A stretch of DNA of 64,000 bases from Undaria pinnatifida. Taxonomy: Eukaryota; Sar; Phaeophyceae; Laminariales; Alariaceae. The stretch covers positions 6,553,765 to 6,617,764 of the forward strand of contig JABAKD010000004.1 in NCBI GenBank assembly GCA_012845835.1, given 5' to 3'. Below are positions 1 to 64,000 of this stretch, piece by piece. The first letter of the stretch is position 1. Each line of letters begins with the position of its first letter. The translations under genes and the position numbers were made by a program. The notes beneath the pieces are model-generated. The model ran no database searches. It was given only the letters and a program-made list of their open reading frames with translations, and was not told where the DNA came from.

Positions 1-343
1 CATATCCTCCCCCTCGGATGAAGTTCCAAGCTTATTTCCTCGGTAACGGAGACCGTGCAAACGCTGAGCGACGCGTCGGTGGAAATATCGAGGCAAAATA
101 TCGTTCACAAAGCTTCCCTTTTCGTTTTTCGAATCTACAGCTAGCCAACTATGTACGTCCAGGTTCAGCTTTAGGCTGTTCACCTCTATCCCTGATTATT
201 ACCAGGCACGAGGTATGTCGTTATGCACCTGGTATATAGCTTCAACACGCAAGATAACACATCCTGCTCCTCGGATGACTTTCCAAGATGATTTCCTCGG
301 CAACCGAGACCGTGCAAACGCTGAGCGACGCGTCAATGGAAAT
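1..343. repeat. Direct duplication, offset 257
   Basis: Bases 4-86 and 261-343 match at most positions (GAGACCGTGCAAACGCTGAG in both). It may be part of an array continuing off the left edge. Confidence 0.75.
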
Positions 344-1637
344 GGACGACGTCTGCCCGAAGCCGCCTTTTCCGTGTCTTGGGGTTGCCTGGTTTTGGAG
401 ACCATCTCGGCTCTGCCGGAAATCGTTGCAGGATACGTATGGGGTGTGTTGTCTTCTGTCCAGGGCCATTATGTTTGTTTTGTTTTCGTCTCACAACTTT
501 TGGAATACAGCAGTACAGCGCACTAAACCGAAAACGACCACAGCCATGACCGCGAGGACCGCGGTAATTTGGACGCTCCATAACTATTGATCAAGGAAGT
601 TACCCGAGATTACGACAAGCGCACACCATCATCTGGCTCGCTCCGCTAACAATGTGCAATTTTGGATGGAACCATGAGTTTATGGCGCGTTAGACCAATT
701 CTCACGCGGTCGGATCCGGGCCTTTTCGACTGAAGCCCGAATCGGGCTTCTTGCACAGTCGAAAAAGAGCTTTTGAGACTCGACTTTTTTCGGCCCGAGC
801 GATCCGACTGGCAGATCCAGTCCAAAATGTTCCGACTTGCAGATCCAGTCGAAAAAGTTGACTTGACTTTTTCGACTGGACCTGCCAGTGGGAAACGTCA
901 GTCATAACGTGTTTTTGAAACCCTGTTTTGGAACCCATTGCATCGCTCATCGCACCACAAAGCACACACCCACACACCCACACACCCATACCAGGTTCCG
1001 CATAGCAGTATTACACACCAGGGCCGACGCCGACTTGGTTCACTGCTGCTGCTTCTCGCCGCAAGTCAGCGTGGCGCTTCCCTAGCTCCCCCTGCCAACA
1101 GCGTGTATCATCCGATGGCAGCAGCGCGAGGTATCGTCGTAGTTTTGCCAACAACGGTTACGCCTTCTGGAGCTTTGGCGGCTCTCGGCCAGGTGCAGCG
1201 CCACGAGCGTAGCTTTGGCGGCTTTCGGCTAAATCCAACGCCACCAACTCGCTTGGACGAGGGCTCGTCGCGCGCGGAGCACGCGCTGCTCGCGGAGAAT
1301 GCGCGAAGCACAGAGCTTCCAGCCGACTTTCGACGGCCATTATAGCAGTGCTCCCTCACACCAACTGCCTCCAGAAAGAGCACACAAACTATAAAATCGA
1401 CTCGACTGACGATAAGGAGGCCCAGGGGAATCCAGTTGAAAAAAAGTGCAGTCGGGATCCGACTGCATTATAATTGGCCTTACAAAGATCGTTTAAAAAA
1501 AAAAACGAAACTGGATGTGGGCGTCGACATGTGGGATCATTTCCCACCATTTATTAATAGTTTGAGAGTATTATGGTACCAAGAGTGTGTCCTGAGTGAA
1601 GGTAGTGAAAACGTCGTCTTGGTTGTTCGGTTTTGTG
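344..1637. other. Intergenic, two hairpins, no gene seen
   Basis: Contains perfect GAAGCCCGA-A-TCGGGCTTC at 732-750 and a near-perfect 20-bp-arm hairpin at 839-885, both around repeats of TTTCGACTGG / CCAGTCGAAA. Short open frames have no family signal. Confidence 0.5.
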
Positions 1638-1691
1638 CCGATATCCGATATGGAACCGATATCCGATATGGAACCGATATCCGATGTGATA
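1638..1691. repeat. 18-bp tandem repeat, 3 units
   Basis: CCGATATCCGATATGGAA repeated three times, the third slightly changed. Confidence 0.8.
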
Positions 1692-1829
1692 TTTTCGTTA
1701 CTTTTTGCGATTTTCAAGAATCGGAAGCATTACGGAGAGAGACGTTATGGCAAATTCTGACACCTGCCCAAACCCGTTGTAAAATATGACTCGTGCAAAG
1801 TGCATCCACCTGGAGAAACGGAACGAGTA

Positions 1830-1920
1830 TTAACGCATTTATAACTGGAAACCCTTTTTGGGGATAAATGTGCTTGGAAATTTAGTACAGGGAGGGGTTT
1901 GGGGGCTCTGAAGGGGTTAA
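1830..1920 (-). mobile_element. TTAA-flanked MITE, copy 1
   Basis: Begins and ends with TTAA. Inner ends are CGCATTTA and GAAGGGG, degenerate versions of CCCCTTTA/TAAAGGGG. The core includes AACTGGAAACCC and GGGGTTTGGGGGCTCT, shared with copies at 4549, 18553, 58085 and 59882. Confidence 0.7.
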
Positions 1921-2206
1921 ACAAGATTGTGTGGTTTATCAACGATGAAGTAATGCAGCTGATAAGTGGGAACGCCGAAGAAATCTATGCGCGATAAAAA
2001 ATAGAAATGAGGGCATGTGCCGGTGGGAAAAAGGGAAGACATCTGTGGCCCAGTTTGTGCCGAGAGTCGCTAAGGGTTGCGAAGTTGAGCTGGAGAGTAA
2101 TAGTGACGATTACAAAAAACTGGTGTGGTATACCTGGTGAAAATACTAAATACGACACCATATCACACGTGGTACACGATATGCGTACTCGGCGTCTTGC
2201 TATATA

Positions 2207-2381
2207 CCAGGTACATTTTTGTCTTTCGATGGTATTTTTCTTGTCTTTCCGTGGTATACGAGTATGTTGTAATCGCATTCATTCCCTGAGTCTTCCAGGT
2301 ACGTTTTTGTCTTTCGATGGTATCTATTTTGTCTTTCCGTGGTATACGATTATGTTGTAATCGCATACATTCCCCGAGTCT
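2207..2381. repeat. 88-bp tandem duplication
   Basis: CCAGGTAC..TTTTTGTCTTTCGATGG through TTGTAATCGCAT occurs at 2207-2294 and again at 2295-2381 with few changes. Confidence 0.85.
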
Positions 2382-2626
2382 CCGTGACTTCATGGCGCCT
2401 CGTAACGCTTGAAGATGCGCCGGAAGATCGGAACGCACACGGAGGGCTGTGCGTCGTGTCACAGGCACCTCGCATCGCTTCATTACCGACGACCTAGCCA
2501 TCATTGGTTCATGTTGACCCTGGGACCTGCTCGTTTTCGTTGCAGGTTCGGTATGTCTTGAATACTGATGCATGTTTTATTCCTTGATTGCCACGTCGTG
2601 ACATGATTGCCACTGCCATGGAAGGC

Positions 2627-2870
2627 GCACACGCATCCGCATACAACTATAGCTTGCGCTGCCGGAGTAGTAACGGGGACCGCCTATAGGGACAGTTCGC
2701 GCTATCGCTGTAGTGGGAACCAAAGGACACGCTAGCTAGCTAGCGCTGGATTGCGAATGCATTTGAGTTGATTCGACACACAATGTGTACGAAAATACGT
2801 TGAAGTGTGGTGAGCTTCAAGCTCTGTTTTTCCCCATCCAAAGGAGGATAAAAAAAAAGAAAAGAATAAA
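2627..2870 (+). mobile_element. SINE-C, near full-length copy
   Basis: About 230 bp ending GGAGGATAAAAAAAA. Matches the reverse complement of 40583-40823 along its length, and shorter copies at 43166, 53802 and 58939. The A tail and 5' truncation in other copies suggest retroposition. No clear tRNA head was found. Confidence 0.7.
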
Positions 2871-3184
2871 AGGTTTAAAAAAAGTGCGAAAAAGGCGACC
2901 GTTCTCACAACATGGGCTAATAGCTAATATAGGTGGGCCTGGATGCGATATGATACGACAAATGTACTCGGACTCAAAGTATAGTGGTATGATAGCTTGG
3001 CCGAGAACAAGACGGCAAATGGGACGTCAAGCGCGAAAATATGATAGAGCTGGACGTGGATGCCTTCATTAATACTCTCGCAGTAGCTCGGTTCTATCAG
3101 TGCGAGCAGGGTCCGATGTCCGATGTCCGATGATCACTGACCACGGCTTCTGGATGCACGACACTTTTGGTTTGCGTGCTTTTT

Positions 3185-3290
3185 TCCGTGGGGTATTCTT
3201 CCACTCCAGAGTGACTGGAGCCTGTCATGTGACCACGGTCTTGATCATGCGAACTAATGTGAGAAGAGAAACAACAGGGGATGGAACTCT
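3185..3290 (-). repeat. Element E-type end, short copy
   Basis: The reverse complement reads CTTCTCACATTAGTTCGCAT, GACCGTGGTCAC, then CAGTCACTCTGGAG, matching 44225-44310 closely and the first 60 bases of element E (9583 and 56085) loosely. Confidence 0.6.
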
Positions 3291-4271
3291 ATCATCTCCT
3301 TTCGGAGACAAACTGTTAATAAATTAGGGGTTTCCAGTGTATGGAGGCATTACTCACTCGGGGATATTTCCTTTTTTCCGCGAACGGCAAGAACACTGTG
3401 AACGGCGCGTGGATTCGCGATCGCGAGCGTACGTGTAGCGCGTGTCATGCATCCCCGCAATAATGTATCTCACGATCGATCGTACACAGCAGCAGCAGCT
3501 CTCTAGTCTGCAGAAATGTGCCATGGTAGGAGAGTATTTATCGCAGTAGTTTTTATTGCAGCATTTGACCGCTCTTGCTCGTTTTGCACCCCGCTGTTTT
3601 GGGGGGGGGGAATTGCCGGGAATTTTTCTTATATAGGTCCGGTTTCGAGCTCCAGATTCAGATTTTTCGATCCCGAGAAAGAATGAGACAAAAGCTTGTA
3701 CGTTCCGAATGTGCCAAAATGGACCGAAGAAATTGAGGATCCGATGGCCCAACTCGTCAGATTTTGGCCCAACAGCCGACGACCTTGGTCATCAGATTTT
3801 TTGAATACGAAAATGGCATGGCCTCTGAATTGGAGATGTTTTCCACGCTGCAGCCAGCAGCAGAACGATCGTTGAGTTGGGTAGGGGCACAGCGACGTTG
3901 CCTCGCGCCTGACGCGCAGTTGGCGCTCGGCGCGTTTCTCCGCCATCAGACTACAGTTGGCTTGCGCGGGCTCGGGCCTAAAGGTCAAGAGACGCGCACT
4001 CAGCGGGTGCCTCTCCGTGGATACGTTCTCGTATCATTCGACTACAGCAACTGAGCAGCAATCAGTCAGCGTGCTGGGCTCGGATGCTTAAGTCGAAATG
4101 AAAAATGCCAAGACAGGTTGGGAATACTCAGCACGTCGCTTCGTCCCCGCACTTGCCTCTAGGTCGGCGACGAAGCGACGTGCTGAGAGGCAGTCAGCAT
4201 GGGCTCGGACGCTTGGGTCCGACGCTCAGTGCAGCACACTCGGCGCCTCTCCTCGCAACGCTAAACGACAA

Positions 4272-4420
4272 CAACAGGTGGTTGCGGTTCGCTCGAATCT
4301 CTGCGCGCACGCTGTCACCCATCTTCAATTTTTCCGATTTCTCTGCAGCAACAGTTGGTTGCAGTTTTCTCTAATCTCTGGGCGCGGGCTCTCACCCTTT
4401 TCCCATTTTTTCCCGATTTT
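4272..4420. repeat. 74-bp tandem duplication
   Basis: CAACAGGTGGTTGCGGTT..CTCGAATCTCTG (4272) and CAACAGTTGGTTGCAGTT..CTCTAATCTCTG (4346), each followed by TTTTTCC. The two units are about 80 percent alike by eye. Confidence 0.7.
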
Positions 4421-4548
4421 TCTACACAAGAGGACACTTTCGATTTCCAAATTGCACGGCTGAAAAATCGATTTGGCCAAAATCTGAAGCTCAAAATCTG
4501 GACCGCATAGGAAACAAACAGCCTTATAGATGCAGTGGGGTGCCTGAT

Positions 4549-4636
4549 TTAACCCCTTTAGAGCCCCAAAATCCCCCCTTTACTAATTTCAACTAAGTTG
4601 TCCCCCAAAACGGGTTTCCAGTTGTATGAGCGTTAA
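4549..4636 (+). mobile_element. TTAA-flanked MITE, copy 2
   Basis: 88 bp. TTAACCCCTTTAGAGCCCC at the left, GGGTTTCCAGTTGTATGAGCG then TTAA at the right (opposite orientation to copy 1). The TTAA flanks suggest a piggyBac-type mechanism. Confidence 0.75.
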
Positions 4637-4948
4637 CAGCCCCTCGGAACAGACCGGTATTACCGCTCTTATCTCCGTGCCGCTCTATTGTTAGTTTTGT
4701 TATCATATACCTGGTAGGTTTTAGCGTAGGAATCACAAGGCGTGACAAGCCGTTTGACCGCTTCTATGAGTCCGTTTTCTTTCTCGTTTTGGACGCATGC
4801 CCCACTGCTGTACTAGTGTATGGTGTCATGTGATATCGCAGGTGTTTTTGTACAGCGGTGCGGTAGTAGAAAGGCCGCTGGTAACAAGAAGTGAACTCGT
4901 CGGGCCTGGTCGCGGTGGGCTAGAAGGTGTTGTTACCTGGGCTTGGAC

Positions 4949-4977
4949 ATGACCGCTGAAGGCCCAGACGCTTCGCC
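4949..4977 (+). CDS. Exon 1 (tentative start exon)
   Basis: The next exon has no ATG and is blocked upstream by in-frame stops, so a start exon ending two bases into a codon is needed. ATG at 4949 reads MTAEGPDASP and reaches a GTGCAT donor in exactly that phase. Another upstream exon could serve instead; this choice rests on phase, proximity and composition only. Confidence 0.4.
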
Positions 4978-7900
4978 GTGCATGTTTGTTTCGATGTCGT
5001 CGACGGTGTCGGTGTTGGTGTCGATGTTGGTGTCGGTGTCGGTGACTGACGGTGTCGGTGACTGACGGCGTCGGTGACCGATGGTGTCGGTGACTGACGG
5101 TGTCGGTGGCTGACGGTGTCGATGACTGTCGGTGTCGATGACTGTCGGTGTCGATGACTGTCGGTGACCGCTTCAGTGTTGGTGATGGTGTTGACGGTGA
5201 TAGTGACGGTTACCATGGCGGTGATCTTGTTGACGGCGACAAAGACAATGACGATGACGATGGCATAGTTGACGACGACTGCGACCCGGTGAATGTCGGT
5301 GAACGTGTCGGTGATGCTGATGCTGACGGTGTCGATGTTGATGACGATGGCGGTGGTATTGTTCACGGCGACGGTGATGGTGAGGGCGTTGGTAACCTAT
5401 TTCTTGTTGGTGACGTTGATTGCGACGGTGACCATAACAGTGATGTTGATGACGGTGACCATGAAAGTTACCGTGACGGCCTTAATGTTGACGGCGACAG
5501 TGACGGTGCCCATGCCGGTACTATTTTTGACGGCGAATATGATGGTGACGCTGAGGGTGTTGGCGGCGTTGGTGACAGTGTTAGTGATCCACTCCTACAG
5601 TAAATAATGAAGGAAATTATCTGGGAACCAATACACCTCGCATGTCGTTGGCGCTATATTACAGTAGACACTTGTGCGGAGACCTTGCGAAGGATATAAA
5701 CCGACCTCAGATGGCCGTAGCGCTGCTCTTTTCTTCCTACCCCCCCCCCCACCTGGACCGCTTCGTCAGTAGCCGCCTTCACAGCACGGAACTCTCGAAG
5801 CAGCTCAAGCTGGTATTCCTTCCTACCGCCCCCTCTTATCTTCGCAACCCCCCTCCCCCCGTCTCGCTGATAATCGTACCCACAACATGGAACTCCTAAT
5901 AACAGCTCAAGTTGGTCTGCCATTTCAGCGTGAAGCAGAAGAGCGGGCGGAAGCGGAAACCTCGAGAAGGGGAGGACCCACCGCTCGATTCTCCCTCGCC
6001 CAGAGCTAAATCTTCCGCGGCTAAGCCCAGCGGCGGTAAGAGTGCAGCAGCTTTAGCGGCTGCTTCTGCGGCAGCATCGGCTGCGGCTGCGGCAGCAGCG
6101 GCAGCGGCTGCAGCGGCGGCGGGGGGAGGGTCGTCGTCGGCATCACCGTCGTCTGCGGCAACGACGTGGGCGAACGGGGAGCCGGAGCCTTCTGGAAATG
6201 GGAGGTGCGCGGTGTCGGCGGCGGTTGGGTTTGGCTTTTGCGTCACCCTGCCCTGTTACGAACATGTGTACTTGGTGTTTGGTATCATATCGCGCAATAT
6301 CCGTGTTCAGCCCCCTCCCCTCCTCTCCTCGCTTCTAACCCCCCCCCAGCTCCCTCAATTCAACCCCCCCACCCCCAACTACCAAACGCCTGCCACCACC
6401 ACTCCCTCGCCGTCGCCGTCGCCCTCAGCGTCCACCACCGCCGCCACTACAACCGCCACCACCTCGCCATATAGCCCCCCCCTCCCCTTCCCCCCGTTTG
6501 GTAGACTAGAGACTAGCGATCGCTTTCCTAGGAGATAGATGGTGGCCACAGACGGCCAAACAGGAAGGAGGTAGGATAAACTAACAGTCTAGTGTAATAT
6601 ACGGCAAAAGCGTAATGACCGTCCAAGTGTTGAAGGCGTCTCTATGAGGAGCAGGAACGGTGCTCCGTCTCTAACGGGACGCGTGGTCAATGGTCAAATG
6701 TCTAATGCAAGCAACAAATGAGCACGCCCCCCCCCCCCCCCCCTTCCCCCCCCCTACCCCGCCTCCTCCCCCCCAAATCCCCCCCCCTAACCTCCCTCTC
6801 TACCCCCCTTCCCCGTTCGTGTTCGCAGAAGTGACGATGGCTCCGCTTCTGACGGGAACACGATTCAGGTTTCGTGCGAGTCTTGTCTTAGACGTAGGCG
6901 ACGATGCAACGGGGAGCGGCCGTGTAGTGGCTGCGCGAGGGCGGGAGAGGGAGAGCATTGCGTCTACCCGGCAAAGCGAAAGTCCACGAGCTCGAAGGTT
7001 CGTGGGGGTTGGGGTTGGGGTTGAGGTTGGGGTTGGGCTGTGAGCGTGGGGGTGGGGATGGGGTTGGGGTTGGGGGTGAGGGAGGGGGTTGCGTTGCCCG
7101 GTCAAGCGAATTTTTACGAGCTTAAAAGGGTCGATGGGATGGGGGCGAGGCTCGGCGTGGGGGTTGGGGATGGGGGTAGAGGTGGGGCTAGGAGTATGAG
7201 TTGGGGTGGAGGTATGGATGGGCAGGGGGGTGGGAGAGGGGGTCGCGTCTACCCGGCCAACGAAAGTCAACGATCTCGAAGGTGTGTGGAGGCGGGGGTG
7301 GGAGTGGGGGTGTGGTGGTGGTGGTGGTGGTGGTGGTGTTAATGGTGAGGGTTCTTGCTTGCCTTTCCTTGCTTGGGCTTGGTTCTGTGCTTGCTCGCGT
7401 TGTTGCTTGTTTGCTTTGTTTGCTTGGGTTCTTCTTTCGCCTTCTTTGCCTTCCTTCTTTTTTTTGCCTTGGTCTTATTGCGTCCGTCCTTCCGTTGCGC
7501 TATTTCTTTGCCCCCTTCCCTTTCTTTCTTGCTTGCTCTGCTCCACGTGTTGGTTATGTTGCTGTATTGTTTGTTCGCTTCATTTAGTTCATTTATTTGC
7601 TTTCTTGAATCCTTCCATGCTTGCGTTTCTTGCTACAGCCGGCGATGCCGCTACCGAAGCACAGACGCGAGGACGCGGGCACTCGCTCCCTCCTCAATAT
7701 ATCCTCAACCCACCCAGGCCCAGCAGCCGACCGCCTGCCACTCCAAAAGCGCCACGGCCTAGCATTGAAAACCGCGAGGAACCCCCCTCCCCCACCATCA
7801 ACGCCTTACAACGCCGTCAAGCTCCAACCGCGCGCCCACGGCGACGCTCGCAACCCCCATCGCGGGTCGGGCCGCCACGAATCACCCGGTGCGGGGGACG

Positions 7901-10900
7901 GTGGTGAAGGGTCAAGCGCGGCCGCGGCGGGTGGGGCTGGGTCATTGTCGGTGTCCCCATCGCCGTCACCTCCTCCCCCGCCAAACACGACGGGGTTTCC
8001 AGGGAAAGGAGGGGGTGGGGGGGTGGCAGCGGCAGCGGGGGGGCCGGGGCGGAGTAGGATGGGGAAGGGGGTTTCTTTTCTGGGAAGGGGGGGGTCGGAA
8101 GGGGGGGGGGTGGTGTCGCCACCACAGTCGGCGGCGTTAACGCCGCCTTCAACGAATTCGGTGTCGTCGGCGTCGTCCTCGTTGTCGTTGTCGCCGACGA
8201 GGTCGGCGTTGCCGCAGAGTTCGTACCGGCACCCTCGCCATCACCAGCAGCAGCAGCACAGTAGCGGCGGGAACAGTGGCAGCGGTGGGAATGGAGGCAA
8301 TAATCATCATCATCGGCATAAGGTTAGTGCGTTGTGGTGGTGTTTGCGGGAGGGGGGGGGGTGGAGGCGTTTTGTTATGGCTTATTCGTGTGTGGTCGTG
8401 TTTGTGTGTGCTGGTGGTGGGTTTCGTTGGTGTTGGTGTTGGGTGATGTCGTTGGTGTTGGTGCGATTGTGTGTGTTTTGATCGCCACCACCGGCTTAAG
8501 GTTACCACCGTCAGCATGAGGTTAATATGGTATGGTGGTGCCGTTATGATTCGTGTGATGGCGCGGATGCAATCATTTTTGAATCGTTCCTTTCTTGGAT
8601 TTTCCATCACCCCCCCCGAGGGTTGTGGAAAGATATGTGGGAAATTCAATCAGAGGAAAGATGTGGAGAATGATGAAAAGATGGCAGAGTGTGCGAGAAG
8701 TGCTGTGATGCTGGACGGGGAAACATCAAAATATGTTGATATTCAACAAGGAGCTGCACAGGGATGCACCCTATCACCCAATCTATTCAAGGTATATATT
8801 AATGACATGATTGTAGCAGTCGAAGCAGCAAAGCAAGGAGTCACGATGAGGGAAGATGCGGTGTCGGGGTTGATGCTTGCGGATGATTTCGTCGGGATAT
8901 CAGAAGCACCCGAAGGATTGCAGTTTCAGATAGAGAAAGCACTAGAGTACACTAGGAAATGGAGAGTGGCAGTAGTTGTATGTAACGAAGATAAGGTGGA
9001 TCGAATAATGCATTTCAAATGGAAGTGGGGAGAAGATTAACTACCGATCGTAGGCCAGTATACGTACCTTGGCGTCGAGATCTCAAAGGACTGCTCTTGG
9101 GATGCACACGTAGCGAAAGTAATAGGGAAGGGTAAATCACAAGTACACAAGATGGGTGCGATTTTAACAGGTCCGCACCTTGACACTAGGTTAAAATATG
9201 TATTCTGGTGAATGTGATTGTGCCAAAGTTAAGAGTGTTCTGGAGAAGAATGGGAAGGGAACGCGAAGTTCGTAAAACACCTGCAAATAGTGCAGATGAC
9301 AGCAGCTAAAAAGACACTAGGATGCTCAGGTACGACGAGCAATACAGCAGTATTTTACGAGCAGAACTAGAATATGCCCACTTAAAACAAATAAGAGACG
9401 CGAGAAAGTTGAAATGGCAACATAAAGTGAATAATATGCCAGAAAAGAGGTTGCCAGCCATAGTTGATAGGGCTCTATGGGAGAACATAACAAAACGGCG
9501 AGCTGGAATAAGATGGGATAACGTAGTGAGAAAACATGGAAGGATTTAGGGGAGACCAAGAAGGGGTACTGTCTATTTTTTTTTTTTGCTCACATTAACT
9601 CTTGCCAAAAATCTAGAGTCCGTGGTCACCCAAAGGTGCTGGAGCCCTAGGAAGATCCGAAAAACCAAGTGAAATCAAAATTCGTCCGGGAAATACTACG
9701 CTTTCCCGCCTAAAAACGCACGATACGGAAAAAGGTGCACACGTGAAAAGGTCCAATGTGCAAACGGAACTCACATGGCCGCGGGTATCCACTCAACTAC
9801 AGCATAGAGTTCCCCCGTTCCCACAACTAATCAACTCGCGGCTACAAACTACAGCGGTTGGGCTGCCTGCACCGTACGAACCGTACGGTAATCGTGAGTA
9901 TAGACGAACGCGCCTGCTGTCTGGAGTGCTGTCAGAGTGACGACCCGCGGGCATGCAATGGAACCAAAAACCACAGTACAAATATCAATGATCGCCCGTC
10001 TTCCCGAATTATTTGACAGGTTGCAGCGCAGCTGCGACGCCCGTGCCTGAAAATTTAAAATTGCGGGGGGTCGTTCCCCGTGAAGGGTATACAACTCTTC
10101 TACAAACTCTACAAAAATCCGTGACGTAAGTAACATGTTGTACTACTGCCTCGTGAAAATAACCCTAAAAAAAAAAAAAAAAAAAAAAAAGACGATCGCT
10201 GCTCTCATGATGATGATGTGCGTGCCGGTCGTGGGTCTCCGTGTGCCATCCTCCTGCTGTGGTTCTCCGTGGCCGCCTCATCGCCTTAGCTCACTCGGTC
10301 CGCTCCTTCGCACTTGCTCTCGTTCACACTCAATTCCAATCGGTTCCCCTTCTCCCCCGTCCGAAAAAAAACAAAATACTCCACGCAGCTTGCGGTGCTG
10401 ATCTTGGGGAAGTTTGGCGGGTACGAGACAGTAGTAAGAGAAATAATAGAAGAAAAGGAAAGGCTAGCGCTAAGAAATAAGGTGAAAGAGGAGAAACACT
10501 TCAGAGATATGCGGGGGGTTGAGGGAAGATGTTGGAGTGAAAACGTAGCTGCACGGCCCAATGGCCTACGCGAAATAGCTGAAACTGCGATTTCGTGTAC
10601 GGGACTTGGACCTACCAGAAAGAAGAGATACACGAGTACCCGGGAGGAGGACGTGGCTACAAATATGTGCCCGTGTGGGACAACAATAGAGAGTAGGAGT
10701 CACATAGTAGGAGAATGTGAAATACACAAGGAGGAACGGGATGCGTTAGAGGGGATGAGGAAATTAGACGTATGTGACGTAGACTTGAGAATAGCGAGAA
10801 AACGATCGCTACCCTAGGAGATAAATAGTGGCCGCAGACGGCGAAACAGGACGGGGATAGGATAAGCAAACAGTTTGTATGTAATATATGGAAGAAGCGT

Positions 10901-13900
10901 AATGAGCGCCCAAATGTTGGAGGTGTCTCTAGTAGGAGTAGGAAGGGTGCTCTGTCTCGAAAGGGATGCGTGGTCAATGGTCAAATGACTCAAGGGCAAG
11001 CAACAAATGAGAACCCCCCCCCCCCGTGCTATAACTCCGATGGGGGCGCGATAATCGAATTTCATCATGGCGTTCTAGCTTTTTCAATGCACCCCCCGGT
11101 GCGATAACCCCGATGGGTGCAATACTAAATATCATCACAGCGGCTAATGGTGCTGAGGTGCTGTAAACAGGCACGCCCGGGTGCGATAGCTCCGGTAAGT
11201 GCGATATTGAATAATACCACAGCGGCTTCCTGCTGTACCATATGGTTCTGCCGTGCGGGATAAGTAGCAATGCAGTCACACGCAACCCACAACATACCGG
11301 ACCGCAGACCGCAGACGGGGAGAAATAGAAAAACATGCGGCGAAATAGACAACCACGACATTAGGTCGCGAATTAGAGAAACCATATCCCGCTGGCATTT
11401 CTGTTGCGCGCATACACGATTCGGCTGTCGAACTGCGAGTAGACTTCCATAACGTACAGCTGAAAACGTGGCCCGCGGCCACTCGTGGTAGCAGACAACC
11501 GTACACCCGAGGTGGAATTTTGTCGGGGTCCTCGCACCCGATAGGGGTGTGAGAATCGAATTGAGTCTCTTCGTTCTCGCTTTTTTCCGCACCCCGGTTC
11601 CATGACTCCGATGTGTGCGATAACCCCGATGGGTGCCATCACACGCGTTATTTTTGATAGTTCGGGCGGATGGACGGGGTGAGGACTTTATTTTCCCTTC
11701 GTGTTGGTGTTGGTGTTGATGGTGGTGGTCTTGGCGTTAGGTAGTGTTGGTGTTGGTGTTGGCACTGGTTTAGGGGCAGGTGTTAGGTTGTTTGTGTGCG
11801 TCTTGAGTGTGATCACCATGGGCATGAGCTAGCGCGTTGTGGTGGTAATGCGGGCGGACGGAGCGCTTCCGGCCTTGAGTTGATCTGTTGGTGTTGGCGT
11901 GGTATGGTGAAATGGTGGTGGCCTTTTGGCCTGTGTGTTGGTGTTGTTGGTAGTTTTCATTGCTGTTTGTATTTGGTGTTGGTGTTTGTTAGCGGTGGTG
12001 TATGTGTGTGCTTGTGTAGTTGTGTACGTGTGTCTGCGACAGTGTGTCTGAGCGTTTGCGTGGTGTCTATACGGGTCGCGGCGAAACTTTCTAGCGGGCT
12101 TAGTTGGGGGAGCTTTGATTTTCACCATGCATCGCCCGCCTCCGACCATTCACAAATCTCTCCACCGACAAGGCACCGAAGGAAAAAGTACATTGCAGTT
12201 ATCGCGTAACTCATCCCAAACCCCTCGTGGCATGCCCTCCCCCCCCCCCTTCGCCCAACCATCCCTGCCTCCCATCTCCTTGCTCCCCTCGTTGGCCAGG
12301 GTATGTCGTCGCAGGCCCCGTCAACGCTGCCCCGAGATCTTCAGCAACGGGCGGCGAGCGCTGACCACCAACACCAACCATACCAACACCAACAACACCA
12401 GCAGCAGCAACACCACCCACCCCGTGGAGCAGGGGTTTCCAGCAGCAGTGGCGGTGGCGATAACAGCAGCAGCGGTAGCGGTGGCGGTGGCTCCCACGAC
12501 CCCACCCCGCCATCCCCACCCCACGAGGGACAAGGCCAATCTTCCTTGGGATCGTTATCGTGGAACCCGATACCTAGCGACAATATGGGGGGCGCGGCGC
12601 GAGATACAACCACCATCCCTCCAACCACCGTAGGGGGGGCTAAGAAAAGCCCGGGCCTGTTCTCGGGCCACCGTGTGAGAACTAGCCCTTCCCCTCCGCC
12701 CCCGTCGCAATCGCAGTCTTTTGATGGGACAGACACCCAAGACGCGGAGGCAGCGGCGGCGAGGGCGGTGGAAGCGCGGGCCCGGCTGGTGGAGGCCAAG
12801 GCGCGGTCGGAGGCTGCGGCGCACGAGGCGCATGAGGCGGGGGCGGCGGCGGAGGTGGCGGCAGAAGCGGCAACGGCGGTCGTGGTGCCCCTCCCCGCGA
12901 CGAGGGAGGAGATGACGAAGGATGGTCGAGTGGGACGGAGGGAGAACGCGTTTTTGGACACGTACTTCGCCTTTTTCGGCCGGTTCGCGAGGTGCGTTCT
13001 GCTGTCATGTATAAAGTACCGTATACCACGGAAGAAATAGCACACCCTCCTTGGATAGCACACCCTCCAACATGATCACACCCGGTGATGTGTTTATTGG
13101 TTCGTTTTTCGACCTTCACTATCACCGGCGGTACGTGGAATACCACACCCCCTACGGAGGTGCGTCTTGAAACAGCATCAAACTCCGAAACTTTGCACAC
13201 CACCTGGTGGATACCGTTCACCCGCAACACTGCTACTGCTGCTACTCCTGCTGTGCCCCAAGCCCCGACAACCGGCGCCGGTAGCTGTAGTAGGTTTGTG
13301 GCCAATCAGGGAACTTGTCGCGTGTCGTTGTAGCGGTGCCCCCCTAAAAAAAAACCAGCGCGCAATGCTACGGTGTGGTGTTGTCCGAGGCGTTGGCTTG
13401 GCCAAAATATTTCGTTGAGAACGGCAGCGGGTAGTTTTTCGGAGGAGACAAGGGCCTCTGAGGTATAATGTTCGGGAGCGTGACGCCATTGAATACCGTC
13501 TATGGTGGAACCTGTAACCAAGTCATACGGTTTGAGGGCTCTGGCACCTGTTCCGTGAAACGCAGCGTGAGCTCGAAAGCGGTTTGCGCTTACGCTTCGC
13601 AGACGTGTAGCCCTTACATGGTCCCCCGGAGCCCGGATGGCCGCCGGAGGCAAAAACAATGCGATAATTGCGTCAACATTCGCCCCAAAAAACACTTGGG
13701 CAAAATGCGCTCAACTCAATCAATCAAAACCCAGCGCGCCCAAAACAATAGTTGCGACTCAAAGCGAAAAACCAAAGTGAGGCTTCAGTTATCTTTTCCG
13801 CCTCCTTCGGGAAACCACGGTCGATCCATCCGGACAGGGACGCTGTAGTAACGTGGAATCTGGACCGACTGTATAAACAGTTTACAAGAGACACGCCCAA

Positions 13901-16900
13901 CAGGCTTTCACACGCTTTCCCGCGCCTGTGGCGCTCAACAGCAGGGCATTGCAGCCCGAAAGTCGTGGCAGCGTGACAGCTAAGTACTCCCCTGCCGGCA
14001 GCCTTTCTCCGTCGTCGCAGCAAGACGGGGATGTTTGCTGTCATCTCGGGGCTGAAGCGCGGGCTTTACCGCCACTGGCGTTGTTGTGTGGGACCGGAAG
14101 AGAAAGCTGGGTTTCAGACCATAACCTCTCACGTGTTAGCCCACCCGCTATTGTCCCACGGTTATTGCCGGTGTAACCCCCCTTTTGTTGCGATCACACC
14201 CTCTTGTTATCACGCCATCTGCAATCTGTCGGAGGTCTGTCGCTCCTTAGTCATGATTAATACCGTTAGCACACACCCTCGTTATCACCCCCCCCCCCCC
14301 CCCCCCCCCCCCTCCGTTACCACACACCCTGGCTGCGGAACTCCCGTGCATATTGCTCATGACCCGGGATGCGTTAAATGGCACCCACCCACCCACCCAG
14401 CCCCCCCCCACGACAGCACACCCGATGGTGATAGTTTTAAAGGTCACGTGGAATCACCAGGGTGTGCTTTTTTCCGTGTTCTTACGGTATGCGCTTTCCA
14501 TGACAACAAAGATGAATGGTTTAATGGTGTTTTTTTTTCATGGCGGGGGGGGTGGGGGGGGGGGGGGGCAACTACGGCCATTTTCAGGCCGTCTGAATTT
14601 GGTTTATGGAAGTTCGCCTATCTGCTGTGTTTCGCGGACGTTTTTCAATTTTGTTGGTTTCAAGCCAAAAAAATCTCCCCACTATTTTATGAATATGAAA
14701 GACTAAGGCACCGGCCGGCGGTTCGAGGAGTTGGTTGTACCTCTTTTTGGTCCGCTGCTGCTATTAACAGTGTGCTCTACGTAGCGTGGCGCTCGGACCC
14801 TGGATGCAACGACACGCACTTAGGAGATCGGTCCACGGATCGTTCCACACACAGATCATGGTCTAGAGCGTGTAGATCGTATATTTGCCGTTATGATATA
14901 CTGCGCAAGAATGAATGATACAGGTATCACCCGGCGATCACGTGCGCAAGAGCCATGCCAGGCAGATACCACACACTGAAAAACTGATACTTCGAAGTAT
15001 AGATATTGTGAAATTGTTCTAACAACATCAGCTGTGAGTTCGGCAAATTTAGAGTCTATACTCACCGTTGCAAGCTGCGTAGTACACCAGTCGTCCGTTT
15101 TCGGTAAGTATTCATGACTCAAAACCAAATATTGAATGTCGTTGTATTATCATACTTATCATGCATAACCAAGTGTTAGATTGGTACACATCGATCGTCT
15201 GTACATAGATTTGTGCAGATCAAGCAAGTTGGGATCTGAACCCGAAATATCTTCCAGGTAGACCGTGAAATGTGCATCTGGTCTGTGCGATGTTTTTTGT
15301 TGTGTGTGTCCCGCTTTGTCTCTAATGTGTGAATGCGCCTGGGATGTCATCGTGTTACTTCCTTCCCCCCCCCCTCCCACCTCTTTCCTCTCTTTCACCC
15401 TCCCCTCTGCCCCCCCCCGCCCCCCCCCCCCTCCCCTCATCTCGCTCGCCCGTTTTTTTCCCCTGATCGAAACCCACAACAGGCTTGAGACCGAAAGCGA
15501 GGCGAGACGCACGCTGATCGAGCTCGCCCTGCAGGACGCGAGTCCCGCCGACCTCCCCTACCCCCACCCTCCCGATACCGCCTCCGCCGGCGATGGTAGG
15601 GGTTCCCCTAAAGCCCTCCCTAGTCACCTTAACGGTTCGAGTGGTGGCGGCTCGTGTTCTGACGGTGGTGGAGGCGGTAGTGGTGGTGATGGAGGGACGG
15701 GGGCGGGGGCGGGGGTGGAGGGTGTTGAGGGTCGGGGCGGGGGTAGGGGGGGGCGAGGCGGTGGCCGTGGAGGGAGTTCGAGCGGGGTGAGGCGAGGCGT
15801 TACGCCGGAGAAGGGGGCTAGCCTTTGGGCTGGTGTGGGCATTGGGGCTATGCTTCAGGTGGGTGATGGGAGGGGAGAAGAGGGGGGGGAGGGAGGGAGG
15901 GAGATAGAGAGGGAGGGAGGGAGGGAAGGGGGGGGGGGAGAGAGGGAGAGAGGGAGGGAGGTGCGCTTTTTTTTTTCGCGGGGGAGGCTATGTTTGGGGG
16001 CGGTGGTTTGGTATTGTTATGGGTGATGGTGTTGGTGTTGACGTATGTGTCGTTGGTGTTGGTACTAGCTTTGATGTTGGTATCGATGCTGTAGTAGCGT
16101 AGCATGGAGTTCGGGCGGGGGGAGTGGTGGATTGTCGGTATTTCAAACCCCCAAATAATGGCTTATGGCTTTTCAGCTTCGATCGACGTCATTTACTCCA
16201 TAATGTAGACGATGTAACGCCTCCCTTCCCCCCACCCTAACTCCATGCTATGCTTCCTCAGGGGGCCTCGCCCGAGGACGGAGAGATGTACGCCAATATG
16301 GCCAAGGAGCAGTTGGAAGGAGCCCTGGAGGGGGACGGCGATGGGGACGGAGTTCCAGGAGGCGTTTTGTCTGGGGCCAGGGCCGGCCCTTGCGGCAACC
16401 GCCAACAACAAAGGGTGCGGGCGGACCTGATGCTGACGGTGCTGTACGATATGCTCGGACGGTATGACGAGTCCGACGAGTACCTCAACGCGGCTTTCCA
16501 TGTGAGTTTCGTTTTTTTTTCCCATGGTTTTCACGGGTCATGATTCGACCCGCGGGTTGGGTCCAGGATTTGCAGTAACTCCCGGGTCGAGTAGGGTCGG
16601 GTCGGGTCGGGTCGAGTCGGGTCGGGTCTGGTCGGGTCGGGTCGGGTCTGGTCTGGAGGTGTTGGAAATGTTTCAATATCTCTCGCGTCGAGTCGGGTCG
16701 AGTCGGGTCGGGTCGAGTCGGGTCGGGTCGAGTCGGGTCGGGTCGAGTCGGGTCGGGTCGGGTCTGAAGGCGTTGTAAATATTACAATATCTCACGGATC
16801 GAGTCGGGTCGGGTCGGGTCGGGTCGGGTCGGGTCGGGTCGGGTCGGGTCGGGTCGGGTCGGGCCGGGTTGGGTCTGGAGGTGTTGAAAACCTTACACTA

Positions 16901-19900
16901 TCTCACGGGTCAAGACGGGTCGGGTCGGATCTGGAGGTGTTGGAAATACTTCAATACTCGCGGGTCGAGACGGGTCGGGTCGGGTCGGGCCAGGTCGTGT
17001 TCGCAATCTCACGGCTTGGATCGCCTCGTGTCGGGTCAGGATGTTGTCAAGTTCACGGGTCGGATGGGGTCACCCTGAACCGACCCGACGCGGGAGAAGT
17101 CATACGACCGGTGAAGAACTTTTTTTTTTCCACTGCGGGTTGGGGACCGTCTTTCGGATGATCGGGGGGGGGGGGGCGTTAAGGTTTTGATTTTTAGGGT
17201 CTAAGATTACGTAGAAGGAGATGTTGATCTTGACGGTGTTGTGCGACATGCTTTAGCGACACGACGAATCCGATGAGTACTTCAACTCGGCGTTCCGTGT
17301 GAGTCGCCCCCCCCCCGAGGGTGTCGAGGTTAGGGGATTGTGGCGCGTGGGAGCAAGGTTGGGGTTTTAGGCTAGGTAGTGGCAGTGAGGGGACGGGGAG
17401 GGGGGGGGGGGGCAGAAGGGGCGGCTGGGACAGGGTTTAGGGTTAGGAAGGGGCAGTAACATGGCTTTTTGCGCGGATCTCCTCCCCCCCCCACCCGGTC
17501 CTACAGGCTGCGGCTATGCATGACGCAATGATGACGACCCGCCCCAACCCCGTCCGAACCCCCTCGCCCCAACCACCCCCCTCTTCCCCGCTCCTCATGC
17601 CCTCACCCCCTCCCCTCGTTTTCCCTTACCCCTGTTTCTTGCACCACACCCCTTCTTTTGGTTCCCCTGCTGACGTGACTCCTCCTTCCCTCCTCCTGCC
17701 CCCCCCCCCCCCGCCTCTTGCCCCCCCCCCCCCTCTCCCCCCGTTCACTCTTACCCCCGTCCACTGCACCATCACCATCACTACCCTCCTCTACAAGCAG
17801 GGGGTCGGTGAAGCCTCGACTCACCTTCGAGACGTCCTCGACCTCCTTACGGCCGCCAAGCAGGAGCGTGATTGGCTAGGGCCCGTGGGCGGGCATGGAG
17901 CTTCCGGATGTGGGACGGGCCACCACCACCACCACCACCACCACGCCCACCACCCTCACCACCACCACCACCACCACCACCATCATCATCACAGTCACCA
18001 TGGCCACCACTCGGGTTCTTCGGCGGGCGGTGGTGGTGGAGTTGGTGTCGGTTCGAAGGCGGCGGGGGGTGGGGTTGGGGGGGGAAGGGTGGGGTCAGGC
18101 GTGGGCTTGGGAGAGCCGCGACAGCAGACCCCCATGCTTATCACGGAGGGGAATGCGCTGTCGCTGCTTAATAAACTGAGCTGGGACACGCTCAGGTACG
18201 ATTTGCCTACCTTACCCTATTCTCCCCTGCCCTGCCCTACCCTACCCTACCCCACCCAACCCAACCCAACCCAACCCAATGTATAAGAAACCAGAGTGGT
18301 CAGGACCTAGTGTACCGTACAGCAATCTGTGCTTTGACCCCAACTCGGCCGTGTGCTGCATTGTTTTGATCATCTCCCCTACAATCCCCCCTCACCCCCG
18401 TACGAGACCCTTCGATTTATCCTAGTTGCTTCCCGCGCTCTTGCTCCACCGGTTGAGGTTTATTGACCCCCCCCCCCCGCCACCAACCTACCCCTCTACC
18501 CCCCCCCCCCCCCACACGCACACATTTACTATCTGATGTCGCATTGATCTCCTTAACATCTTTAGAGCCCCAAAACCCCTCCCTGTACTAATTCCAAGTA
18601 AGTTTGCCCCCCAAAAGGGTTTCCAGTTGAACGGCGTTAACCGCAACCGTGAGCGGTTCGCTAGCCTCTACCCCCCCTAAACACACACCGTCCACAAAAC
18701 GCCTCCCCTCCCCCTCCTTCTCTGTCTCTTCTAAGATGTCTCCTTAATTTCAACGTGACCGGTGACCATTACCGCGATATCTCAGATGGTTCCTAGCTTC
18801 CAACCTTCGGCGATGCATGAAAGTGAGCACCCCCCCCTCCCCCCCCCCCTCCGCCCTCCCCCCCCCCCTCCCTCCTCCGCGCTCCCCCTCACCCCCCCCC
18901 CCCCTCCACTACGCCGTTTATTTGACTCTTCAATGCCTCCCAACGTTGATCATGACCGTGACCATTTCCACGTTGTAATGCCCCAGGCGGTTCACCAGTC
19001 TCCCCTTCGCGGCAGCGAGTAGGGGGGGGAAGGGGGGGTCGAACTGCCACGCGCTGGCGGAGTGGCGGAGTGCGGAAGGCTGGTACGGGACGCTGACCAA
19101 GGTTCGTTTTTTCGTGTTCCTTTTTTTGTGTGCAGCTTGTAGGGTTAGGTTTGAGTTTCGGGCTTGGGCTTGGGCTTGGGCTTGGGCTTGGGCTTGGGCG
19201 TGGGCGTGGACTTGGGCTTGGGCTTGGGCTTGGGCTTGGGCTTGGGCTTGGGCGTGGGCGTGAGCTTGGGTCCATTGCTGACGCTAGCCAAGGGTGAATA
19301 CAAATACAGCATCGGTCACCTGACGTAACTTGGGCGGCTGGTTGGGCGATAGCGGGTGTAGGGTGTTGAGCCACGGTTGCAGACAAAACTCGTTCTTGCT
19401 CCGCGCCCATGCTGGACTATACGGCTGGCGAGACCGCTTTTGTAGTGTTGGTGTCGTTTATGCACCTGAGCCCCGAAGGGGTTTAAGGGTAAGCATGAAA
19501 AACAGCACAAGACAGTTGCAAGCAAGCGGGTATCGAAGTGGCGCCCGCACGTCGTCGCGTAGGCCGGCACAGAGATGGGAGTGAGCCTGTGGGGCTGAGC
19601 GGAGGGGGAGGCAGACGGGGGGGGGGGGGGGGATGTCATTGGGAGCTGTCGAATCGAAGAAAAATGAGCGTGAGCCTTGTGCTGAGCTACCCATCTTCCC
19701 CTCCCCTCCACCAAATTGAAAGAACAAGCCGAACCCCAAAGTCAATACTCAAAACTCGAAAACGTCCCAATAGTCGTTTTTTTTCCTTTTTTTTTCCCCT
19801 TTGAAGTTCGGAAAGGGTAACTAAGGGTGGTGGTGGTTTCTCCTTTTTTCGCATGATACCCTCTATTTCCGTCTCTGTGTGTTTGTGGATTCGATGACGA

Positions 19901-22900
19901 CGCGCTACTCGTATAAATATTTTTCCTCGCCCTCCCCCTTCCCTCTCCCACACCCACCGTTTGGACTGTACAGGCGCACTCCCACCTCTGTGCCGACCTG
20001 AACGACGACGTGAGGGCGCTGCCCCGATGCCCGCTGGCTGTCGGCCTCCTGAAGAGCAAGCTCAGCTGGCTGCACTCGTGCCTCGGCAGGACTACAGCAG
20101 CGGCGGATAAGTCTCAAGTGGTGAGCGATACACGGGGTATGGAGAGAAAAACGAGGCACATGCACAAGTGGGGGTGGGGTGTATGGAGGGGAGGGGGGGT
20201 GAGGGGAAGGGAGGGGGGCCGGGGGTCGTGGTGGAGGCGTGAGAAGCGGCGTCAGATATGTCTCCCTGGTTGTGGTTTCGGAGAGATGGGAGGTACAGGG
20301 GGGGTATCAGGGAGATATGTGTGGGGGGGGGGGAGGGGGGCAGCCCCCCCCCCCCCCGCCCGGCGTGTGCCAAAACACGCTTTTTCTCCGTACGTCCGTG
20401 CGTACGCACGTTTAGGTTATTATTTTAGTTTTTGTTTTTGTTTCCCCGTTGCGTTCCCCCCCGTCCTTCCCTCCTTCTCACCCTTCCTACCCCCCCCCCC
20501 CCCCCCCCCGCCCCTTCCCTCATCCCCTCGTCAGATGCTGGCCCTCTTAGAGCCGTTTCCGGGCGCCGGTCGGTGGTCACTGTGGAGGCACCCGCTTCAT
20601 TTGGCCGCATGCCATCTGGCCATCGCGGGCCGGCCAGGGGCGTACGAGAAGCTGCGGCGAACGTTTAACGCTTTCCGTTTGCCGGGCATGGTGCGTTTTT
20701 GTATTTTCATGTTTTTTTAATATACTTTTTCCGGGCGGGCGTAATGCGTGCGTTTTTTGCAAACAAGCCCGTGAACACTACGAGCTGGTCCGGCTGTAAG
20801 GCTGATTTTCGCTTAAAAGGCGTTTTCTCAACCGTTTGGACATACTACTATTAGGACTACAAATTTGGCAGCTGCGCTTCCAAGTCTACAGCACATTCGC
20901 AGACGCCAAAAACAATGGAATGGGAGTTGATTTTGCGGCATGAGAAAGTTCATGCCCAGCAAATCAACTCACATATGGAGGTATGTCGATACTAAAGTCT
21001 ATTCGGCAGTCAGAAATTTTCAGCACTGCTGTGGATGATGCTGATTCTCGGTGTGAACATTCCGTGAGGCATTACGAAACAATCGATGTCCTCACCATCG
21101 CCTAATTGGTGGTCTGTCACAAAGAGGTATGCCGTGTTTGCGATCGGCAATACAAATAGGTACGTCGGTGAGCGAGACATAATCCGGTTTTCGCAGCTCA
21201 ATTTGACGAATTTTGGGCTGAATTTTTGACACGTGGTTCTTCGAAGCGCGTTTTGTCGAGGTCTTCAAGCCGGCTTCAGAAACAGAAGTATAATTCGGTC
21301 GATTTGTACCTTGGCGTTTCACTGAAATGTTCATAATTATCAAGGCTTTGGTTGGGGGTGGGAGCAACGGGATATGATGTCCGTGGGTACGATTTGGTTC
21401 GGAATGGAAAGAGGTCATTTGCTTGGGTACGGTTTGGATGGGTACGGGAATTGCGATTTATCACGCGACCAGTCCCATTTCCCATTCCCGTGGAAATACC
21501 GCGGGAAAAGTACCGCGGGAATATTCCCGAGAGGAGCCTTGATAATTTCAACTCCTCAACTTCTTTGTTTTTCTGGAGCCGGCTTGACCCGTTACGTTAT
21601 ACGCATATACCGGGCCCCATGCAGAATTTCAGATCGAAATTCGTAAAACTGTGCTGCGAAAAAGCATTTTAACTGTCACGGCTGGCTGTAAGCCAGACCA
21701 GCTCGGACGCGTTCCGTTTTTGCCGGGTAAGGTGTGTGTGTGTTTCAATGTAGTCAAGCTTTTAGAGGGAAACGGCTGTAGTTATGATAGGAACTTGCGC
21801 AGCAGGATGTTTGTACCTGTCGCGAAGTTGTTTGCGTTTGGTGATTTGGTGACGTTAGGAAAATCGTGTCCATATATGTAGGACATAGTATCAAATATTT
21901 CAAATACGTGAGCTGTGAGTTGGAAGAATTGGGTGGTCGACACTCAGCTAGCCGTAAATGCGATGGGCCGGGCGTGTTCCATGGGAAGTATTCTTGGTTG
22001 TGTAAAAGTAGCACGAAGACCTAAAACGGGCGACAAGGGCATCACGCAGTTTGCTAAGATGAGTATCGACTCTTACCTTGATCGAACTCACAGCTGACGT
22101 ATTTGAATCAGTTGAAAAAAAAAAAAAGTTGTAAGTCAGTCAGCTGTTGAGGTCGAAGCTTAGAGTCGATACTCGATACTCAGCTGTTTCAAGCTGCGTG
22201 ATGTAAGCGCGTAGGAAACGGGAAGCGGAAGCGAAAGCACGGATTGACATTCCTATCGGTCTTGCTTATTGAGTGCAGCCTTTGATGTTTGTGAGGGTCT
22301 CAGGGTGGCCACCGGCAGTTTTATCAGTCTTCTGTTGACTTGCTGTCAAATCCTTCTGACGCCCTAACTTCCCTCCCCTCTCATCCCCCCCCCCCCCCGC
22401 CCCTCCCCCCCTCCCATCTCCGCAGGTGGAACACCCTCCATTCGAGTCCTTCCACAGGCTGACACAGCTCTGCCCCTCCTGTTCTCCCACGCTAACCCTG
22501 CTCGTCAAAGCGTACAAGCCCCACCTCGAGCCGTTGCTCCTATCACCCCCTGGGGCCACCAGCGCGCCGTCCCCGGCCAATGCCAACACGCCGCCCGATG
22601 CAGCGGGAGAATCTGCTTCTGCTGCTCCTGCTTCCGGGTCTGGTGGTGGTGCTGACGCTGCTGCTGCCGCTGCTGCTGCGGTATGGACTGGAAATGGAGA
22701 GCACGAGATAGGATCATGGCAGCAACAGCAACAGCAGCATCACGAAGGGGGTGGGGGCGCAAGGCCGGGACAGCAGGGGGAAGGGAGGGAAGCAGAACAG
22801 TCATCGTCGTCTCCTCCTGCGGATTACCCCTCCCCGTTGGAAGTTTACCCCGCCCCTTGCCCTAACGGAGGCGGTGGGGGGGGCGGGGGGGCGGGTATCA

Positions 22901-25900
22901 AGGCGCCCGGAGGGGAGGGGGGAGTGGTAGGACCGCCCGAGCGAGGGTCTGGCGTCGGTGTATCGGCGGAGGTGGTGGAGGGGGGGGTGGTAGGGGAGGC
23001 GGGAGAGGAGTGCGGGGGCAGGGGACACGTCGCTGCGGATTCGCACGGTGAGTGGTTTGGGGGGGGGGGATAAGGCGGGTGGCGGTAGTGGAGGCAGTGG
23101 TTGCAGGGAAGGGAAGGGGTTTTGGTGTTGGTGTTACTGGATGAATGAGTTATGTCTCGTGCGGTGTTCGCCGTTGCTGCGCTGTGTGGATGCCCGCCCG
23201 CATGATGAGGTGTGTTCATGCGTCTTGTGCATCACCCACCACCCGCCCCATGACGTGTGCTGTTGACAATATGCTGTTGGCAGATGAGCTGACGCCTTTT
23301 TTGGTTCGGCTGTTTTGACGGCTGTTGGCGTGTGTCGCGCTGTTCGCAGGTGTTTCGGATGGTAGATTGGAAGCATCCGTCATAAATAACAGTTGTTGGA
23401 GTGGAGAAAAATCCTGAAGAAATTTCCCGCGAAACGTCCAAAACTTTACGTACGAGTATTCATGTAGCAGTTTCGTCGTGTTCGTTGTTGACGCTCACGC
23501 TGGCCATTGTGCCATTGTGGGACGACGCATGCTACGATAGAGGTATACCGTTTTTTGGCGAAATGGTTTCTGAATGACGGGGTTCCTTAACCCAAAACCG
23601 TCGGAAAAAAAATAAATAATAGGCCATTTTGTTTGCATGGTTCTCGTTGTGTACCCACGAGGCCATGGGATTTTTCATCCGGTATGTATCAGTTTTGTTT
23701 TTCTCCAAATCAGTTTTTTTTGGGAGGATCATGTCTTAAGCTCCCGAATTTAGGAACCTCAGGAAAAAAAGTGGTGCACCTCTTATCGTAACACGCGTCG
23801 GGGAGCAACGAAACTAATATCAATATAATAATATATACCGGTAGCTAGCTTGCAAAGCTGAGCATTGACCTGAAATTCGTCCAACTCACGATGAAAATGT
23901 TTTTGTATAGTGTAAAACATCTGACGTATTTAGAGTAGTTTTTTTTATTCCATATCTATTTTGCTGTTTTTGTTTTGTTGTCAGGCGAGGTGATCAATGG
24001 CGCGGTGGAATCTCACATCGGCATGTTTGGCCCGGGCACAAGGGTCATGGATCGACAGCTCAGCTTCCTCGACTACCAGGTAAAATTTGTGTCGGTGGGG
24101 GGTGGGGATGTTGGGCTTCTGGCCCTTTGGTGGGTTTGTACATGGGATGGGATGCGGCGGGGTAGAGGGGGGGGTAGGGTGATGATGGTGATGGAGGTTG
24201 GTCATGGATTTGCAGCTTGGCTTCCTTGACTACCAGGTAAAATTAGTGTCGGTGGGGGTGGGGATGTTGGGGTTCTGGTCCTTTGGTGGGTTTGTACATG
24301 GGATGGGATGGGGCAGGGTAGAGGGGGGGGGGTAGGGTGATGTTGATGGTGAAGGAGGTTGGTCATGGATTTGCAGCTCGGCTTCCTTGACTACCAGGGA
24401 ATTAATGAAATTACCGGGGTGGGGATGTTGGGCTTCTGGTCCTTTGGTGGGTTTCTACATGGGATGGGATGGGGCGGGGTAGAGGGGGGGGTAGGGTGAT
24501 GTTGATGGTGATGGTGATGGAGGTTGGTCATAGATTTGCAGCTCGGCTTCCTTGATTACCAGGGAATTAATGGGGAGTGTTGATATTTGGGTGGCGTTTG
24601 GCATGGGATGGAGTAGCCAGGTAAGAACTGACCAGGGTGAGGGGTGTTGATTTTTTGGTGGAGTTGAACGTGGGATGGGCTGTACTGCCGGGTGGAATAA
24701 CCGGGGAGGGGGGTGTTGAGCTGTTGGTGGGTCGATTAGTGGGTTTTGATATGTGTTGGGTGGAATTCTACAGGGGATTGGGTGCGGTAGGATGGGGTGG
24801 GTTTTGACATGAAATGTGTTGGGTTCGACATGGGATGGGATAGGTTGGGTTGGGTTCCGACGTGGGATGGGGTGGGATATAATGAGGGGGGTATGTGGTG
24901 GGGTGGGGTGACGTGATGAGGAGATGGGGTAGAGGGAATGGGATGAGATGGGGGTGGGATGGGATGGGATGGGATGGGATGGGATGGGATGGGATGGGAT
25001 GGGATGGGATGGGGTGGGGTGGGGTGGGGTGGGGTGGGGTGGGGTGGGGTGGGGTGGGGTGGGGTGGGGTGGGGTGGGGTGGGGTGGGGTGGGGTGGGGT
25101 GAGGTGGGGTGGGGTGGGGTGAGGTGGGTTGGGGTGGGTTGGGGTGGGTTGGCGTGGGTTGGGGTGGGTGGGATGGGATAATATGGAGTAGGTTGGGGCG
25201 GGATGATATACATTGAGGTGATATGATATTTCATGGTTGTTTCAGAATGAGACGAGATGCGATGCATTGCGATCCTATGAGATAGGATAAGATTCATGAT
25301 GAGGGTAGATGCCATGGGAGATGACCAAATTAGATGAGACGATAAATGCTTTCAAGATCAGCTCCTCTGGAACATATAGAATTGAAAGGAAGGCTTAACG
25401 GACGCTTGTTTCTCTCCTTGGCAGGCCTTGATGGAGATGTTCGCGGCAGACCAAAAGATCAGCGCTTCCCTCGCCACCCCATTGGATCCCATCGACGACC
25501 TGCTCGCCGGTAAGCGAGAGATTCAGCTATGCCAAGCAATTGGTGTTCGTGGCGACGTAGTTGTTGGTGGAATGGCACGGGGTGATGTTTTGTTTGATTG
25601 GGGTTGGTGGTGGTGGTGGCGGTCTTGGTGTTCTGTTTTTTTCGCTGTTTACGTTGCTCTCGGCGTTTCCGTGGCTGTCTTTGCTATGTTGTTGCCGTTG
25701 CTGTGGTGGTGGTGTGTGTGTTTTTCTTTCCTGGGCACTACTTGTTTTATTTATTTTTCGTTGTTGATGTTGCTGTTCTACACGGTTTGAAAACCCTGCC
25801 GTAGCTACGTGGTGCGCAAGGTTGAACACCCTCATTAGCGCAACAAAATACAGCTCTCGTGAACCCCCCTCCCCCCCCGCCGTACACGCCTCTGCCTTTA

Positions 25901-26872
25901 CCTTTTCTGTCGTTCATTGTTTTCGCCTTTTATTACCTTCGCCTTTCTCATGATTGTGCGCCTGCAGAATGGAATAGTAGCGTGGAAGACCCTGGAGAAG
26001 GAAGGCCGATGATGCTTGGAGGGCATTCGGGATCCGAAGAGGTTGGTCAGCGTTGGCTAAGTGATTGTACACCAGGAGCCGTCGATCGCGTGTCATGCGT
26101 GTGTGTGGACCCAATACGACACACCTTAGGCGCCCCTTTATAGCCTGTTGTTGTTGCGTCATTTCTCAACCCGCCCGCCTTTCTCAATCCACGCGCCCGG
26201 CCGGGTTGCGTATTTATTCCATCAACCAATCCAAACCGCGGTCCGTGCTTACCCCCCCCCGCCTTCTAAAAAACGCCGTGTCTCGAGTCAACTCCCAACG
26301 TCCAGGATGGTGGCCGGTTTCCCTCCCCCTCCCTGAGGGGGCCGAATTGTGTAGTGTTATCTATCAACCAATCCTGCTCGTACTAACCCACCCCTCCCGG
26401 TCCAAATCGCGACCCCTGCTAGCCCCCTCCCCCCGCTCCGCTAAATAACGTGGCATCCTATAGCGTTCCTTCTCCAAACCCCCAGCACGACCACTGTCAA
26501 CTGTCACGTTATTTCTCCATCATGCTCAAATCCCCCCCCCCCCCTCCGAAAAAATTGCCTCGTTTGAATCCAACTCCCAAACCCTTCCAGGACGGCGACC
26601 AATTCCGAGACGAGGAGGCGTGCAACCAAGAAATGGAGGACCCGCTTTTCGGGTACCCCAATCCGAACGCGAATTTCGGCCCCCAATTCACTCCCGATGA
26701 TGACCCTGCCCCAGCCGACTCTAGCGCGGACGCTGTCTTGCCCATGTCGACGTCCAATTCTTCGGCTGCTACTGCTGCTGCGGCCGCGGCGGCTGTGACA
26801 ATGCTCAGGCAGGACCAGCCCCCGTTCTCGCCTTCGGGCAACCATGGAAGCGTAACCGTCATGTGTCCCTAG
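4949..26872 (+). CDS. Fungal-type Zn(II)2Cys6 transcription factor, 16-exon model
   Basis: Proposed joins: 4949-4977, 5929-6204, 6829-6997, 7639-8322, 12300-12991, 15483-15858, 16262-16501, 17507-18195, 18786-18822, 19974-20120, 20535-20690, 22426-23047, 23985-24079, 25425-25509, 25968-26041, 26591-26872. These give 4653 nt, 1550 residues plus TAG, and every intron is GT-AG with matching phase. Residues 118-146 are a binuclear zinc cluster, which in this family binds DNA as a nuclear regulator. Residues of about 605-1165 are helix-rich and resemble the middle homology region of such factors (aromatic FLDTYFAFFGRFA, then an ALWAGVGIGAML-like stretch and a leucine-rich repeat-like segment). Basic KSGRKRKPR near the N terminus is a likely nuclear signal. 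The rest is low complexity. Target genes cannot be inferred. The family call is strong; exon 1, the donor of exon 15 and a possible intron inside exon 8 are the weak points. Confidence 0.8.
4978..5928 (+). other. Intron 1 with GACGGT-type hexamer array
   Basis: From about 4990 to 5590 the intron is a degenerate array of GACGGT / GGTGTC hexamers. Long frames are open on both strands because the unit is a multiple of three; the Asp/Gly-rich reading at 5148-5603 is not taken as a gene. The 3' part (5640-5928) is pyrimidine-rich and ends in CCATTTCAG. Confidence 0.5.
5929..6204 (+). CDS. Exon 2: basic patch and poly-Ala
   Basis: Residues about 10-101. It opens with VKQKSGRKRKPR, a basic run suited to nuclear import, followed by a Ser/Pro segment and an Ala run of more than 20 residues, then Gly/Ser. 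The acceptor is TTTCAG and the donor GAG|GTGCGC leaves two bases, matching exon 3. The poly-Ala is coded by mixed GCN codons, so it is a protein-level run more than a pure microsatellite. Confidence 0.75.
6512..6725 (+). mobile_element. LINE 3'-end fragment in intron 2
   Basis: About 210 bp match the 3' end of the LINE at 10803-11015, including the segments translating as LGDRWWPQTAKQEG and ending at CAAGCAACAAATGAG next to a C-run. It is a 5'-truncated insertion, typical of LINEs. Both copies end at the same point beside a long C tract. Confidence 0.75.
6726..6828 (+). other. Poly-C-rich 3' splice region of intron 2
   Basis: A tract of C runs with few T's precedes the TTCGCAG acceptor of the zinc-cluster exon. 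It takes the place of the usual T-rich polypyrimidine tract; several other introns of this gene do the same. Confidence 0.6.
6829..6997 (+). CDS. Exon 3: Zn(II)2Cys6 binuclear cluster
   Basis: Residues about 102-158. Six cysteines at about 118, 121, 128, 134, 137 and 146 (bases 6875-6961) have spacing C-x2-C-x6-C-x5-C-x2-C-x8-C, within the range of the fungal zinc-cluster family. The first loop is a run of arginines (LRRRRR) and the second contains Pro at the expected turn (NGERP). A basic linker, PAKRKSTSSK, follows. The exon lies between a CAG acceptor and a GTTCGT donor and contains no ATG. Confidence 0.92.
7082..7290 (+). repeat. Two decayed copies of the exon 3 end in intron 3
   Basis: Bases 7082-7138 and 7231-7290 each repeat the last 50 or so bases of exon 3 with its donor and the G-rich start of the intron (CTACCCGG, then AAGCGAA or AACGAAAGTC, then TCGAAGGT). 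They are spaced about 150 bp apart. The second ends in AAGGTGTGTGG, which resembles a donor at least as good as the one assumed for exon 3. Confidence 0.8.
7639..8322 (+). CDS. Exon 4: low-complexity Ser/Gly/His/Gln region
   Basis: Residues about 159-386, read in phase 0 from CTACAG to a GTTAGT donor. There is a basic start (MPLPKHRRED), then Pro, Gly, Ala and Ser runs, a SPTRSALP segment, then HHQQQQH and a NNHHHRHK end. It is probably disordered; no domain is recognised. The same frame stays open past the donor, so the exact end rests on the GT site and the phase of exon 5. Confidence 0.7.
8600..9567 (+). mobile_element. LINE, reverse transcriptase part (5' of the interruption)
   Basis: The frame at 8640-9040 reads QQGAAQGCTLSPNLFKVYIN and LMLADDFVG, the core motifs of a non-LTR reverse transcriptase (the usual YADD appears as LADD). 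Bases 9050-9540 continue with YLGVEISKD and KLKWQHKVNNMPEKRLPAI in shifted frames with stops, so the copy is dead. The N-terminal part is missing. Sequence up to about 9567 is LINE and the rest resumes at about 10390. I recall near-identical protein from Ectocarpus mobile elements. Confidence 0.85.
9575..10215 (+). repeat. Element E, copy 1, inside the LINE
   Basis: About 630 bp match 56080-56709 closely from CTCACATTAACTCTTG to ACGATCGCTGCTCTCATGAT. It splits the LINE, so it arrived later. The T-run before it and the A-run near its end (10167-10190) suggest retroposition, but no clear target duplication was found. A minus-strand reading (HCMPAGRHSDSTPD) is kept in both copies. Confidence 0.75.
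10390..11015 (+). mobile_element. LINE, C-terminal part (3' of the interruption)
   Basis: Reads GKFGGYETVVREIIEEKERL and a zinc-knuckle-like CPCGTTIESRSHIVGECE near 10670-10740, then a tail that the 6512-6725 copy shares, including NVGGVS. The frame breaks at a TAG near 10815 inside what other copies read through. It ends at a C-run at about 11015. Confidence 0.85.
11024..11640 (+). repeat. Degenerate tandem repeat in intron 4
   Basis: Units of about 70-110 bp share a GTGCGATAACTCCGATGGG-like core (11028, 11098, 11180, 11600 and others) followed by ATATCATCACAGCGGC. Copies are diverged and irregularly spaced. Confidence 0.5.
12300..12991 (+). CDS. Exon 5: Gln/His-rich start, start of helical region
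   Basis: Residues about 387-616. A Gln/His run (QHQQHQQQQHH) and Gly/Ser stretch are followed by an Ala/Glu-rich segment of roughly 60 residues likely to form a long helix or coiled coil (AARAVEARARLVEAKARSEA). It ends with FLDTYFAFFGRFA, which resembles the opening of the middle homology region of zinc-cluster factors. The GAG|GTGCGT donor leaves two bases, matching exon 6. Confidence 0.75.
12992..15482 (+). other. Intron 5 (2.5 kb)
   Basis: Holds CACACCCT-type short repeats (13040-13100 and 14190-14340), C-runs (14288-14313 and 15364-15432), a G-run near 14547 and a diverged copy of the P-family end motif near 15022-15080. I see no convincing coding exon; the frame at 13468-13848 has no family signature. 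Confidence 0.5.
15483..15858 (+). CDS. Exon 6: helical segment with Gly-rich insert
   Basis: Residues about 617-742. ETESEARRTLIELALQDASP looks like conserved helix, then a Gly-rich insert of about 60 residues, then SLWAGVGIGAMLQ at the end. In zinc-cluster factors a similar small-residue helix opens the middle homology region. The acceptor ACAACAG follows a C-rich tract; the donor is CAG|GTGGGT. Confidence 0.75.
15859..16261 (+). other. Intron 6, purine-rich start
   Basis: The first 110 bases are an AGGG/GAGAGGGA purine tract followed by GT-rich sequence. The 3' end is C/T-rich before CCTCAG. Confidence 0.5.
16262..16501 (+). CDS. Exon 7: middle homology-like core
   Basis: Residues about 743-822. 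GASPEDGEMYANMAKEQLEG followed after an acidic Gly-rich loop by RADLMLTVLYDMLGRYDESD parallels the family pattern in which small-residue helix, acidic turn, tyrosine-containing helix and leucine-rich helix follow each other. This is the best non-zinc evidence for the family. The donor CAT|GTGAGT is close to consensus. Confidence 0.85.
16565..17060 (+). repeat. (GGTCG)n pentanucleotide satellite in intron 7
   Basis: GGGTC/GAGTC pentamers run almost without break from 16585 to 16870 and more loosely to 17060, with three interspersed spacers of the type GGAGGTGTTGGAAAT..CAATATCTC. The spacers show higher-order units of about 110-130 bp. Confidence 0.9.
17216..17298 (+). pseudogene. Decayed duplicate of exon 7 end in intron 7
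   Basis: Bases 17221-17298 align with 16424-16501 and read MLILTVLCDML, a TAG stop, RHDESDEYFNSAFR, then a GTGAGT donor. Most differences are single bases. No acceptor-side copy is visible, so it is probably a dead partial exon duplication and not a usable alternative exon. Confidence 0.85.
17507..18195 (+). CDS. Exon 8: Pro-rich, conserved helix, poly-His
   Basis: Residues about 823-1051. AAAMHDAMM continues the middle region, then a Pro-rich stretch, then THLRDVLDLLTAAKQERDWL, a long His run (17930-18010) and a Gly-rich stretch, ending NALSLLNKLSWDTL. Bases 17552-17800 are pyrimidine-rich, begin GTCCGA and end AAGCAG, and are 249 nt long and in phase 0. They could be an intron, and the frame survives either way. 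The donor is CTCAG|GTACGA. Confidence 0.7.
18196..18785 (+). other. Intron 8
   Basis: Starts with CCCTA/CCCAACC runs, holds C-runs at 18470-18515 and a whole TTAA-flanked MITE at 18553-18640, and ends CGATATCTCAG. Confidence 0.5.
18553..18640 (+). mobile_element. TTAA-flanked MITE, copy 3, in intron 8
   Basis: 88 bp, TTAACATCTTTAGAGCCCC to CAGTTGAACGGCG then TTAA. The same length as copy 2 and in the same orientation. Confidence 0.75.
18786..18822 (+). CDS. Exon 9: 37-nt micro-exon
   Basis: Reads (R)WFLASNLRRCMK, residues about 1052-1064. Exon 8 ends with two bases and exon 10 must start in phase 0, so an exon of length 1 mod 3 is needed. This one lies between CTCAG and AAA|GTGAGC and meets it exactly. 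Other exons in 18.2-19.9 kb cannot be excluded. Confidence 0.65.
18823..19973 (+). other. Intron 9
   Basis: C-rich start (18829-18905), a (GGCTTG)n hexamer array at 19155-19270, a G-run at 19617-19632 and T-rich sequence at 19778-19800, ending TGTACAG. A G/C-rich stretch at 19040-19100 looks faintly exon-like but has no supported ends. Confidence 0.5.
19155..19270 (+). repeat. (GGCTTG)n hexamer array
   Basis: About 18 units of GGCTTG with a few GGCGTG variants, inside intron 9. Confidence 0.9.
19974..20120 (+). CDS. Exon 10
   Basis: Residues about 1065-1113: HLCADLNDDVRALPRC, then VGLLKSKLSWLHSCLG. Amphipathic helices, no low complexity. The donor GTG|GTGAGC is phase 0. Confidence 0.8.
20121..20534 (+). 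other. Intron 10: G-rich first half, C-rich second half
   Basis: 20170-20340 is dominated by G runs and 20342-20525 by C runs, so the transcript could fold back on itself and bring the splice sites together. It ends CCTCGTCAG. Confidence 0.55.
20535..20690 (+). CDS. Exon 11
   Basis: Residues about 1114-1165: LLEPFPGAGRWSLWRHPLHL, AACHLAIAGRPGAYEKLRRT, then FNAFRLPGM. Conserved-looking and Trp-containing. GTGCGT donor. Confidence 0.82.
20691..22425 (+). other. Intron 11 (1.7 kb)
   Basis: AT-richer than the exons. It holds GGTACGG/TACCGCGGGAA short repeats (21370-21530) and three diverged pieces of the P-family end motif (21908-21960, 22050-22100, 22150-22205). C-runs at 22387-22412 precede the CCGCAG acceptor. 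Confidence 0.5.
22426..23047 (+). CDS. Exon 12: conserved start, long disordered tail
   Basis: Residues about 1166-1372. PPFESFHRLTQLCPSCSPTL then TLLVKAYKPHLEPLLL looks ordered. After that come Ala, Gln (QQQQQQHH), Ser and Gly/Val runs. The donor CACG|GTGAGT leaves one base, completed by GC of exon 13 to Gly. Confidence 0.78.
23048..23984 (+). other. Intron 12
   Basis: G-rich start, then ordinary sequence with T-runs. I see no repeat family or exon. It ends GTTTTGTTGTCAG, one of the few T-rich acceptors of the gene. Confidence 0.5.
23985..24079 (+). CDS. Exon 13
   Basis: Residues about 1373-1404: EVINGAVESHIGMFGPGTRV, then MDRQLSFLDYQ. Ordered-looking. The donor CAG|GTAAAA is the most typical in the gene. 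Confidence 0.82.
24201..24650 (+). repeat. Tandem copies of the exon 13 end in intron 13
   Basis: Units of 157-165 bp starting at 24044 (the real exon end), 24201, 24362 and 24527. Each contains CTTCCTTGACTACCAG or a close variant followed by the intron start. The second unit keeps CAG|GTAAAA; the third and fourth have lost it (CAGGGAATTAATG). Confidence 0.9.
24880..25190 (+). repeat. (GGGAT)n/(GGGGT)n pentanucleotide array in intron 13
   Basis: Pure GGGAT from about 24955 to 25010 switches sharply to pure GGGGT until about 25125, then degenerates. The switch shows one base change spread through part of the array. Confidence 0.92.
25425..25509 (+). CDS. Exon 14
   Basis: Residues about 1405-1432: LMEMFAADQKISASLATPLD then PIDDLLAG. 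TTGGCAG acceptor and GCCG|GTAAGC donor, both good. One base is carried to exon 15. Confidence 0.82.
25510..25967 (+). other. Intron 14
   Basis: GT-rich, with a GGTGGTGGTGG run near 25605-25620, T-rich after 25740. Ends GCCTGCAG. No repeat family recognised. Confidence 0.5.
25968..26041 (+). CDS. Exon 15
   Basis: Residues about 1433-1457: (E)WNSSVEDPGEGRPMMLGGHS then GSEE. The donor GAG|GTTGGT is weak, but phase 0 fits exon 16. The frame stays open for another 100 bases, so a later donor is possible. Confidence 0.65.
26042..26590 (+). other. Intron 15, with tandem copies of the acceptor region
   Basis: Imperfect units of about 142 bp run from about 26160 to 26605. ATCAACCAATCC occurs at 26220 and 26362. 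CAACTCCCAACGTCCAGGAT (26288-26308) resembles the true acceptor and exon 16 start at 26574-26596. Confidence 0.6.
26591..26872 (+). CDS. Exon 16 (last), ends TAG
   Basis: Residues about 1458-1550. Acidic Asn/Pro-rich start (QEMEDPLFGYPNPNANFGPQ), a Ser/Ala run, then MLRQDQPPFSPSGNHGSVTV and stop. An acidic, Pro-rich tail suits an activation region, which is inference only. Confidence 0.8.
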   Translation, partial: DGDQFRDEEACNQEMEDPLFGYPNPNANFGPQFTPDDDPAPADSSADAVLPMSTSNSSAATAAAAAAAVTMLRQDQPPFSPSGNHGSVTVMCP

Positions 26873-27110
26873 GGTATACCCTTTTTTGGCATTGCACCTC
26901 ACGTTGTTTTGGGGGAGGGAAAAAAAACTTGGAGTTTTGAGTAGGGAAAATATTGCAGTGGTAGAAGAGGAAGGGAAGGCAGTTCAAATATCTCGTTTTT
27001 TGCGAGCGAGCTTTTCCGTTCGAGATGTGGTTGTGGCTTGAATTTCCTGGGGTTGGACGTCGCAGGTTGGGAAAAGCGGGACAAGACCCTTGAAGAATAA
27101 AATTCTAAAC
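26873..27110 (+). terminator. 3' UTR with poly(A) signal
   Basis: AATAAA at 27096-27101, about 225 bases after the stop, in AT-rich sequence. No other signal of this form lies between. Confidence 0.55.
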
Positions 27111-27312
27111 GAAAAACAATTAGCCACCGTGCGAGTAACCAGGCCAGTTACGCCGGCCAGCGCAGACGAGTTTAAAGCTTAGTCTTAGTTCTGTTATTTT
27201 TCCCACACTAGTGTAAAGTGGTGGGTAGCTACGAAAGTGTTTCGGTTATGTGCCCTATATATCCCTTGTTCGTCTGTTCCCCCCCCCCCCCTTTCCGCAC
27301 TAATTCCAAGTA

Positions 27313-27599
27313 CAGCAGTCGTCCCTCTATAGTGCTGTGCCAGCTGGGAGTACCGGCACCACAGCGGCAGCCGGTGCGCTGCTCCGCACGCGGCCACTGC
27401 TGCGGATTCGCACCTGTGCCAAGCGATTCATTTCGCAGGCACTATAGCGCGCGGAGGCACTACTCAACGCACTATAGCGGGCGTAGGCACTACTCAACGC
27501 ACTATAACGGGCGCAGGCATTACATTATGACGGGTGCAGGTGACGCACTATAGCGGGCGCAGGCACTACTCAAGCGTCACTGCTGAGGGACCACTGCTA
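27313..27599. mobile_element. TA-flanked MITE (Tc1/mariner or pogo-like)
   Basis: Left end CAGCAGTCGTCCCTC, right end GAGGGACCACTGCTA; these are inverted repeats with two mismatches. TA dinucleotides flank both ends (27311-27312 and 27600-27601). The centre carries a roughly 30-bp minisatellite (CACTATAGCGGGCGCAGG..ACTACTCAACG) at 27440-27575. It has no coding capacity. Confidence 0.65.
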
Positions 27600-27601
27600 T
27601 A

Positions 27602-29575
27602 GTGGGTAGCCACGGAAGCTTGACGGAAATATGTCCTTACACCTCGACCTTTTTTTTTTCTGCGATTTTTTGTGGACACTTTTGCCAAGTAAGTTTGTCC
27701 CCATGAACGTGGATGCCATTCTGAAGAGGTTGGTTGGAGGCGGGGGGGGGGGGGGGGAGGGGGGGGGGGGGGGGGGGTTCGTGCTTGGCCCCTTTGGGAT
27801 CCATGTAAGGCGAAAACACAAAATGTTAGCGCGTTCTTATCAATGGTGCGAGCATGCAGCACGCGGCAGCAGCGCCAGATGCGCGCGTGTCTTTCATGTT
27901 CTTGCGTTGGACTTGGACCTTGAAAAACCAATCGTCTTGGGCTTGTCTAGAAGCCCGGGTTGTCGGTTTTTCCCGTCGGTTTTTCCCCTTTCAAGCCCCC
28001 AAAGGACCAAGCCTTTTCTTTTAACCGCCGTTTTCCGCTTGTGCTTCTGCCGTTTCTGACTCTAATTTCAAGTAGTTTTGTGCCTGAAACGTGGCTGGGG
28101 GGGCTCGGCGCTGTTACTACGAAATAGGTTGACCTTGGAATTTCCAGCTGGGCTGGGTGGGGAGGGACAACACGGCGGGAGGGAGGGGTACGAGGCTGTT
28201 GGCCTGCGGGCGGGCGGGGAGATGGGGGGGTGAGGGCTGGCCTCGTCGGGATCGGGGAGGGCGCTAGATGGTTGTCTAAGCCGGCGGGCACTCTGGAGAG
28301 ATCGATATTTACCTTAAAACGCTTTTAGAACTGTGGAATTTGTCCCACACCAATTTGGTTGTCTAGTTTCAAGCAGTTAGTCCCCCCAAACGCGCGGAGG
28401 CAGTTCTAAAAGTGTAGCGGGCTTGCTTGTGCTCTGGTTCGGATTTCGGAACCCGGGGATGAGCGTGGGATGAGGCGTTCGCGGGGGGGGGGAGGAGCTA
28501 TATTGGGGGCGGCGGGGGGGGGTGGGGAGGGGCGCGGGGGAGATGCGCGACGGTGCCTACGAGTTCCTTTATGGGCCCGGTGCAAATAGGGAGGAATAAG
28601 TTTCGATCCCGCCATCTTGTCCCGTTTTGGAGCGATCGTGTGCACAACGGGAGAAGGCGGTTTCGTTGCCCTCACGTTCGAGCAGGAACCGGCGCGGCGC
28701 CTTCTAGAGGCGGCGGTTGACCTGTCGTGGGCGTGTGCCGTACCAGGAGCTGCTCGTTGACGAGGTTTTGGGGGGTTAGCGTTTTTGTGCAAGGGGGATT
28801 GGTCATCGACGTCCCCTTTGTTTTAGGTGGTGGAAGCATCCCCTCCTCCCTCTGTTTCCTCTCCCCTCCTTGCGCTTCAAGCCCCCGCCACCTTGTCCTT
28901 TGTATTCACTAGGCTCTGTAAGCTTTTATTGTTTTCCCACCCCAAGAATTATGCTAATCTATTTTCTACCGGTGTGTTCCAAAAACGCGGGTGGGGTTTC
29001 TAAAGGAATGGAGCGGTCATGATCTGGTGGGGTGGGGTAGGGTAGGTTAGGGTAGGGTGTATTTGCCCGAATACTCATGTAATAGGGACGGGGGAGGGGG
29101 GGAGGGGGGGGGGGGGCTACTTATGTAGACGATGTTATTAATAGTAGCCAGGGTGGCGGGGCGACGTACGGGAAGGGGGGAGGGGGGGGGTTACGAAGTG
29201 CGTCGACCACGGCTGGCAGTTTCATGTTTTTCGCCTTTTAATTTGTTTTGTTTTCGGCGCTGACACAGAAAAGAGGCGCCGGGAAAGATAATTCGAAGAC
29301 AGGTACGATATAGCACAAGGGTTTTTCATCATTCGTTTTTCTTTTTCATTTTTCGTCGTTTTTTGTTTTTTTTTTGCTTGTTGTGTTGGCCTTTTTTTGT
29401 TACCGTTTTTCGCCGCGACAGCGGCAATAACCTTTTGTGCAGTAGCGGTAGAAATCTGCGAGTGGTCGGCGGGAAATGGCGACTGCCTTTATTTTTTGTG
29501 AGTCTTAGGAGATTTTTATCCGCGAAGCTGCACGTCGCTACTGCCTGCTGCTAGTGATGATGGGTTGCTTTGTTG

Positions 29576-29608
<33 letters not shown>

Positions 29609-30450
29609 GACGAGAGGGAGAAGTAGGAGAAGGAAAAGCACGAAACGCTCGTTGGCGTGTGGTGATCGTGTTACGTGGGCCGCCGCCGTATAGCCTCCAC
29701 CTGCAAAGCGCGGAACCGCACCGAAACGTTGCGGCTTCACGCGCGGGGGGGGGTGTAGATGGCGGCGGATCTGAAGATTATCTTTGGAATTCTTGTTTTT
29801 TTAGAGCGCTGATTGAATAAAGGTCCTTTGCTGGGGGAATGAATTTCCTTCAACGATGGAACGAATTTACGTCGAGGGGGAAATGACGTTCCTTCAGCGG
29901 GGAAGCGAGTTTCCTTCGACGGGGAGACGTAAAAGGGGATGGGGTGCTGACCGTCCCACGGGGACTCCAGCGAAGACCCTCGCCCATAGCGGGGGGCAGA
30001 ATATGGGAGAGAGACGCCGTGTCTACAGGGGGTTACATAGAGGGGGGAGGGAGAGGTGGCCAAAGGGGGAGTTCCTGTTTTGTTGGGAGGGGATTCTTGT
30101 AAGGGAGGGCTGGAGGAGGTGGTGGTGGTGGGGGAGGGGGGGAGGGGGGGCGTCGGCGGTGGCAGCGGTGGCAGCGGCGGCGGTTGTTGTGGCCGATGCC
30201 CAGACACAACGCCGCCTAGTTGGGGCGGGCTGTTTGTGGTGTTCGCGCGTTTGTTTTTGTGGAGGATAGGGAGTGGGAAGGGGTGGGAGATGCTTCGAGC
30301 GTGAAGCGTCATGCCCGACTCTGATTCTCCTCTGGTCCGGGGGGAGGGGAGGGGATGGGGTCGCGCGTAACAAATACGCCGCGCCACCCCCTCCGCCTCT
30401 CGCAGGGGGGTTGGGGTCCTCTGGGGGAGGTCTTACCGAGTGGAGGGAGG
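27602..30450. other. Intergenic, G-tract rich, no gene recognised
   Basis: G-runs at 27741-27778, 28480-28530, 29094-29117 and 29178-29190. A 22-bp degenerate repeat (CGAGTTTCCTTCGACGGGGA type) at 29845-29925. One exon-like frame at 28623-28760 is discussed under findings. T-runs at 29340-29400 and 29575-29610. Confidence 0.5.
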
Positions 30451-30457
30451 AGGTATC

Positions 30458-30735
30458 TAGTAGGGGGCGGGAGTCACACGTTGCTCGGCCCGGTGCCCCG
30501 GCGCCGCCCTGCTACGACGTCATGATCGCGCGTCGGGAGCAGATGTTTTTTTTTGCTTTCTACGAGAGGCATCTACCCTTGAGTGTGGGGGGGTATTTAG
30601 TAAAGGGCGGAAGTTACGTTGCTCGGGCTGGTGTGCCCGGCGCTGCCCTGCTACGACGTGATGATCGCGCGTCGCGAGCAGTTGTTTGTTTTTGTGTTCC
30701 ACCGGAGGCGTCCACTTTTGCGGGGGGCGGGGGAA
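30458..30735. repeat. 140-bp tandem duplication
   Basis: TAGTAGGGGGCGGGAGT..GCCCTGCTACGACGT..ATGATCGCGCGTCG..GAGCAG recurs from 30598 with the same order and spacing. Two units. Confidence 0.85.
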
Positions 30736-31630
30736 ATAGGCGGGCGGCGGGGGCGGCTAGTAGGCGCGTTCCCCGCCCTTTTGCCACTACCATTACTGCA
30801 TTTTGTGCGCACGATTCCGGAAAAGACGGACTGCGGAAGCCAGAGAGAAAGGAGAAGGAGAGGGAGAGGGGACCAGGGAAGGAAAGTACTACTACTGCCG
30901 CATTTCGTTAATGAAAAATCCTTGTTTGTTCTCCGGGTGCGTCTGTCGAACGGGCCCCGCCTGCCCAATACTGTTGTATACCGAGGTGGTATCCTCGACG
31001 TTTTTTTCTTGCCCTCAGTGTATCAGTCAATGCGGGTCGAAAAATAGCACAACATGGCTGAGCGCTTGCTATTTGTAGTGAACGGTGACGACGGGAGTCT
31101 TACTGGGGCTTTCCAAGGCGCCGGGAGGCGTGTTCCGGGTTGGAAGTTCGTGATTCGTGATACCCCCCCCCCCCCCCCCCTCCTTGCCTTCGAAAGTACG
31201 CGTGTAAAGGTGCCGAAGTCCGCCTCACAAGCGGTTCCTAGCAGGATGCAGCTCACCCTTCATGTGACTCGAACACCTCACGTCTCTTGGCGCTTTATAC
31301 GCGCAATGTTTGCCTGGCATGGTATTACTAGAGTCTCTGGTCAAACGACGTCGGCCATGCATCGAATGAGTACACGCCCCCCCCCCCCACTCACATGCCT
31401 TTGTGGATTTCTAAGCGGGGGATCCCGATAGACTTCCCGCGGTCTGCGAAACCCTTAGGCAGCATTAGAGTCGCGTCCATGGCGGAAGAAAAACTTCGAC
31501 CTTTTTTTTTTGCTTGTGGCGTTTCAGTTTGGCTTCTCCGATACATTATTGGGGTCGCGATGTATCGCGGTGATTTTTCCGGAGTGACCCCGCCCTTCCC
31601 GTCAGGAATTCCACCCCGCCCGCCCCCGCC
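30736..31630. other. Intergenic, nothing firm
   Basis: C-runs at 31150 and 31378. 31320-31380 ends like the LINE tail (GGTCAAACGACG..CATCGAATGAGTACACGCC) but is too diverged to call. No supported exon. Confidence 0.4.
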
Positions 31631-31634
31631 CGCT

Positions 31635-31700
31635 CCGTCTCGAAGGGATGCGTGGTCTGCTGGTCAAACGACAAACGACGAAGGCTAGCAAAAAATAGGT
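31635..31700 (+). mobile_element. LINE tail fragment
   Basis: CCGTCTCGAAGGGATGCGTGGTC then GGTCAAACGAC and GGCTAGCAAAAAATAGG parallel the last 65 bases of the LINE copies at 6512 and 10803. A short relic. Confidence 0.55.
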
Positions 31701-31860
31701 ACACCCGGTCCCCTCAACGCTCGTGGGAAGCTTGTGGCTCAAATGTTCCAGGCTCGCCCCCCCCCCGCCCCCCGCCCCCCCCCCCCCCCCCCCCGCCCGC
31801 CTTTTCCCGTTACCATTTTTATGGAGCTGCACCGCCGCGTTTGGGGCCAAACGATTCGGA

Positions 31861-31953
31861 ATTAGCCCCGTTCAAGAGCCCCACTATCTCTCCATATACT
31901 AATTCCAAGTAATTTTTGCCCGGAAATGGGTTTCCAGTCGAAAAAGGCGTTAG
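31861..31953 (+). mobile_element. TTAA MITE relic, copy 4
   Basis: Contains AGAGCCCC, TACTAATTCCAAGTAA, then GGGTTTCCAGTCG, in the order of copy 3, but both TTAA ends have changed (ATTA and GTTAG). Confidence 0.6.
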
Positions 31954-32317
31954 GGTAGCATATTTTTGAAGTGCAAAAGCTGGTTTGCGGGATTGTTTGG
32001 GGATACTCAGTAGTGTAGTGATGAACGGATTGATGGATACATGTACGGACGGACGGATGGAAGGTGGTGTCGCTCTCGTCCTTCTTATAATTCCCCCCCC
32101 CCCGCTTGTGTCTATCGCTCGGGACTATAATATTGGAACAACCTATTCAAAGTATATATCAGGATACGGTATCGATGTTGAGGGGGCCGTTCATTTTGAT
32201 GGACCCGGAGCGGGTGGTGGGCTGGGGCGACGGCTGGGGGGGGGGGGAGGAAAAAATAAAGAGACAATCCTTCTGTATGTATTTAGTTGGTCCACTTTTA
32301 CCCACACTCACCCACCT

Positions 32318-32326
32318 ACCCACCCG

Positions 32327-32359
<33 letters not shown>

Positions 32360-32446
32360 GGCGAAGGAGAAAAGCCTCCCATAACTATTCATATCGTGCA
32401 CTAACCACCCACCCACCCACCCACCCACCCACCCACCCACCCCCAG
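32318..32446. repeat. G-run and (CCCA)n
   Basis: An uninterrupted G tract of about 30 bases (32329-32358) is followed by (CCCA)n at 32405-32445. Confidence 0.9.
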
Positions 32447-32959
32447 CCATTCTTTTCTTTTTTTTGGCGGCAAGACGGGACGAAAGCAGTGGGTGGGGCT
32501 GTGGGAACGGGGAGAAGGATAGCAGTATATATTACCATCGTCACAAAGCACTCAATTCGCTATATTGACTCTTCCTTGGCTGGGTCGATTGGTACATGGT
32601 TTTGCGTGTAAAGCAGCCCACGCCGTACGCGGGAGGTGGCCGATGGTAGAAGGAGTACGAGCAAAGGCTTGCGGGCAGCAGCATCAGTCCCGTCGCCGCC
32701 TCTCTCTAGAGTTAACATCCCGATAGGTATTTATCGGTGCAGGAGCACTTCGATGTATCAGGGCGCCAGGTCCTCCCGTTAACAGGTGTCGCAAATCTCG
32801 GACCGGGCGACCTCGTCGGGGTCGCCCGCGCCCCACTTCTGCGCGTTCCGCCCAAGGATTTGCAGCACGCCTACCAAGACGCTAGCTGATTCCCACTACA
32901 GCGCCCCAGTTTTCAGGTGTCAAACACGTTCGCCCGCCCCAGGTGCAGCAACGACGGTT

Positions 32960-33060
32960 GTGACGCCGTCCTCACGGGCGCCGCTACTGGGAACGATTGA
33001 ACCCAGAACTTTCGTTCTCGCGCGTCTGGGCCCGTCTGCCACCAGACCTGCGGGAGGTTG
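32960..33060 (-). repeat. tRNA-like sequence, probably a SINE head
   Basis: On the minus strand, TGGCAGACGGG resembles an A box and CTGGGTTCAATCGTTCCCAG a T arm with B box (the stem pairs CTGGG/CCCAG). No well-formed acceptor stem was found, so this is not called as a tRNA gene. Confidence 0.35.
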
Positions 33061-33488
33061 CGCTTGATCTCTGCATGACCCGGAATGGAGCCCCTCCGGC
33101 ATCGAGTACTACCTATCCGAAGTCCTACCACGGGCACGGCGGTGAAGGGGGACACCCGCTTTTCACTAAGTAAGGGGTCTAAGCTATCATCATGTCATAC
33201 TCGCACGAGCGACTTTGCCCCTCCCTGACGAAAATGCTTCACGCGATGTGCTTGGCGCAGCGTGGCTAACTTTTGCATTGCGGATTCATGTCGCTGTATT
33301 ATGGAGTATGTAAGAATAATAGCACCCACGCTTGAAGGAACAGGGGAGGGGGAGGTCACTCGCGCGAGTGACTCCAGGCCGCTGCGAAAAAAAAAGGCCC
33401 TTAAAAAAAGGGACACCTCTCCCCCTATCGTGGCATTGGTCCTACAATAGGTCTTTGTGCAGATTTATCTGGACCACTTGTTGGTATA

Positions 33489-33530
33489 AGGGATAGGTAT
33501 CGGTGTAGACAAATTGAAATACCTATCCCT
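33489..33530. repeat. 12-bp-arm hairpin
   Basis: AGGGATAGGTAT (33489-33500) and ATACCTATCCCT (33519-33530), perfect arms with an 18-base loop. Confidence 0.8.
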
Positions 33531-33559
33531 CAAGTGCATTATGTTGTTGTGCACGTTTA

Positions 33560-33760
33560 TCTGAAACCTCTCGCAGGAATAAGTAGGCATCGATGCAGAG
33601 TCCGTGCTGATTCGTCCTTGAGAGGTACACAATTCTGTGGCCGCAGACGACTGTGGGACAGAGTGAACCAAACAGTCGTAATTCATCAAGGTAAAGCACG
33701 TGAAGTGCTAGCCTATAGCCTATGGGAGATGACATATATATACTATTTAGGTAAAAAACA
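33560..33760 (+). repeat. Dispersed repeat D, copy 1
   Basis: Shares GAGTCCGTGCTGATTCGTCC, CAGAGTGAACCAAAC and ATCAAGGTAAAGCACGTGAAG with copies near 50960-51090 and 57640-57720. Boundaries are not resolved. Confidence 0.55.
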
Positions 33761-34615
33761 CTTTTTGATCGATCTCACAGCAGTTTGGAAGCATATTATT
33801 TTTCATTTTTTAGAGTATATAAAAAAGGGGTTCGGGTGTATCATGTCCTTTAGAAAGTTTTTTTGGGCGAAATATGACACCCCGGGGTTTGTTTGCATAC
33901 AGGCGTTCACACCCATAGGGGACGCATTTATTGCCCACGACACACTCTCAAAGGGGGCAGTTTGAGGCAGCCCGACATGACCCTAGCGGAGAGACCACAC
34001 GCCCCAGCTGCGTGTACCAATCCTGCGAGGCAACACCCCAGAGAGAAGGCTCTCGGTGAAAAAATGATCGAAAACAGGACCTGACACAAGCTCAAAACGG
34101 GACAATCTGACTTTCCTGTCAGCTCCTGCTTCGTTTTATTCTCGACTGTCGGGCGATAAGCTACTTTTGGACCACGCCGTGAGACCTCGCCGCGTGTGTT
34201 TGATCACCAAGAGCTGCACCCTCGCACCGGTCATATCACACAGAGCACGTAGGAAGAGACACGTTTGGGAATCGCCGTCGCGTGGGCAGGAATATCGCCT
34301 GCGATGATGGGGAAAAAAAAAAATGAGAAGTTTCTGCTCGACGGCGGCTCGAGGGTACGGAACCCGCTGCAAGTACACGTGTAAATAATGTTGTTGGATT
34401 AAATTTGAGTGAGCGCCAAAAAGAAAAAAGAGAAAAAGAAACCACAACGACAACAAAATAAGCAAAATTCAAAATACCTGTTATATGAATGGCACGACCT
34501 GAAGCGAATATCAGTACCGTCCGGGCCGGATCAGAAAGGATGCGTGGTGGAACTTCCCGGCTAACAGTAACACTTCTCGCACCGTTGCCGACTGCCGCAC
34601 CGCCGGCCACTCTGC
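33761..34615. other. Intergenic, no gene seen
   Basis: Ordinary base composition with an A-rich stretch at 34313-34325 and 34420-34470. Short frames on both strands lack family signals. Confidence 0.4.
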
Positions 34616-34619
34616 TAAA

Positions 34620-36060
34620 CGCCACCCCCCACCCACAACCCCGCCCCTAGCCCCCCCCCCGCCCCCCCCCCGCGCTGCCCCTCCCCCCCCCCTTGCCCCC
34701 CCCCCCCCCCCCCGCAAATTAATTATAAAAAGTCCTCTACTCCCCCTCCCCCACTCCCGCCTCCGGCCTCCCCCCCCCCTCCTCCCTCCGGTCACCCCCC
34801 CCCCACCCCCTCGCCAAACATTTGGTCTATATCAACTTCTCTAAATTTACGCCCGGTATTTTATTCGTCCCCCGCCTCTTCCCCCCCCTTCCCCCCTCCT
34901 CTCCCCCTTCCTTCCCTCCCAAAAACTATATATACATCAGTTTGACCAAGCCCCCCCCCCAAATGTACATCTCTCTTTATATATATATGAACCCCCCCCG
35001 CCCCCCGCCAAAATTACTATATGTAAACTTCTCCACCCCTTTTTCACCCTCCCCCCGCCCCCCGCCCCCCTCCCCCCTCCTCTTCCCCCCCCTTCCCCTG
35101 CCAAAACTCTACTTATATATCAGTTTGACCAAGCCCCCCCAAAATAGATGAACAAATAACAAATAAATTATATCAAATCCCCTGCACCCCCCCTTTATCT
35201 TCCCCTCCGCCCAAAACATTAAACGAAACAAAAAATAGTAATAACAATATGAAGTCCTCTTCCCCCCTCTCCCCCCCCCCCGCCCTCCCCTCAGTCGTCC
35301 CCCCCCCGCCCCCGCCAAAAATTAAATTGCGTATATTTACTTCTCGAATATTTACCCCCGGTACTTAATCTTTCCCCCCCTCCCCCCCCCCCCCCCCCCC
35401 CCCTCCCCTGCCAAAACTACATGATTTTATCACTTTGACCAAGCCCCCCTCCCAAATACATATATCAACTCCTCCACCCCCCCCCCCCCCATCTCCTCCC
35501 CCCTCCCCGCCAAAAAAACATGTATATAGATAAGCTCCTCTCCTCCCTTCTCCCCCCGGTCGTCGTCGTCCCCCCCCGCCTAAATATTATATATCCACTC
35601 ACTCCTCTAATATTTACGTCCGGTACTTTATCCTCCCCCTCCCCCCTCTTCCCCCCCCTCTTCCCCCCCCTCTCCTCTCTCCCCCCCCCCCCGCCAAAAA
35701 TTATACTCCGGAGTGTGTATCTATCAGTTTGGTCAAGCCGTCTCCCCCCTCTCCCCCCCCCGTCGCCCCCCCCCCCGTCGCCCCCCCCCCCGCCAAAAGT
35801 TATGTATATCAACTCCTCTCCCCCCACCCCTCCCCCCCCCCCTCCCCCCCCCCCCTTCCTCCCCCCCCTTCCCCTCCCCCCCCCCCACCCCCCCCCTCCC
35901 CTCCCCTCCCTCCTCCCTCCCTCCCCCCTCCCCTTCGCCCCCCCCCCCCTGAATATTTTTGCCCTGTACTTTATCCCCCCCCATCCCCCCCAAGCCCTCC
36001 TCTCCCTCTCTCCTCCCCTGCCATAAGAACCCCACAGCAGTATCTATATATCAGTGTGAC
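34620..36060. repeat. C-rich tandem array
   Basis: About seven diverged units, each with a C/T-only stretch of 60-150 bases and a short AT-containing core such as CCAAAACT..TATATCAGTTTGACCAAGCC (cores near 34925, 35105, 35420, 35715 and 36035). The plus strand is almost G-free; the minus strand is G-tract rich. Confidence 0.8.
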
Positions 36061-36149
36061 CAATCTACCGGCGTGTGAACAGTATAAAAATACTACCACC
36101 AAGAGAAGACAAACCAGGGGGTATGCCCCCCATACGTATCTCCATCTAC

Positions 36150-36560
36150 GTAGGGAGACAACTACTTGTTACATACTTGATGCTTTCTGTTTCCCCGTTC
36201 CCTCTTGTTCAAACGCCCCACATAAAATCGAAATCGGCCGGAGCAATACACACTTTTACGCAATTGATATCACGTCATTATATTTCTAGTCATCCATGAC
36301 GTAGCTTTGGTTCACCCCCCCCCCCCCCCCCCCAACGCCCCCCCCCCCCCACGCCCCCCCCCCCCCCCCACGCCCCCCCCCCCCCCCCACGCCCCCCCCC
36401 CCCCAACGTCCCCTCCTTCCCCACCACCCGCACGATCGCCTAGACCTAGCACCACGCGTATAGCAAGCCCTTACACATATGCGTAATACGCGCGACCGGA
36501 GTATCACACACAGCTTGCAAAAATGAGTTTCGACAAAATCTTCGATCTCACAGCTGGAGT
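36150..36560 (+). repeat. Family P, copy 1 (internally deleted)
   Basis: Carries the head (TTCAAACGCCCCAC), a long C-tract block (36318-36410), CGCCTAGACCTAGCACCACG, then jumps to the end motif GCTTGCAAAAATGAGTTTCG..CTCACAGCTGGAGTGT. The middle modules seen in copy 2 are absent. Confidence 0.75.
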
Positions 36561-36574
36561 GTATTCATATTTGT

Positions 36575-37365
36575 ATAATACATGTGACCTGAACCTGTTA
36601 CCCCCCCCGCGCCTTTTTTTTTTTTCCCGGTCCTTGTTCCTCAAACGCCCCACCTCGAAATCTGCCAAAGTAATAAACGCTTCCGCGCACTTGATATCAC
36701 CTCAATATCTTTCTAGAGCCGCCCATGCCGCTGCTTCAATTCATCCCCCCCCCCTCCAACGCCCCCTCCTTCCCCAACGCCCGCACCATCGCCTAGACCT
36801 AGCACCACGCGTATGGCAAACCCCTACATCTATGCGACCTAAAGCTGTTGGTTAAAAAAATCTTCGCCCCATCGCCCCCTCCCCCCACTCACCCCCACGA
36901 ACACTCCGCCCTCTCCTCACTGGTTGTACGGCTTACAGGATATACATGATCAACTGTTGCATTCTTTCCAAAACCGTCAGATGTATCCCCTTAAAGGATT
37001 TATAGTTTCCACGCGGTTGCCCCCCCCGCGCGTTCCCTCTTGATCAAACCCAAGTCCCCACGTCCTTAAAAACTCCGCCCTCCCATCACCGGTTATACGA
37101 CTTACAGGATATACTTGATAAACTGATGCATTTCCTTCCACAGCTGTCATATTTTGTCCCCCTCAGAAACGGGTTTTATAGTTTCCGCGCACAGACTGAC
37201 TAAAATCACCCTGTTGACCCTGATAGCTACACTGTAGTTGCAAGGGGAGTCGCCGACCTATATCCTTAATGAGGACACACAACCCGTAATACGCGCGATC
37301 GGAGTATCACACACAGCTCGCAAAGATGAATTTCGACAAACTCTTCGATCTCACAGCTGGATGGA
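36575..37365 (+). repeat. Family P, copy 2 (near complete)
   Basis: Head, C-tract block, CGCCTAGACCTAGCACCACG, then two related modules of about 150-200 bp (ACTCCGCCCTC..ACAGGATATAC..TTTATAGTTTCC, at about 36905 and 37072), GTTGACCCTGATAGCTACAC, GGAGTCGCCGACC and the imperfectly palindromic end motif at 37316-37358. No coding capacity; class unknown. Confidence 0.75.
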
Positions 37366-39100
37366 GTGTTGTTATAAGGCTTAGTTTGGGTAAGCTATTG
37401 GTTAACCAGTTGCAAGTGGTCAAACGGACTAATGCCCCACTAATAACCTTAACAAATGGCGTCGTCGGCAGGACCATGGGTTTTTGGGTCGTGGGTTCGA
37501 TCCCCACATCCACCATAATAAACTTTTTCAGATTTTCCCATGGCGAACTTGAAAAATACTCTCCCCGGTATACCCAGGAAATGAAACGGCTTGGATATTG
37601 ACAGAGGTCCGCCGTATATCCGGCCGACCTGCTATCCCGCCGTTTCAGGGGGGGAGAGTGTTATAAGGCTTAGTTTGGGTAAGCTATAGGTTAACCTTTT
37701 GCAAGTGGTCAAACGGACTAATGCCCCACTAATAACCTTAACAAATGGAAGGTTAACCGGTAGCTTACCCAAACTAAGCCTTATAACACTCTCCCTCCCT
37801 GAACGGCGGGATAGCAGGTCGGCCGGATATACGGGCGGACCTGTCATTTATCCAAGCCGTTTCATTTCCTGGGGATACCAGGGAGAGTGTTTTTCAAGTT
37901 CGACATGGGGAAAGTCTGAAAAGTTTATTATTGTGGATGGTGGGGATCGAACCCACGACCCAAAAACCCATGGTCTGTCGACGACGCCATTTGTTAAGGA
38001 CTTAGTGGGGTATTAGTCCGTTTGACCACTTGCAAAAGGTTAACCTATAGCTTACCCAAACTAAGCCTTATAACACTCTCCCTTCCTGAACGGCGGGATA
38101 GCAGGTCGGCCGGATATACGGGCGGACCTGTCATTTATCCAAGCCGTTTCATTTCCTAATCATTTCCTAATTCCTCAACAAATGGCGTCGTCGACAGACC
38201 ATGGGTTTTTTGGGTCGTGGGTTCGATCCCCACCATCCACAATAATAAACTTTTCAGATTTTCCCATGTCGAACTTGAAAAATACTCTCCCCGGTATACC
38301 CAGGAAATGAAACGGCTTGGATATTGACAGAGGTCCGCCGTATATCCGGCCGACCTGCTATCCCGCCGTTTCAGGGGGGGAGAGTGTTATAAGGCTTGCT
38401 TAGTTTGGGTAAGCTATAGGTTAACCTTTTGCAAGTGGTCAAACGGACTAATACCCCACTAAGTCCTTAACAAATGGCGTCGTCGACAGACCATGGGTTT
38501 TTGGGTCGTGGGTTCGATCCCCACCATCCACAATAATAAACTTTTCAGACTTTCCCCATGTCGAACTTGAAAAACACTCTCCCTGGTATCCCCAGGAAAT
38601 GAAACGGCTTGGATAAATGACAGGTCCGCCCGTATATCCGGCCGACCTGCTATCCCGCCGTTCAGGGAGGGAGAGTGTTATAAGGCTTAGTTTGGGTAAG
38701 CTACCGGTTAACCTTCCATTTGTTAAGGTTATTAGTGGGGCATTAGTCCGTTTGACCACTTGCAACTGGTTAACCAATAGCTTACCCAAACTAAGCCTTA
38801 TAACACTCTCCCCCCCTGAAACGGCGGGATAGCAGGTCGGCCGGATATACGGGCGGACCTGTCAATATATCCAAGCCGTTTCATCCCCTGGGGTACCAGG
38901 AAGAGTATTTTTCAAGTTCGCCATGGGGAAATCTGAAAAAGTTTATTATGGTGGATGTGGGGATCGAACCCACGACCCAAAAATACCATGGTCTGTCGAC
39001 GACGCCATTTGTTAAGGATTTTAGTGGGGTATTAGTCCGTTTGACCACTTGCAAAAGGTTAACCAATAGCTTACCCAAACTAAGCCTTATAACAGTGTAC
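37366..39100. repeat. 1.7 kb inverted repeat of SINE-B units
   Basis: Arms 37366-38157 and 38306-39100 are reverse complements with about 148 bp between them. Each arm contains SINE-B units in both orientations. The unit runs from TTATAAGGCTTAGTTTGGGT to CCCGCCGTTTCAGGGGGGGA. It has an A-box-like AGTGGTCAAACGG and a perfect B box GGTTCGATCCC inside a T-arm stem (GTGGG/CCCAC), as in Leu/Ser-type tRNAs. Confidence 0.85.
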
Positions 39101-39949
39101 TTTGATTTTTGTGCTATTTCTCGTACAGCAATTCGATGAAATCCACAAGCATGATAATCTGTAACCTGGGAATGCTGGACCCTATTATGCGTGACAAACC
39201 TGGCGACCCATTGTAGCTGTGCTGAGTGGCTGTTCTCATGTTGGATGCAATTGGGTGGTGCGGAAACAAACTCAAAACTGATACGCGTATAGTACGCATA
39301 CTGCTAGCTGAAGCAAGTCAAGAGCTACCAACGCAAAATTTATTTACACAAATTTCATTCAGCTGATGGACCAAAAATGATTTTTGATCAAAACTCAGCT
39401 TTTTTTGCAAGCTGTGTGTGATATTATAGTGTGAGTTGACGTTTGGAGTGGGCTACTTGGGTCGTAGACCGGGTTCGTACGCAAGTTCCTATCTATGTAC
39501 TACTCCCTGTGTATGAGGCAGGCCAGCGGAGGTCCAGCCCAGGCCTGATGCTCGGGTTGTTCGTGCTGTCGAGTCATGATGGAACATGCGGTGGACGTCG
39601 ATCGCTATACTGTTCCGAAGTGATCTCTCTTCCGCTCTTGATGTAATGCAAAGGCACGCTCACACACCACCTGCATTGATCGAATGAAGACCGGCTCGTC
39701 AGATCTGGCGTTCTGCACCAGGCTTCGAAGCGTGGATTCAAAACGCCAGACCCCTGCGCTCCTACATATGGAAGCTCTTGCGCTAATAAAGCTTAATGAT
39801 CGAAGGTGCGTGTCACCCGAAACCTGTAGCCGATTGTTTTGGCTAATAGTCCAGAGAGCCCCCCATGGCCATGTAATTTCCGGGTAGAGCACCTGCAGGC
39901 GGGCCCAGGCGGACCACACATTGTAGCTTACCTGTGTAGTGTATGCCAT
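39101..39949. other. Intergenic, unassigned frames
   Basis: A piece of the P end motif lies at 39395-39425. Both strands are open around 39684-39887, which gives no preference for a gene. No domain recognised. Confidence 0.4.
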
Positions 39950-40290
39950 CTCCCATATGGTATTTTCATTTTTTATAATATTATAGGTAGGTGCGAGCGT
40001 ACCGAGTACGTAGGAGAACACAACAAAACAACCCACACCTTGAATAAAAGAGAAATAGCTGGAAATAAAGGAAAAAAAGAATGAAAAAAAAGAAGAAAAG
40101 GAAATGGAAAAAGAAAAAAAAAACACGAAACAAAACGCCAGGCGGAGGGGAGCGAGGACCTGGGGTTCCGAAGGATACATGTATGTGGTGCAAGAAGATC
40201 GGAAAGGAAAGGAAAGGCCGCCATTTGCCAAAGGAACACCGTGCGTGCTGAAGAGGAACAACAACAGATACTACCTGTCTGTGTTGCATG
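39950..40290 (+). repeat. Dispersed repeat D, A-rich part, copy 2
   Basis: GAGAACACAACAAAACAA, then A-rich sequence, then GGAACACCGTGCGTGCTGAAGAGGAACA, shared with 51090-51300 and 57740-57950. Confidence 0.6.
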
Positions 40291-40582
40291 CTGTGCGTGA
40301 CTTTTATTATTATAAAAACAAAAATACACTCCACCAGGTCCTCAGGACCAGCTGTGAGATCGAAGTCGTCGCAACTCATCTTTGCAAGCTGTGTGTGATA
40401 CTCCGATCGCGCGTATTACTGGGTGTGTGTCCTCATTAAGGATACAGGTCGGCGACTCCCCTTGCAACTACAGTGTAGCTATCAGGGTCAACAGGGTGAT
40501 GTTAGTCAGTCTGTGCGCGGAAACTTTAAAACCCGTTTTTGAGGGGCCAAAATCTGACAGCTGTGGTGGAAGGAAATGCATC

Positions 40583-40823
40583 TTTTTTTTTTTTTTTTTT
40601 ATCCTCCGGCGGATGGGGAAAAATAAAGCTTTAGCTCACCACACTTCCGCGTATTTTCATACGCGTCGTGTGTCGATTTAACTCAGTTGCTTTCGCAGCC
40701 CAACGCTAGCTGGCGCACCCTTCGAGTCCCATTGTAGGTATAGCGTAAGCTGTCCCTATCATTGGTCCTCGTTACAACCCCGGCAGCGCAAGCTGCCGTT
40801 GTATACGGGTGCGTGTGTATGTC
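40583..40823 (-). mobile_element. SINE-C inserted in family P
   Basis: A T-run at 40583-40600 (the A tail on the minus strand) precedes ATCCTCCGGCGGATGGGGAA. TGCATC flanks both sides (40577-40582 and 40824-40829). The intact P sequence elsewhere has one copy of the flank, which confirms insertion. Confidence 0.85.
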
Positions 40824-40860
40824 TGCATCACTTTGTCAAGTAAGTGTATCCTGTAAGTCG

Positions 40861-41570
40861 TACAAGGGCTCCGCTCCGCGGGCGGCTGACGCCGCCCGCT
40901 ACGCTCGCGCAAGGCAAGGAAGAATGCAACTAAAAACATAGACTATGTAAAGGGGGCAGAAAGAAGAGGCCCACGGTTTGGTGCGAACAGCGATTTGATA
41001 ATGCCAAGAGCTGCTTGTGCAGAGCAAATTGCCGTGTTGTGCTCAGCTGTGCTGTGTGCTTTTGTTGCCGGTGTTACGTTCTGATCGGCAGTACGGGGGT
41101 AATTTGCGTGGGGGAAAAAACAGGGGGTCGTGAAAGATCAAATACATGGTACTATCTATGTCTATAGAAAATGAAAAAAGAGGAAAAGTAGTACTCCGTA
41201 CACTACAACACACACGCATTATACCCGGTACTGCTCTATGTTCGAAAGAAAGCACACAGCGCAGCGACACAGCACCGCAGCGAAGGGCACGGCACCGCAC
41301 CGCATGGCTCCGCACGGCTCCGCACGGCGCTACGTTGCGCTGCTGGGCCATATATAGCCGGATTGATCTGAGCTGGGCGTGCATGTGATCCAACAAGGTA
41401 GTATCTGATGGTACGTACAAACCTGATGAGTAGTACCGGTATGTGCTATTGGCGTTTCGTATATCGAACGAAGCTGGAAAGCAAAGAAAAGCTGGAAAGG
41501 TTCAGCAAGTAATATGGAAGTTCGAGCTCTGATAGGCCAGGGATGGGCAATCCCTAAGAAAGACAAAATT
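40861..41570. mobile_element. Element Q inserted in family P
   Basis: Interrupts P between GTAAGTCGTACAA (left) and GTAAGTCTCTAAC (right), a likely target duplication. Contains GCTACGCTCGCGCAAGG, AGAAGAGGCCCACG, CCAAGAGCTGCTTGTGC and GCACGGCACCGCACC runs, shared with 48440-48900. Confidence 0.6.
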
Positions 41571-42320
41571 GAGTAAGTCTCTAACGGGTGAGGGGAGGGC
41601 GGAGTTTTTAAGGGCGTGGGGGCCTGGGTTCGAACAAGAGGGAGCGGGGGGGAGGGGGGGGACGGGGGACGGGCGGGGCAACCCAATCTATGCGCAGAAG
41701 CTATAAATAAGGGGACACATCTGACGGTTGTGGGATGAATGCATCACTTTATCATGTAGTATATCCTGTAAGCCGTACAACCAGTGAGGAGAGGGCGGCG
41801 TGTTCGAAGGGGGGGGGGGGGGGGGGAGGGGAATTTCCAACAGCTTTAGGCCGCATAGATGTATATCAGTTAGGAGCTAGCTATACGCGTGGTGCTAGAT
41901 CTAGGTGATGGTGCGGGTGGTGGGGAAGGAGGGGGCGTTGGGGGAGGGGGTATTAATTGGAGCTACGCCATGGATGGCTCAAAAGGCAATGAGGTAATAT
42001 CAACTGCGTGGTATTAATAGTGTTTATTTCTCAGGCAGACTTTGGTTTTAGGTAGGGCGGCGGGAGAGAACAAAACGAGGGGGGGCGGGGGGATCAGACC
42101 CCTTTAGGTCGCATGATGAATGTATACCCCGTGGGAGGAATTTTTCTAAACGTGCTAGGTCTAGGCGATGGTGCGGGTGGTGGGGAAGCAGGGGGCGGGG
42201 GGGGGGGGGTAAATGAATTGGAGCTACAGCGTGGCTGGTTGGATAGGTAATGCAAAGAAAGGTGATATCACCTGTCTGGTATTATTATTGTTTGTTATTC
42301 TAGCAGATTTGATTTTATTT

Positions 42321-42957
42321 AGGTGTGATATGTACAAAACACGTTTTTTTGGTGTGGTGTACGCAATGTGTTATAGCTTCGTGGTGTGATATTTTGCATG
42401 GTTTGCAACATAGAACATACATACTGCAAATACAACAAGCGAGGTGACGTGGTGTCATGCAATCAATGCCACCACCATTGAGCACGACGAGGGGTAGAAG
42501 TGCAAATAAATCGTCAGTCAGTGTTTTGAAAGGAACGCTTGATGCACCCGCGCTCAATTACTACGTTACTTCGTTAAGCATATATTTTCGTCTATTGCTA
42601 CATCGTGTTTTAGACAGAGAGAGGTTTTCAGGCCATCATACATGTGCAGACGGCAGGTGTAGCTAGGCACGAAATACCCTGTGCGTAATAGGTTGGTAGC
42701 TACAGTGTGGTCTACCGAAATTCTAGAAGACCTAGACTAAATGTATAAAGTATGCAACCATGTATCACCATGACGATTATTTTGCAGTGACTACTCGTAT
42801 ATATAGACTACATATTATACCATTCATTGCGACTAAAAATGCCAGATATATGATAGCTACCCCAGGTATTATTTGATGCTCTATCTATACGAGTATATAT
42901 TATAGTGCTCTCTGTGGTTATCGCATATATATTAAGATAATACGAATACGACTACGT
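42321..42957. other. AT-rich intergenic, nothing recognised
   Basis: TATA-rich stretches at 42790-42960. No repeat family and no supported frame. Confidence 0.45.
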
Positions 42958-43125
42958 TACTTCGTTAGGCATATGTATCTTACCCCCCCCTCCGCTCCCT
43001 CTTGTTCAAACCCAGGCCCCCAAGCCCTTGAAAATTCCGCCCTCCTCTCACCGGTTATACGACTTACAGAGACACCTATTACTTGATATACTGATGCATT
43101 TCCTTCCACAGCTGTCAGATTGTGT
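42958..43125 (+). repeat. Family P fragment
   Basis: TCAAACCCAGGCCCCCAAG, CCGGTTATACGACTTACAG and TGATGCATTTCCTTCCACAG match the second module of P copy 2. Confidence 0.7.
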
Positions 43126-43165
43126 GAGCTCACCACCTCACTAATAATGTTATAATAAGCAGAGG

Positions 43166-43257
43166 CACACGACGCGTATGAAAATACGTGGAAGTGTGGT
43201 GAGCTAATAAAGCTTTATTTTTCCCCATCCGCCGGAGGATATAAAAAAAAAAAAAAA
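43166..43257 (+). mobile_element. SINE-C, 5'-truncated
   Basis: CACACGACGCGTATGAAAA to GGAGGATATAAAAAAA. Only the last 90 or so bases of the element are present. Confidence 0.75.
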
Positions 43258-43850
<593 letters not shown>

Positions 43851-44160
43851 GTTGGCCGCCCGGATCATTGGGGCCGGCCGTGGGCTGTTTGCGTTTGCGA
43901 GCCAGAAAGCGCTGGTCGGATCGAGGTGCGAATACGGGTGTAGACCCAACCCAACCCCTAACTAAGCCTACTAAGCCTGAAAGCCCAATCCTAACCCCTA
44001 ATAACCCTAACTCTCACGGCGACCCTGACCCGAACCCGGACCCGAACGGGCGAGAAAAAAAGCACGGCAAGCTGCGCTGCTTTTTTTGGAAATTTATTTA
44101 TTATTTCTTCTCCAGATCTGCGGACCACCACATATATATCCGCCGCGGCCAATGAGAGAG
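43851..44160. other. Intergenic with telomere-like CCCTAA traces
   Basis: 43945-44010 holds CCCAACCCCTAACTAAGCC and CCTAACCCCTAATAACCC, degenerate. Nothing else recognised. Confidence 0.4.
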
Positions 44161-44199
44161 CGTGAAACTACCCCACGAAGGTCCGGGCGGCCGCATTGT

Positions 44200-44500
44200 T
44201 GGGTCTTCTGAGAGTTGTTGTTGTTGTTGTTCTTCTCGCATTAACTCGCATAATAATCAAGTCCGTGGTCACAGGACAGGCTCCAGTCACTCTGGAGCTG
44301 AGGAATACCCCAGGGAAAACACACACACAACCCAAGGTGGTACACGCATGCATATATCACAGCTGACGCAATTCATGCCTCCACCAGAACCATATAAAAA
44401 AAGTGAAATCGGGAGTCAGTCTACGATGTGCCAGGTCCAGGCCGGTTCATACGTCTCACTACTCACGCCTGGAGAAACCAAATATTCCGAGCACGAGCTG
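44200..44500 (+). repeat. Dispersed repeat with E-type start
   Basis: (GTT)n then CTCGCATTAACTCGC and AGTCCGTGGTCAC (as in 3185-3290 and the start of element E), followed by GGTGGTACACGCATGC, CAGCTGACGCAATTCATGCC and GGAGTCAGTCTACGATGTGC, which recur inverted at 48990-49115. Confidence 0.65.
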
Positions 44501-44524
44501 AAGAGTGCGACGAGCTGAATCATG

Positions 44525-44610
44525 AAGAGAGCCCCCGAACCCTTCCCTACACTAAAGCGAAGTAATTTTGTCCCCAAATACGAGTTTCCAGTTGAAAAAA
44601 GGGGTCAAGA
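44525..44610 (+). mobile_element. TTAA MITE relic, copy 5
   Basis: AGAGCCCCCGAACCC, AAGTAATTTTGTCCCC, GAGTTTCCAGTTG, AGGGGTCAA. The core is good; the TTAA ends are lost. Confidence 0.65.
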
Positions 44611-45262
44611 AGAGTACTGCTGGTATACTGCTATGATCGTGATTGGTTGTTTTTTCTGCCCTTGATATTTATTGGTTCGAGTTTTTTTTCTTCTCTATAA
44701 TAGATCTGATTGGTTGGATTTTGTCCTCCCGGGATCTTGCTTGGTTGTGTTCTGACCAAGCAACAACTTTTTGATACAATAATTTGATCACGTCATCTGT
44801 GAGTACAACCGACTGAATGGCTGAAACTTAACTTTGCAAACAGCGTGGTGCGTATATGTTTCACTGATATACAGAGTAGTTGCACCTGCTTTCTGCGTTG
44901 TTTGGGAAAATCGCCGCCAAACTGCAGCCGCCGAACTGCCAGATAGACACCAAACAACCTCGAGTACCAGGTACGCGACTATAGGAGCATACGCACCAGC
45001 AGTACTTCGGTACCCAGGGACGGAGCAGTAGCAACATCCAAGTTTATCAGCAGGCGAAGTCGAAACTACTCTACGATATCTACCAGAGTAGAGCGAGCCC
45101 CCGGAGACAGAACCCTGTGACACCTGGTACGCTGCTTCTGGAGCTAGCTGGCCTTTGCCTGGTACCTGCTGGCTGGCTTCTTTTCTACTGCGGGTTGCTG
45201 TATTGGTGGCAATTGGAAGTTCCCTCTTGGCAGTTTGTTCTTCTTTTGAGTCGATCAACATC

Positions 45263-45487
45263 ATGCTCCGGCGAGGTCTGATGTTGTTGCTGGGTGCAGC
45301 CATGCTCGCTGTTTCACATGGCTTTCAGCTGCGTGTTCCTGCTATGTTGCAGCCCAAGGCGCTGCGTGCTCCTGGCGCACGGACCACCACCAGCAAGCCG
45401 GTCTCGACTTCTAGCACAACAGAGACCCCTTCGGCCCTTGCGCGCAAGGATTCGAGAGACGAGGGACAATTCGACTGGGCAAAACAT
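45263..45487 (+). CDS. First exon of a plastid-targeted protein (partial gene)
   Basis: ATG at 45263 gives MLRRGLMLLLGAAMLAVSHG then FQLRVPAM: a signal peptide with basic start and leucine core, then a cleavage-like site with Phe after it, as in heterokont plastid bipartite presequences. A Ser/Thr/basic transit-like stretch follows, then DEGQFDWAKH and a GTGAGC donor (phase 0). FDW-K-H just before an exon end recalls the start of Rieske oxygenases of the PAO/Tic55 group (FDW..WYPV), but the next exon is not found within the remaining 18 kb. An upstream in-frame ATG at 45161 is less likely because it buries the signal. It may be a broken gene or have a very long intron. Confidence 0.5.
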
Positions 45488-46477
45488 GTGAGCCGTTTGT
45501 TTGTTCGCCCGTCTGGCACCCAGGCCAACAACAAGAAGCACAACTTACATGACGCACGCAGCAGACTGACTCATACGCACGCATGACGATGTAGCACACT
45601 GTACCGCCCACGGTAGCACTACGAGTACACCGCATACCTCGACCTACCTGTGCCCGCTTATCTTCTTCCAGAGCGGAGAGTTCGATCCACTCGTATTTAT
45701 CCTGGCACTTGCATACATACGTACCCGTCTTTGTACGAACAACAAGGAAAATAAATCGTGAAAACAACGAAGCAGAAGTTGTGTCTGCGTTCCTTGCATT
45801 GATTATTTTAATGGTTACAAAATTATCAATAGGTTTTTATAACTAATTTTCAAGGACGTCAGCCGTGAGTTTGACGAATTTCAGGTCAATACTCATCTTT
45901 GCAAGCTGCGTTGTTGGTACTCGTAATATACTCTATGAGTAAGTTTGTATTGGGAGGTGTATTCTTTTTTGTCCACTATAATGGCAAGTAGGTTTACACG
46001 CGCCGCCTTGCAGGAGTACGTATCGACCCTAAATTTATCGAACTCATCACACAGCTGACGTGTTACGTGTTTTCTAGATAGACTTTTTTTTTGTCATATA
46101 CTTCCCGAAGTATTAGCGAAACATACATTTTGCACTTTGCTTTCGAAGTTGTACTATATGAACGCAACCCCCCGCCCGGAGAGGGGGGTTGGAGATGGGA
46201 ATACCCCGGGGCTGCCCCGCCGGCAACCCCACGCTGACATCCGTATACACGAGTCAACTCCCAACCCAACTGGACTGGCGACATCCAACTCTCGACGCCA
46301 GCCAACAGCCAACGGCGAACAATCGTTGGCAACTCGAAGAAGACATACGAGGCAACCACCTATAATGTGCAGCATATAAAAACGTACACACGCGTGTAAT
46401 ATATATGCACGCCTTCACACACCATGTACAAATAAATGCACTTACTTGCCCAAAAAAAGCAAGATGTAATATAAGTC
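45488..46477. other. Downstream of the plastid exon, two P end-motif pieces
   Basis: Diverged end motifs at 45852-45908 (minus sense) and 46020-46070 (plus sense) face each other about 170 bp apart and could bound a small element. No further exon of the 45263 gene seen. Confidence 0.45.
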
Positions 46478-46600
46478 GCCGACCTATATCCTTAATGACA
46501 CACAACCCGTAATACGCGCGATCGCCGATCGGAGTATCACCCACAGCTTGCAAAGATGAGTTTCGACAAAACATTCGATCTCACAGCTGGAGTGTATCTT
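46478..46600 (+). repeat. Family P, 3' end fragment
   Basis: AGTCGCCGACCTATATCCTT through GCTTGCAAAGATGAGTTTCG and CTCACAGCTGGAGTGTA. Only the last 120 bases of P. Confidence 0.8.
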
Positions 46601-47759
46601 AATTTTTAAAATATATACGGATAATTCCCCTCTCCCACACTTTCAGATTGCGCGCTGAATCCGAGCCGATGCACTTCCACAACGTTTATGTCAACTATCA
46701 ACATAATATCTGCGTAAAACAGTCATACGTGACCCCACCGCACGGACGGATACTCAGATAATACACACGTTGAAAAAAAAAACACAACAACGAACACCCC
46801 TTGCACCACGCTATAACACTGATGCGGCTAGCCCCCACCGCAAACCTGCGCAATCAACGAAACCCCGTCGCATCTTCAGCGAAAACGGGTTCGTTTACCA
46901 AAAACAGTAATAAACATGCGCAACGTTACTGCGACCGATTAACTCCCCCTCCACTGACTCCCTCAAAAGCACGGGCGGGTGGGTGGGAACTTTGACTAGG
47001 CTGTATCACACCTTGGACCTGTAGCTCTGACTCTGCTCCCCTACGCGCTCCGCGTGCAGGTCGTCGCCTACACAGCTGGGCCAGGTGTACCCAATGCTAT
47101 CGCTGATACGACTATGAATTACCGCATTGATATGATTGGTCAAACTTCTCACGTACGTACAAAACCCATATTTTCCCATACTGCTGTACTTCGATAATAT
47201 TCTGCGTACCACACAGCCTACAAAGTTTAGTTTCAACCATTCAATCGATCGTACTCACATCTGACGTTTTTTTAATTTTTATGCTAAAATAATACAATGA
47301 AAAAACGCAACTTGAAGTACCCGCTTACAAAGAAATGCGAATGTTCGTGAGAGATCGAGCCTCGTCCCTTCACCACACGAAAGATAGGAAATTCGGGTGT
47401 AAGAAATAAAGCTCAAAACAAAACACGTGGTACGAGGTACGAGCGAGGTACGTATGTTTTTTTTTTTTTCAACCCATTTTTTCCTCCTCGCTCTACTCTC
47501 GCTCTCCCTCCCAGTAGTAACTCACAGCTCGGGGGTCACGTAGCGAGCCCTTTTCCCCCCCTCCCCACCAGGGTAGTTGATGGGCATATATATGTACACA
47601 CGTGCCTTCATTTTTTATCGCGAGAAGAATTCGGCGTTTTCTTCCCTCGTCGACTCGCGTCAAATTGTTTTGCTTGCCCACATTGCTAGCAATAGGGCGC
47701 TCTGAGCAGTTAAATCAAGTTGATTATTTGTTTTTCGCGTTTATTTTTCCAATCAAATT
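46601..47759. other. Intergenic, P-motif piece only
   Basis: A diverged end motif at 47205-47272. No supported gene. Confidence 0.4.
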
Positions 47760-47865
47760 CAAAATCGAACACGGTGGTGGTGGGAATCGAACTCAAGGGC
47801 CAACGCTAATCGCAAAACGGTACTTGTATTCGGGGGTAACCGCTAACTCGACCACCGGGGCGGCC
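47760..47865 (-). mobile_element. SINE-A, tRNA head only
   Basis: On the minus strand: GCCCCGGTGGTCGAGTTAGCGGTTACC, then CCTTGAGTTCGATTCCCACC (B box). Similar to 50031-50115. Confidence 0.6.
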
Positions 47866-48439
47866 GATATGACATACTAAGTAATCATTAATAATACCCT
47901 GATGGGAAATAGGAAAATAATGCCTGGTAAAGAAACATCAACGATCGATGTCCATACAAAGTACCTGTTGAGAAATGCGGTCAAAGCTGTTGGTTCATGC
48001 CTGTGCACAAGTCTGATGTATGATGTGCATGACTGCATAGAATCTACGGAGATGGTAGAATAGAAGTGATTATATGATTAGCGGTCCCAATCTTCGATGT
48101 ATATTTTCGAGTTGAGCCCCCTTTGGCTCAGTGCATGGTCAGTATACGCTACAAGGTATTAGTCGTCTTCGGGTGTGCACTTTCAGAGTGGCCTCCGGGA
48201 CTCCAGTACTTTAATACATATTAGCTTAGGGCCACTTATATCCAAGATATTTACCCTTCCTGGTTTTGTATCTTTTGATCATCTTCTCCGCCTGATGATC
48301 CCTCGTCGGTTACCGAGAGCAATCTCCGGTGAGCCACCCTGCGCCGGGCATACAGATAGTCGATCAAACGCGAACCCGCGGTCGGGAATGAGAAACGCGG
48401 ACTTCAATATCTCCCGAGAGCGGGGGTTCCTATCAATAC

Positions 48440-48900
48440 TCAAGGGTACGCCGCCCGCCCGCTACGCTCACGCAAGGAAGAACATAACTTGAGAAGGGTG
48501 CAGAAAGAGGAGACCCACGATTTGGCTCTACTCCGCTACGCTCGCGCAAAGGAAGAATACAGCTACTACAAGTAATCGGGAAGGGGCAGAAAGAAGAGGC
48601 CCGCGATTCGGTGCAACTCGCAATTTGATCATCCCAAGAGCTACTTGTGCAAACATCTACTGCTACAGCAGTACATGTTCATGTTTTATGTAACTTGTTC
48701 GAAAGAGCAAGTACAGCACAGCACGCAGCACACAGCACGGCACATCACCGCTGAGCGCCGCACAGTACCGCACCGCACGGCAGGGCACGGCACCGCACGG
48801 CACTGCATGGCGATGCTCTGCTGGGCTAGCACTGCGGTGCCCTGCTGAGCTGAGCTGAGCTTAGCTGGGACTTGGCATGATGATACTTCGTAACAAAAAG
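48440..48900. repeat. Element Q, copy 2
   Basis: CGCTACGCTCACGCAAGGAAG, repeated at 48535, AGAAGAGGCCCGCG, CCAAGAGCTACTTGTGC, then GCACGGCACCGCACGGCAC runs as in 40861-41570. The CGCTACGCTCGCGCAAGG part is duplicated. Confidence 0.6.
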
Positions 48901-48959
48901 AAAAGGGAAGCCAGGTTCCAACGTGCCAAACACGGTGTCTTTCAGGTGGTAGTCTTTCT

Positions 48960-49115
48960 CGGGTGGCAAGCGGTATAGTCGGTTTTTCCAGGCGCGAGTA
49001 ATGAGACGTATGGACCTGGCACATCGTAGACTGACTCCCGTCTTCACTTTTATATGTTTTTGGTGGAGGCATGAATTGCGTCAGCTGTGACATATGCGTG
49101 CGCGTACCACCTTAG
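48960..49115 (-). repeat. Inverted copy of 44330-44480 repeat
   Basis: Shares GGTGGTACGCGCACGC-like start, CAGCTGACGCAATTCATGCC and GAGTCAGTCTACGATGTGC on the minus strand. Both copies keep a frame reading SQLTQFMPPP. Confidence 0.65.
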
Positions 49116-49564
49116 GTTGTTTGTGTTTTTCGCTGAGGTATCAGTGCACAGAATGGTTACGGAAAATCGTCCTGTTGACGCTGACAACATCCAGGGGGGG
49201 TCACCTACCTATCTATATCCTTCACGAGGACAAAATATAGAACACGCCCGAACGACCTTCCGTAAGGATTGTGAAGCTGTGTGTTAACAACCAGGTTTCG
49301 TTCACAAACACCATACCGGGTACGTATCATGAATGAAACACAGATTTAATGTACCACGCAGCTTGCAAAGTTGTGAGTTTCAACTATTCAATCGGTCGTA
49401 CTCGCAGCTGATGTCTTTTAATTTTTCATCAAATCGTTCAAGGGCCACAAATCTGACGGTTGTGGAAGGGATGCATCAGTATATCGTGTATATCCTGTAG
49501 AACCTATAGACTTCATGATTATATATGTTTCATACTGGGGCGACTTTACAGAGCACTTGGTACC

Positions 49565-49985
49565 TGTTATTATTATAAAAATTAAAATACACTCCAGCTG
49601 TGAGATCGAAGATTTCGTCGAAACTCATCTTTGCAAGCTGTGTGTGATACTCCGATCGCGCGCATTACGAGTTGTGTGTCCTCATTAAGGATATAGGTCG
49701 GCGACTCCCCTTACAACTACAGTGTAGCTATCAGGGTCAACAGGATGATTTTAGTCAGTCTGTGCGCGGAAACTATAAAACCCGTTTCTGAGGGGGACAA
49801 AATCTGACAGCTGTGAAGGGAAAGGGGGGCCTGGTTTTGATCAAAAGCGAGCGGGTTTGGAGGGGGGCGGGGGGGGGGGGGGGGAAAGGGGCAATTTGTG
49901 CATGTAAGCTATAAATCCTTTCGAGGGGATAAATCGGACGGTTTTGGCACCAGTATATTATTGGGGGCGGGGGGGGGGGGGGGGG
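49565..49985 (-). repeat. Family P, copy 5
   Basis: End motif at 49590-49640, then GGATATAGGTCGGCGACTCC, GTCAACAGGATGATTTTAGT, AAACCCGTTTCTGAGGGGGA and the G-run blocks at 49868 and 49970. Confidence 0.8.
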
Positions 49986-50030
49986 GCAGCTCAATATGTG
50001 CCTGGATATGTACCAGGTGTGTTTCATGCC

Positions 50031-50151
50031 GGTCGCCCCGGTGGTGTACTGGTTACCCTCGAATACTACTAGCGTTGGTCCTTGAGTTCGATTTCCAGCG
50101 CCGTGGTGACATTTTGAGTTTGTTTGCACGTATGCATATAAAAAAAAAAAA
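50031..50151 (+). mobile_element. SINE-A, short copy with A tail
   Basis: GGTCGCCCCGGTGGTGTACTGG, B box GAGTTCGATTTCC, then a 40-base tail ending in AAAAAAAAAA at 50139-50151. Confidence 0.65.
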
Positions 50152-50839
50152 CTATGAAAAAGGATCAACTGCTGAGAACGCCTAGCAGCGTTGGTACTCA
50201 CAATTCGACGCGAGTCGACGAGGGGAGAGAATGCTGAGTTTTCCTCGCGATTAACTGTGAAGGCTCGTACCGTAGCGGGTAGGGGAGAGGAGGCCCGTTA
50301 TGTGACCCCGCTTCAAGAGAGCTGTTGTTGTTGCGTTGTCCTATACTGCCCGGTGTGACCTAGAGGAAAGGAACGCCTACAGTATACTGCATGCTAGGAG
50401 GGCAAGGTTTCTGTGGGAACCACTACTAACAACAACATCAACAACGATACCAACAACAATAACATGAGCATCAGACCTGGACGCGACATCTACAGGCCCA
50501 CAATATCTTCGCGCACAAAGGAAAAAACAGGGTGTATAATCGCAAGTCATCTAACAATAATAATGTGAAAAGGAAGTATTGCAGAAACAATAAAGTTGTG
50601 TAGAGACCACACCAACCTAGTGCTTGGGGTACTACATACGTTCCGTGATCGTGGTCACCTCCCAATGTATGCCGAACCATGGAACGAAGTAACGTAGCTC
50701 AGCGTGCATGCGATAGTCAAGCATTCCTTTCAAGCAATAGGCCTGTGTGCCGGATTGTATTCCCCCCCCTCCTGGTGTTCATTGCAGGTGGACTTGCACG
50801 ACTAAATCACCTCGCTCGTTGTGATTGCAATGTGTATCG

Positions 50840-51420
50840 CTGTTTCACAGCAGTATGTGACTGCAAAGCTCGCCACTCTAGAAGGCATCGGCAGCCACTG
50901 TCCTCTTTGCTGGATGTGTGTGTTGTCTTCACTCGTATTGAAGCGTTCTTTCTACTCAACGACATCAATCAGTACACCCAGAGCCCGTGCTGATTCATCC
51001 TAGCTACGAAGAGAGATGCAAGTTATGTGGTCACAGACTGTGAAACAGAGTTCACATCAAGGTAAATCAAGTGAAGTGCTAGCGTACCGGATACGAGAAC
51101 ACAACAAAACAAGCCAGACGCCAGACCATAAAAAAAAACGATAAAAGAAGGAAAATAAAAAATGAAGAGAAAACATGAATGAAAACAGAGCGAAACAAAC
51201 GACAGGTGATCTGAAGAAGTGATGCGACAAGACCGGGAAGGAAAGGAAGGCTGCAATTACCAGAGGAACACCATACGGGCTGAAGAGGAACAGATACATG
51301 CGTACCTGTTTCACGGACAAAACAGCACGAAGAAGAAAACTGCTGCTGCACGGACAGAACAACACCAAGAAGATAACTGCTGTTTCACCGACAAAAACAA
51401 CAGGTAGAAGAGAGGAAAAA
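50840..51420 (+). repeat. Dispersed repeat D, copy 3 (longest)
   Basis: ACGACATCAATCAGTACACC, GTGCTGATTCATCCTAG, TTATGTGGTCACAGACTGTG, ATCAAGGTAAATCAAGTGAA, then A-rich and AGGAACACCATACGGGCTGA, ACGGACAAAACAGCACGAAG. The order is the same as in 57640-58080. No coding seen. Confidence 0.65.
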
Positions 51421-52376
51421 GATACCGCCATAAGGCATAATATGGCATAATGAGGCCGGCGGGGAGGGAAATAAGGGAGCAAAAAAAAAAACAAAAAACG
51501 AAACGAAACGAAAGGGTACCAGCAAGTCATCACTGTCGCTTTCGCGCCCCCCCCCCTCATTGAACTCAACGAAAATAAACAAAGCAAAGCAGAAACTGCC
51601 ACTTGCGGAGGGTTCAGGGCTTATAGTAGCACGCGCTGCACTTCATTAGTCGAGCTGGTACCTTGCCACACTATCTGCCACTTCGTTGCTGCATTCGTCT
51701 ACTACTACAGCGGTATCAGTACGGCTGCTTCCCCCCCCCCCGCACCCCCGGTTTCCCTTGGTTGCTGCTGTTGGCGTCCTCTGTTGTGAGGCGTTGTCAG
51801 CTCTTCTCGGCCTCGCCCCTGTGCCATCTCGTCATGAAGCGGTCTGCCGCTCCGACGATCCCCCGGTGCCAGTGCCCACTCCTCTTAGCCGCCCTCGGCC
51901 ATAGCACAGCAGTCTCTACTCCGAATAGTAAAAGGGGAGCTTTCCGTGTAGATGGGTGCAAATATCAGTTTGATTTCAAGAACCCCCCCCCCCCCCGTTT
52001 AATATTAGTAGTAATAATAGCTACCAGGTATTCTATAGGCTAGCTATATGTTTGGCACTCATTAGCCAAGAAAACATTTATTCACACTCGTATGTGTATA
52101 GCAGCACTATGCGGCTAGGTTCCTGAATGTTGAGCTCTGCGGCTAGGTGTCTGAAGGTTTTAGCTATGGGGCTAGGTTCCTGAACACGTCACTACAAAGT
52201 GATCGTCATATTGGGAAGAGTGCTGTATCGGATGTTCTGCCATACGGTTATGTCCAACTACCCTATCCCTGTATAACAATACGCCGTAGGCCTAAACTCG
52301 ACCTTCGAAATTGTCATATTCTATATGTGATCTGCTTTTCAGATAGATTGCCAGCCATGGTTGTCCGATTACACAT
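51421..52376. other. Intergenic, one unassigned frame
   Basis: 51834-51985 reads MKRSAAPTIPRCQCPLLLAA and GAFRVDGCKYQFDFK, signal-like but unrecognised. Short tandem GGCTAGGTTCCTGAA at 52113-52188. Confidence 0.35.
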
Positions 52377-52703
52377 TTTTATTTTATTTTTTCATTTTTT
52401 TTCTCACACTTGTACTTTCTTTCCAGTTTGTGGACAAGCCGTGGTCACAGGTGGCGTCCCTTCCCCCCCCCGGTTCTTGCCTTCAATTTTTATCGCGCAC
52501 AGGGTTCAGCAATCCCACTGCTCGTCGATTTTTCATCGAGTGTTTGCGAACTCACTCTCTCGCGCTTTCGGCAAGTCAATTTGGGCGAAAGAAAAAGTCC
52601 CAACGGATTTGTACGAGTACGCACTCGGCGGGGCTCGAACTCGAACTCACGAAACTGACCTATACCAGGCTCGAGGATAACCTGATACGCCACCGGGGCG
52701 ACA
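52377..52703 (-). mobile_element. SINE-A, full-length copy
   Basis: The minus strand starts GTCGCCCCGGTGGCGTATCAGG (A box TGGCGTATCAGG), B box GTTCGAGCC, then a shared body (GGATTGCTGAACCC, TGTGACCACGGCTTGTCC) and an A-rich tail (T-rich 52377-52404). Matches 61865-62167 throughout. Confidence 0.85.
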
Positions 52704-52784
52704 AACCCAGGCTTGGTTGTTCGATCAACGGCAGGGTAACCCATAAGCTCAAGGTCCCGAATGTTTTTCTATAGCTCAGGTGAC

Positions 52785-52868
52785 ACCATCGTATATATAG
52801 AGAAAATAATACAACAGCATCGTACCAGGGTACATACAGAGAAAATAACACAACAGCATCGTACCATA
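52785..52868. repeat. 43-bp tandem duplication
   Basis: AGAGAAAATAA.ACAACAGCATCGTACCA occurs twice in a row. Confidence 0.8.
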
Positions 52869-53090
52869 AGTACCATTTATTTGTATTTTGTTTTACACGG
52901 GAATCAAAACCACTAGTATAGAAAACAACTCGACGTACGATCATACAGCAGTTTGCTCTCATGCATCTCACTAGATTTTCTTTGAAACACTGGGCATCTG
53001 CATTCAACATGCAGGTAGCGTATCTCAGGTTCTTCACGGTCATCCGTCCGTGAAACGGTACGTTTTTTTCAAATCGAAAATCCTACTGTT

Positions 53091-53177
53091 TTAACCCATA
53101 AGCACCGCAGTCCCCAACATAGGGACAAAATGCCTGGAGTTAGACTACGATAATCTCAAGGGTTGGAAATGGGTTAA
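53091..53177. mobile_element. TTAA-flanked MITE, second family
   Basis: TTAACCCATAAGC to GGAAATGGG then TTAA, 87 bp. Related to 62876-62960 in its core (GGACAAAATGCC, GGAGTTAGACT). Ends CCCAT/ATGGG are inverted. Confidence 0.6.
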
Positions 53178-53325
53178 GGCTTAGTTTGGGTGAGCTATTG
53201 GTCAACCTTGTGCAAGTGGTCAAGCGGACTAATACCCCACTAATGCCTTAACAAATGGCGTTGTCGACAGACCATGTTTTTTTGGGTCGTGGGTTCAATT
53301 CCAACATCCACCATAAAAAACTTTT
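53178..53325 (+). repeat. SINE-B, partial copy
   Basis: GGCTTAGTTTGGGTGAGC to GGGTTCAATTCCAACATCC; starts directly at the TTAA element. Confidence 0.75.
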
Positions 53326-53329
53326 TCGA

Positions 53330-54175
53330 GTATCACTTTTACCCAGTTGATATAATGTCATTATATTTCTATTAATAGCCATCCATGACGTAGCTTTTAT
53401 TCATCCCCCCCCCCCCCCTCCCCCCTACGCCCCCACCTTCCCCACCACCCGCACCATCGCCTAGACCTAGCACCACGCGTATAGCAAACCCCTACATACA
53501 TGCGAGCTACACCTGTTGGTTAAAAAACCCTTTCTGCGCCCCCCCCCCCCCCCCCCCCCCCTCTCTTCCCCCCCGCACCCCCACCCCCACCCCCTCGAAC
53601 GCTCCGCCCTCTCCTCACTGGTTGTACGACGAACAGGATAGGACTTTTTGTTTCCACGCACAGATTGAGCTGCCCCGCCCGTCCCCCCCCCGCCCTCTGG
53701 ATCAAACCCTGGCCGACCACGTCCTTAAAAACTCCGCCCTTCCCTCACCGGTTATTCGGCTTACAGGATTCACTTGATAAACTGATGCATTTCCTTCCAC
53801 ATTTTTTTTTTTTTTTTTTCTTTGTTTATCCTCCGGCGGATGGGGAAAAATAAAGCTCTGGCTCACCACACTTCCACGTATTTTCATACGCGTCGTGTGT
53901 CGATTTAACTCGGTTGCCTTTGCAGCCCAACGCTTCTTCCACAGCTGTCAGATTCTGTCCCCCTCAGAAACGAGTTTTATAGTTTCCGCGCACAGATTGA
54001 CTAACATCACCCTGTTGACCCTGATAGCTACACTGCTGTAGTTCCACGGGGAGTCGCCGACCTATATCCTTAATGAGGACACACAACCCGTAATACGCGC
54101 GATCGGAGTATCACACACAGCTTGCAAAGATGAGTTTCGACGAAATCTTCGATCTCACAGCTGGAGTGTATTATA
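53330..54175 (+). repeat. Family P, copy 6, split by SINE-C
   Basis: C-tract block, CGCCTAGACCTAGCACCACG, both middle modules, then after the SINE the tail with GTTGACCCTGATAGCTACAC and the end motif at 54120-54170. Confidence 0.8.
53802..53935 (-). mobile_element. SINE-C inserted in P copy 6
   Basis: T-run at 53802-53819, then ATCCTCCGGCGGATGGGGAA, ending in the element's middle (5'-truncated). CTTCCACA flanks both sides (53794-53801 and 53936-53943), while uninterrupted P has it once. Confidence 0.88.
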
Positions 54176-54414
54176 ATTTTTATAATATCCTACGGTGCGG
54201 TTCGGTGCGGTTCCCCGTTGACCGTTTTTTGCTACGGTGCGGGGCCAATCCCCACAGGGAAAACCGAATACAACCGTTTTTCCCTACGGTGCACCGTATG
54301 AGTAAAACGCACAAAACCGCGGTTTCGTACGCTTCTTCCTTCTGTCTGGTAGTTTTCAGTTTTTACTGATACCCAACAAAGTTTTTCCCTTTTTTTTCAC
54401 GGGGTTATGTAAGT

Positions 54415-55172
54415 TATAAATCATTAATCTGTAACCCCCCCCCTTTTTTTTTCCCGCTCCCTCTTGCTCAAACGCCCCACTTAACATCGAAATCACCTCA
54501 TTATCATTCTAGAGCCATCCATGCCGCTGCTCCAATTCACCCCGCCCCAACGCCCCCTCCTTCCCCACCACCCGCACCATCGCCTAGACCTAGCACCACG
54601 CGTATAGCAAACCCCTACATCTATGCGACCTAAAGCTGTTAAAAACGCTTGTGTCCCCAGCCTCCCCCCACCCCCCCCCCCCCCACCCCCTCGAACACTC
54701 CGCCCTCTCCTCACTGGTTGTACGACTTACAGAATATACATGATAAACTGGTGCATTCCTTCCAAACCCGTCAGATTTATCCCCTTGAAGGATTTATAGT
54801 TTCCACGCACAGATTGAGTCGCCCCTCCCCCCCCCCCCCCCCGCTGCAAACCCATGCCCCCACGCTTTGAAAAACGCCGCCCTCCCCTCATCCGGTTATA
54901 CGACTTACAGGATACACTTGATGAACTGATGCTTTTCCTTCCACAGCTGTCAGTTTTTTTTTTCCCTCAGAAACGGGTTTTATAGTTTCCGCGCACAGAC
55001 TGACTAACATCACCCTGTTGACCCTGATAGCTACACTGTAGTTGCAAGGGGAGTCGCCGACCTGTATCCTTAAATGAGGACATACAACCCGTGATACGCG
55101 CGATCGGAGTTTCACACACAGCTTGCAAAGATGAGTTTCGACAAAATCTTCGATCTCACAGCTGGAGTGTAC
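54415..55172 (+). repeat. Family P, copy 7
   Basis: Head at 54415 (CTCAAACGCCCCAC), C-blocks at 54663 and 54827, both modules, and end motif at 55120-55170. With copy 6 it forms a head-to-tail pair. Confidence 0.82.
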
Positions 55173-55369
55173 TTTTATTTTTTCAATAAATCAGCTGATA
55201 ACTAATACTCCGGAGTAATTGTACAATAATCACTACTGCTGTGTGTCTTGTCTTAACATTGAAACCCTTCTTTCTATCCAACGACATCAGTACACCCAGA
55301 GTCAGTCCTGATTCATCCTAGAGAGACAGCTAATTATCAAGGTCGTGTTTTTTAAGGTACGCACAAACC

Positions 55370-55620
55370 ATACCCGGGGTATTTACGCCGGGTATTAACC
55401 TACAAAGAACGTCTGTGAGCTCTGTAGGACATTCATACCCATACCCGGAACCTCTGGAAGTTCTGTACGCCCGTGCCACAATACCCGGAACTTCTGTGAG
55501 TTCTGTAACACCTCCGTACCGTACCTGGAACTTCTGGAAGTTCTGTAAGATCCTCATACCCTAACCTGGAACTTGTGTGACTTCTGTGAGACTGTGGCAC
55601 ACTACCCGAGGTACGGATAA
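55370..55620 (+). repeat. Minisatellite, array 1
   Basis: About six units of roughly 40 bp built on ACCCGGAACTTCTGTGAGTT..CTGTAGGACATTCATACCC. Confidence 0.8.
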
Positions 55621-55799
55621 ACCTTTTGTTACAATGCCCGGGGAGCTCATGCATTAATTCAGGTTTAATAACCCAAAGAGTGTACTATGCATTTTATTAC
55701 GATGTCATATCTTGTCAGTGACATCAACCGAACGCCGACAGTACTCCATACAGCTGTATGTAGCAGTACGTATCGTGTATTATGATAGTGATGATAGTA

Positions 55800-55821
55800 G
55801 CACCTACTGCTGTTGCTGCTG

Positions 55822-55880
<59 letters not shown>

Positions 55881-55882
55881 GG

Positions 55883-55944
<62 letters not shown>

Positions 55945-55974
55945 CTACTACTGCTACTACTGCTGCTACTGCTG

Positions 55975-56047
<73 letters not shown>

Positions 56048-56073
56048 CACTACTACTACTACTACTACTACTG
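55800..56073 (+). repeat. (CTA)n microsatellite
   Basis: About 270 bp of CTA with scattered CTG and CCA interruptions. All six frames are open but meaningless. It ends against element E. Confidence 0.95.
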
Positions 56074-56079
56074 TTGTTG

Positions 56080-56709
56080 TTTTCTCACATTAACTCTTGT
56101 CAAAAATCTAGAGTCCGTGGTCACACAAAGGTGCTGGAGCCCTAGGAAGATCCGAAAAACCAAGTGAAATCAAAAGTCGTCAGGGAAATACTACTCTTTC
56201 CCGCCTAAAAACGCACGATACGGAAAAAGGCGCACAAGTGAAAAGGTCAAATGTGCAAACTTAACTCACATGGCCGCGGGTATCCACTCAACTACAGCAT
56301 AGAGTTCCCCCGTCCCCACAACTAACCAACTCGCGGCTACAAACTACAGCGGTTGGGCTGCCTGCACCGTACGAACCGCGCGGTAATCGTGAGTATAGAC
56401 GAACGCGCCTGTTGTCTGGAGTGCTGTCAGAGTGACGACCCGCGGGCATGCAGTGAAACAAGAGCAATGGAACCAAAAACCACAGTACAGATATCAATCA
56501 TCGCCCCTCCTTCCCGAGTTATTTGACAGGTTTCAGCGCAGCTACGACGCCCGTGCCTGAAAATTGAAAATTGCGGCGGGTCGTTCCCCGTGAAGGGTAT
56601 ACAACTCTTCTACAAACTCTGCAAAAATCAGTGACGTAAGTAACATGTTGTACTACTGCCTCGTAAAAATAACCCTTGAAAAAACGACGATCGCTGCTCT
56701 CATGATGAC
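56080..56709 (+). repeat. Element E, copy 2
   Basis: Matches 9575-10215 over its length with small indels (for example a short A-run instead of a long one, and an extra AAACAAGAGC at 56456). Preceded by (GTT)n like the 44200 copy. Confidence 0.8.
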
Positions 56710-57339
56710 TACTACTGCTGTGTAGGTCCTGTTCATGTTTCTTTCGTTTCAAACCCGTGGGCACGTATTATATTAACGTAACTCACTAAATTTTGAATCA
56801 AAAATATTCTTTTTTTGTTATTCGAATTGAATTCGATTCGATTTATTGAGTGAAAACATACGAATGTGGCTCCTATCGGGAAACCACGTGTTGCGTATGT
56901 ATTATCATTTTTTTTTTTTCCGATCGGAATAATACATAATCTTCCGTGACGGCGATGCAGCTACCATCGACGTCTTGAACTGTCCCCTGTGTTTTGCGTA
57001 GTTTCGCTTCTTTGTCGCGGTACTAGGCTTTAGTCCAGCTGGTGGAAAAATATGGGCTTGCGATCGCCGTTATTAAATTTGAAGCGCCACAGCCGGGTAC
57101 ACCTATGGTGTGATCTGTTCCAGCGCAGTACAGCAGTGAGCGCGGCTGTGGCCCCAGTCGCCACTCATTGAGGTTCACTTTATTGCCTCTCTCGGTGGTT
57201 TTGTCGATGATTCATATTCCCCTTGAAGCTACGACAGATTGCCTCGGGGACATTGGCTCAGTGAGAACATGCAATGCAAGTTGGATTAAATCCTCCACTT
57301 CAAATGGGACTTTCCCCCTAGGGGGTGTGCGTTTACCCG
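56710..57339. other. Intergenic with coding-like relic on the minus strand
   Basis: See findings. 56810-56950 is T-rich. No intact gene. Confidence 0.35.
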
Positions 57340-57580
57340 GGTATTACCCGTACCCGGAACTTATGTAAGTTCTGTAGGACATTCATACCCGTACCCGGAA
57401 CTTCTGTAAATTCTGTACCCCCATGCCACAATACCTGGAGCTTCTGGAAGTTCTGTAAGACTTTCATACCCGTACCCGAACTTCTGTTAGTTCTGTAGGA
57501 CGTTCATACCCGTACCCGGAGTTTCTGTGAGTTCTGCACACCCCGTGCCACAATACCCGGGGTACGGGTATAGCACACAT
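57340..57580 (+). repeat. Minisatellite, array 2
   Basis: The same unit as 55370-55620 (CCCGTACCCGGAACTTCTGT, AGTTCTGTAGGAC), about six copies, same orientation. Confidence 0.82.
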
Positions 57581-57629
57581 TTGTACCCGCCCGGTACTTC
57601 TAATCCACGAATCCACAAACCCTACAGAA

Positions 57630-58084
57630 CAAAACCTTGCAAATTTTGTGGTCACAGACTGTGAAAAAGAGTAAACCAAACGATCGCAATCATCAAGGTA
57701 AAGCAAGTGAAGAGCTAGCGTATCGGGTACGTGAACAAAACAAGCCAATCCATGAAAACAAGAGAAAAAGCGGGAAAAAAAAAGAAAAAAGAAGAGAAAA
57801 AAAATCAAAACAAAACAAAAAACGAAACAAAACGAAACAAAACAAAACAAAACAAAATAAACGACACGTGTTCTGAATAATAGGAAAGGCTGCACTTGCC
57901 AGAGGAACACCATACGTGCTGAAGAGGAATACGTTGCTAAAGAGGAACAGATACCTGTTGCGCGGACAAAACTCGAAAAAGAGAACTGCTGCTGTTGCAC
58001 GGACAAAAACACGGACAAAACAACACGAAGGGATAACTTCTGTCGTCTTATGGACAAAAACAACACGAAGAGGAAGATACCGGC
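57630..58084 (+). repeat. Dispersed repeat D, copy 4
   Basis: TGTGGTCACAGACTGTGAAA, ATCAAGGTAAAGCAAGTGAA, (AAAAC)n near 57805-57860, then AGGAACACCATACGTGCTGA and ACACGAAG repeats. Ends directly at a MITE. Confidence 0.65.
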
Positions 58085-58173
58085 TTAACCCCTTTACAAC
58101 TGGAAACCCGTTTTGGGGACAAAATTACTTGGATTTAGTATAGCGAGGGGTTCGGGGGCTCTAAAGGGGCAAC
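58085..58173 (-). mobile_element. TTAA MITE, copy 6
   Basis: TTAACCCCTTTACAACTGG at the left, GGGGGCTCTAAAGGGG at the right, the right TTAA changed to CAAC. Best view of the inverted ends CCCCTTTA/TAAAGGGG. Confidence 0.75.
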
Positions 58174-58254
58174 GGAGAGAGAAATAACGGACCATTCAAA
58201 ATAAAAAAAAGAAGGAAAGAGAAAAGAAAGGACTCCGAGTATATGAGTATATAA

Positions 58255-58640
58255 ACAGATTGAGCTACCCCTTCCCCCCCCCCCCCCCCCCCCCCCCCGC
58301 TCCCTCTTGATCAAACCCAGACCTCCACATCCTCGAAAACTTCGCCCTCCCCTCACCGGTTATTCGACTTCCAGGATTCGCTTGATAAACTGATGCATTT
58401 CCTTCCACAGCGGTCAGATTTTGTCCCCCTCGAAAATGGGTTTTATAGTTTCCGCGCACAGACTGATTAACGTCACCTTGTTGACCCTGATAGCTACACT
58501 GTAGTTGCAAGGGGAGTCGCCTACCTATCTCCTTAATGAGGACACACAACCTGTCATACGCCCGATCGGAGCATCACACACAGCTTGCAAAGATGAGTTT
58601 CGACAAAATCTTCGATCTCTCAGCTGGAGTGTAATTTTAT
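58255..58640 (+). repeat. Family P, copy 8 (3' half)
   Basis: C-run at 58268-58298, the second module, GTTGACCCTGATAGCTACAC and the end motif at 58582-58632. Confidence 0.8.
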
Positions 58641-58689
58641 TTTTATCATGAATTTTTGCTATGATACGCTGCTGCTGCTGTGTGTATAC

Positions 58690-58865
58690 GATGACGAAGT
58701 CCACCCTGCCCATGTGAAGGCCCACGCGTTTAAGCGGGCCGGCCCGGGCTGCGGCCCATCTTGTGTATGGTATGTGCTGAAAGTACTACCATTAATATGA
58801 CGACTTCGACGTCCGCCCTGCCCATGTGAAGCAACCAATCGACGAGACACGGGCCGGCCCGCATG
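58690..58865. repeat. Imperfect 107-bp duplication
   Basis: CCCTGCCCATGTGAAG and CGGGCCGGCCCG occur at 58706-58760 and again at 58815-58862. Confidence 0.6.
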
Positions 58866-58938
58866 TAGCCACTAATAACATGAACAGGCGAGGAAAACAA
58901 ATGGATACGAGACTTCGAAATGCGTACTGCTAAAAATA

Positions 58939-59065
58939 AACTGCGAAAGCAACTGAGTTAAATCGACACACGACGCGTATGAAAACACGTGGAAGTGTGG
59001 TGAGCTAAAGCTCTATTTTTCCCCATCCGCCAGAGGATTAAAATAAATAAATAAATAAATAAAAA
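58939..59065 (+). mobile_element. SINE-C, truncated, (TAAA)n tail
   Basis: CTGCGAAAGCAACTGAG to CATCCGCCAGAGGATTA then (AAAT)n. Confidence 0.75.
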
Positions 59066-59206
59066 CATCATGCAATGAAAAACGAAAACTGAAGATGATT
59101 TACAAATCAGGCGTATCCCTGCGTACCAAGCACAATCGCTGCTGCTGCTGCCAGAGTAAAATATACTCAGGACGCGACGCAAGCAGAACCAAACAACAAC
59201 CTGCCC

Positions 59207-59560
59207 TCAGAAACAACTGCTGTGTATACTGCCCCATAAACAACCGTGACGAGAGTGCAGCTGCACGTCTACATGTGGCCTATCACGTTTCACGAGCACC
59301 ACACTCAGGGCGACATGCCCCGCACCAACAACAGCCTGCGCCTTTGCAGCAAGGCTCCGTACGCTTTCGCTCGTACGTTCTTCATCTCTGTCTGGCTGTT
59401 CGCCAAAGAGGACGGCTGAGTGGCTAAAGGCCCCAACGAGAGGAGAAGAAGCACCCTTCCCAACCAGCGTCATGCACGGGAGGGGGGGGGGGGCTTTGAC
59501 GAAGCGCCGGCTAAGCCCCACGTCCACATGATTGCGCTGTTGACTCGATGCCCACGGCAC
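59207..59560 (-). CDS. Unrecognised open frame (low confidence)
   Basis: 117 codons on the minus strand starting MPWASSQQRNHVDVGLSRRF, with an ordered-looking stretch VRSLAAKAQAVVGAGHVALS. GC-richer than its surroundings. The plus strand is also open over part of it, no start context or partner exon stands out, and no family is recognised. Confidence 0.2.
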   Translation of the reverse strand: MPWASSQQRNHVDVGLSRRFVKAPPPLPCMTLVGKGASSPLVGAFSHSAVLFGEQPDRDEERTSESVRSLAAKAQAVVGAGHVALSVVLVKRDRPHVDVQLHSRHGCLWGSIHSSCF

Positions 59561-59881
59561 CGTGACCTGTGCCAGAGGAATTAAAAAAAATTGTAATCAT
59601 GAACGGGTGTTATTAGTAGAAGAGAAGATTATTAATGGATGCGTATCATGGTTTCAACTGTTTCTTATCTACAGCAGTATGAAGCACCAAGCAGATCATC
59701 GAAGTTATCAGATTTTTCTGGCATTTAATATTTATAATTCAGCACCCCTCCAGCCATCTGTCGCATACATGCTCTTATTATTTTTTCTCGTGTCGTACAC
59801 CTGCTCCGCTATTTAGCCGTCCGTCGTATGCAGTATACCTGTATTATGCAGGTAATTTTCCTGTACGATATTATACTTTGA

Positions 59882-59971
59882 TTAACCCCTTTACAACTGA
59901 AAACCGGTTTTTGGGAACAAAATTACTTGGATTTAGTATTGGGAGGGGTTCGGGGGCTCCAAAGGGGTTAA
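59882..59971 (-). mobile_element. TTAA MITE, copy 7
   Basis: TTAACCCCTTTACAACTGAA to GGGGGCTCCAAAGGGGTTAA, 90 bp with both TTAA ends intact. Confidence 0.78.
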
Positions 59972-60684
59972 ATTCAAACTAACAAATGAACAATTCGTGG
60001 CTGGTTGTGTAATGGTAGTGGGGATATCCTGCAGTACAGAGTACGTACACTCCTTGTACCAGGTACGACATGACAAGCACTGAACACCGCAAACAAACGC
60101 CATCAACGAATTGTGTGTTGTCGTCGTCGTCGTCGTCGCCGTTCTTTTTACCCAACGACATCGATCAGTACACCCATTTTCCGTGCTGATTTCTTCATTC
60201 TAGAGAGAAGTTACGGAGATCCGTTGTCAACAGGATGAGATCACACAGAAAAAAAAGGAAGCGTCGCCACCTTTCAGGCGAGCCCTCCTGCTCGATTGAG
60301 GCTCTGCACACCCGGCAAGACCAGCCAACAAAACAAGCGCGAGTCCAACGCAAATAATCAAAGGCGGGTGCCTCTCCCCCCCCTCCCCCCCCCCCCTCTT
60401 TGTTTTGTGGCTCATCCTGGGAACAGTGGATCTTCGCGATTACAAATTATGTGGTCACAGGCTGAGACTGTGAGACAGGTATAAACGGAACAATCGCATT
60501 TGAGTCGTTCTACGACGGTAACCCCCCAAACTTTTCTTCGACGAAATCGCTGGTTTAGAAAACAGCTCCCGGCCGCGTCTTCAGACATACGGCGGAGTTC
60601 CTTGCCACGCCGGCGTCATCGTTCAGTAGTCCTTCCTTTGCACACAAAAAAAGTAAAGATTTATTTTTCATAGCATTCTCCCTC

Positions 60685-60785
60685 GTGTCGAGCAGACATG
60701 ACACTTTCGTCAAAGACAAATCGCAAGTGGGGGCGTGTCGAGCAGACATGAAACTTTCGTCAGTACACAAATCGCAGGTGGGCGC
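60685..60785. repeat. 50-bp tandem duplication
   Basis: GTGTCGAGCAGACATGA.ACTTTCGTCA..ACAAATCGCA.GTGGG occurs twice. Confidence 0.85.
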
Positions 60786-61560
60786 TATGATAGGATCAGT
60801 CAATTTTTCGATTTTCTAGGGCTGTGGGTTTAATTTCACGACTAACAACTAGTCGCTAGTCGGCGAAGCCGATTAGCTGACTTTCGTCGGTAAGTCGGCT
60901 GGCGAAGACTTGCCGACTAAAGTGAGGAGAGCGAAGCGAGCCTAAAAAGCCCCCCCTAGCCGAGGGGGCCCCGCTCGAGGCGCGCATGGAGGGCCCGCCG
61001 GGGGCGCCTCCGGAGGATGCCGCTGAAGGCCCCGCCGGATGCGAAAAATACGCCAATTGGCTTCATTGTACGCAAGAAAAGCGCAAAAAGTATTACCCAA
61101 GCACGCAATGTAAGCTTCAAACGAAAAACAATGAAAACTTGAGTTTACACAAGAAATGCACGAAAAACGCCAAGTACTCCTGTACCAGGTGAATCTACCC
61201 CGGACCAGAGGAAAACGTGACAAGCAATTGTATGAGTCGCGATACTACCTGGCGGGGATACGAGCGAACAAGCGAAAAACTCAGTACCACCAAGATAGCG
61301 GTGTTGAAATTATCCCCAGAAGGAAGGTCTTGGATCCCTTCGTGATGTTATTCGTTTGTTCGTGTCTCTCCCAACCTTGCGCGAAAAGCGCGCGTCGATG
61401 ACGACCGCAAGTCCTAAACCATCGATCGTCAAGAGCTTTCGAAGAGGAACCGGATCATCTTGCTCGTGAATGGCTTTGCCGCCGTCCATGTAGGCAATTG
61501 TAATTATGCTCCCCGCATCCATCCTTCTCGCTCCAGCCCCCGTCACCGCGGCCGCCGTTG

Positions 61561-61818
61561 CTACCCGCCCCAACTTGCCTCATGTTCTTTCAGAGCCTCG
61601 CGATGCCCTTTCCTCTTCGTGCCTAGAAGCTGCCTCAAATGGGTAGAGAAGCCGAAGCAAACCTCGGCGTCGGCGGAATCGCCTTTGGCCTCGCAAAGTT
61701 TGCGCACGACTATGCCAGGGAGCGAGTCCTTGAGGTGTACCATGAAAAACTTCCACAGCGGGTTGTTGGACCTGAGCGGTTTGCTACGCCTCTGCTCACG
61801 CTTCACGCCGTAGAGCAC
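61561..61818 (-). pseudogene. BED-finger-like transposase fragment
   Basis: W-KFF at the start, paired Cys, FSTHLRQLL, and His near the end follow the BED order (aromatic, C-C, ST-LR-HL, H). The frame ends in TGA at 61561. A second minus-strand frame (61573-61310, DDPVPLRKLLTIDGLGLAVV) may be further transposase. Confidence 0.45.
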
Positions 61819-61864
61819 CGTTTAGGGGTCGCGTCCATTCGCCAAGGTACTCCGCTGGCCGATA

Positions 61865-62167
61865 GGTCGCCCCGGTGGCGTATCAGGTTATCCTCGAGCC
61901 TGGTATAGGTCAGTTTCGTGAGTTCGAGCCCCGCCGAGTGCATATTCGTATACATTCATTGGGACTTTTTCTTGAGCACAAATTGACTTGCGGAACGCGC
62001 GAGAGCGTGAGTGAGCAACACTCGATCAAAAATCGACGAGCAGTGGGATTGCTGAACCCTATGAGCGATAAAAATTGAAGCCAAGAACCGGGGGGGGAGA
62101 AGGGACGACACCTGTGACCACGGCTTGTCCAGAAGCTGGAAAGTAGAAGTGTGAGGAAAAAAAAAAG
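61865..62167 (+). mobile_element. SINE-A inserted in the hAT element
   Basis: GGTCGCCCCGG start, A box 61876-61887, B box 61922-61930, full body, tail GAGGAAAAAAAAAAAG. Possible target duplication TGGCC on both sides. Confidence 0.85.
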
Positions 62168-62504
62168 AAGTGGCCACAACGTCGCCGACGGGATCTCCGC
62201 CCTCAGCGTTGGCATTGGGTGCGCCAGGGCTGACGCCGTCGGCACCGTCGAGAGAGATGGGCTGTTCCGCGATGTGTGTGTGTGGATCTCCCGCTGTACA
62301 CTGGAGTGGCACAGGGCATGTGAGGGGTATCCGCAGCCCGCAGCAACTCACGTGAAATTTAACAGCTGTATCCCGCATTTAAGAAACCTTCCTACAGTTT
62401 AGGGAACGCAGTATGTCGGAAAGTCGGCACCTCCGTTTCACGACTGATTATTTGTCTGACAAATATATAGTCGGCGGCTTAAGTCGTGCCTACTCACAGC
62501 CCTA

Positions 62505-62875
62505 CAATTTGCTCTTTCACGATGTAGATGTAAGCTCTCTGTTCCTTACCTCAGCGCATGCCTTCGTTTCCGATGGCTGGGTTCAGCCGTTCCAGCCCAT
62601 CTCAACCCCAGCAAACTCTCGTTCTCGCTGTGGTGGTTTTTGGTTTCTCACGCGATGCCCAGCCTCTCCACTCCCCTGAACCTGTTACGCTCTCCGTTGT
62701 GGTGGTGCTTCTCCTTTTCTTTGCAAGCAAGAAAAACGAAACAAAACAAGAAAGGAAAAGAAAGACATTATAATCCTTCGACGGAAACAAAATAACAACA
62801 CATACTCGCTTAAATTGTACAATAGTTGATTTTATATGGGAACGACATCATCCACGCTATTCGCTATTCTCTACT
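62505..62875. other. Intergenic, nothing recognised
   Basis: Ordinary sequence with an A-rich stretch at 62725-62770. Confidence 0.4.
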
Positions 62876-62960
62876 TGACCCTTTTGGCACCGCACTCCCG
62901 ATATCGGTACAAAACACTTGGAATTAGACTGAAAATTATGCGAGGTGGAAATGGGTCAAG
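62876..62960. mobile_element. Relic of second TTAA family
   Basis: TTGACCCTTTTGG to GGTGGAAATGGGTCAA; the core matches 53091-53177 (GGTACAAAACACTTGGAATTAG). TTAA has become TTGA and TCAA. Confidence 0.5.
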
Positions 62961-63185
62961 TATATACACACCTTGTACCCCCGTCAAGGACTTATTTTGT
63001 GTGCAGCCAAGAAACTCTTGTCCTCTTTGTAAAAATAATTAATGATTAGAAGCGCGATCCTCACAACTACCCACGTGATGCCTCGCCGAGCGCCTTTCCG
63101 CGCTGACTCGTTGCCTGTCTGTGCCGATCTGCTGCTCGCGGCGACAACCAACTTCCACTCTAGAGACTGCGTCGTGATCCTTCTG

Positions 63186-63475
63186 CACGTGTAACGCTAG
63201 TAGGTGCAGATGGTGGGCGCGGCGGGGAAGGGGGGTGGGGTTTATTTGAAAGTTGAATACCAAACACATAAACTCGAGATACTGCATGGATGGGTGGCTC
63301 GGAAGGTAAATAGATGATATCATCTGTCTGGTATCCGTTGCACGTATAAGGCTCTAGTAGGTGCTAATGGTGGAGACGGCGGGGAAGGGGGTGGAATTTT
63401 TCTTAAACTTGTAAAGACCAAATGAATAAACTCAAGCCACTGCATGGATGCGTGGATCGAAAGGTAAGTAGACCC
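63186..63475. repeat. 165-bp tandem duplication, P-like
   Basis: CTAGTAGGTGC..ATGGTGG..CGGCGGGGAAGGGGG..CATAAACTCGAG..CTGCATGGATG occurs at 63198 and again at 63356. The content resembles the minus-strand C-tract block of P (GATGGTGCGGGTGGTGGGGA). Confidence 0.7.
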
Positions 63476-63765
63476 CCCTGCACCCGCCCCCGTTCCCCTC
63501 ACCGGTCATACTAAAACTAAGTAACTACAGGATATGCATAATGAACTGATGCCTTTCCTTCCACAGCTGCCAGATTTTGTCCCCCCTCAAAAGCGGGTTT
63601 GTAGTTTCCGCGCACAGATTGACTACGAGTAGCATCACCCTGTTGACCCTGGTACAAGCTACACTGCAGTACTAGCTCTAGGGGGAGTCGCCGACCTATC
63701 CTTGAGTCCTTGATGAGGCTACACGCCGTAGTAGTAATACGCGCGATCGGAGTATCTGTTTGTTG
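63476..63765 (+). repeat. Family P, copy 9 (3' half, ending early)
   Basis: CTGATGCCTTTCCTTCCACA, TTGTCCCCCCTCAAAAGCGG, GTTGACCCTGGTACAAGCTA and GCGCGATCGGAGTATC; the end motif is missing. Confidence 0.7.
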
Positions 63766-64000
63766 ACTCCTACGAAGCGTAGAGGGCTTACCCGTTGAGC
63801 TGACAATAGTGGGGTAGTGGAGTCGCCGGTATGAAGACGAGTATGAGACGTACAAATACTTCGAAGTATATATTAAAAGTTGCTCCTAGCCAAGGCGCAG
63901 CATGGAGTGCGCTCGCCAGGAAGAAAGGCGGCTAAATAGGCGGAGTGTTTCCACCATCCCGATATCCCGCTATCATGTAGCCAACTTATCACTGGAAACC

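What the first reader, a model, noticed from the sequence alone, without database searches (positions are those of the whole stretch)
4949..26872. A 22-kb fungal-type zinc-cluster regulator in an algal-looking genome
Seen: a perfect Zn(II)2Cys6 pattern in an exon without ATG (6829-6997), and fifteen further exons whose phases all agree. Known: this DNA-binding fold is mostly fungal, with smaller sets in stramenopiles. Inference: the gene is intact and functional, with long disordered insertions between ordered blocks. Gene finders could easily split it.
Basis: partly seen in the sequence, partly recalled or inferred. Interest (0 to 1): 0.75.

Follow-up and report, generated by a model that had tools for sequence, protein, structure and literature searches.

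The report
Kelp-type gene with fungal-style zinc cluster
This looks like a real, conserved brown-algal gene regulator of a kind best known from fungi, carrying a helical part that domain databases do not recognise; most of it is a new member of a family already reported in these algae.

Summary
The core observation holds. Exon 6829-6997 encodes C-x2-C-x6-C-x5-C-x2-C-x8-C and scores 28.6 bits against Pfam Zn_clus (cut-off 21) in the spliced protein. Fourteen further exons (5929-26872) join in one frame; 9 of 14 junctions recur in relatives' models. A Laminaria digitata model has the same joins around an intact cluster, 44/56 identical. The genome (511 Mb) has at least 14 Zn_clus places, a family already reported in brown algae. 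The ordered blocks show no Pfam Fungal_trans match. They resemble, in order, an unnamed helical domain beside at least five other Zn_clus places (profile score 36.9 versus at most 22.8 in 100 shuffles; other tests weaker). Best reading: a sequence-specific regulator with a divergent, possibly MHR-like helical effector domain. Against easy functional claims: the one Ectocarpus model that reaches this region lacks the whole zinc cluster while keeping both flanks; that model has other errors, so loss, alternative splicing and bad prediction stay open.

The parts
5929..6204 (+). exon 2: basic VKQKSGRKRKPREGE stretch (NLS-like, by eye) then Ala/Ser-rich; may start further upstream (LKLVCHFS is conserved before it)
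   Evidence: 28/28 identical to L. digitata P0006 over the first 28 residues; joins 6829 as in P0006
6829..6997 (+). exon 3: Zn(II)2Cys6 cluster, VSCESCLRRRRRCNGERPCSGCARAGEGEHCVYPAKRK
   Evidence: Pfam PF00172 35.6 bits, cut-off 21; 44/56 identical in P0006
7639..8322 (+). exon 4: low-complexity linker
   Evidence: join from 6997 as in P0006
12300..12991 (+). exon 5: linker, A/E-rich probable helix, start of helical domain (RENAFLDTYFAFFGRF)
   Evidence: join to 15483 exactly as in P0004; join from 8322 not matched
15483..15858 (+). exon 6: LETESEARRTLIELAL, Gly-rich insert, GVTPEKGASLWAGVGIGAMLQ
   Evidence: blocks conserved in P0001 and P0004
16262..16501 (+). exon 7: helical block RADLMLTVLYDMLGRYDESDEYLNAAFH
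   Evidence: 48/60 identical to P0001 and P0002 over residues 777-838
17507..17551 (+). doubtful 45-base exon (in frame, weak donor)
   Evidence: absent from P0001 and P0002
17801..18195 (+). exon 8: helical block, His/Gly insert, PMLITEGNALSLLNKLSWDTL
   Evidence: join from 16501 as in P0002, join to 18987 as in P0003
18987..19101 (+). exon 9 of helical domain
   Evidence: joins as in P0003
19974..20120 (+). exon 10 of helical domain
   Evidence: joins as in P0003
20535..20690 (+). exon 11 of helical domain, RHPLHLAACHLAIAGRPGAYEKLRRTF
   Evidence: joins as in P0003; 191/209 identical to P0003 over residues 916-1124
22426..23047 (+). exon 12: end of helical domain then low-complexity linker
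   Evidence: join from 20690 as in P0003
23985..24079 (+). exon 13: GMFGPGTRVMDRQLSFLDYQ
   Evidence: join to 25425 as in P0002
25425..25509 (+). exon 14: ALMEMFAADQKISASLATPLDPIDDLL
   Evidence: join from 24079 as in P0002
25968..26041 (+). exon 15
   Evidence: open frame and AG/GT borders only
26591..26872 (+). exon 16: acidic C-terminus and stop
   Evidence: open frame and AG acceptor only

Best explanation
An intact nuclear gene of a brown alga (probably a kelp) encoding a member of the stramenopile Zn(II)2Cys6 ('Fungal TRF') transcription factor family. The zinc cluster with its five-arginine segment would bind a short CGG-type site; the basic stretches would carry the protein to the nucleus; the helical domain between about residues 571 and 1124 would be the regulatory and dimerising part, doing the job that the middle homology region does in fungal members, though it is not recognisable as Fungal_trans; the low-complexity stretches are flexible linkers under little constraint. 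Shown: the motif, the open frame, conservation in relatives, no second copy found in the genome. Likely, not proven: a shared helical domain in sister Zn_clus genes. Inferred: DNA binding, site, nuclear targeting, regulatory role, MHR-like fold, the kelp identity.
For: Zn_clus over cut-off in the window and in the L. digitata relative (31.1 bits); same exon joins around it. Constraint is stronger on blocks than on linkers: 191/209, 186/209 and 184/209 identical in residues 916-1124 against P0003, P0002 and P0001, but 97/297 in linker 149-500 against P0001; the nearer P0006 keeps 79/117 of that linker. Seventeen of 21 genome matches (E up to 0.001) to an insert-free 618-aa version lie in this gene; the other four cover only query residues 21-114, the zinc end. 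Profile comparison of relatives with sister Zn_clus genes: score 36.85, E 0.00024, 139 collinear columns; best of 100 column shuffles 22.75, reversed 14.54; a later block aligns at 74 against a maximum of 48 in 2000 shuffles.
Against: No expression data. No start codon found. The one Ectocarpus model that reaches the cluster lacks it. hhalign probability is only 43.5%, on shallow alignments that I assembled by hand with inserts left out. In a six-frame search of fetched loci the best sister-gene hits of the window-side profile (0.029 and 0.065) stand beside an unrelated stretch at 0.057. The AlphaFold2 model is poor (mean pLDDT 40.9), so no fold was established. Profile searches of solved structures found no zinc-cluster regulator's helical part.
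Confidence: 0.8

Rival explanations
1. The zinc cluster is dispensable: in Ectocarpus it has been deleted or is spliced out, so the conserved business end is the helical domain, acting as a co-regulator without its own DNA-binding domain.
For: P0001 reads SESDGGHGDRGVFSGKRKSSSSK where the window and L. digitata carry the whole cluster; both flanks are kept. The block 916-1124 is nearly as conserved in Ectocarpus (184/209, 186/209) as in Scytosiphon (191/209).
Against: P0001 is a gene prediction with other apparent errors: it reads FVRWVFLFLRTLTELAL where P0004 has FARLETESEARRTL, and has an extra VEVTPLTLRIYVG after GAMLQ. P0006 keeps all six cysteines. No Ectocarpus DNA could be read here.
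Confidence: 0.3
2. A decaying gene: the zinc exon and others are relics.
For: Degenerate copies of exon ends lie in the introns; the 4-kb intron holds reverse-transcriptase-like pieces (by eye).
Against: The 15 exons are open and in one frame with GT-AG borders; blocks are conserved.
Confidence: 0.05
3. The exons belong to two adjacent genes, a zinc-cluster gene and a separate helical-domain gene.
For: Junction 8322^12300 is not matched by a relative with confidence; no transcript was available.
Against: P0001 runs from VKQKSG to the helical domain in one model; L026/L048 carries a zinc cluster and the sister helical domain in one 705-aa open frame.
Confidence: 0.07

Closest known systems
Zn(II)2Cys6 / Zn_clus / 'Fungal TRF' proteins of algae (PMC4827209; Ectocarpus Esi0071_0075 and Esi0071_0081 in PMC4108028; Esi0008_0230 and Esi0348_0008 in PMC3879662; passages seen)
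   Same: Same DNA-binding motif and family label; Ectocarpus is in the same lineage
   Different: The passages seen give only the DNA-binding domain or the family name; which of them, if any, is this gene's counterpart was not tested
Fungal Zn2Cys6 proteins Cep3, Cyp1/Hap1, Put3, Gal4 (PDB)
   Same: Weak sequence matches of the cluster, E 0.0072 (7k7g_M) to 0.77 (1d66_A); cluster near the N-terminus followed by a linker and a long helical part (recalled for the fungal proteins)
   Different: No Fungal_trans match; arginines fill the segment between cysteines 2 and 3; very long low-complexity inserts; 15 exons found
Sister Zn_clus genes of the same genome (L034, L036/L037, L038, L039, L048)
   Same: Zn cluster plus a helical domain with ESRFLSCFLEHF / SMAIGG blocks, collinear with the window's FLDTYFAFFGRF / GVGIGAMLQG
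   Different: The window gene is the divergent one; L036, L038, L039 and L026/L048 have a GRPR stretch after the cluster (AT-hook-like, recalled), the window gene does not

Membership tests
Zn(II)2Cys6 (Zn_clus) regulators | C-x2-C-x6-C-x5-16-C-x2-C-x6-8-C (as given in PMC4827209) | tested here: met
   2-6-5-2-8
Zn(II)2Cys6 (Zn_clus) regulators | Pfam PF00172 over its curated cut-off | tested here: met
   28.6 and 35.6 bits against 21; L. digitata 31.1
Zn(II)2Cys6 (Zn_clus) regulators | All six cysteines conserved in orthologs | tested here: inconclusive
   1 of 2 relatives' models that reach the region: kept in P0006, absent in P0001
Zn(II)2Cys6 (Zn_clus) regulators | Binds two zinc ions and DNA | not testable with these tools
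   needs protein
Fungal_trans / MHR-containing zinc-cluster factors | PF04082 match downstream of the cluster | tested here: not met
   not listed for the full protein, for two insert-free cores or for four sister cores at E up to 10, though HMMER's filters drop most matches above about 0.1; whole-genome search, exon by exon, 3 matches, 0 over cut-off, none in this gene; a domain split over exons could be missed there
Fungal_trans / MHR-containing zinc-cluster factors | MHR all-helical fold | tested here: inconclusive
   model of P0002 all helical but mean pLDDT 40.9; no fold search run

The most novel reading that the evidence does not exclude
Brown algae possess their own subclass of zinc-cluster regulators built on a helical effector domain that Pfam does not recognise, and in Ectocarpus this member has lost, or can splice out, its DNA-binding cluster while keeping that domain nearly unchanged, turning a DNA-binding regulator into a partner protein.
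Probability: 0.25. Interest if true: 0.6.

Novelty: new member of a known kind. Interest (0 to 1): 0.4.

Why it matters
Transcription control in brown algae evolved separately from that of plants and animals, and few of its regulators are characterised (general knowledge). A conserved zinc-cluster gene, with no second copy found, that gene finders break up is a concrete candidate, and the shared unnamed helical domain would let the family be found by profile where Fungal_trans fails. If the Ectocarpus loss is real, it offers a natural test of what the domain does without DNA binding.

Tried and rejected
Exon 1 at 4949: not accepted, no support from relatives. Exon 17507-17551: left doubtful. 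An exon near 14925 (YHPAITCARAMP): rejected, no GT donor before its stop by eye, and P0004 joins 12991 directly to 15483. Helical-repeat (TPR/PPR) reading of the helical part: TPR_19 at E 2.5 and 5.6, far under its cut-off; tetratricopeptide chains at E 0.58 and 0.98 with the window-side profile; a PPR design at whole-sequence E 0.0037 but with no single stretch passing, with the sister profile. Not enough to name it, not excluded as a fold. Tandem-duplicate reading of the upstream Zn_clus exon (C48:6536327): no helical-domain match around it beyond chance level (best DAFLRTFLSFFGHF, E 1.6). No structure search was run because the model is poor. Species: a published Undaria pinnatifida assembly has 511,280,173 bases of scaffolds (PMC7058681, passages) against 511,146,479 here; suggestive, not tested. 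Literature searches. I saw titles and abstract openings only, of capped lists (20 of 151, 1 of 1, 11 of 11, 20 of 50, 20 of 331, 2 of 2, 4 of 4, 8 of 9, 3 of 3), plus passages of PMC4108028, PMC4827209, PMC3879662 and PMC7058681. None of what I saw named this gene or a helical domain of brown-algal zinc-cluster proteins; papers beyond the lists and subscription papers were not seen. The protein searches scored only the candidates sharing most words (7976, 7994; 14), so relatives may have been missed.

Full report
What is there. The window lies in a 511,146,479-base genome of 68 contigs, at C48:6553765-6617764. Exon 6829-6997 encodes six cysteines spaced 2-6-5-2-8. In the spliced protein Zn_clus scores 28.6 bits, and 35.6 for the exon alone, against a cut-off of 21. 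The motif occurs once in six frames of the window and in none of 60 Markov simulations. The closest solved clusters are weak matches: 12 chains with E from 0.0072 to 0.77, Cep3 (CBF3 subunit B), Cyp1/Hap1, Put3, Pho7 and Gal4 among them.

Gene model. Fourteen more exons, from 5929 to the stop at 26872, have GT and AG borders and agree in phase, giving 1468 aa without an exon 1. Nine of 14 junctions are reproduced without a gap in a relative's model: P0006 (Laminaria digitata) for 6204^6829 and 6997^7639, P0004 (source 'lgn', no organism given) for 12991^15483, P0002 (Ectocarpus sp. 8 AP-2014) for 16501^17801 and 24079^25425, P0003 (Scytosiphon promiscuus) for the four from 18195 to 22426. Five junctions remain without such support. 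A first exon near 4949 has none, and the conserved LKLVCHFS before VKQKSG suggests that the exon, or a constrained splice region, extends upstream of 5929.

Conservation. By local alignment of each block, identity is 28/28 in the first basic stretch and 44/56 in the zinc exon (P0006), 55/58 in block 571-632 (P0004), 48/60 in 777-838 (P0001 and P0002), and 191/209, 186/209 and 184/209 in 916-1124 (P0003, P0002, P0001). Linkers are looser: 97/297 in 149-500 against P0001, 79/117 there against the nearer P0006, 42/114 in the C-terminal linker against P0001. So the ordered blocks are more constrained than the inserts. No nucleotide sequences of the relatives were available for a dN/dS test.

The Ectocarpus discrepancy. 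P0001 (Ectocarpus sp. CCAP 1310/34, 1241 aa) aligns before and after the cluster but lacks it entirely. The same model looks wrong at two other places: FVRWVFLFLRTLTELAL against FARLETESEARRTL in P0004, and an extra VEVTPLTLRIYVG. It is the only Ectocarpus sequence found that reaches the region; P0002 starts later. I cannot tell a real loss from alternative splicing or a bad prediction.

Family. Zn_clus has 14 matches in the genome, all 14 over the cut-off, one with an internal TGA; this is a lower bound. An insert-free 618-aa query gives 21 matches at E up to 0.001: 17 in this gene, 4 elsewhere that cover only query residues 21-114, the zinc end, so no second copy was found. Fungal_trans gives 3 matches at E up to 1, none over cut-off and none in this gene; that search reads exon by exon and could miss a split domain. 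Of the 13 other Zn_clus places I read 12, up to 10-20 kb beside each. A shared helical domain lies at five (L034, L036/L037, L038 first exon only, L039, L048), a doubtful hit at a sixth (L042, E 0.095), none at six (L024/L025, L041, L043, L044, L045, L046); C21:5627318 was not read. The likeness among the five was first seen with the L026/L048 domain as query, E 1.9e-4 to 0.005 for the best pieces; their strong scores are by construction, since that profile was built from them. None of four assembled sister domains has a Pfam match listed at E up to 10.

Is the window's helical part the same domain? Profile-profile comparison gives E 0.00024, probability 43.5%, score 36.85 over 139 collinear columns. 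Column shuffles reach at most 22.75 in 100 tries and the reversed profile 14.54; a later block scores 74 against at most 48 in 2000 shuffles. Both alignments are shallow and were assembled by hand with inserts left out. In a plain profile search of fetched loci the sister hits are weak (0.029, 0.065) and an unrelated stretch scores 0.057. Taken together I think homology likely, about 0.8. Whether the domain is a divergent middle homology region is a guess from the order and spacing of its helices, compared with recalled fungal examples. AlphaFold2 on P0002 with three sequences gave an all-helical model of mean pLDDT 40.9, too poor to search with. Profile searches of solved structures gave no regulator of this kind; the only hit of the sister profile is a PPR design at E 0.0037 with no stretch passing on its own.

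Mechanism. Zinc cluster binds DNA (inferred from the family), basic stretches target the nucleus (inferred), helical domain regulates or dimerises (inferred), linkers are flexible (from composition and divergence). Targets are unknown. In Ectocarpus two Zn_clus genes rise under copper stress (PMC4108028); I did not show that either is this gene's counterpart.

Known or new. The family label in algae, including Ectocarpus, is in print (PMC4827209, PMC4108028, PMC3879662; passages). In the capped listings I saw nothing on the assembled gene, the shared unnamed helical domain or the Ectocarpus discrepancy. I rate it a new member of a known kind.

Noticed in passing
6939-6997 and 7228-7281; 16428-16499 and 17225-17296; 24043-24079 and 24200-24236, 24361-24397, 24526-24562: Three exon ends recur, decayed, in the following intron (76-86% identical), some copies with the donor site; the copy at 17225 has a TAG in the exon's frame. 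This looks like intron growth by duplication across the 5' splice site.
   Followed up: partly
19521-19586 (-) against 19974-20039: The first 66 bases of the exon at 19974 occur inverted in the intron before it, 80% identical.
   Followed up: no
L024:2828-2902 (C48:6536327): Another Zn_clus exon (CDFCSRRKRKCDGQQPCQNCSK) lies 24 kb upstream of the zinc exon on the same strand; the sixth cysteine would come from a later exon, perhaps GEHLFC near L024:3342 (by eye).
   Followed up: partly
8650-9570: Reverse-transcriptase-like fragments (for example LMLADDFVGIS) in the 4-kb intron, broken by stops; identified by eye, no family search run.
   Followed up: no
C61:13939503, 13983709, 14029324: Three Zn_clus places in 90 kb; the zinc-exon stretches shown for the last two encode the same protein.
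   Followed up: no
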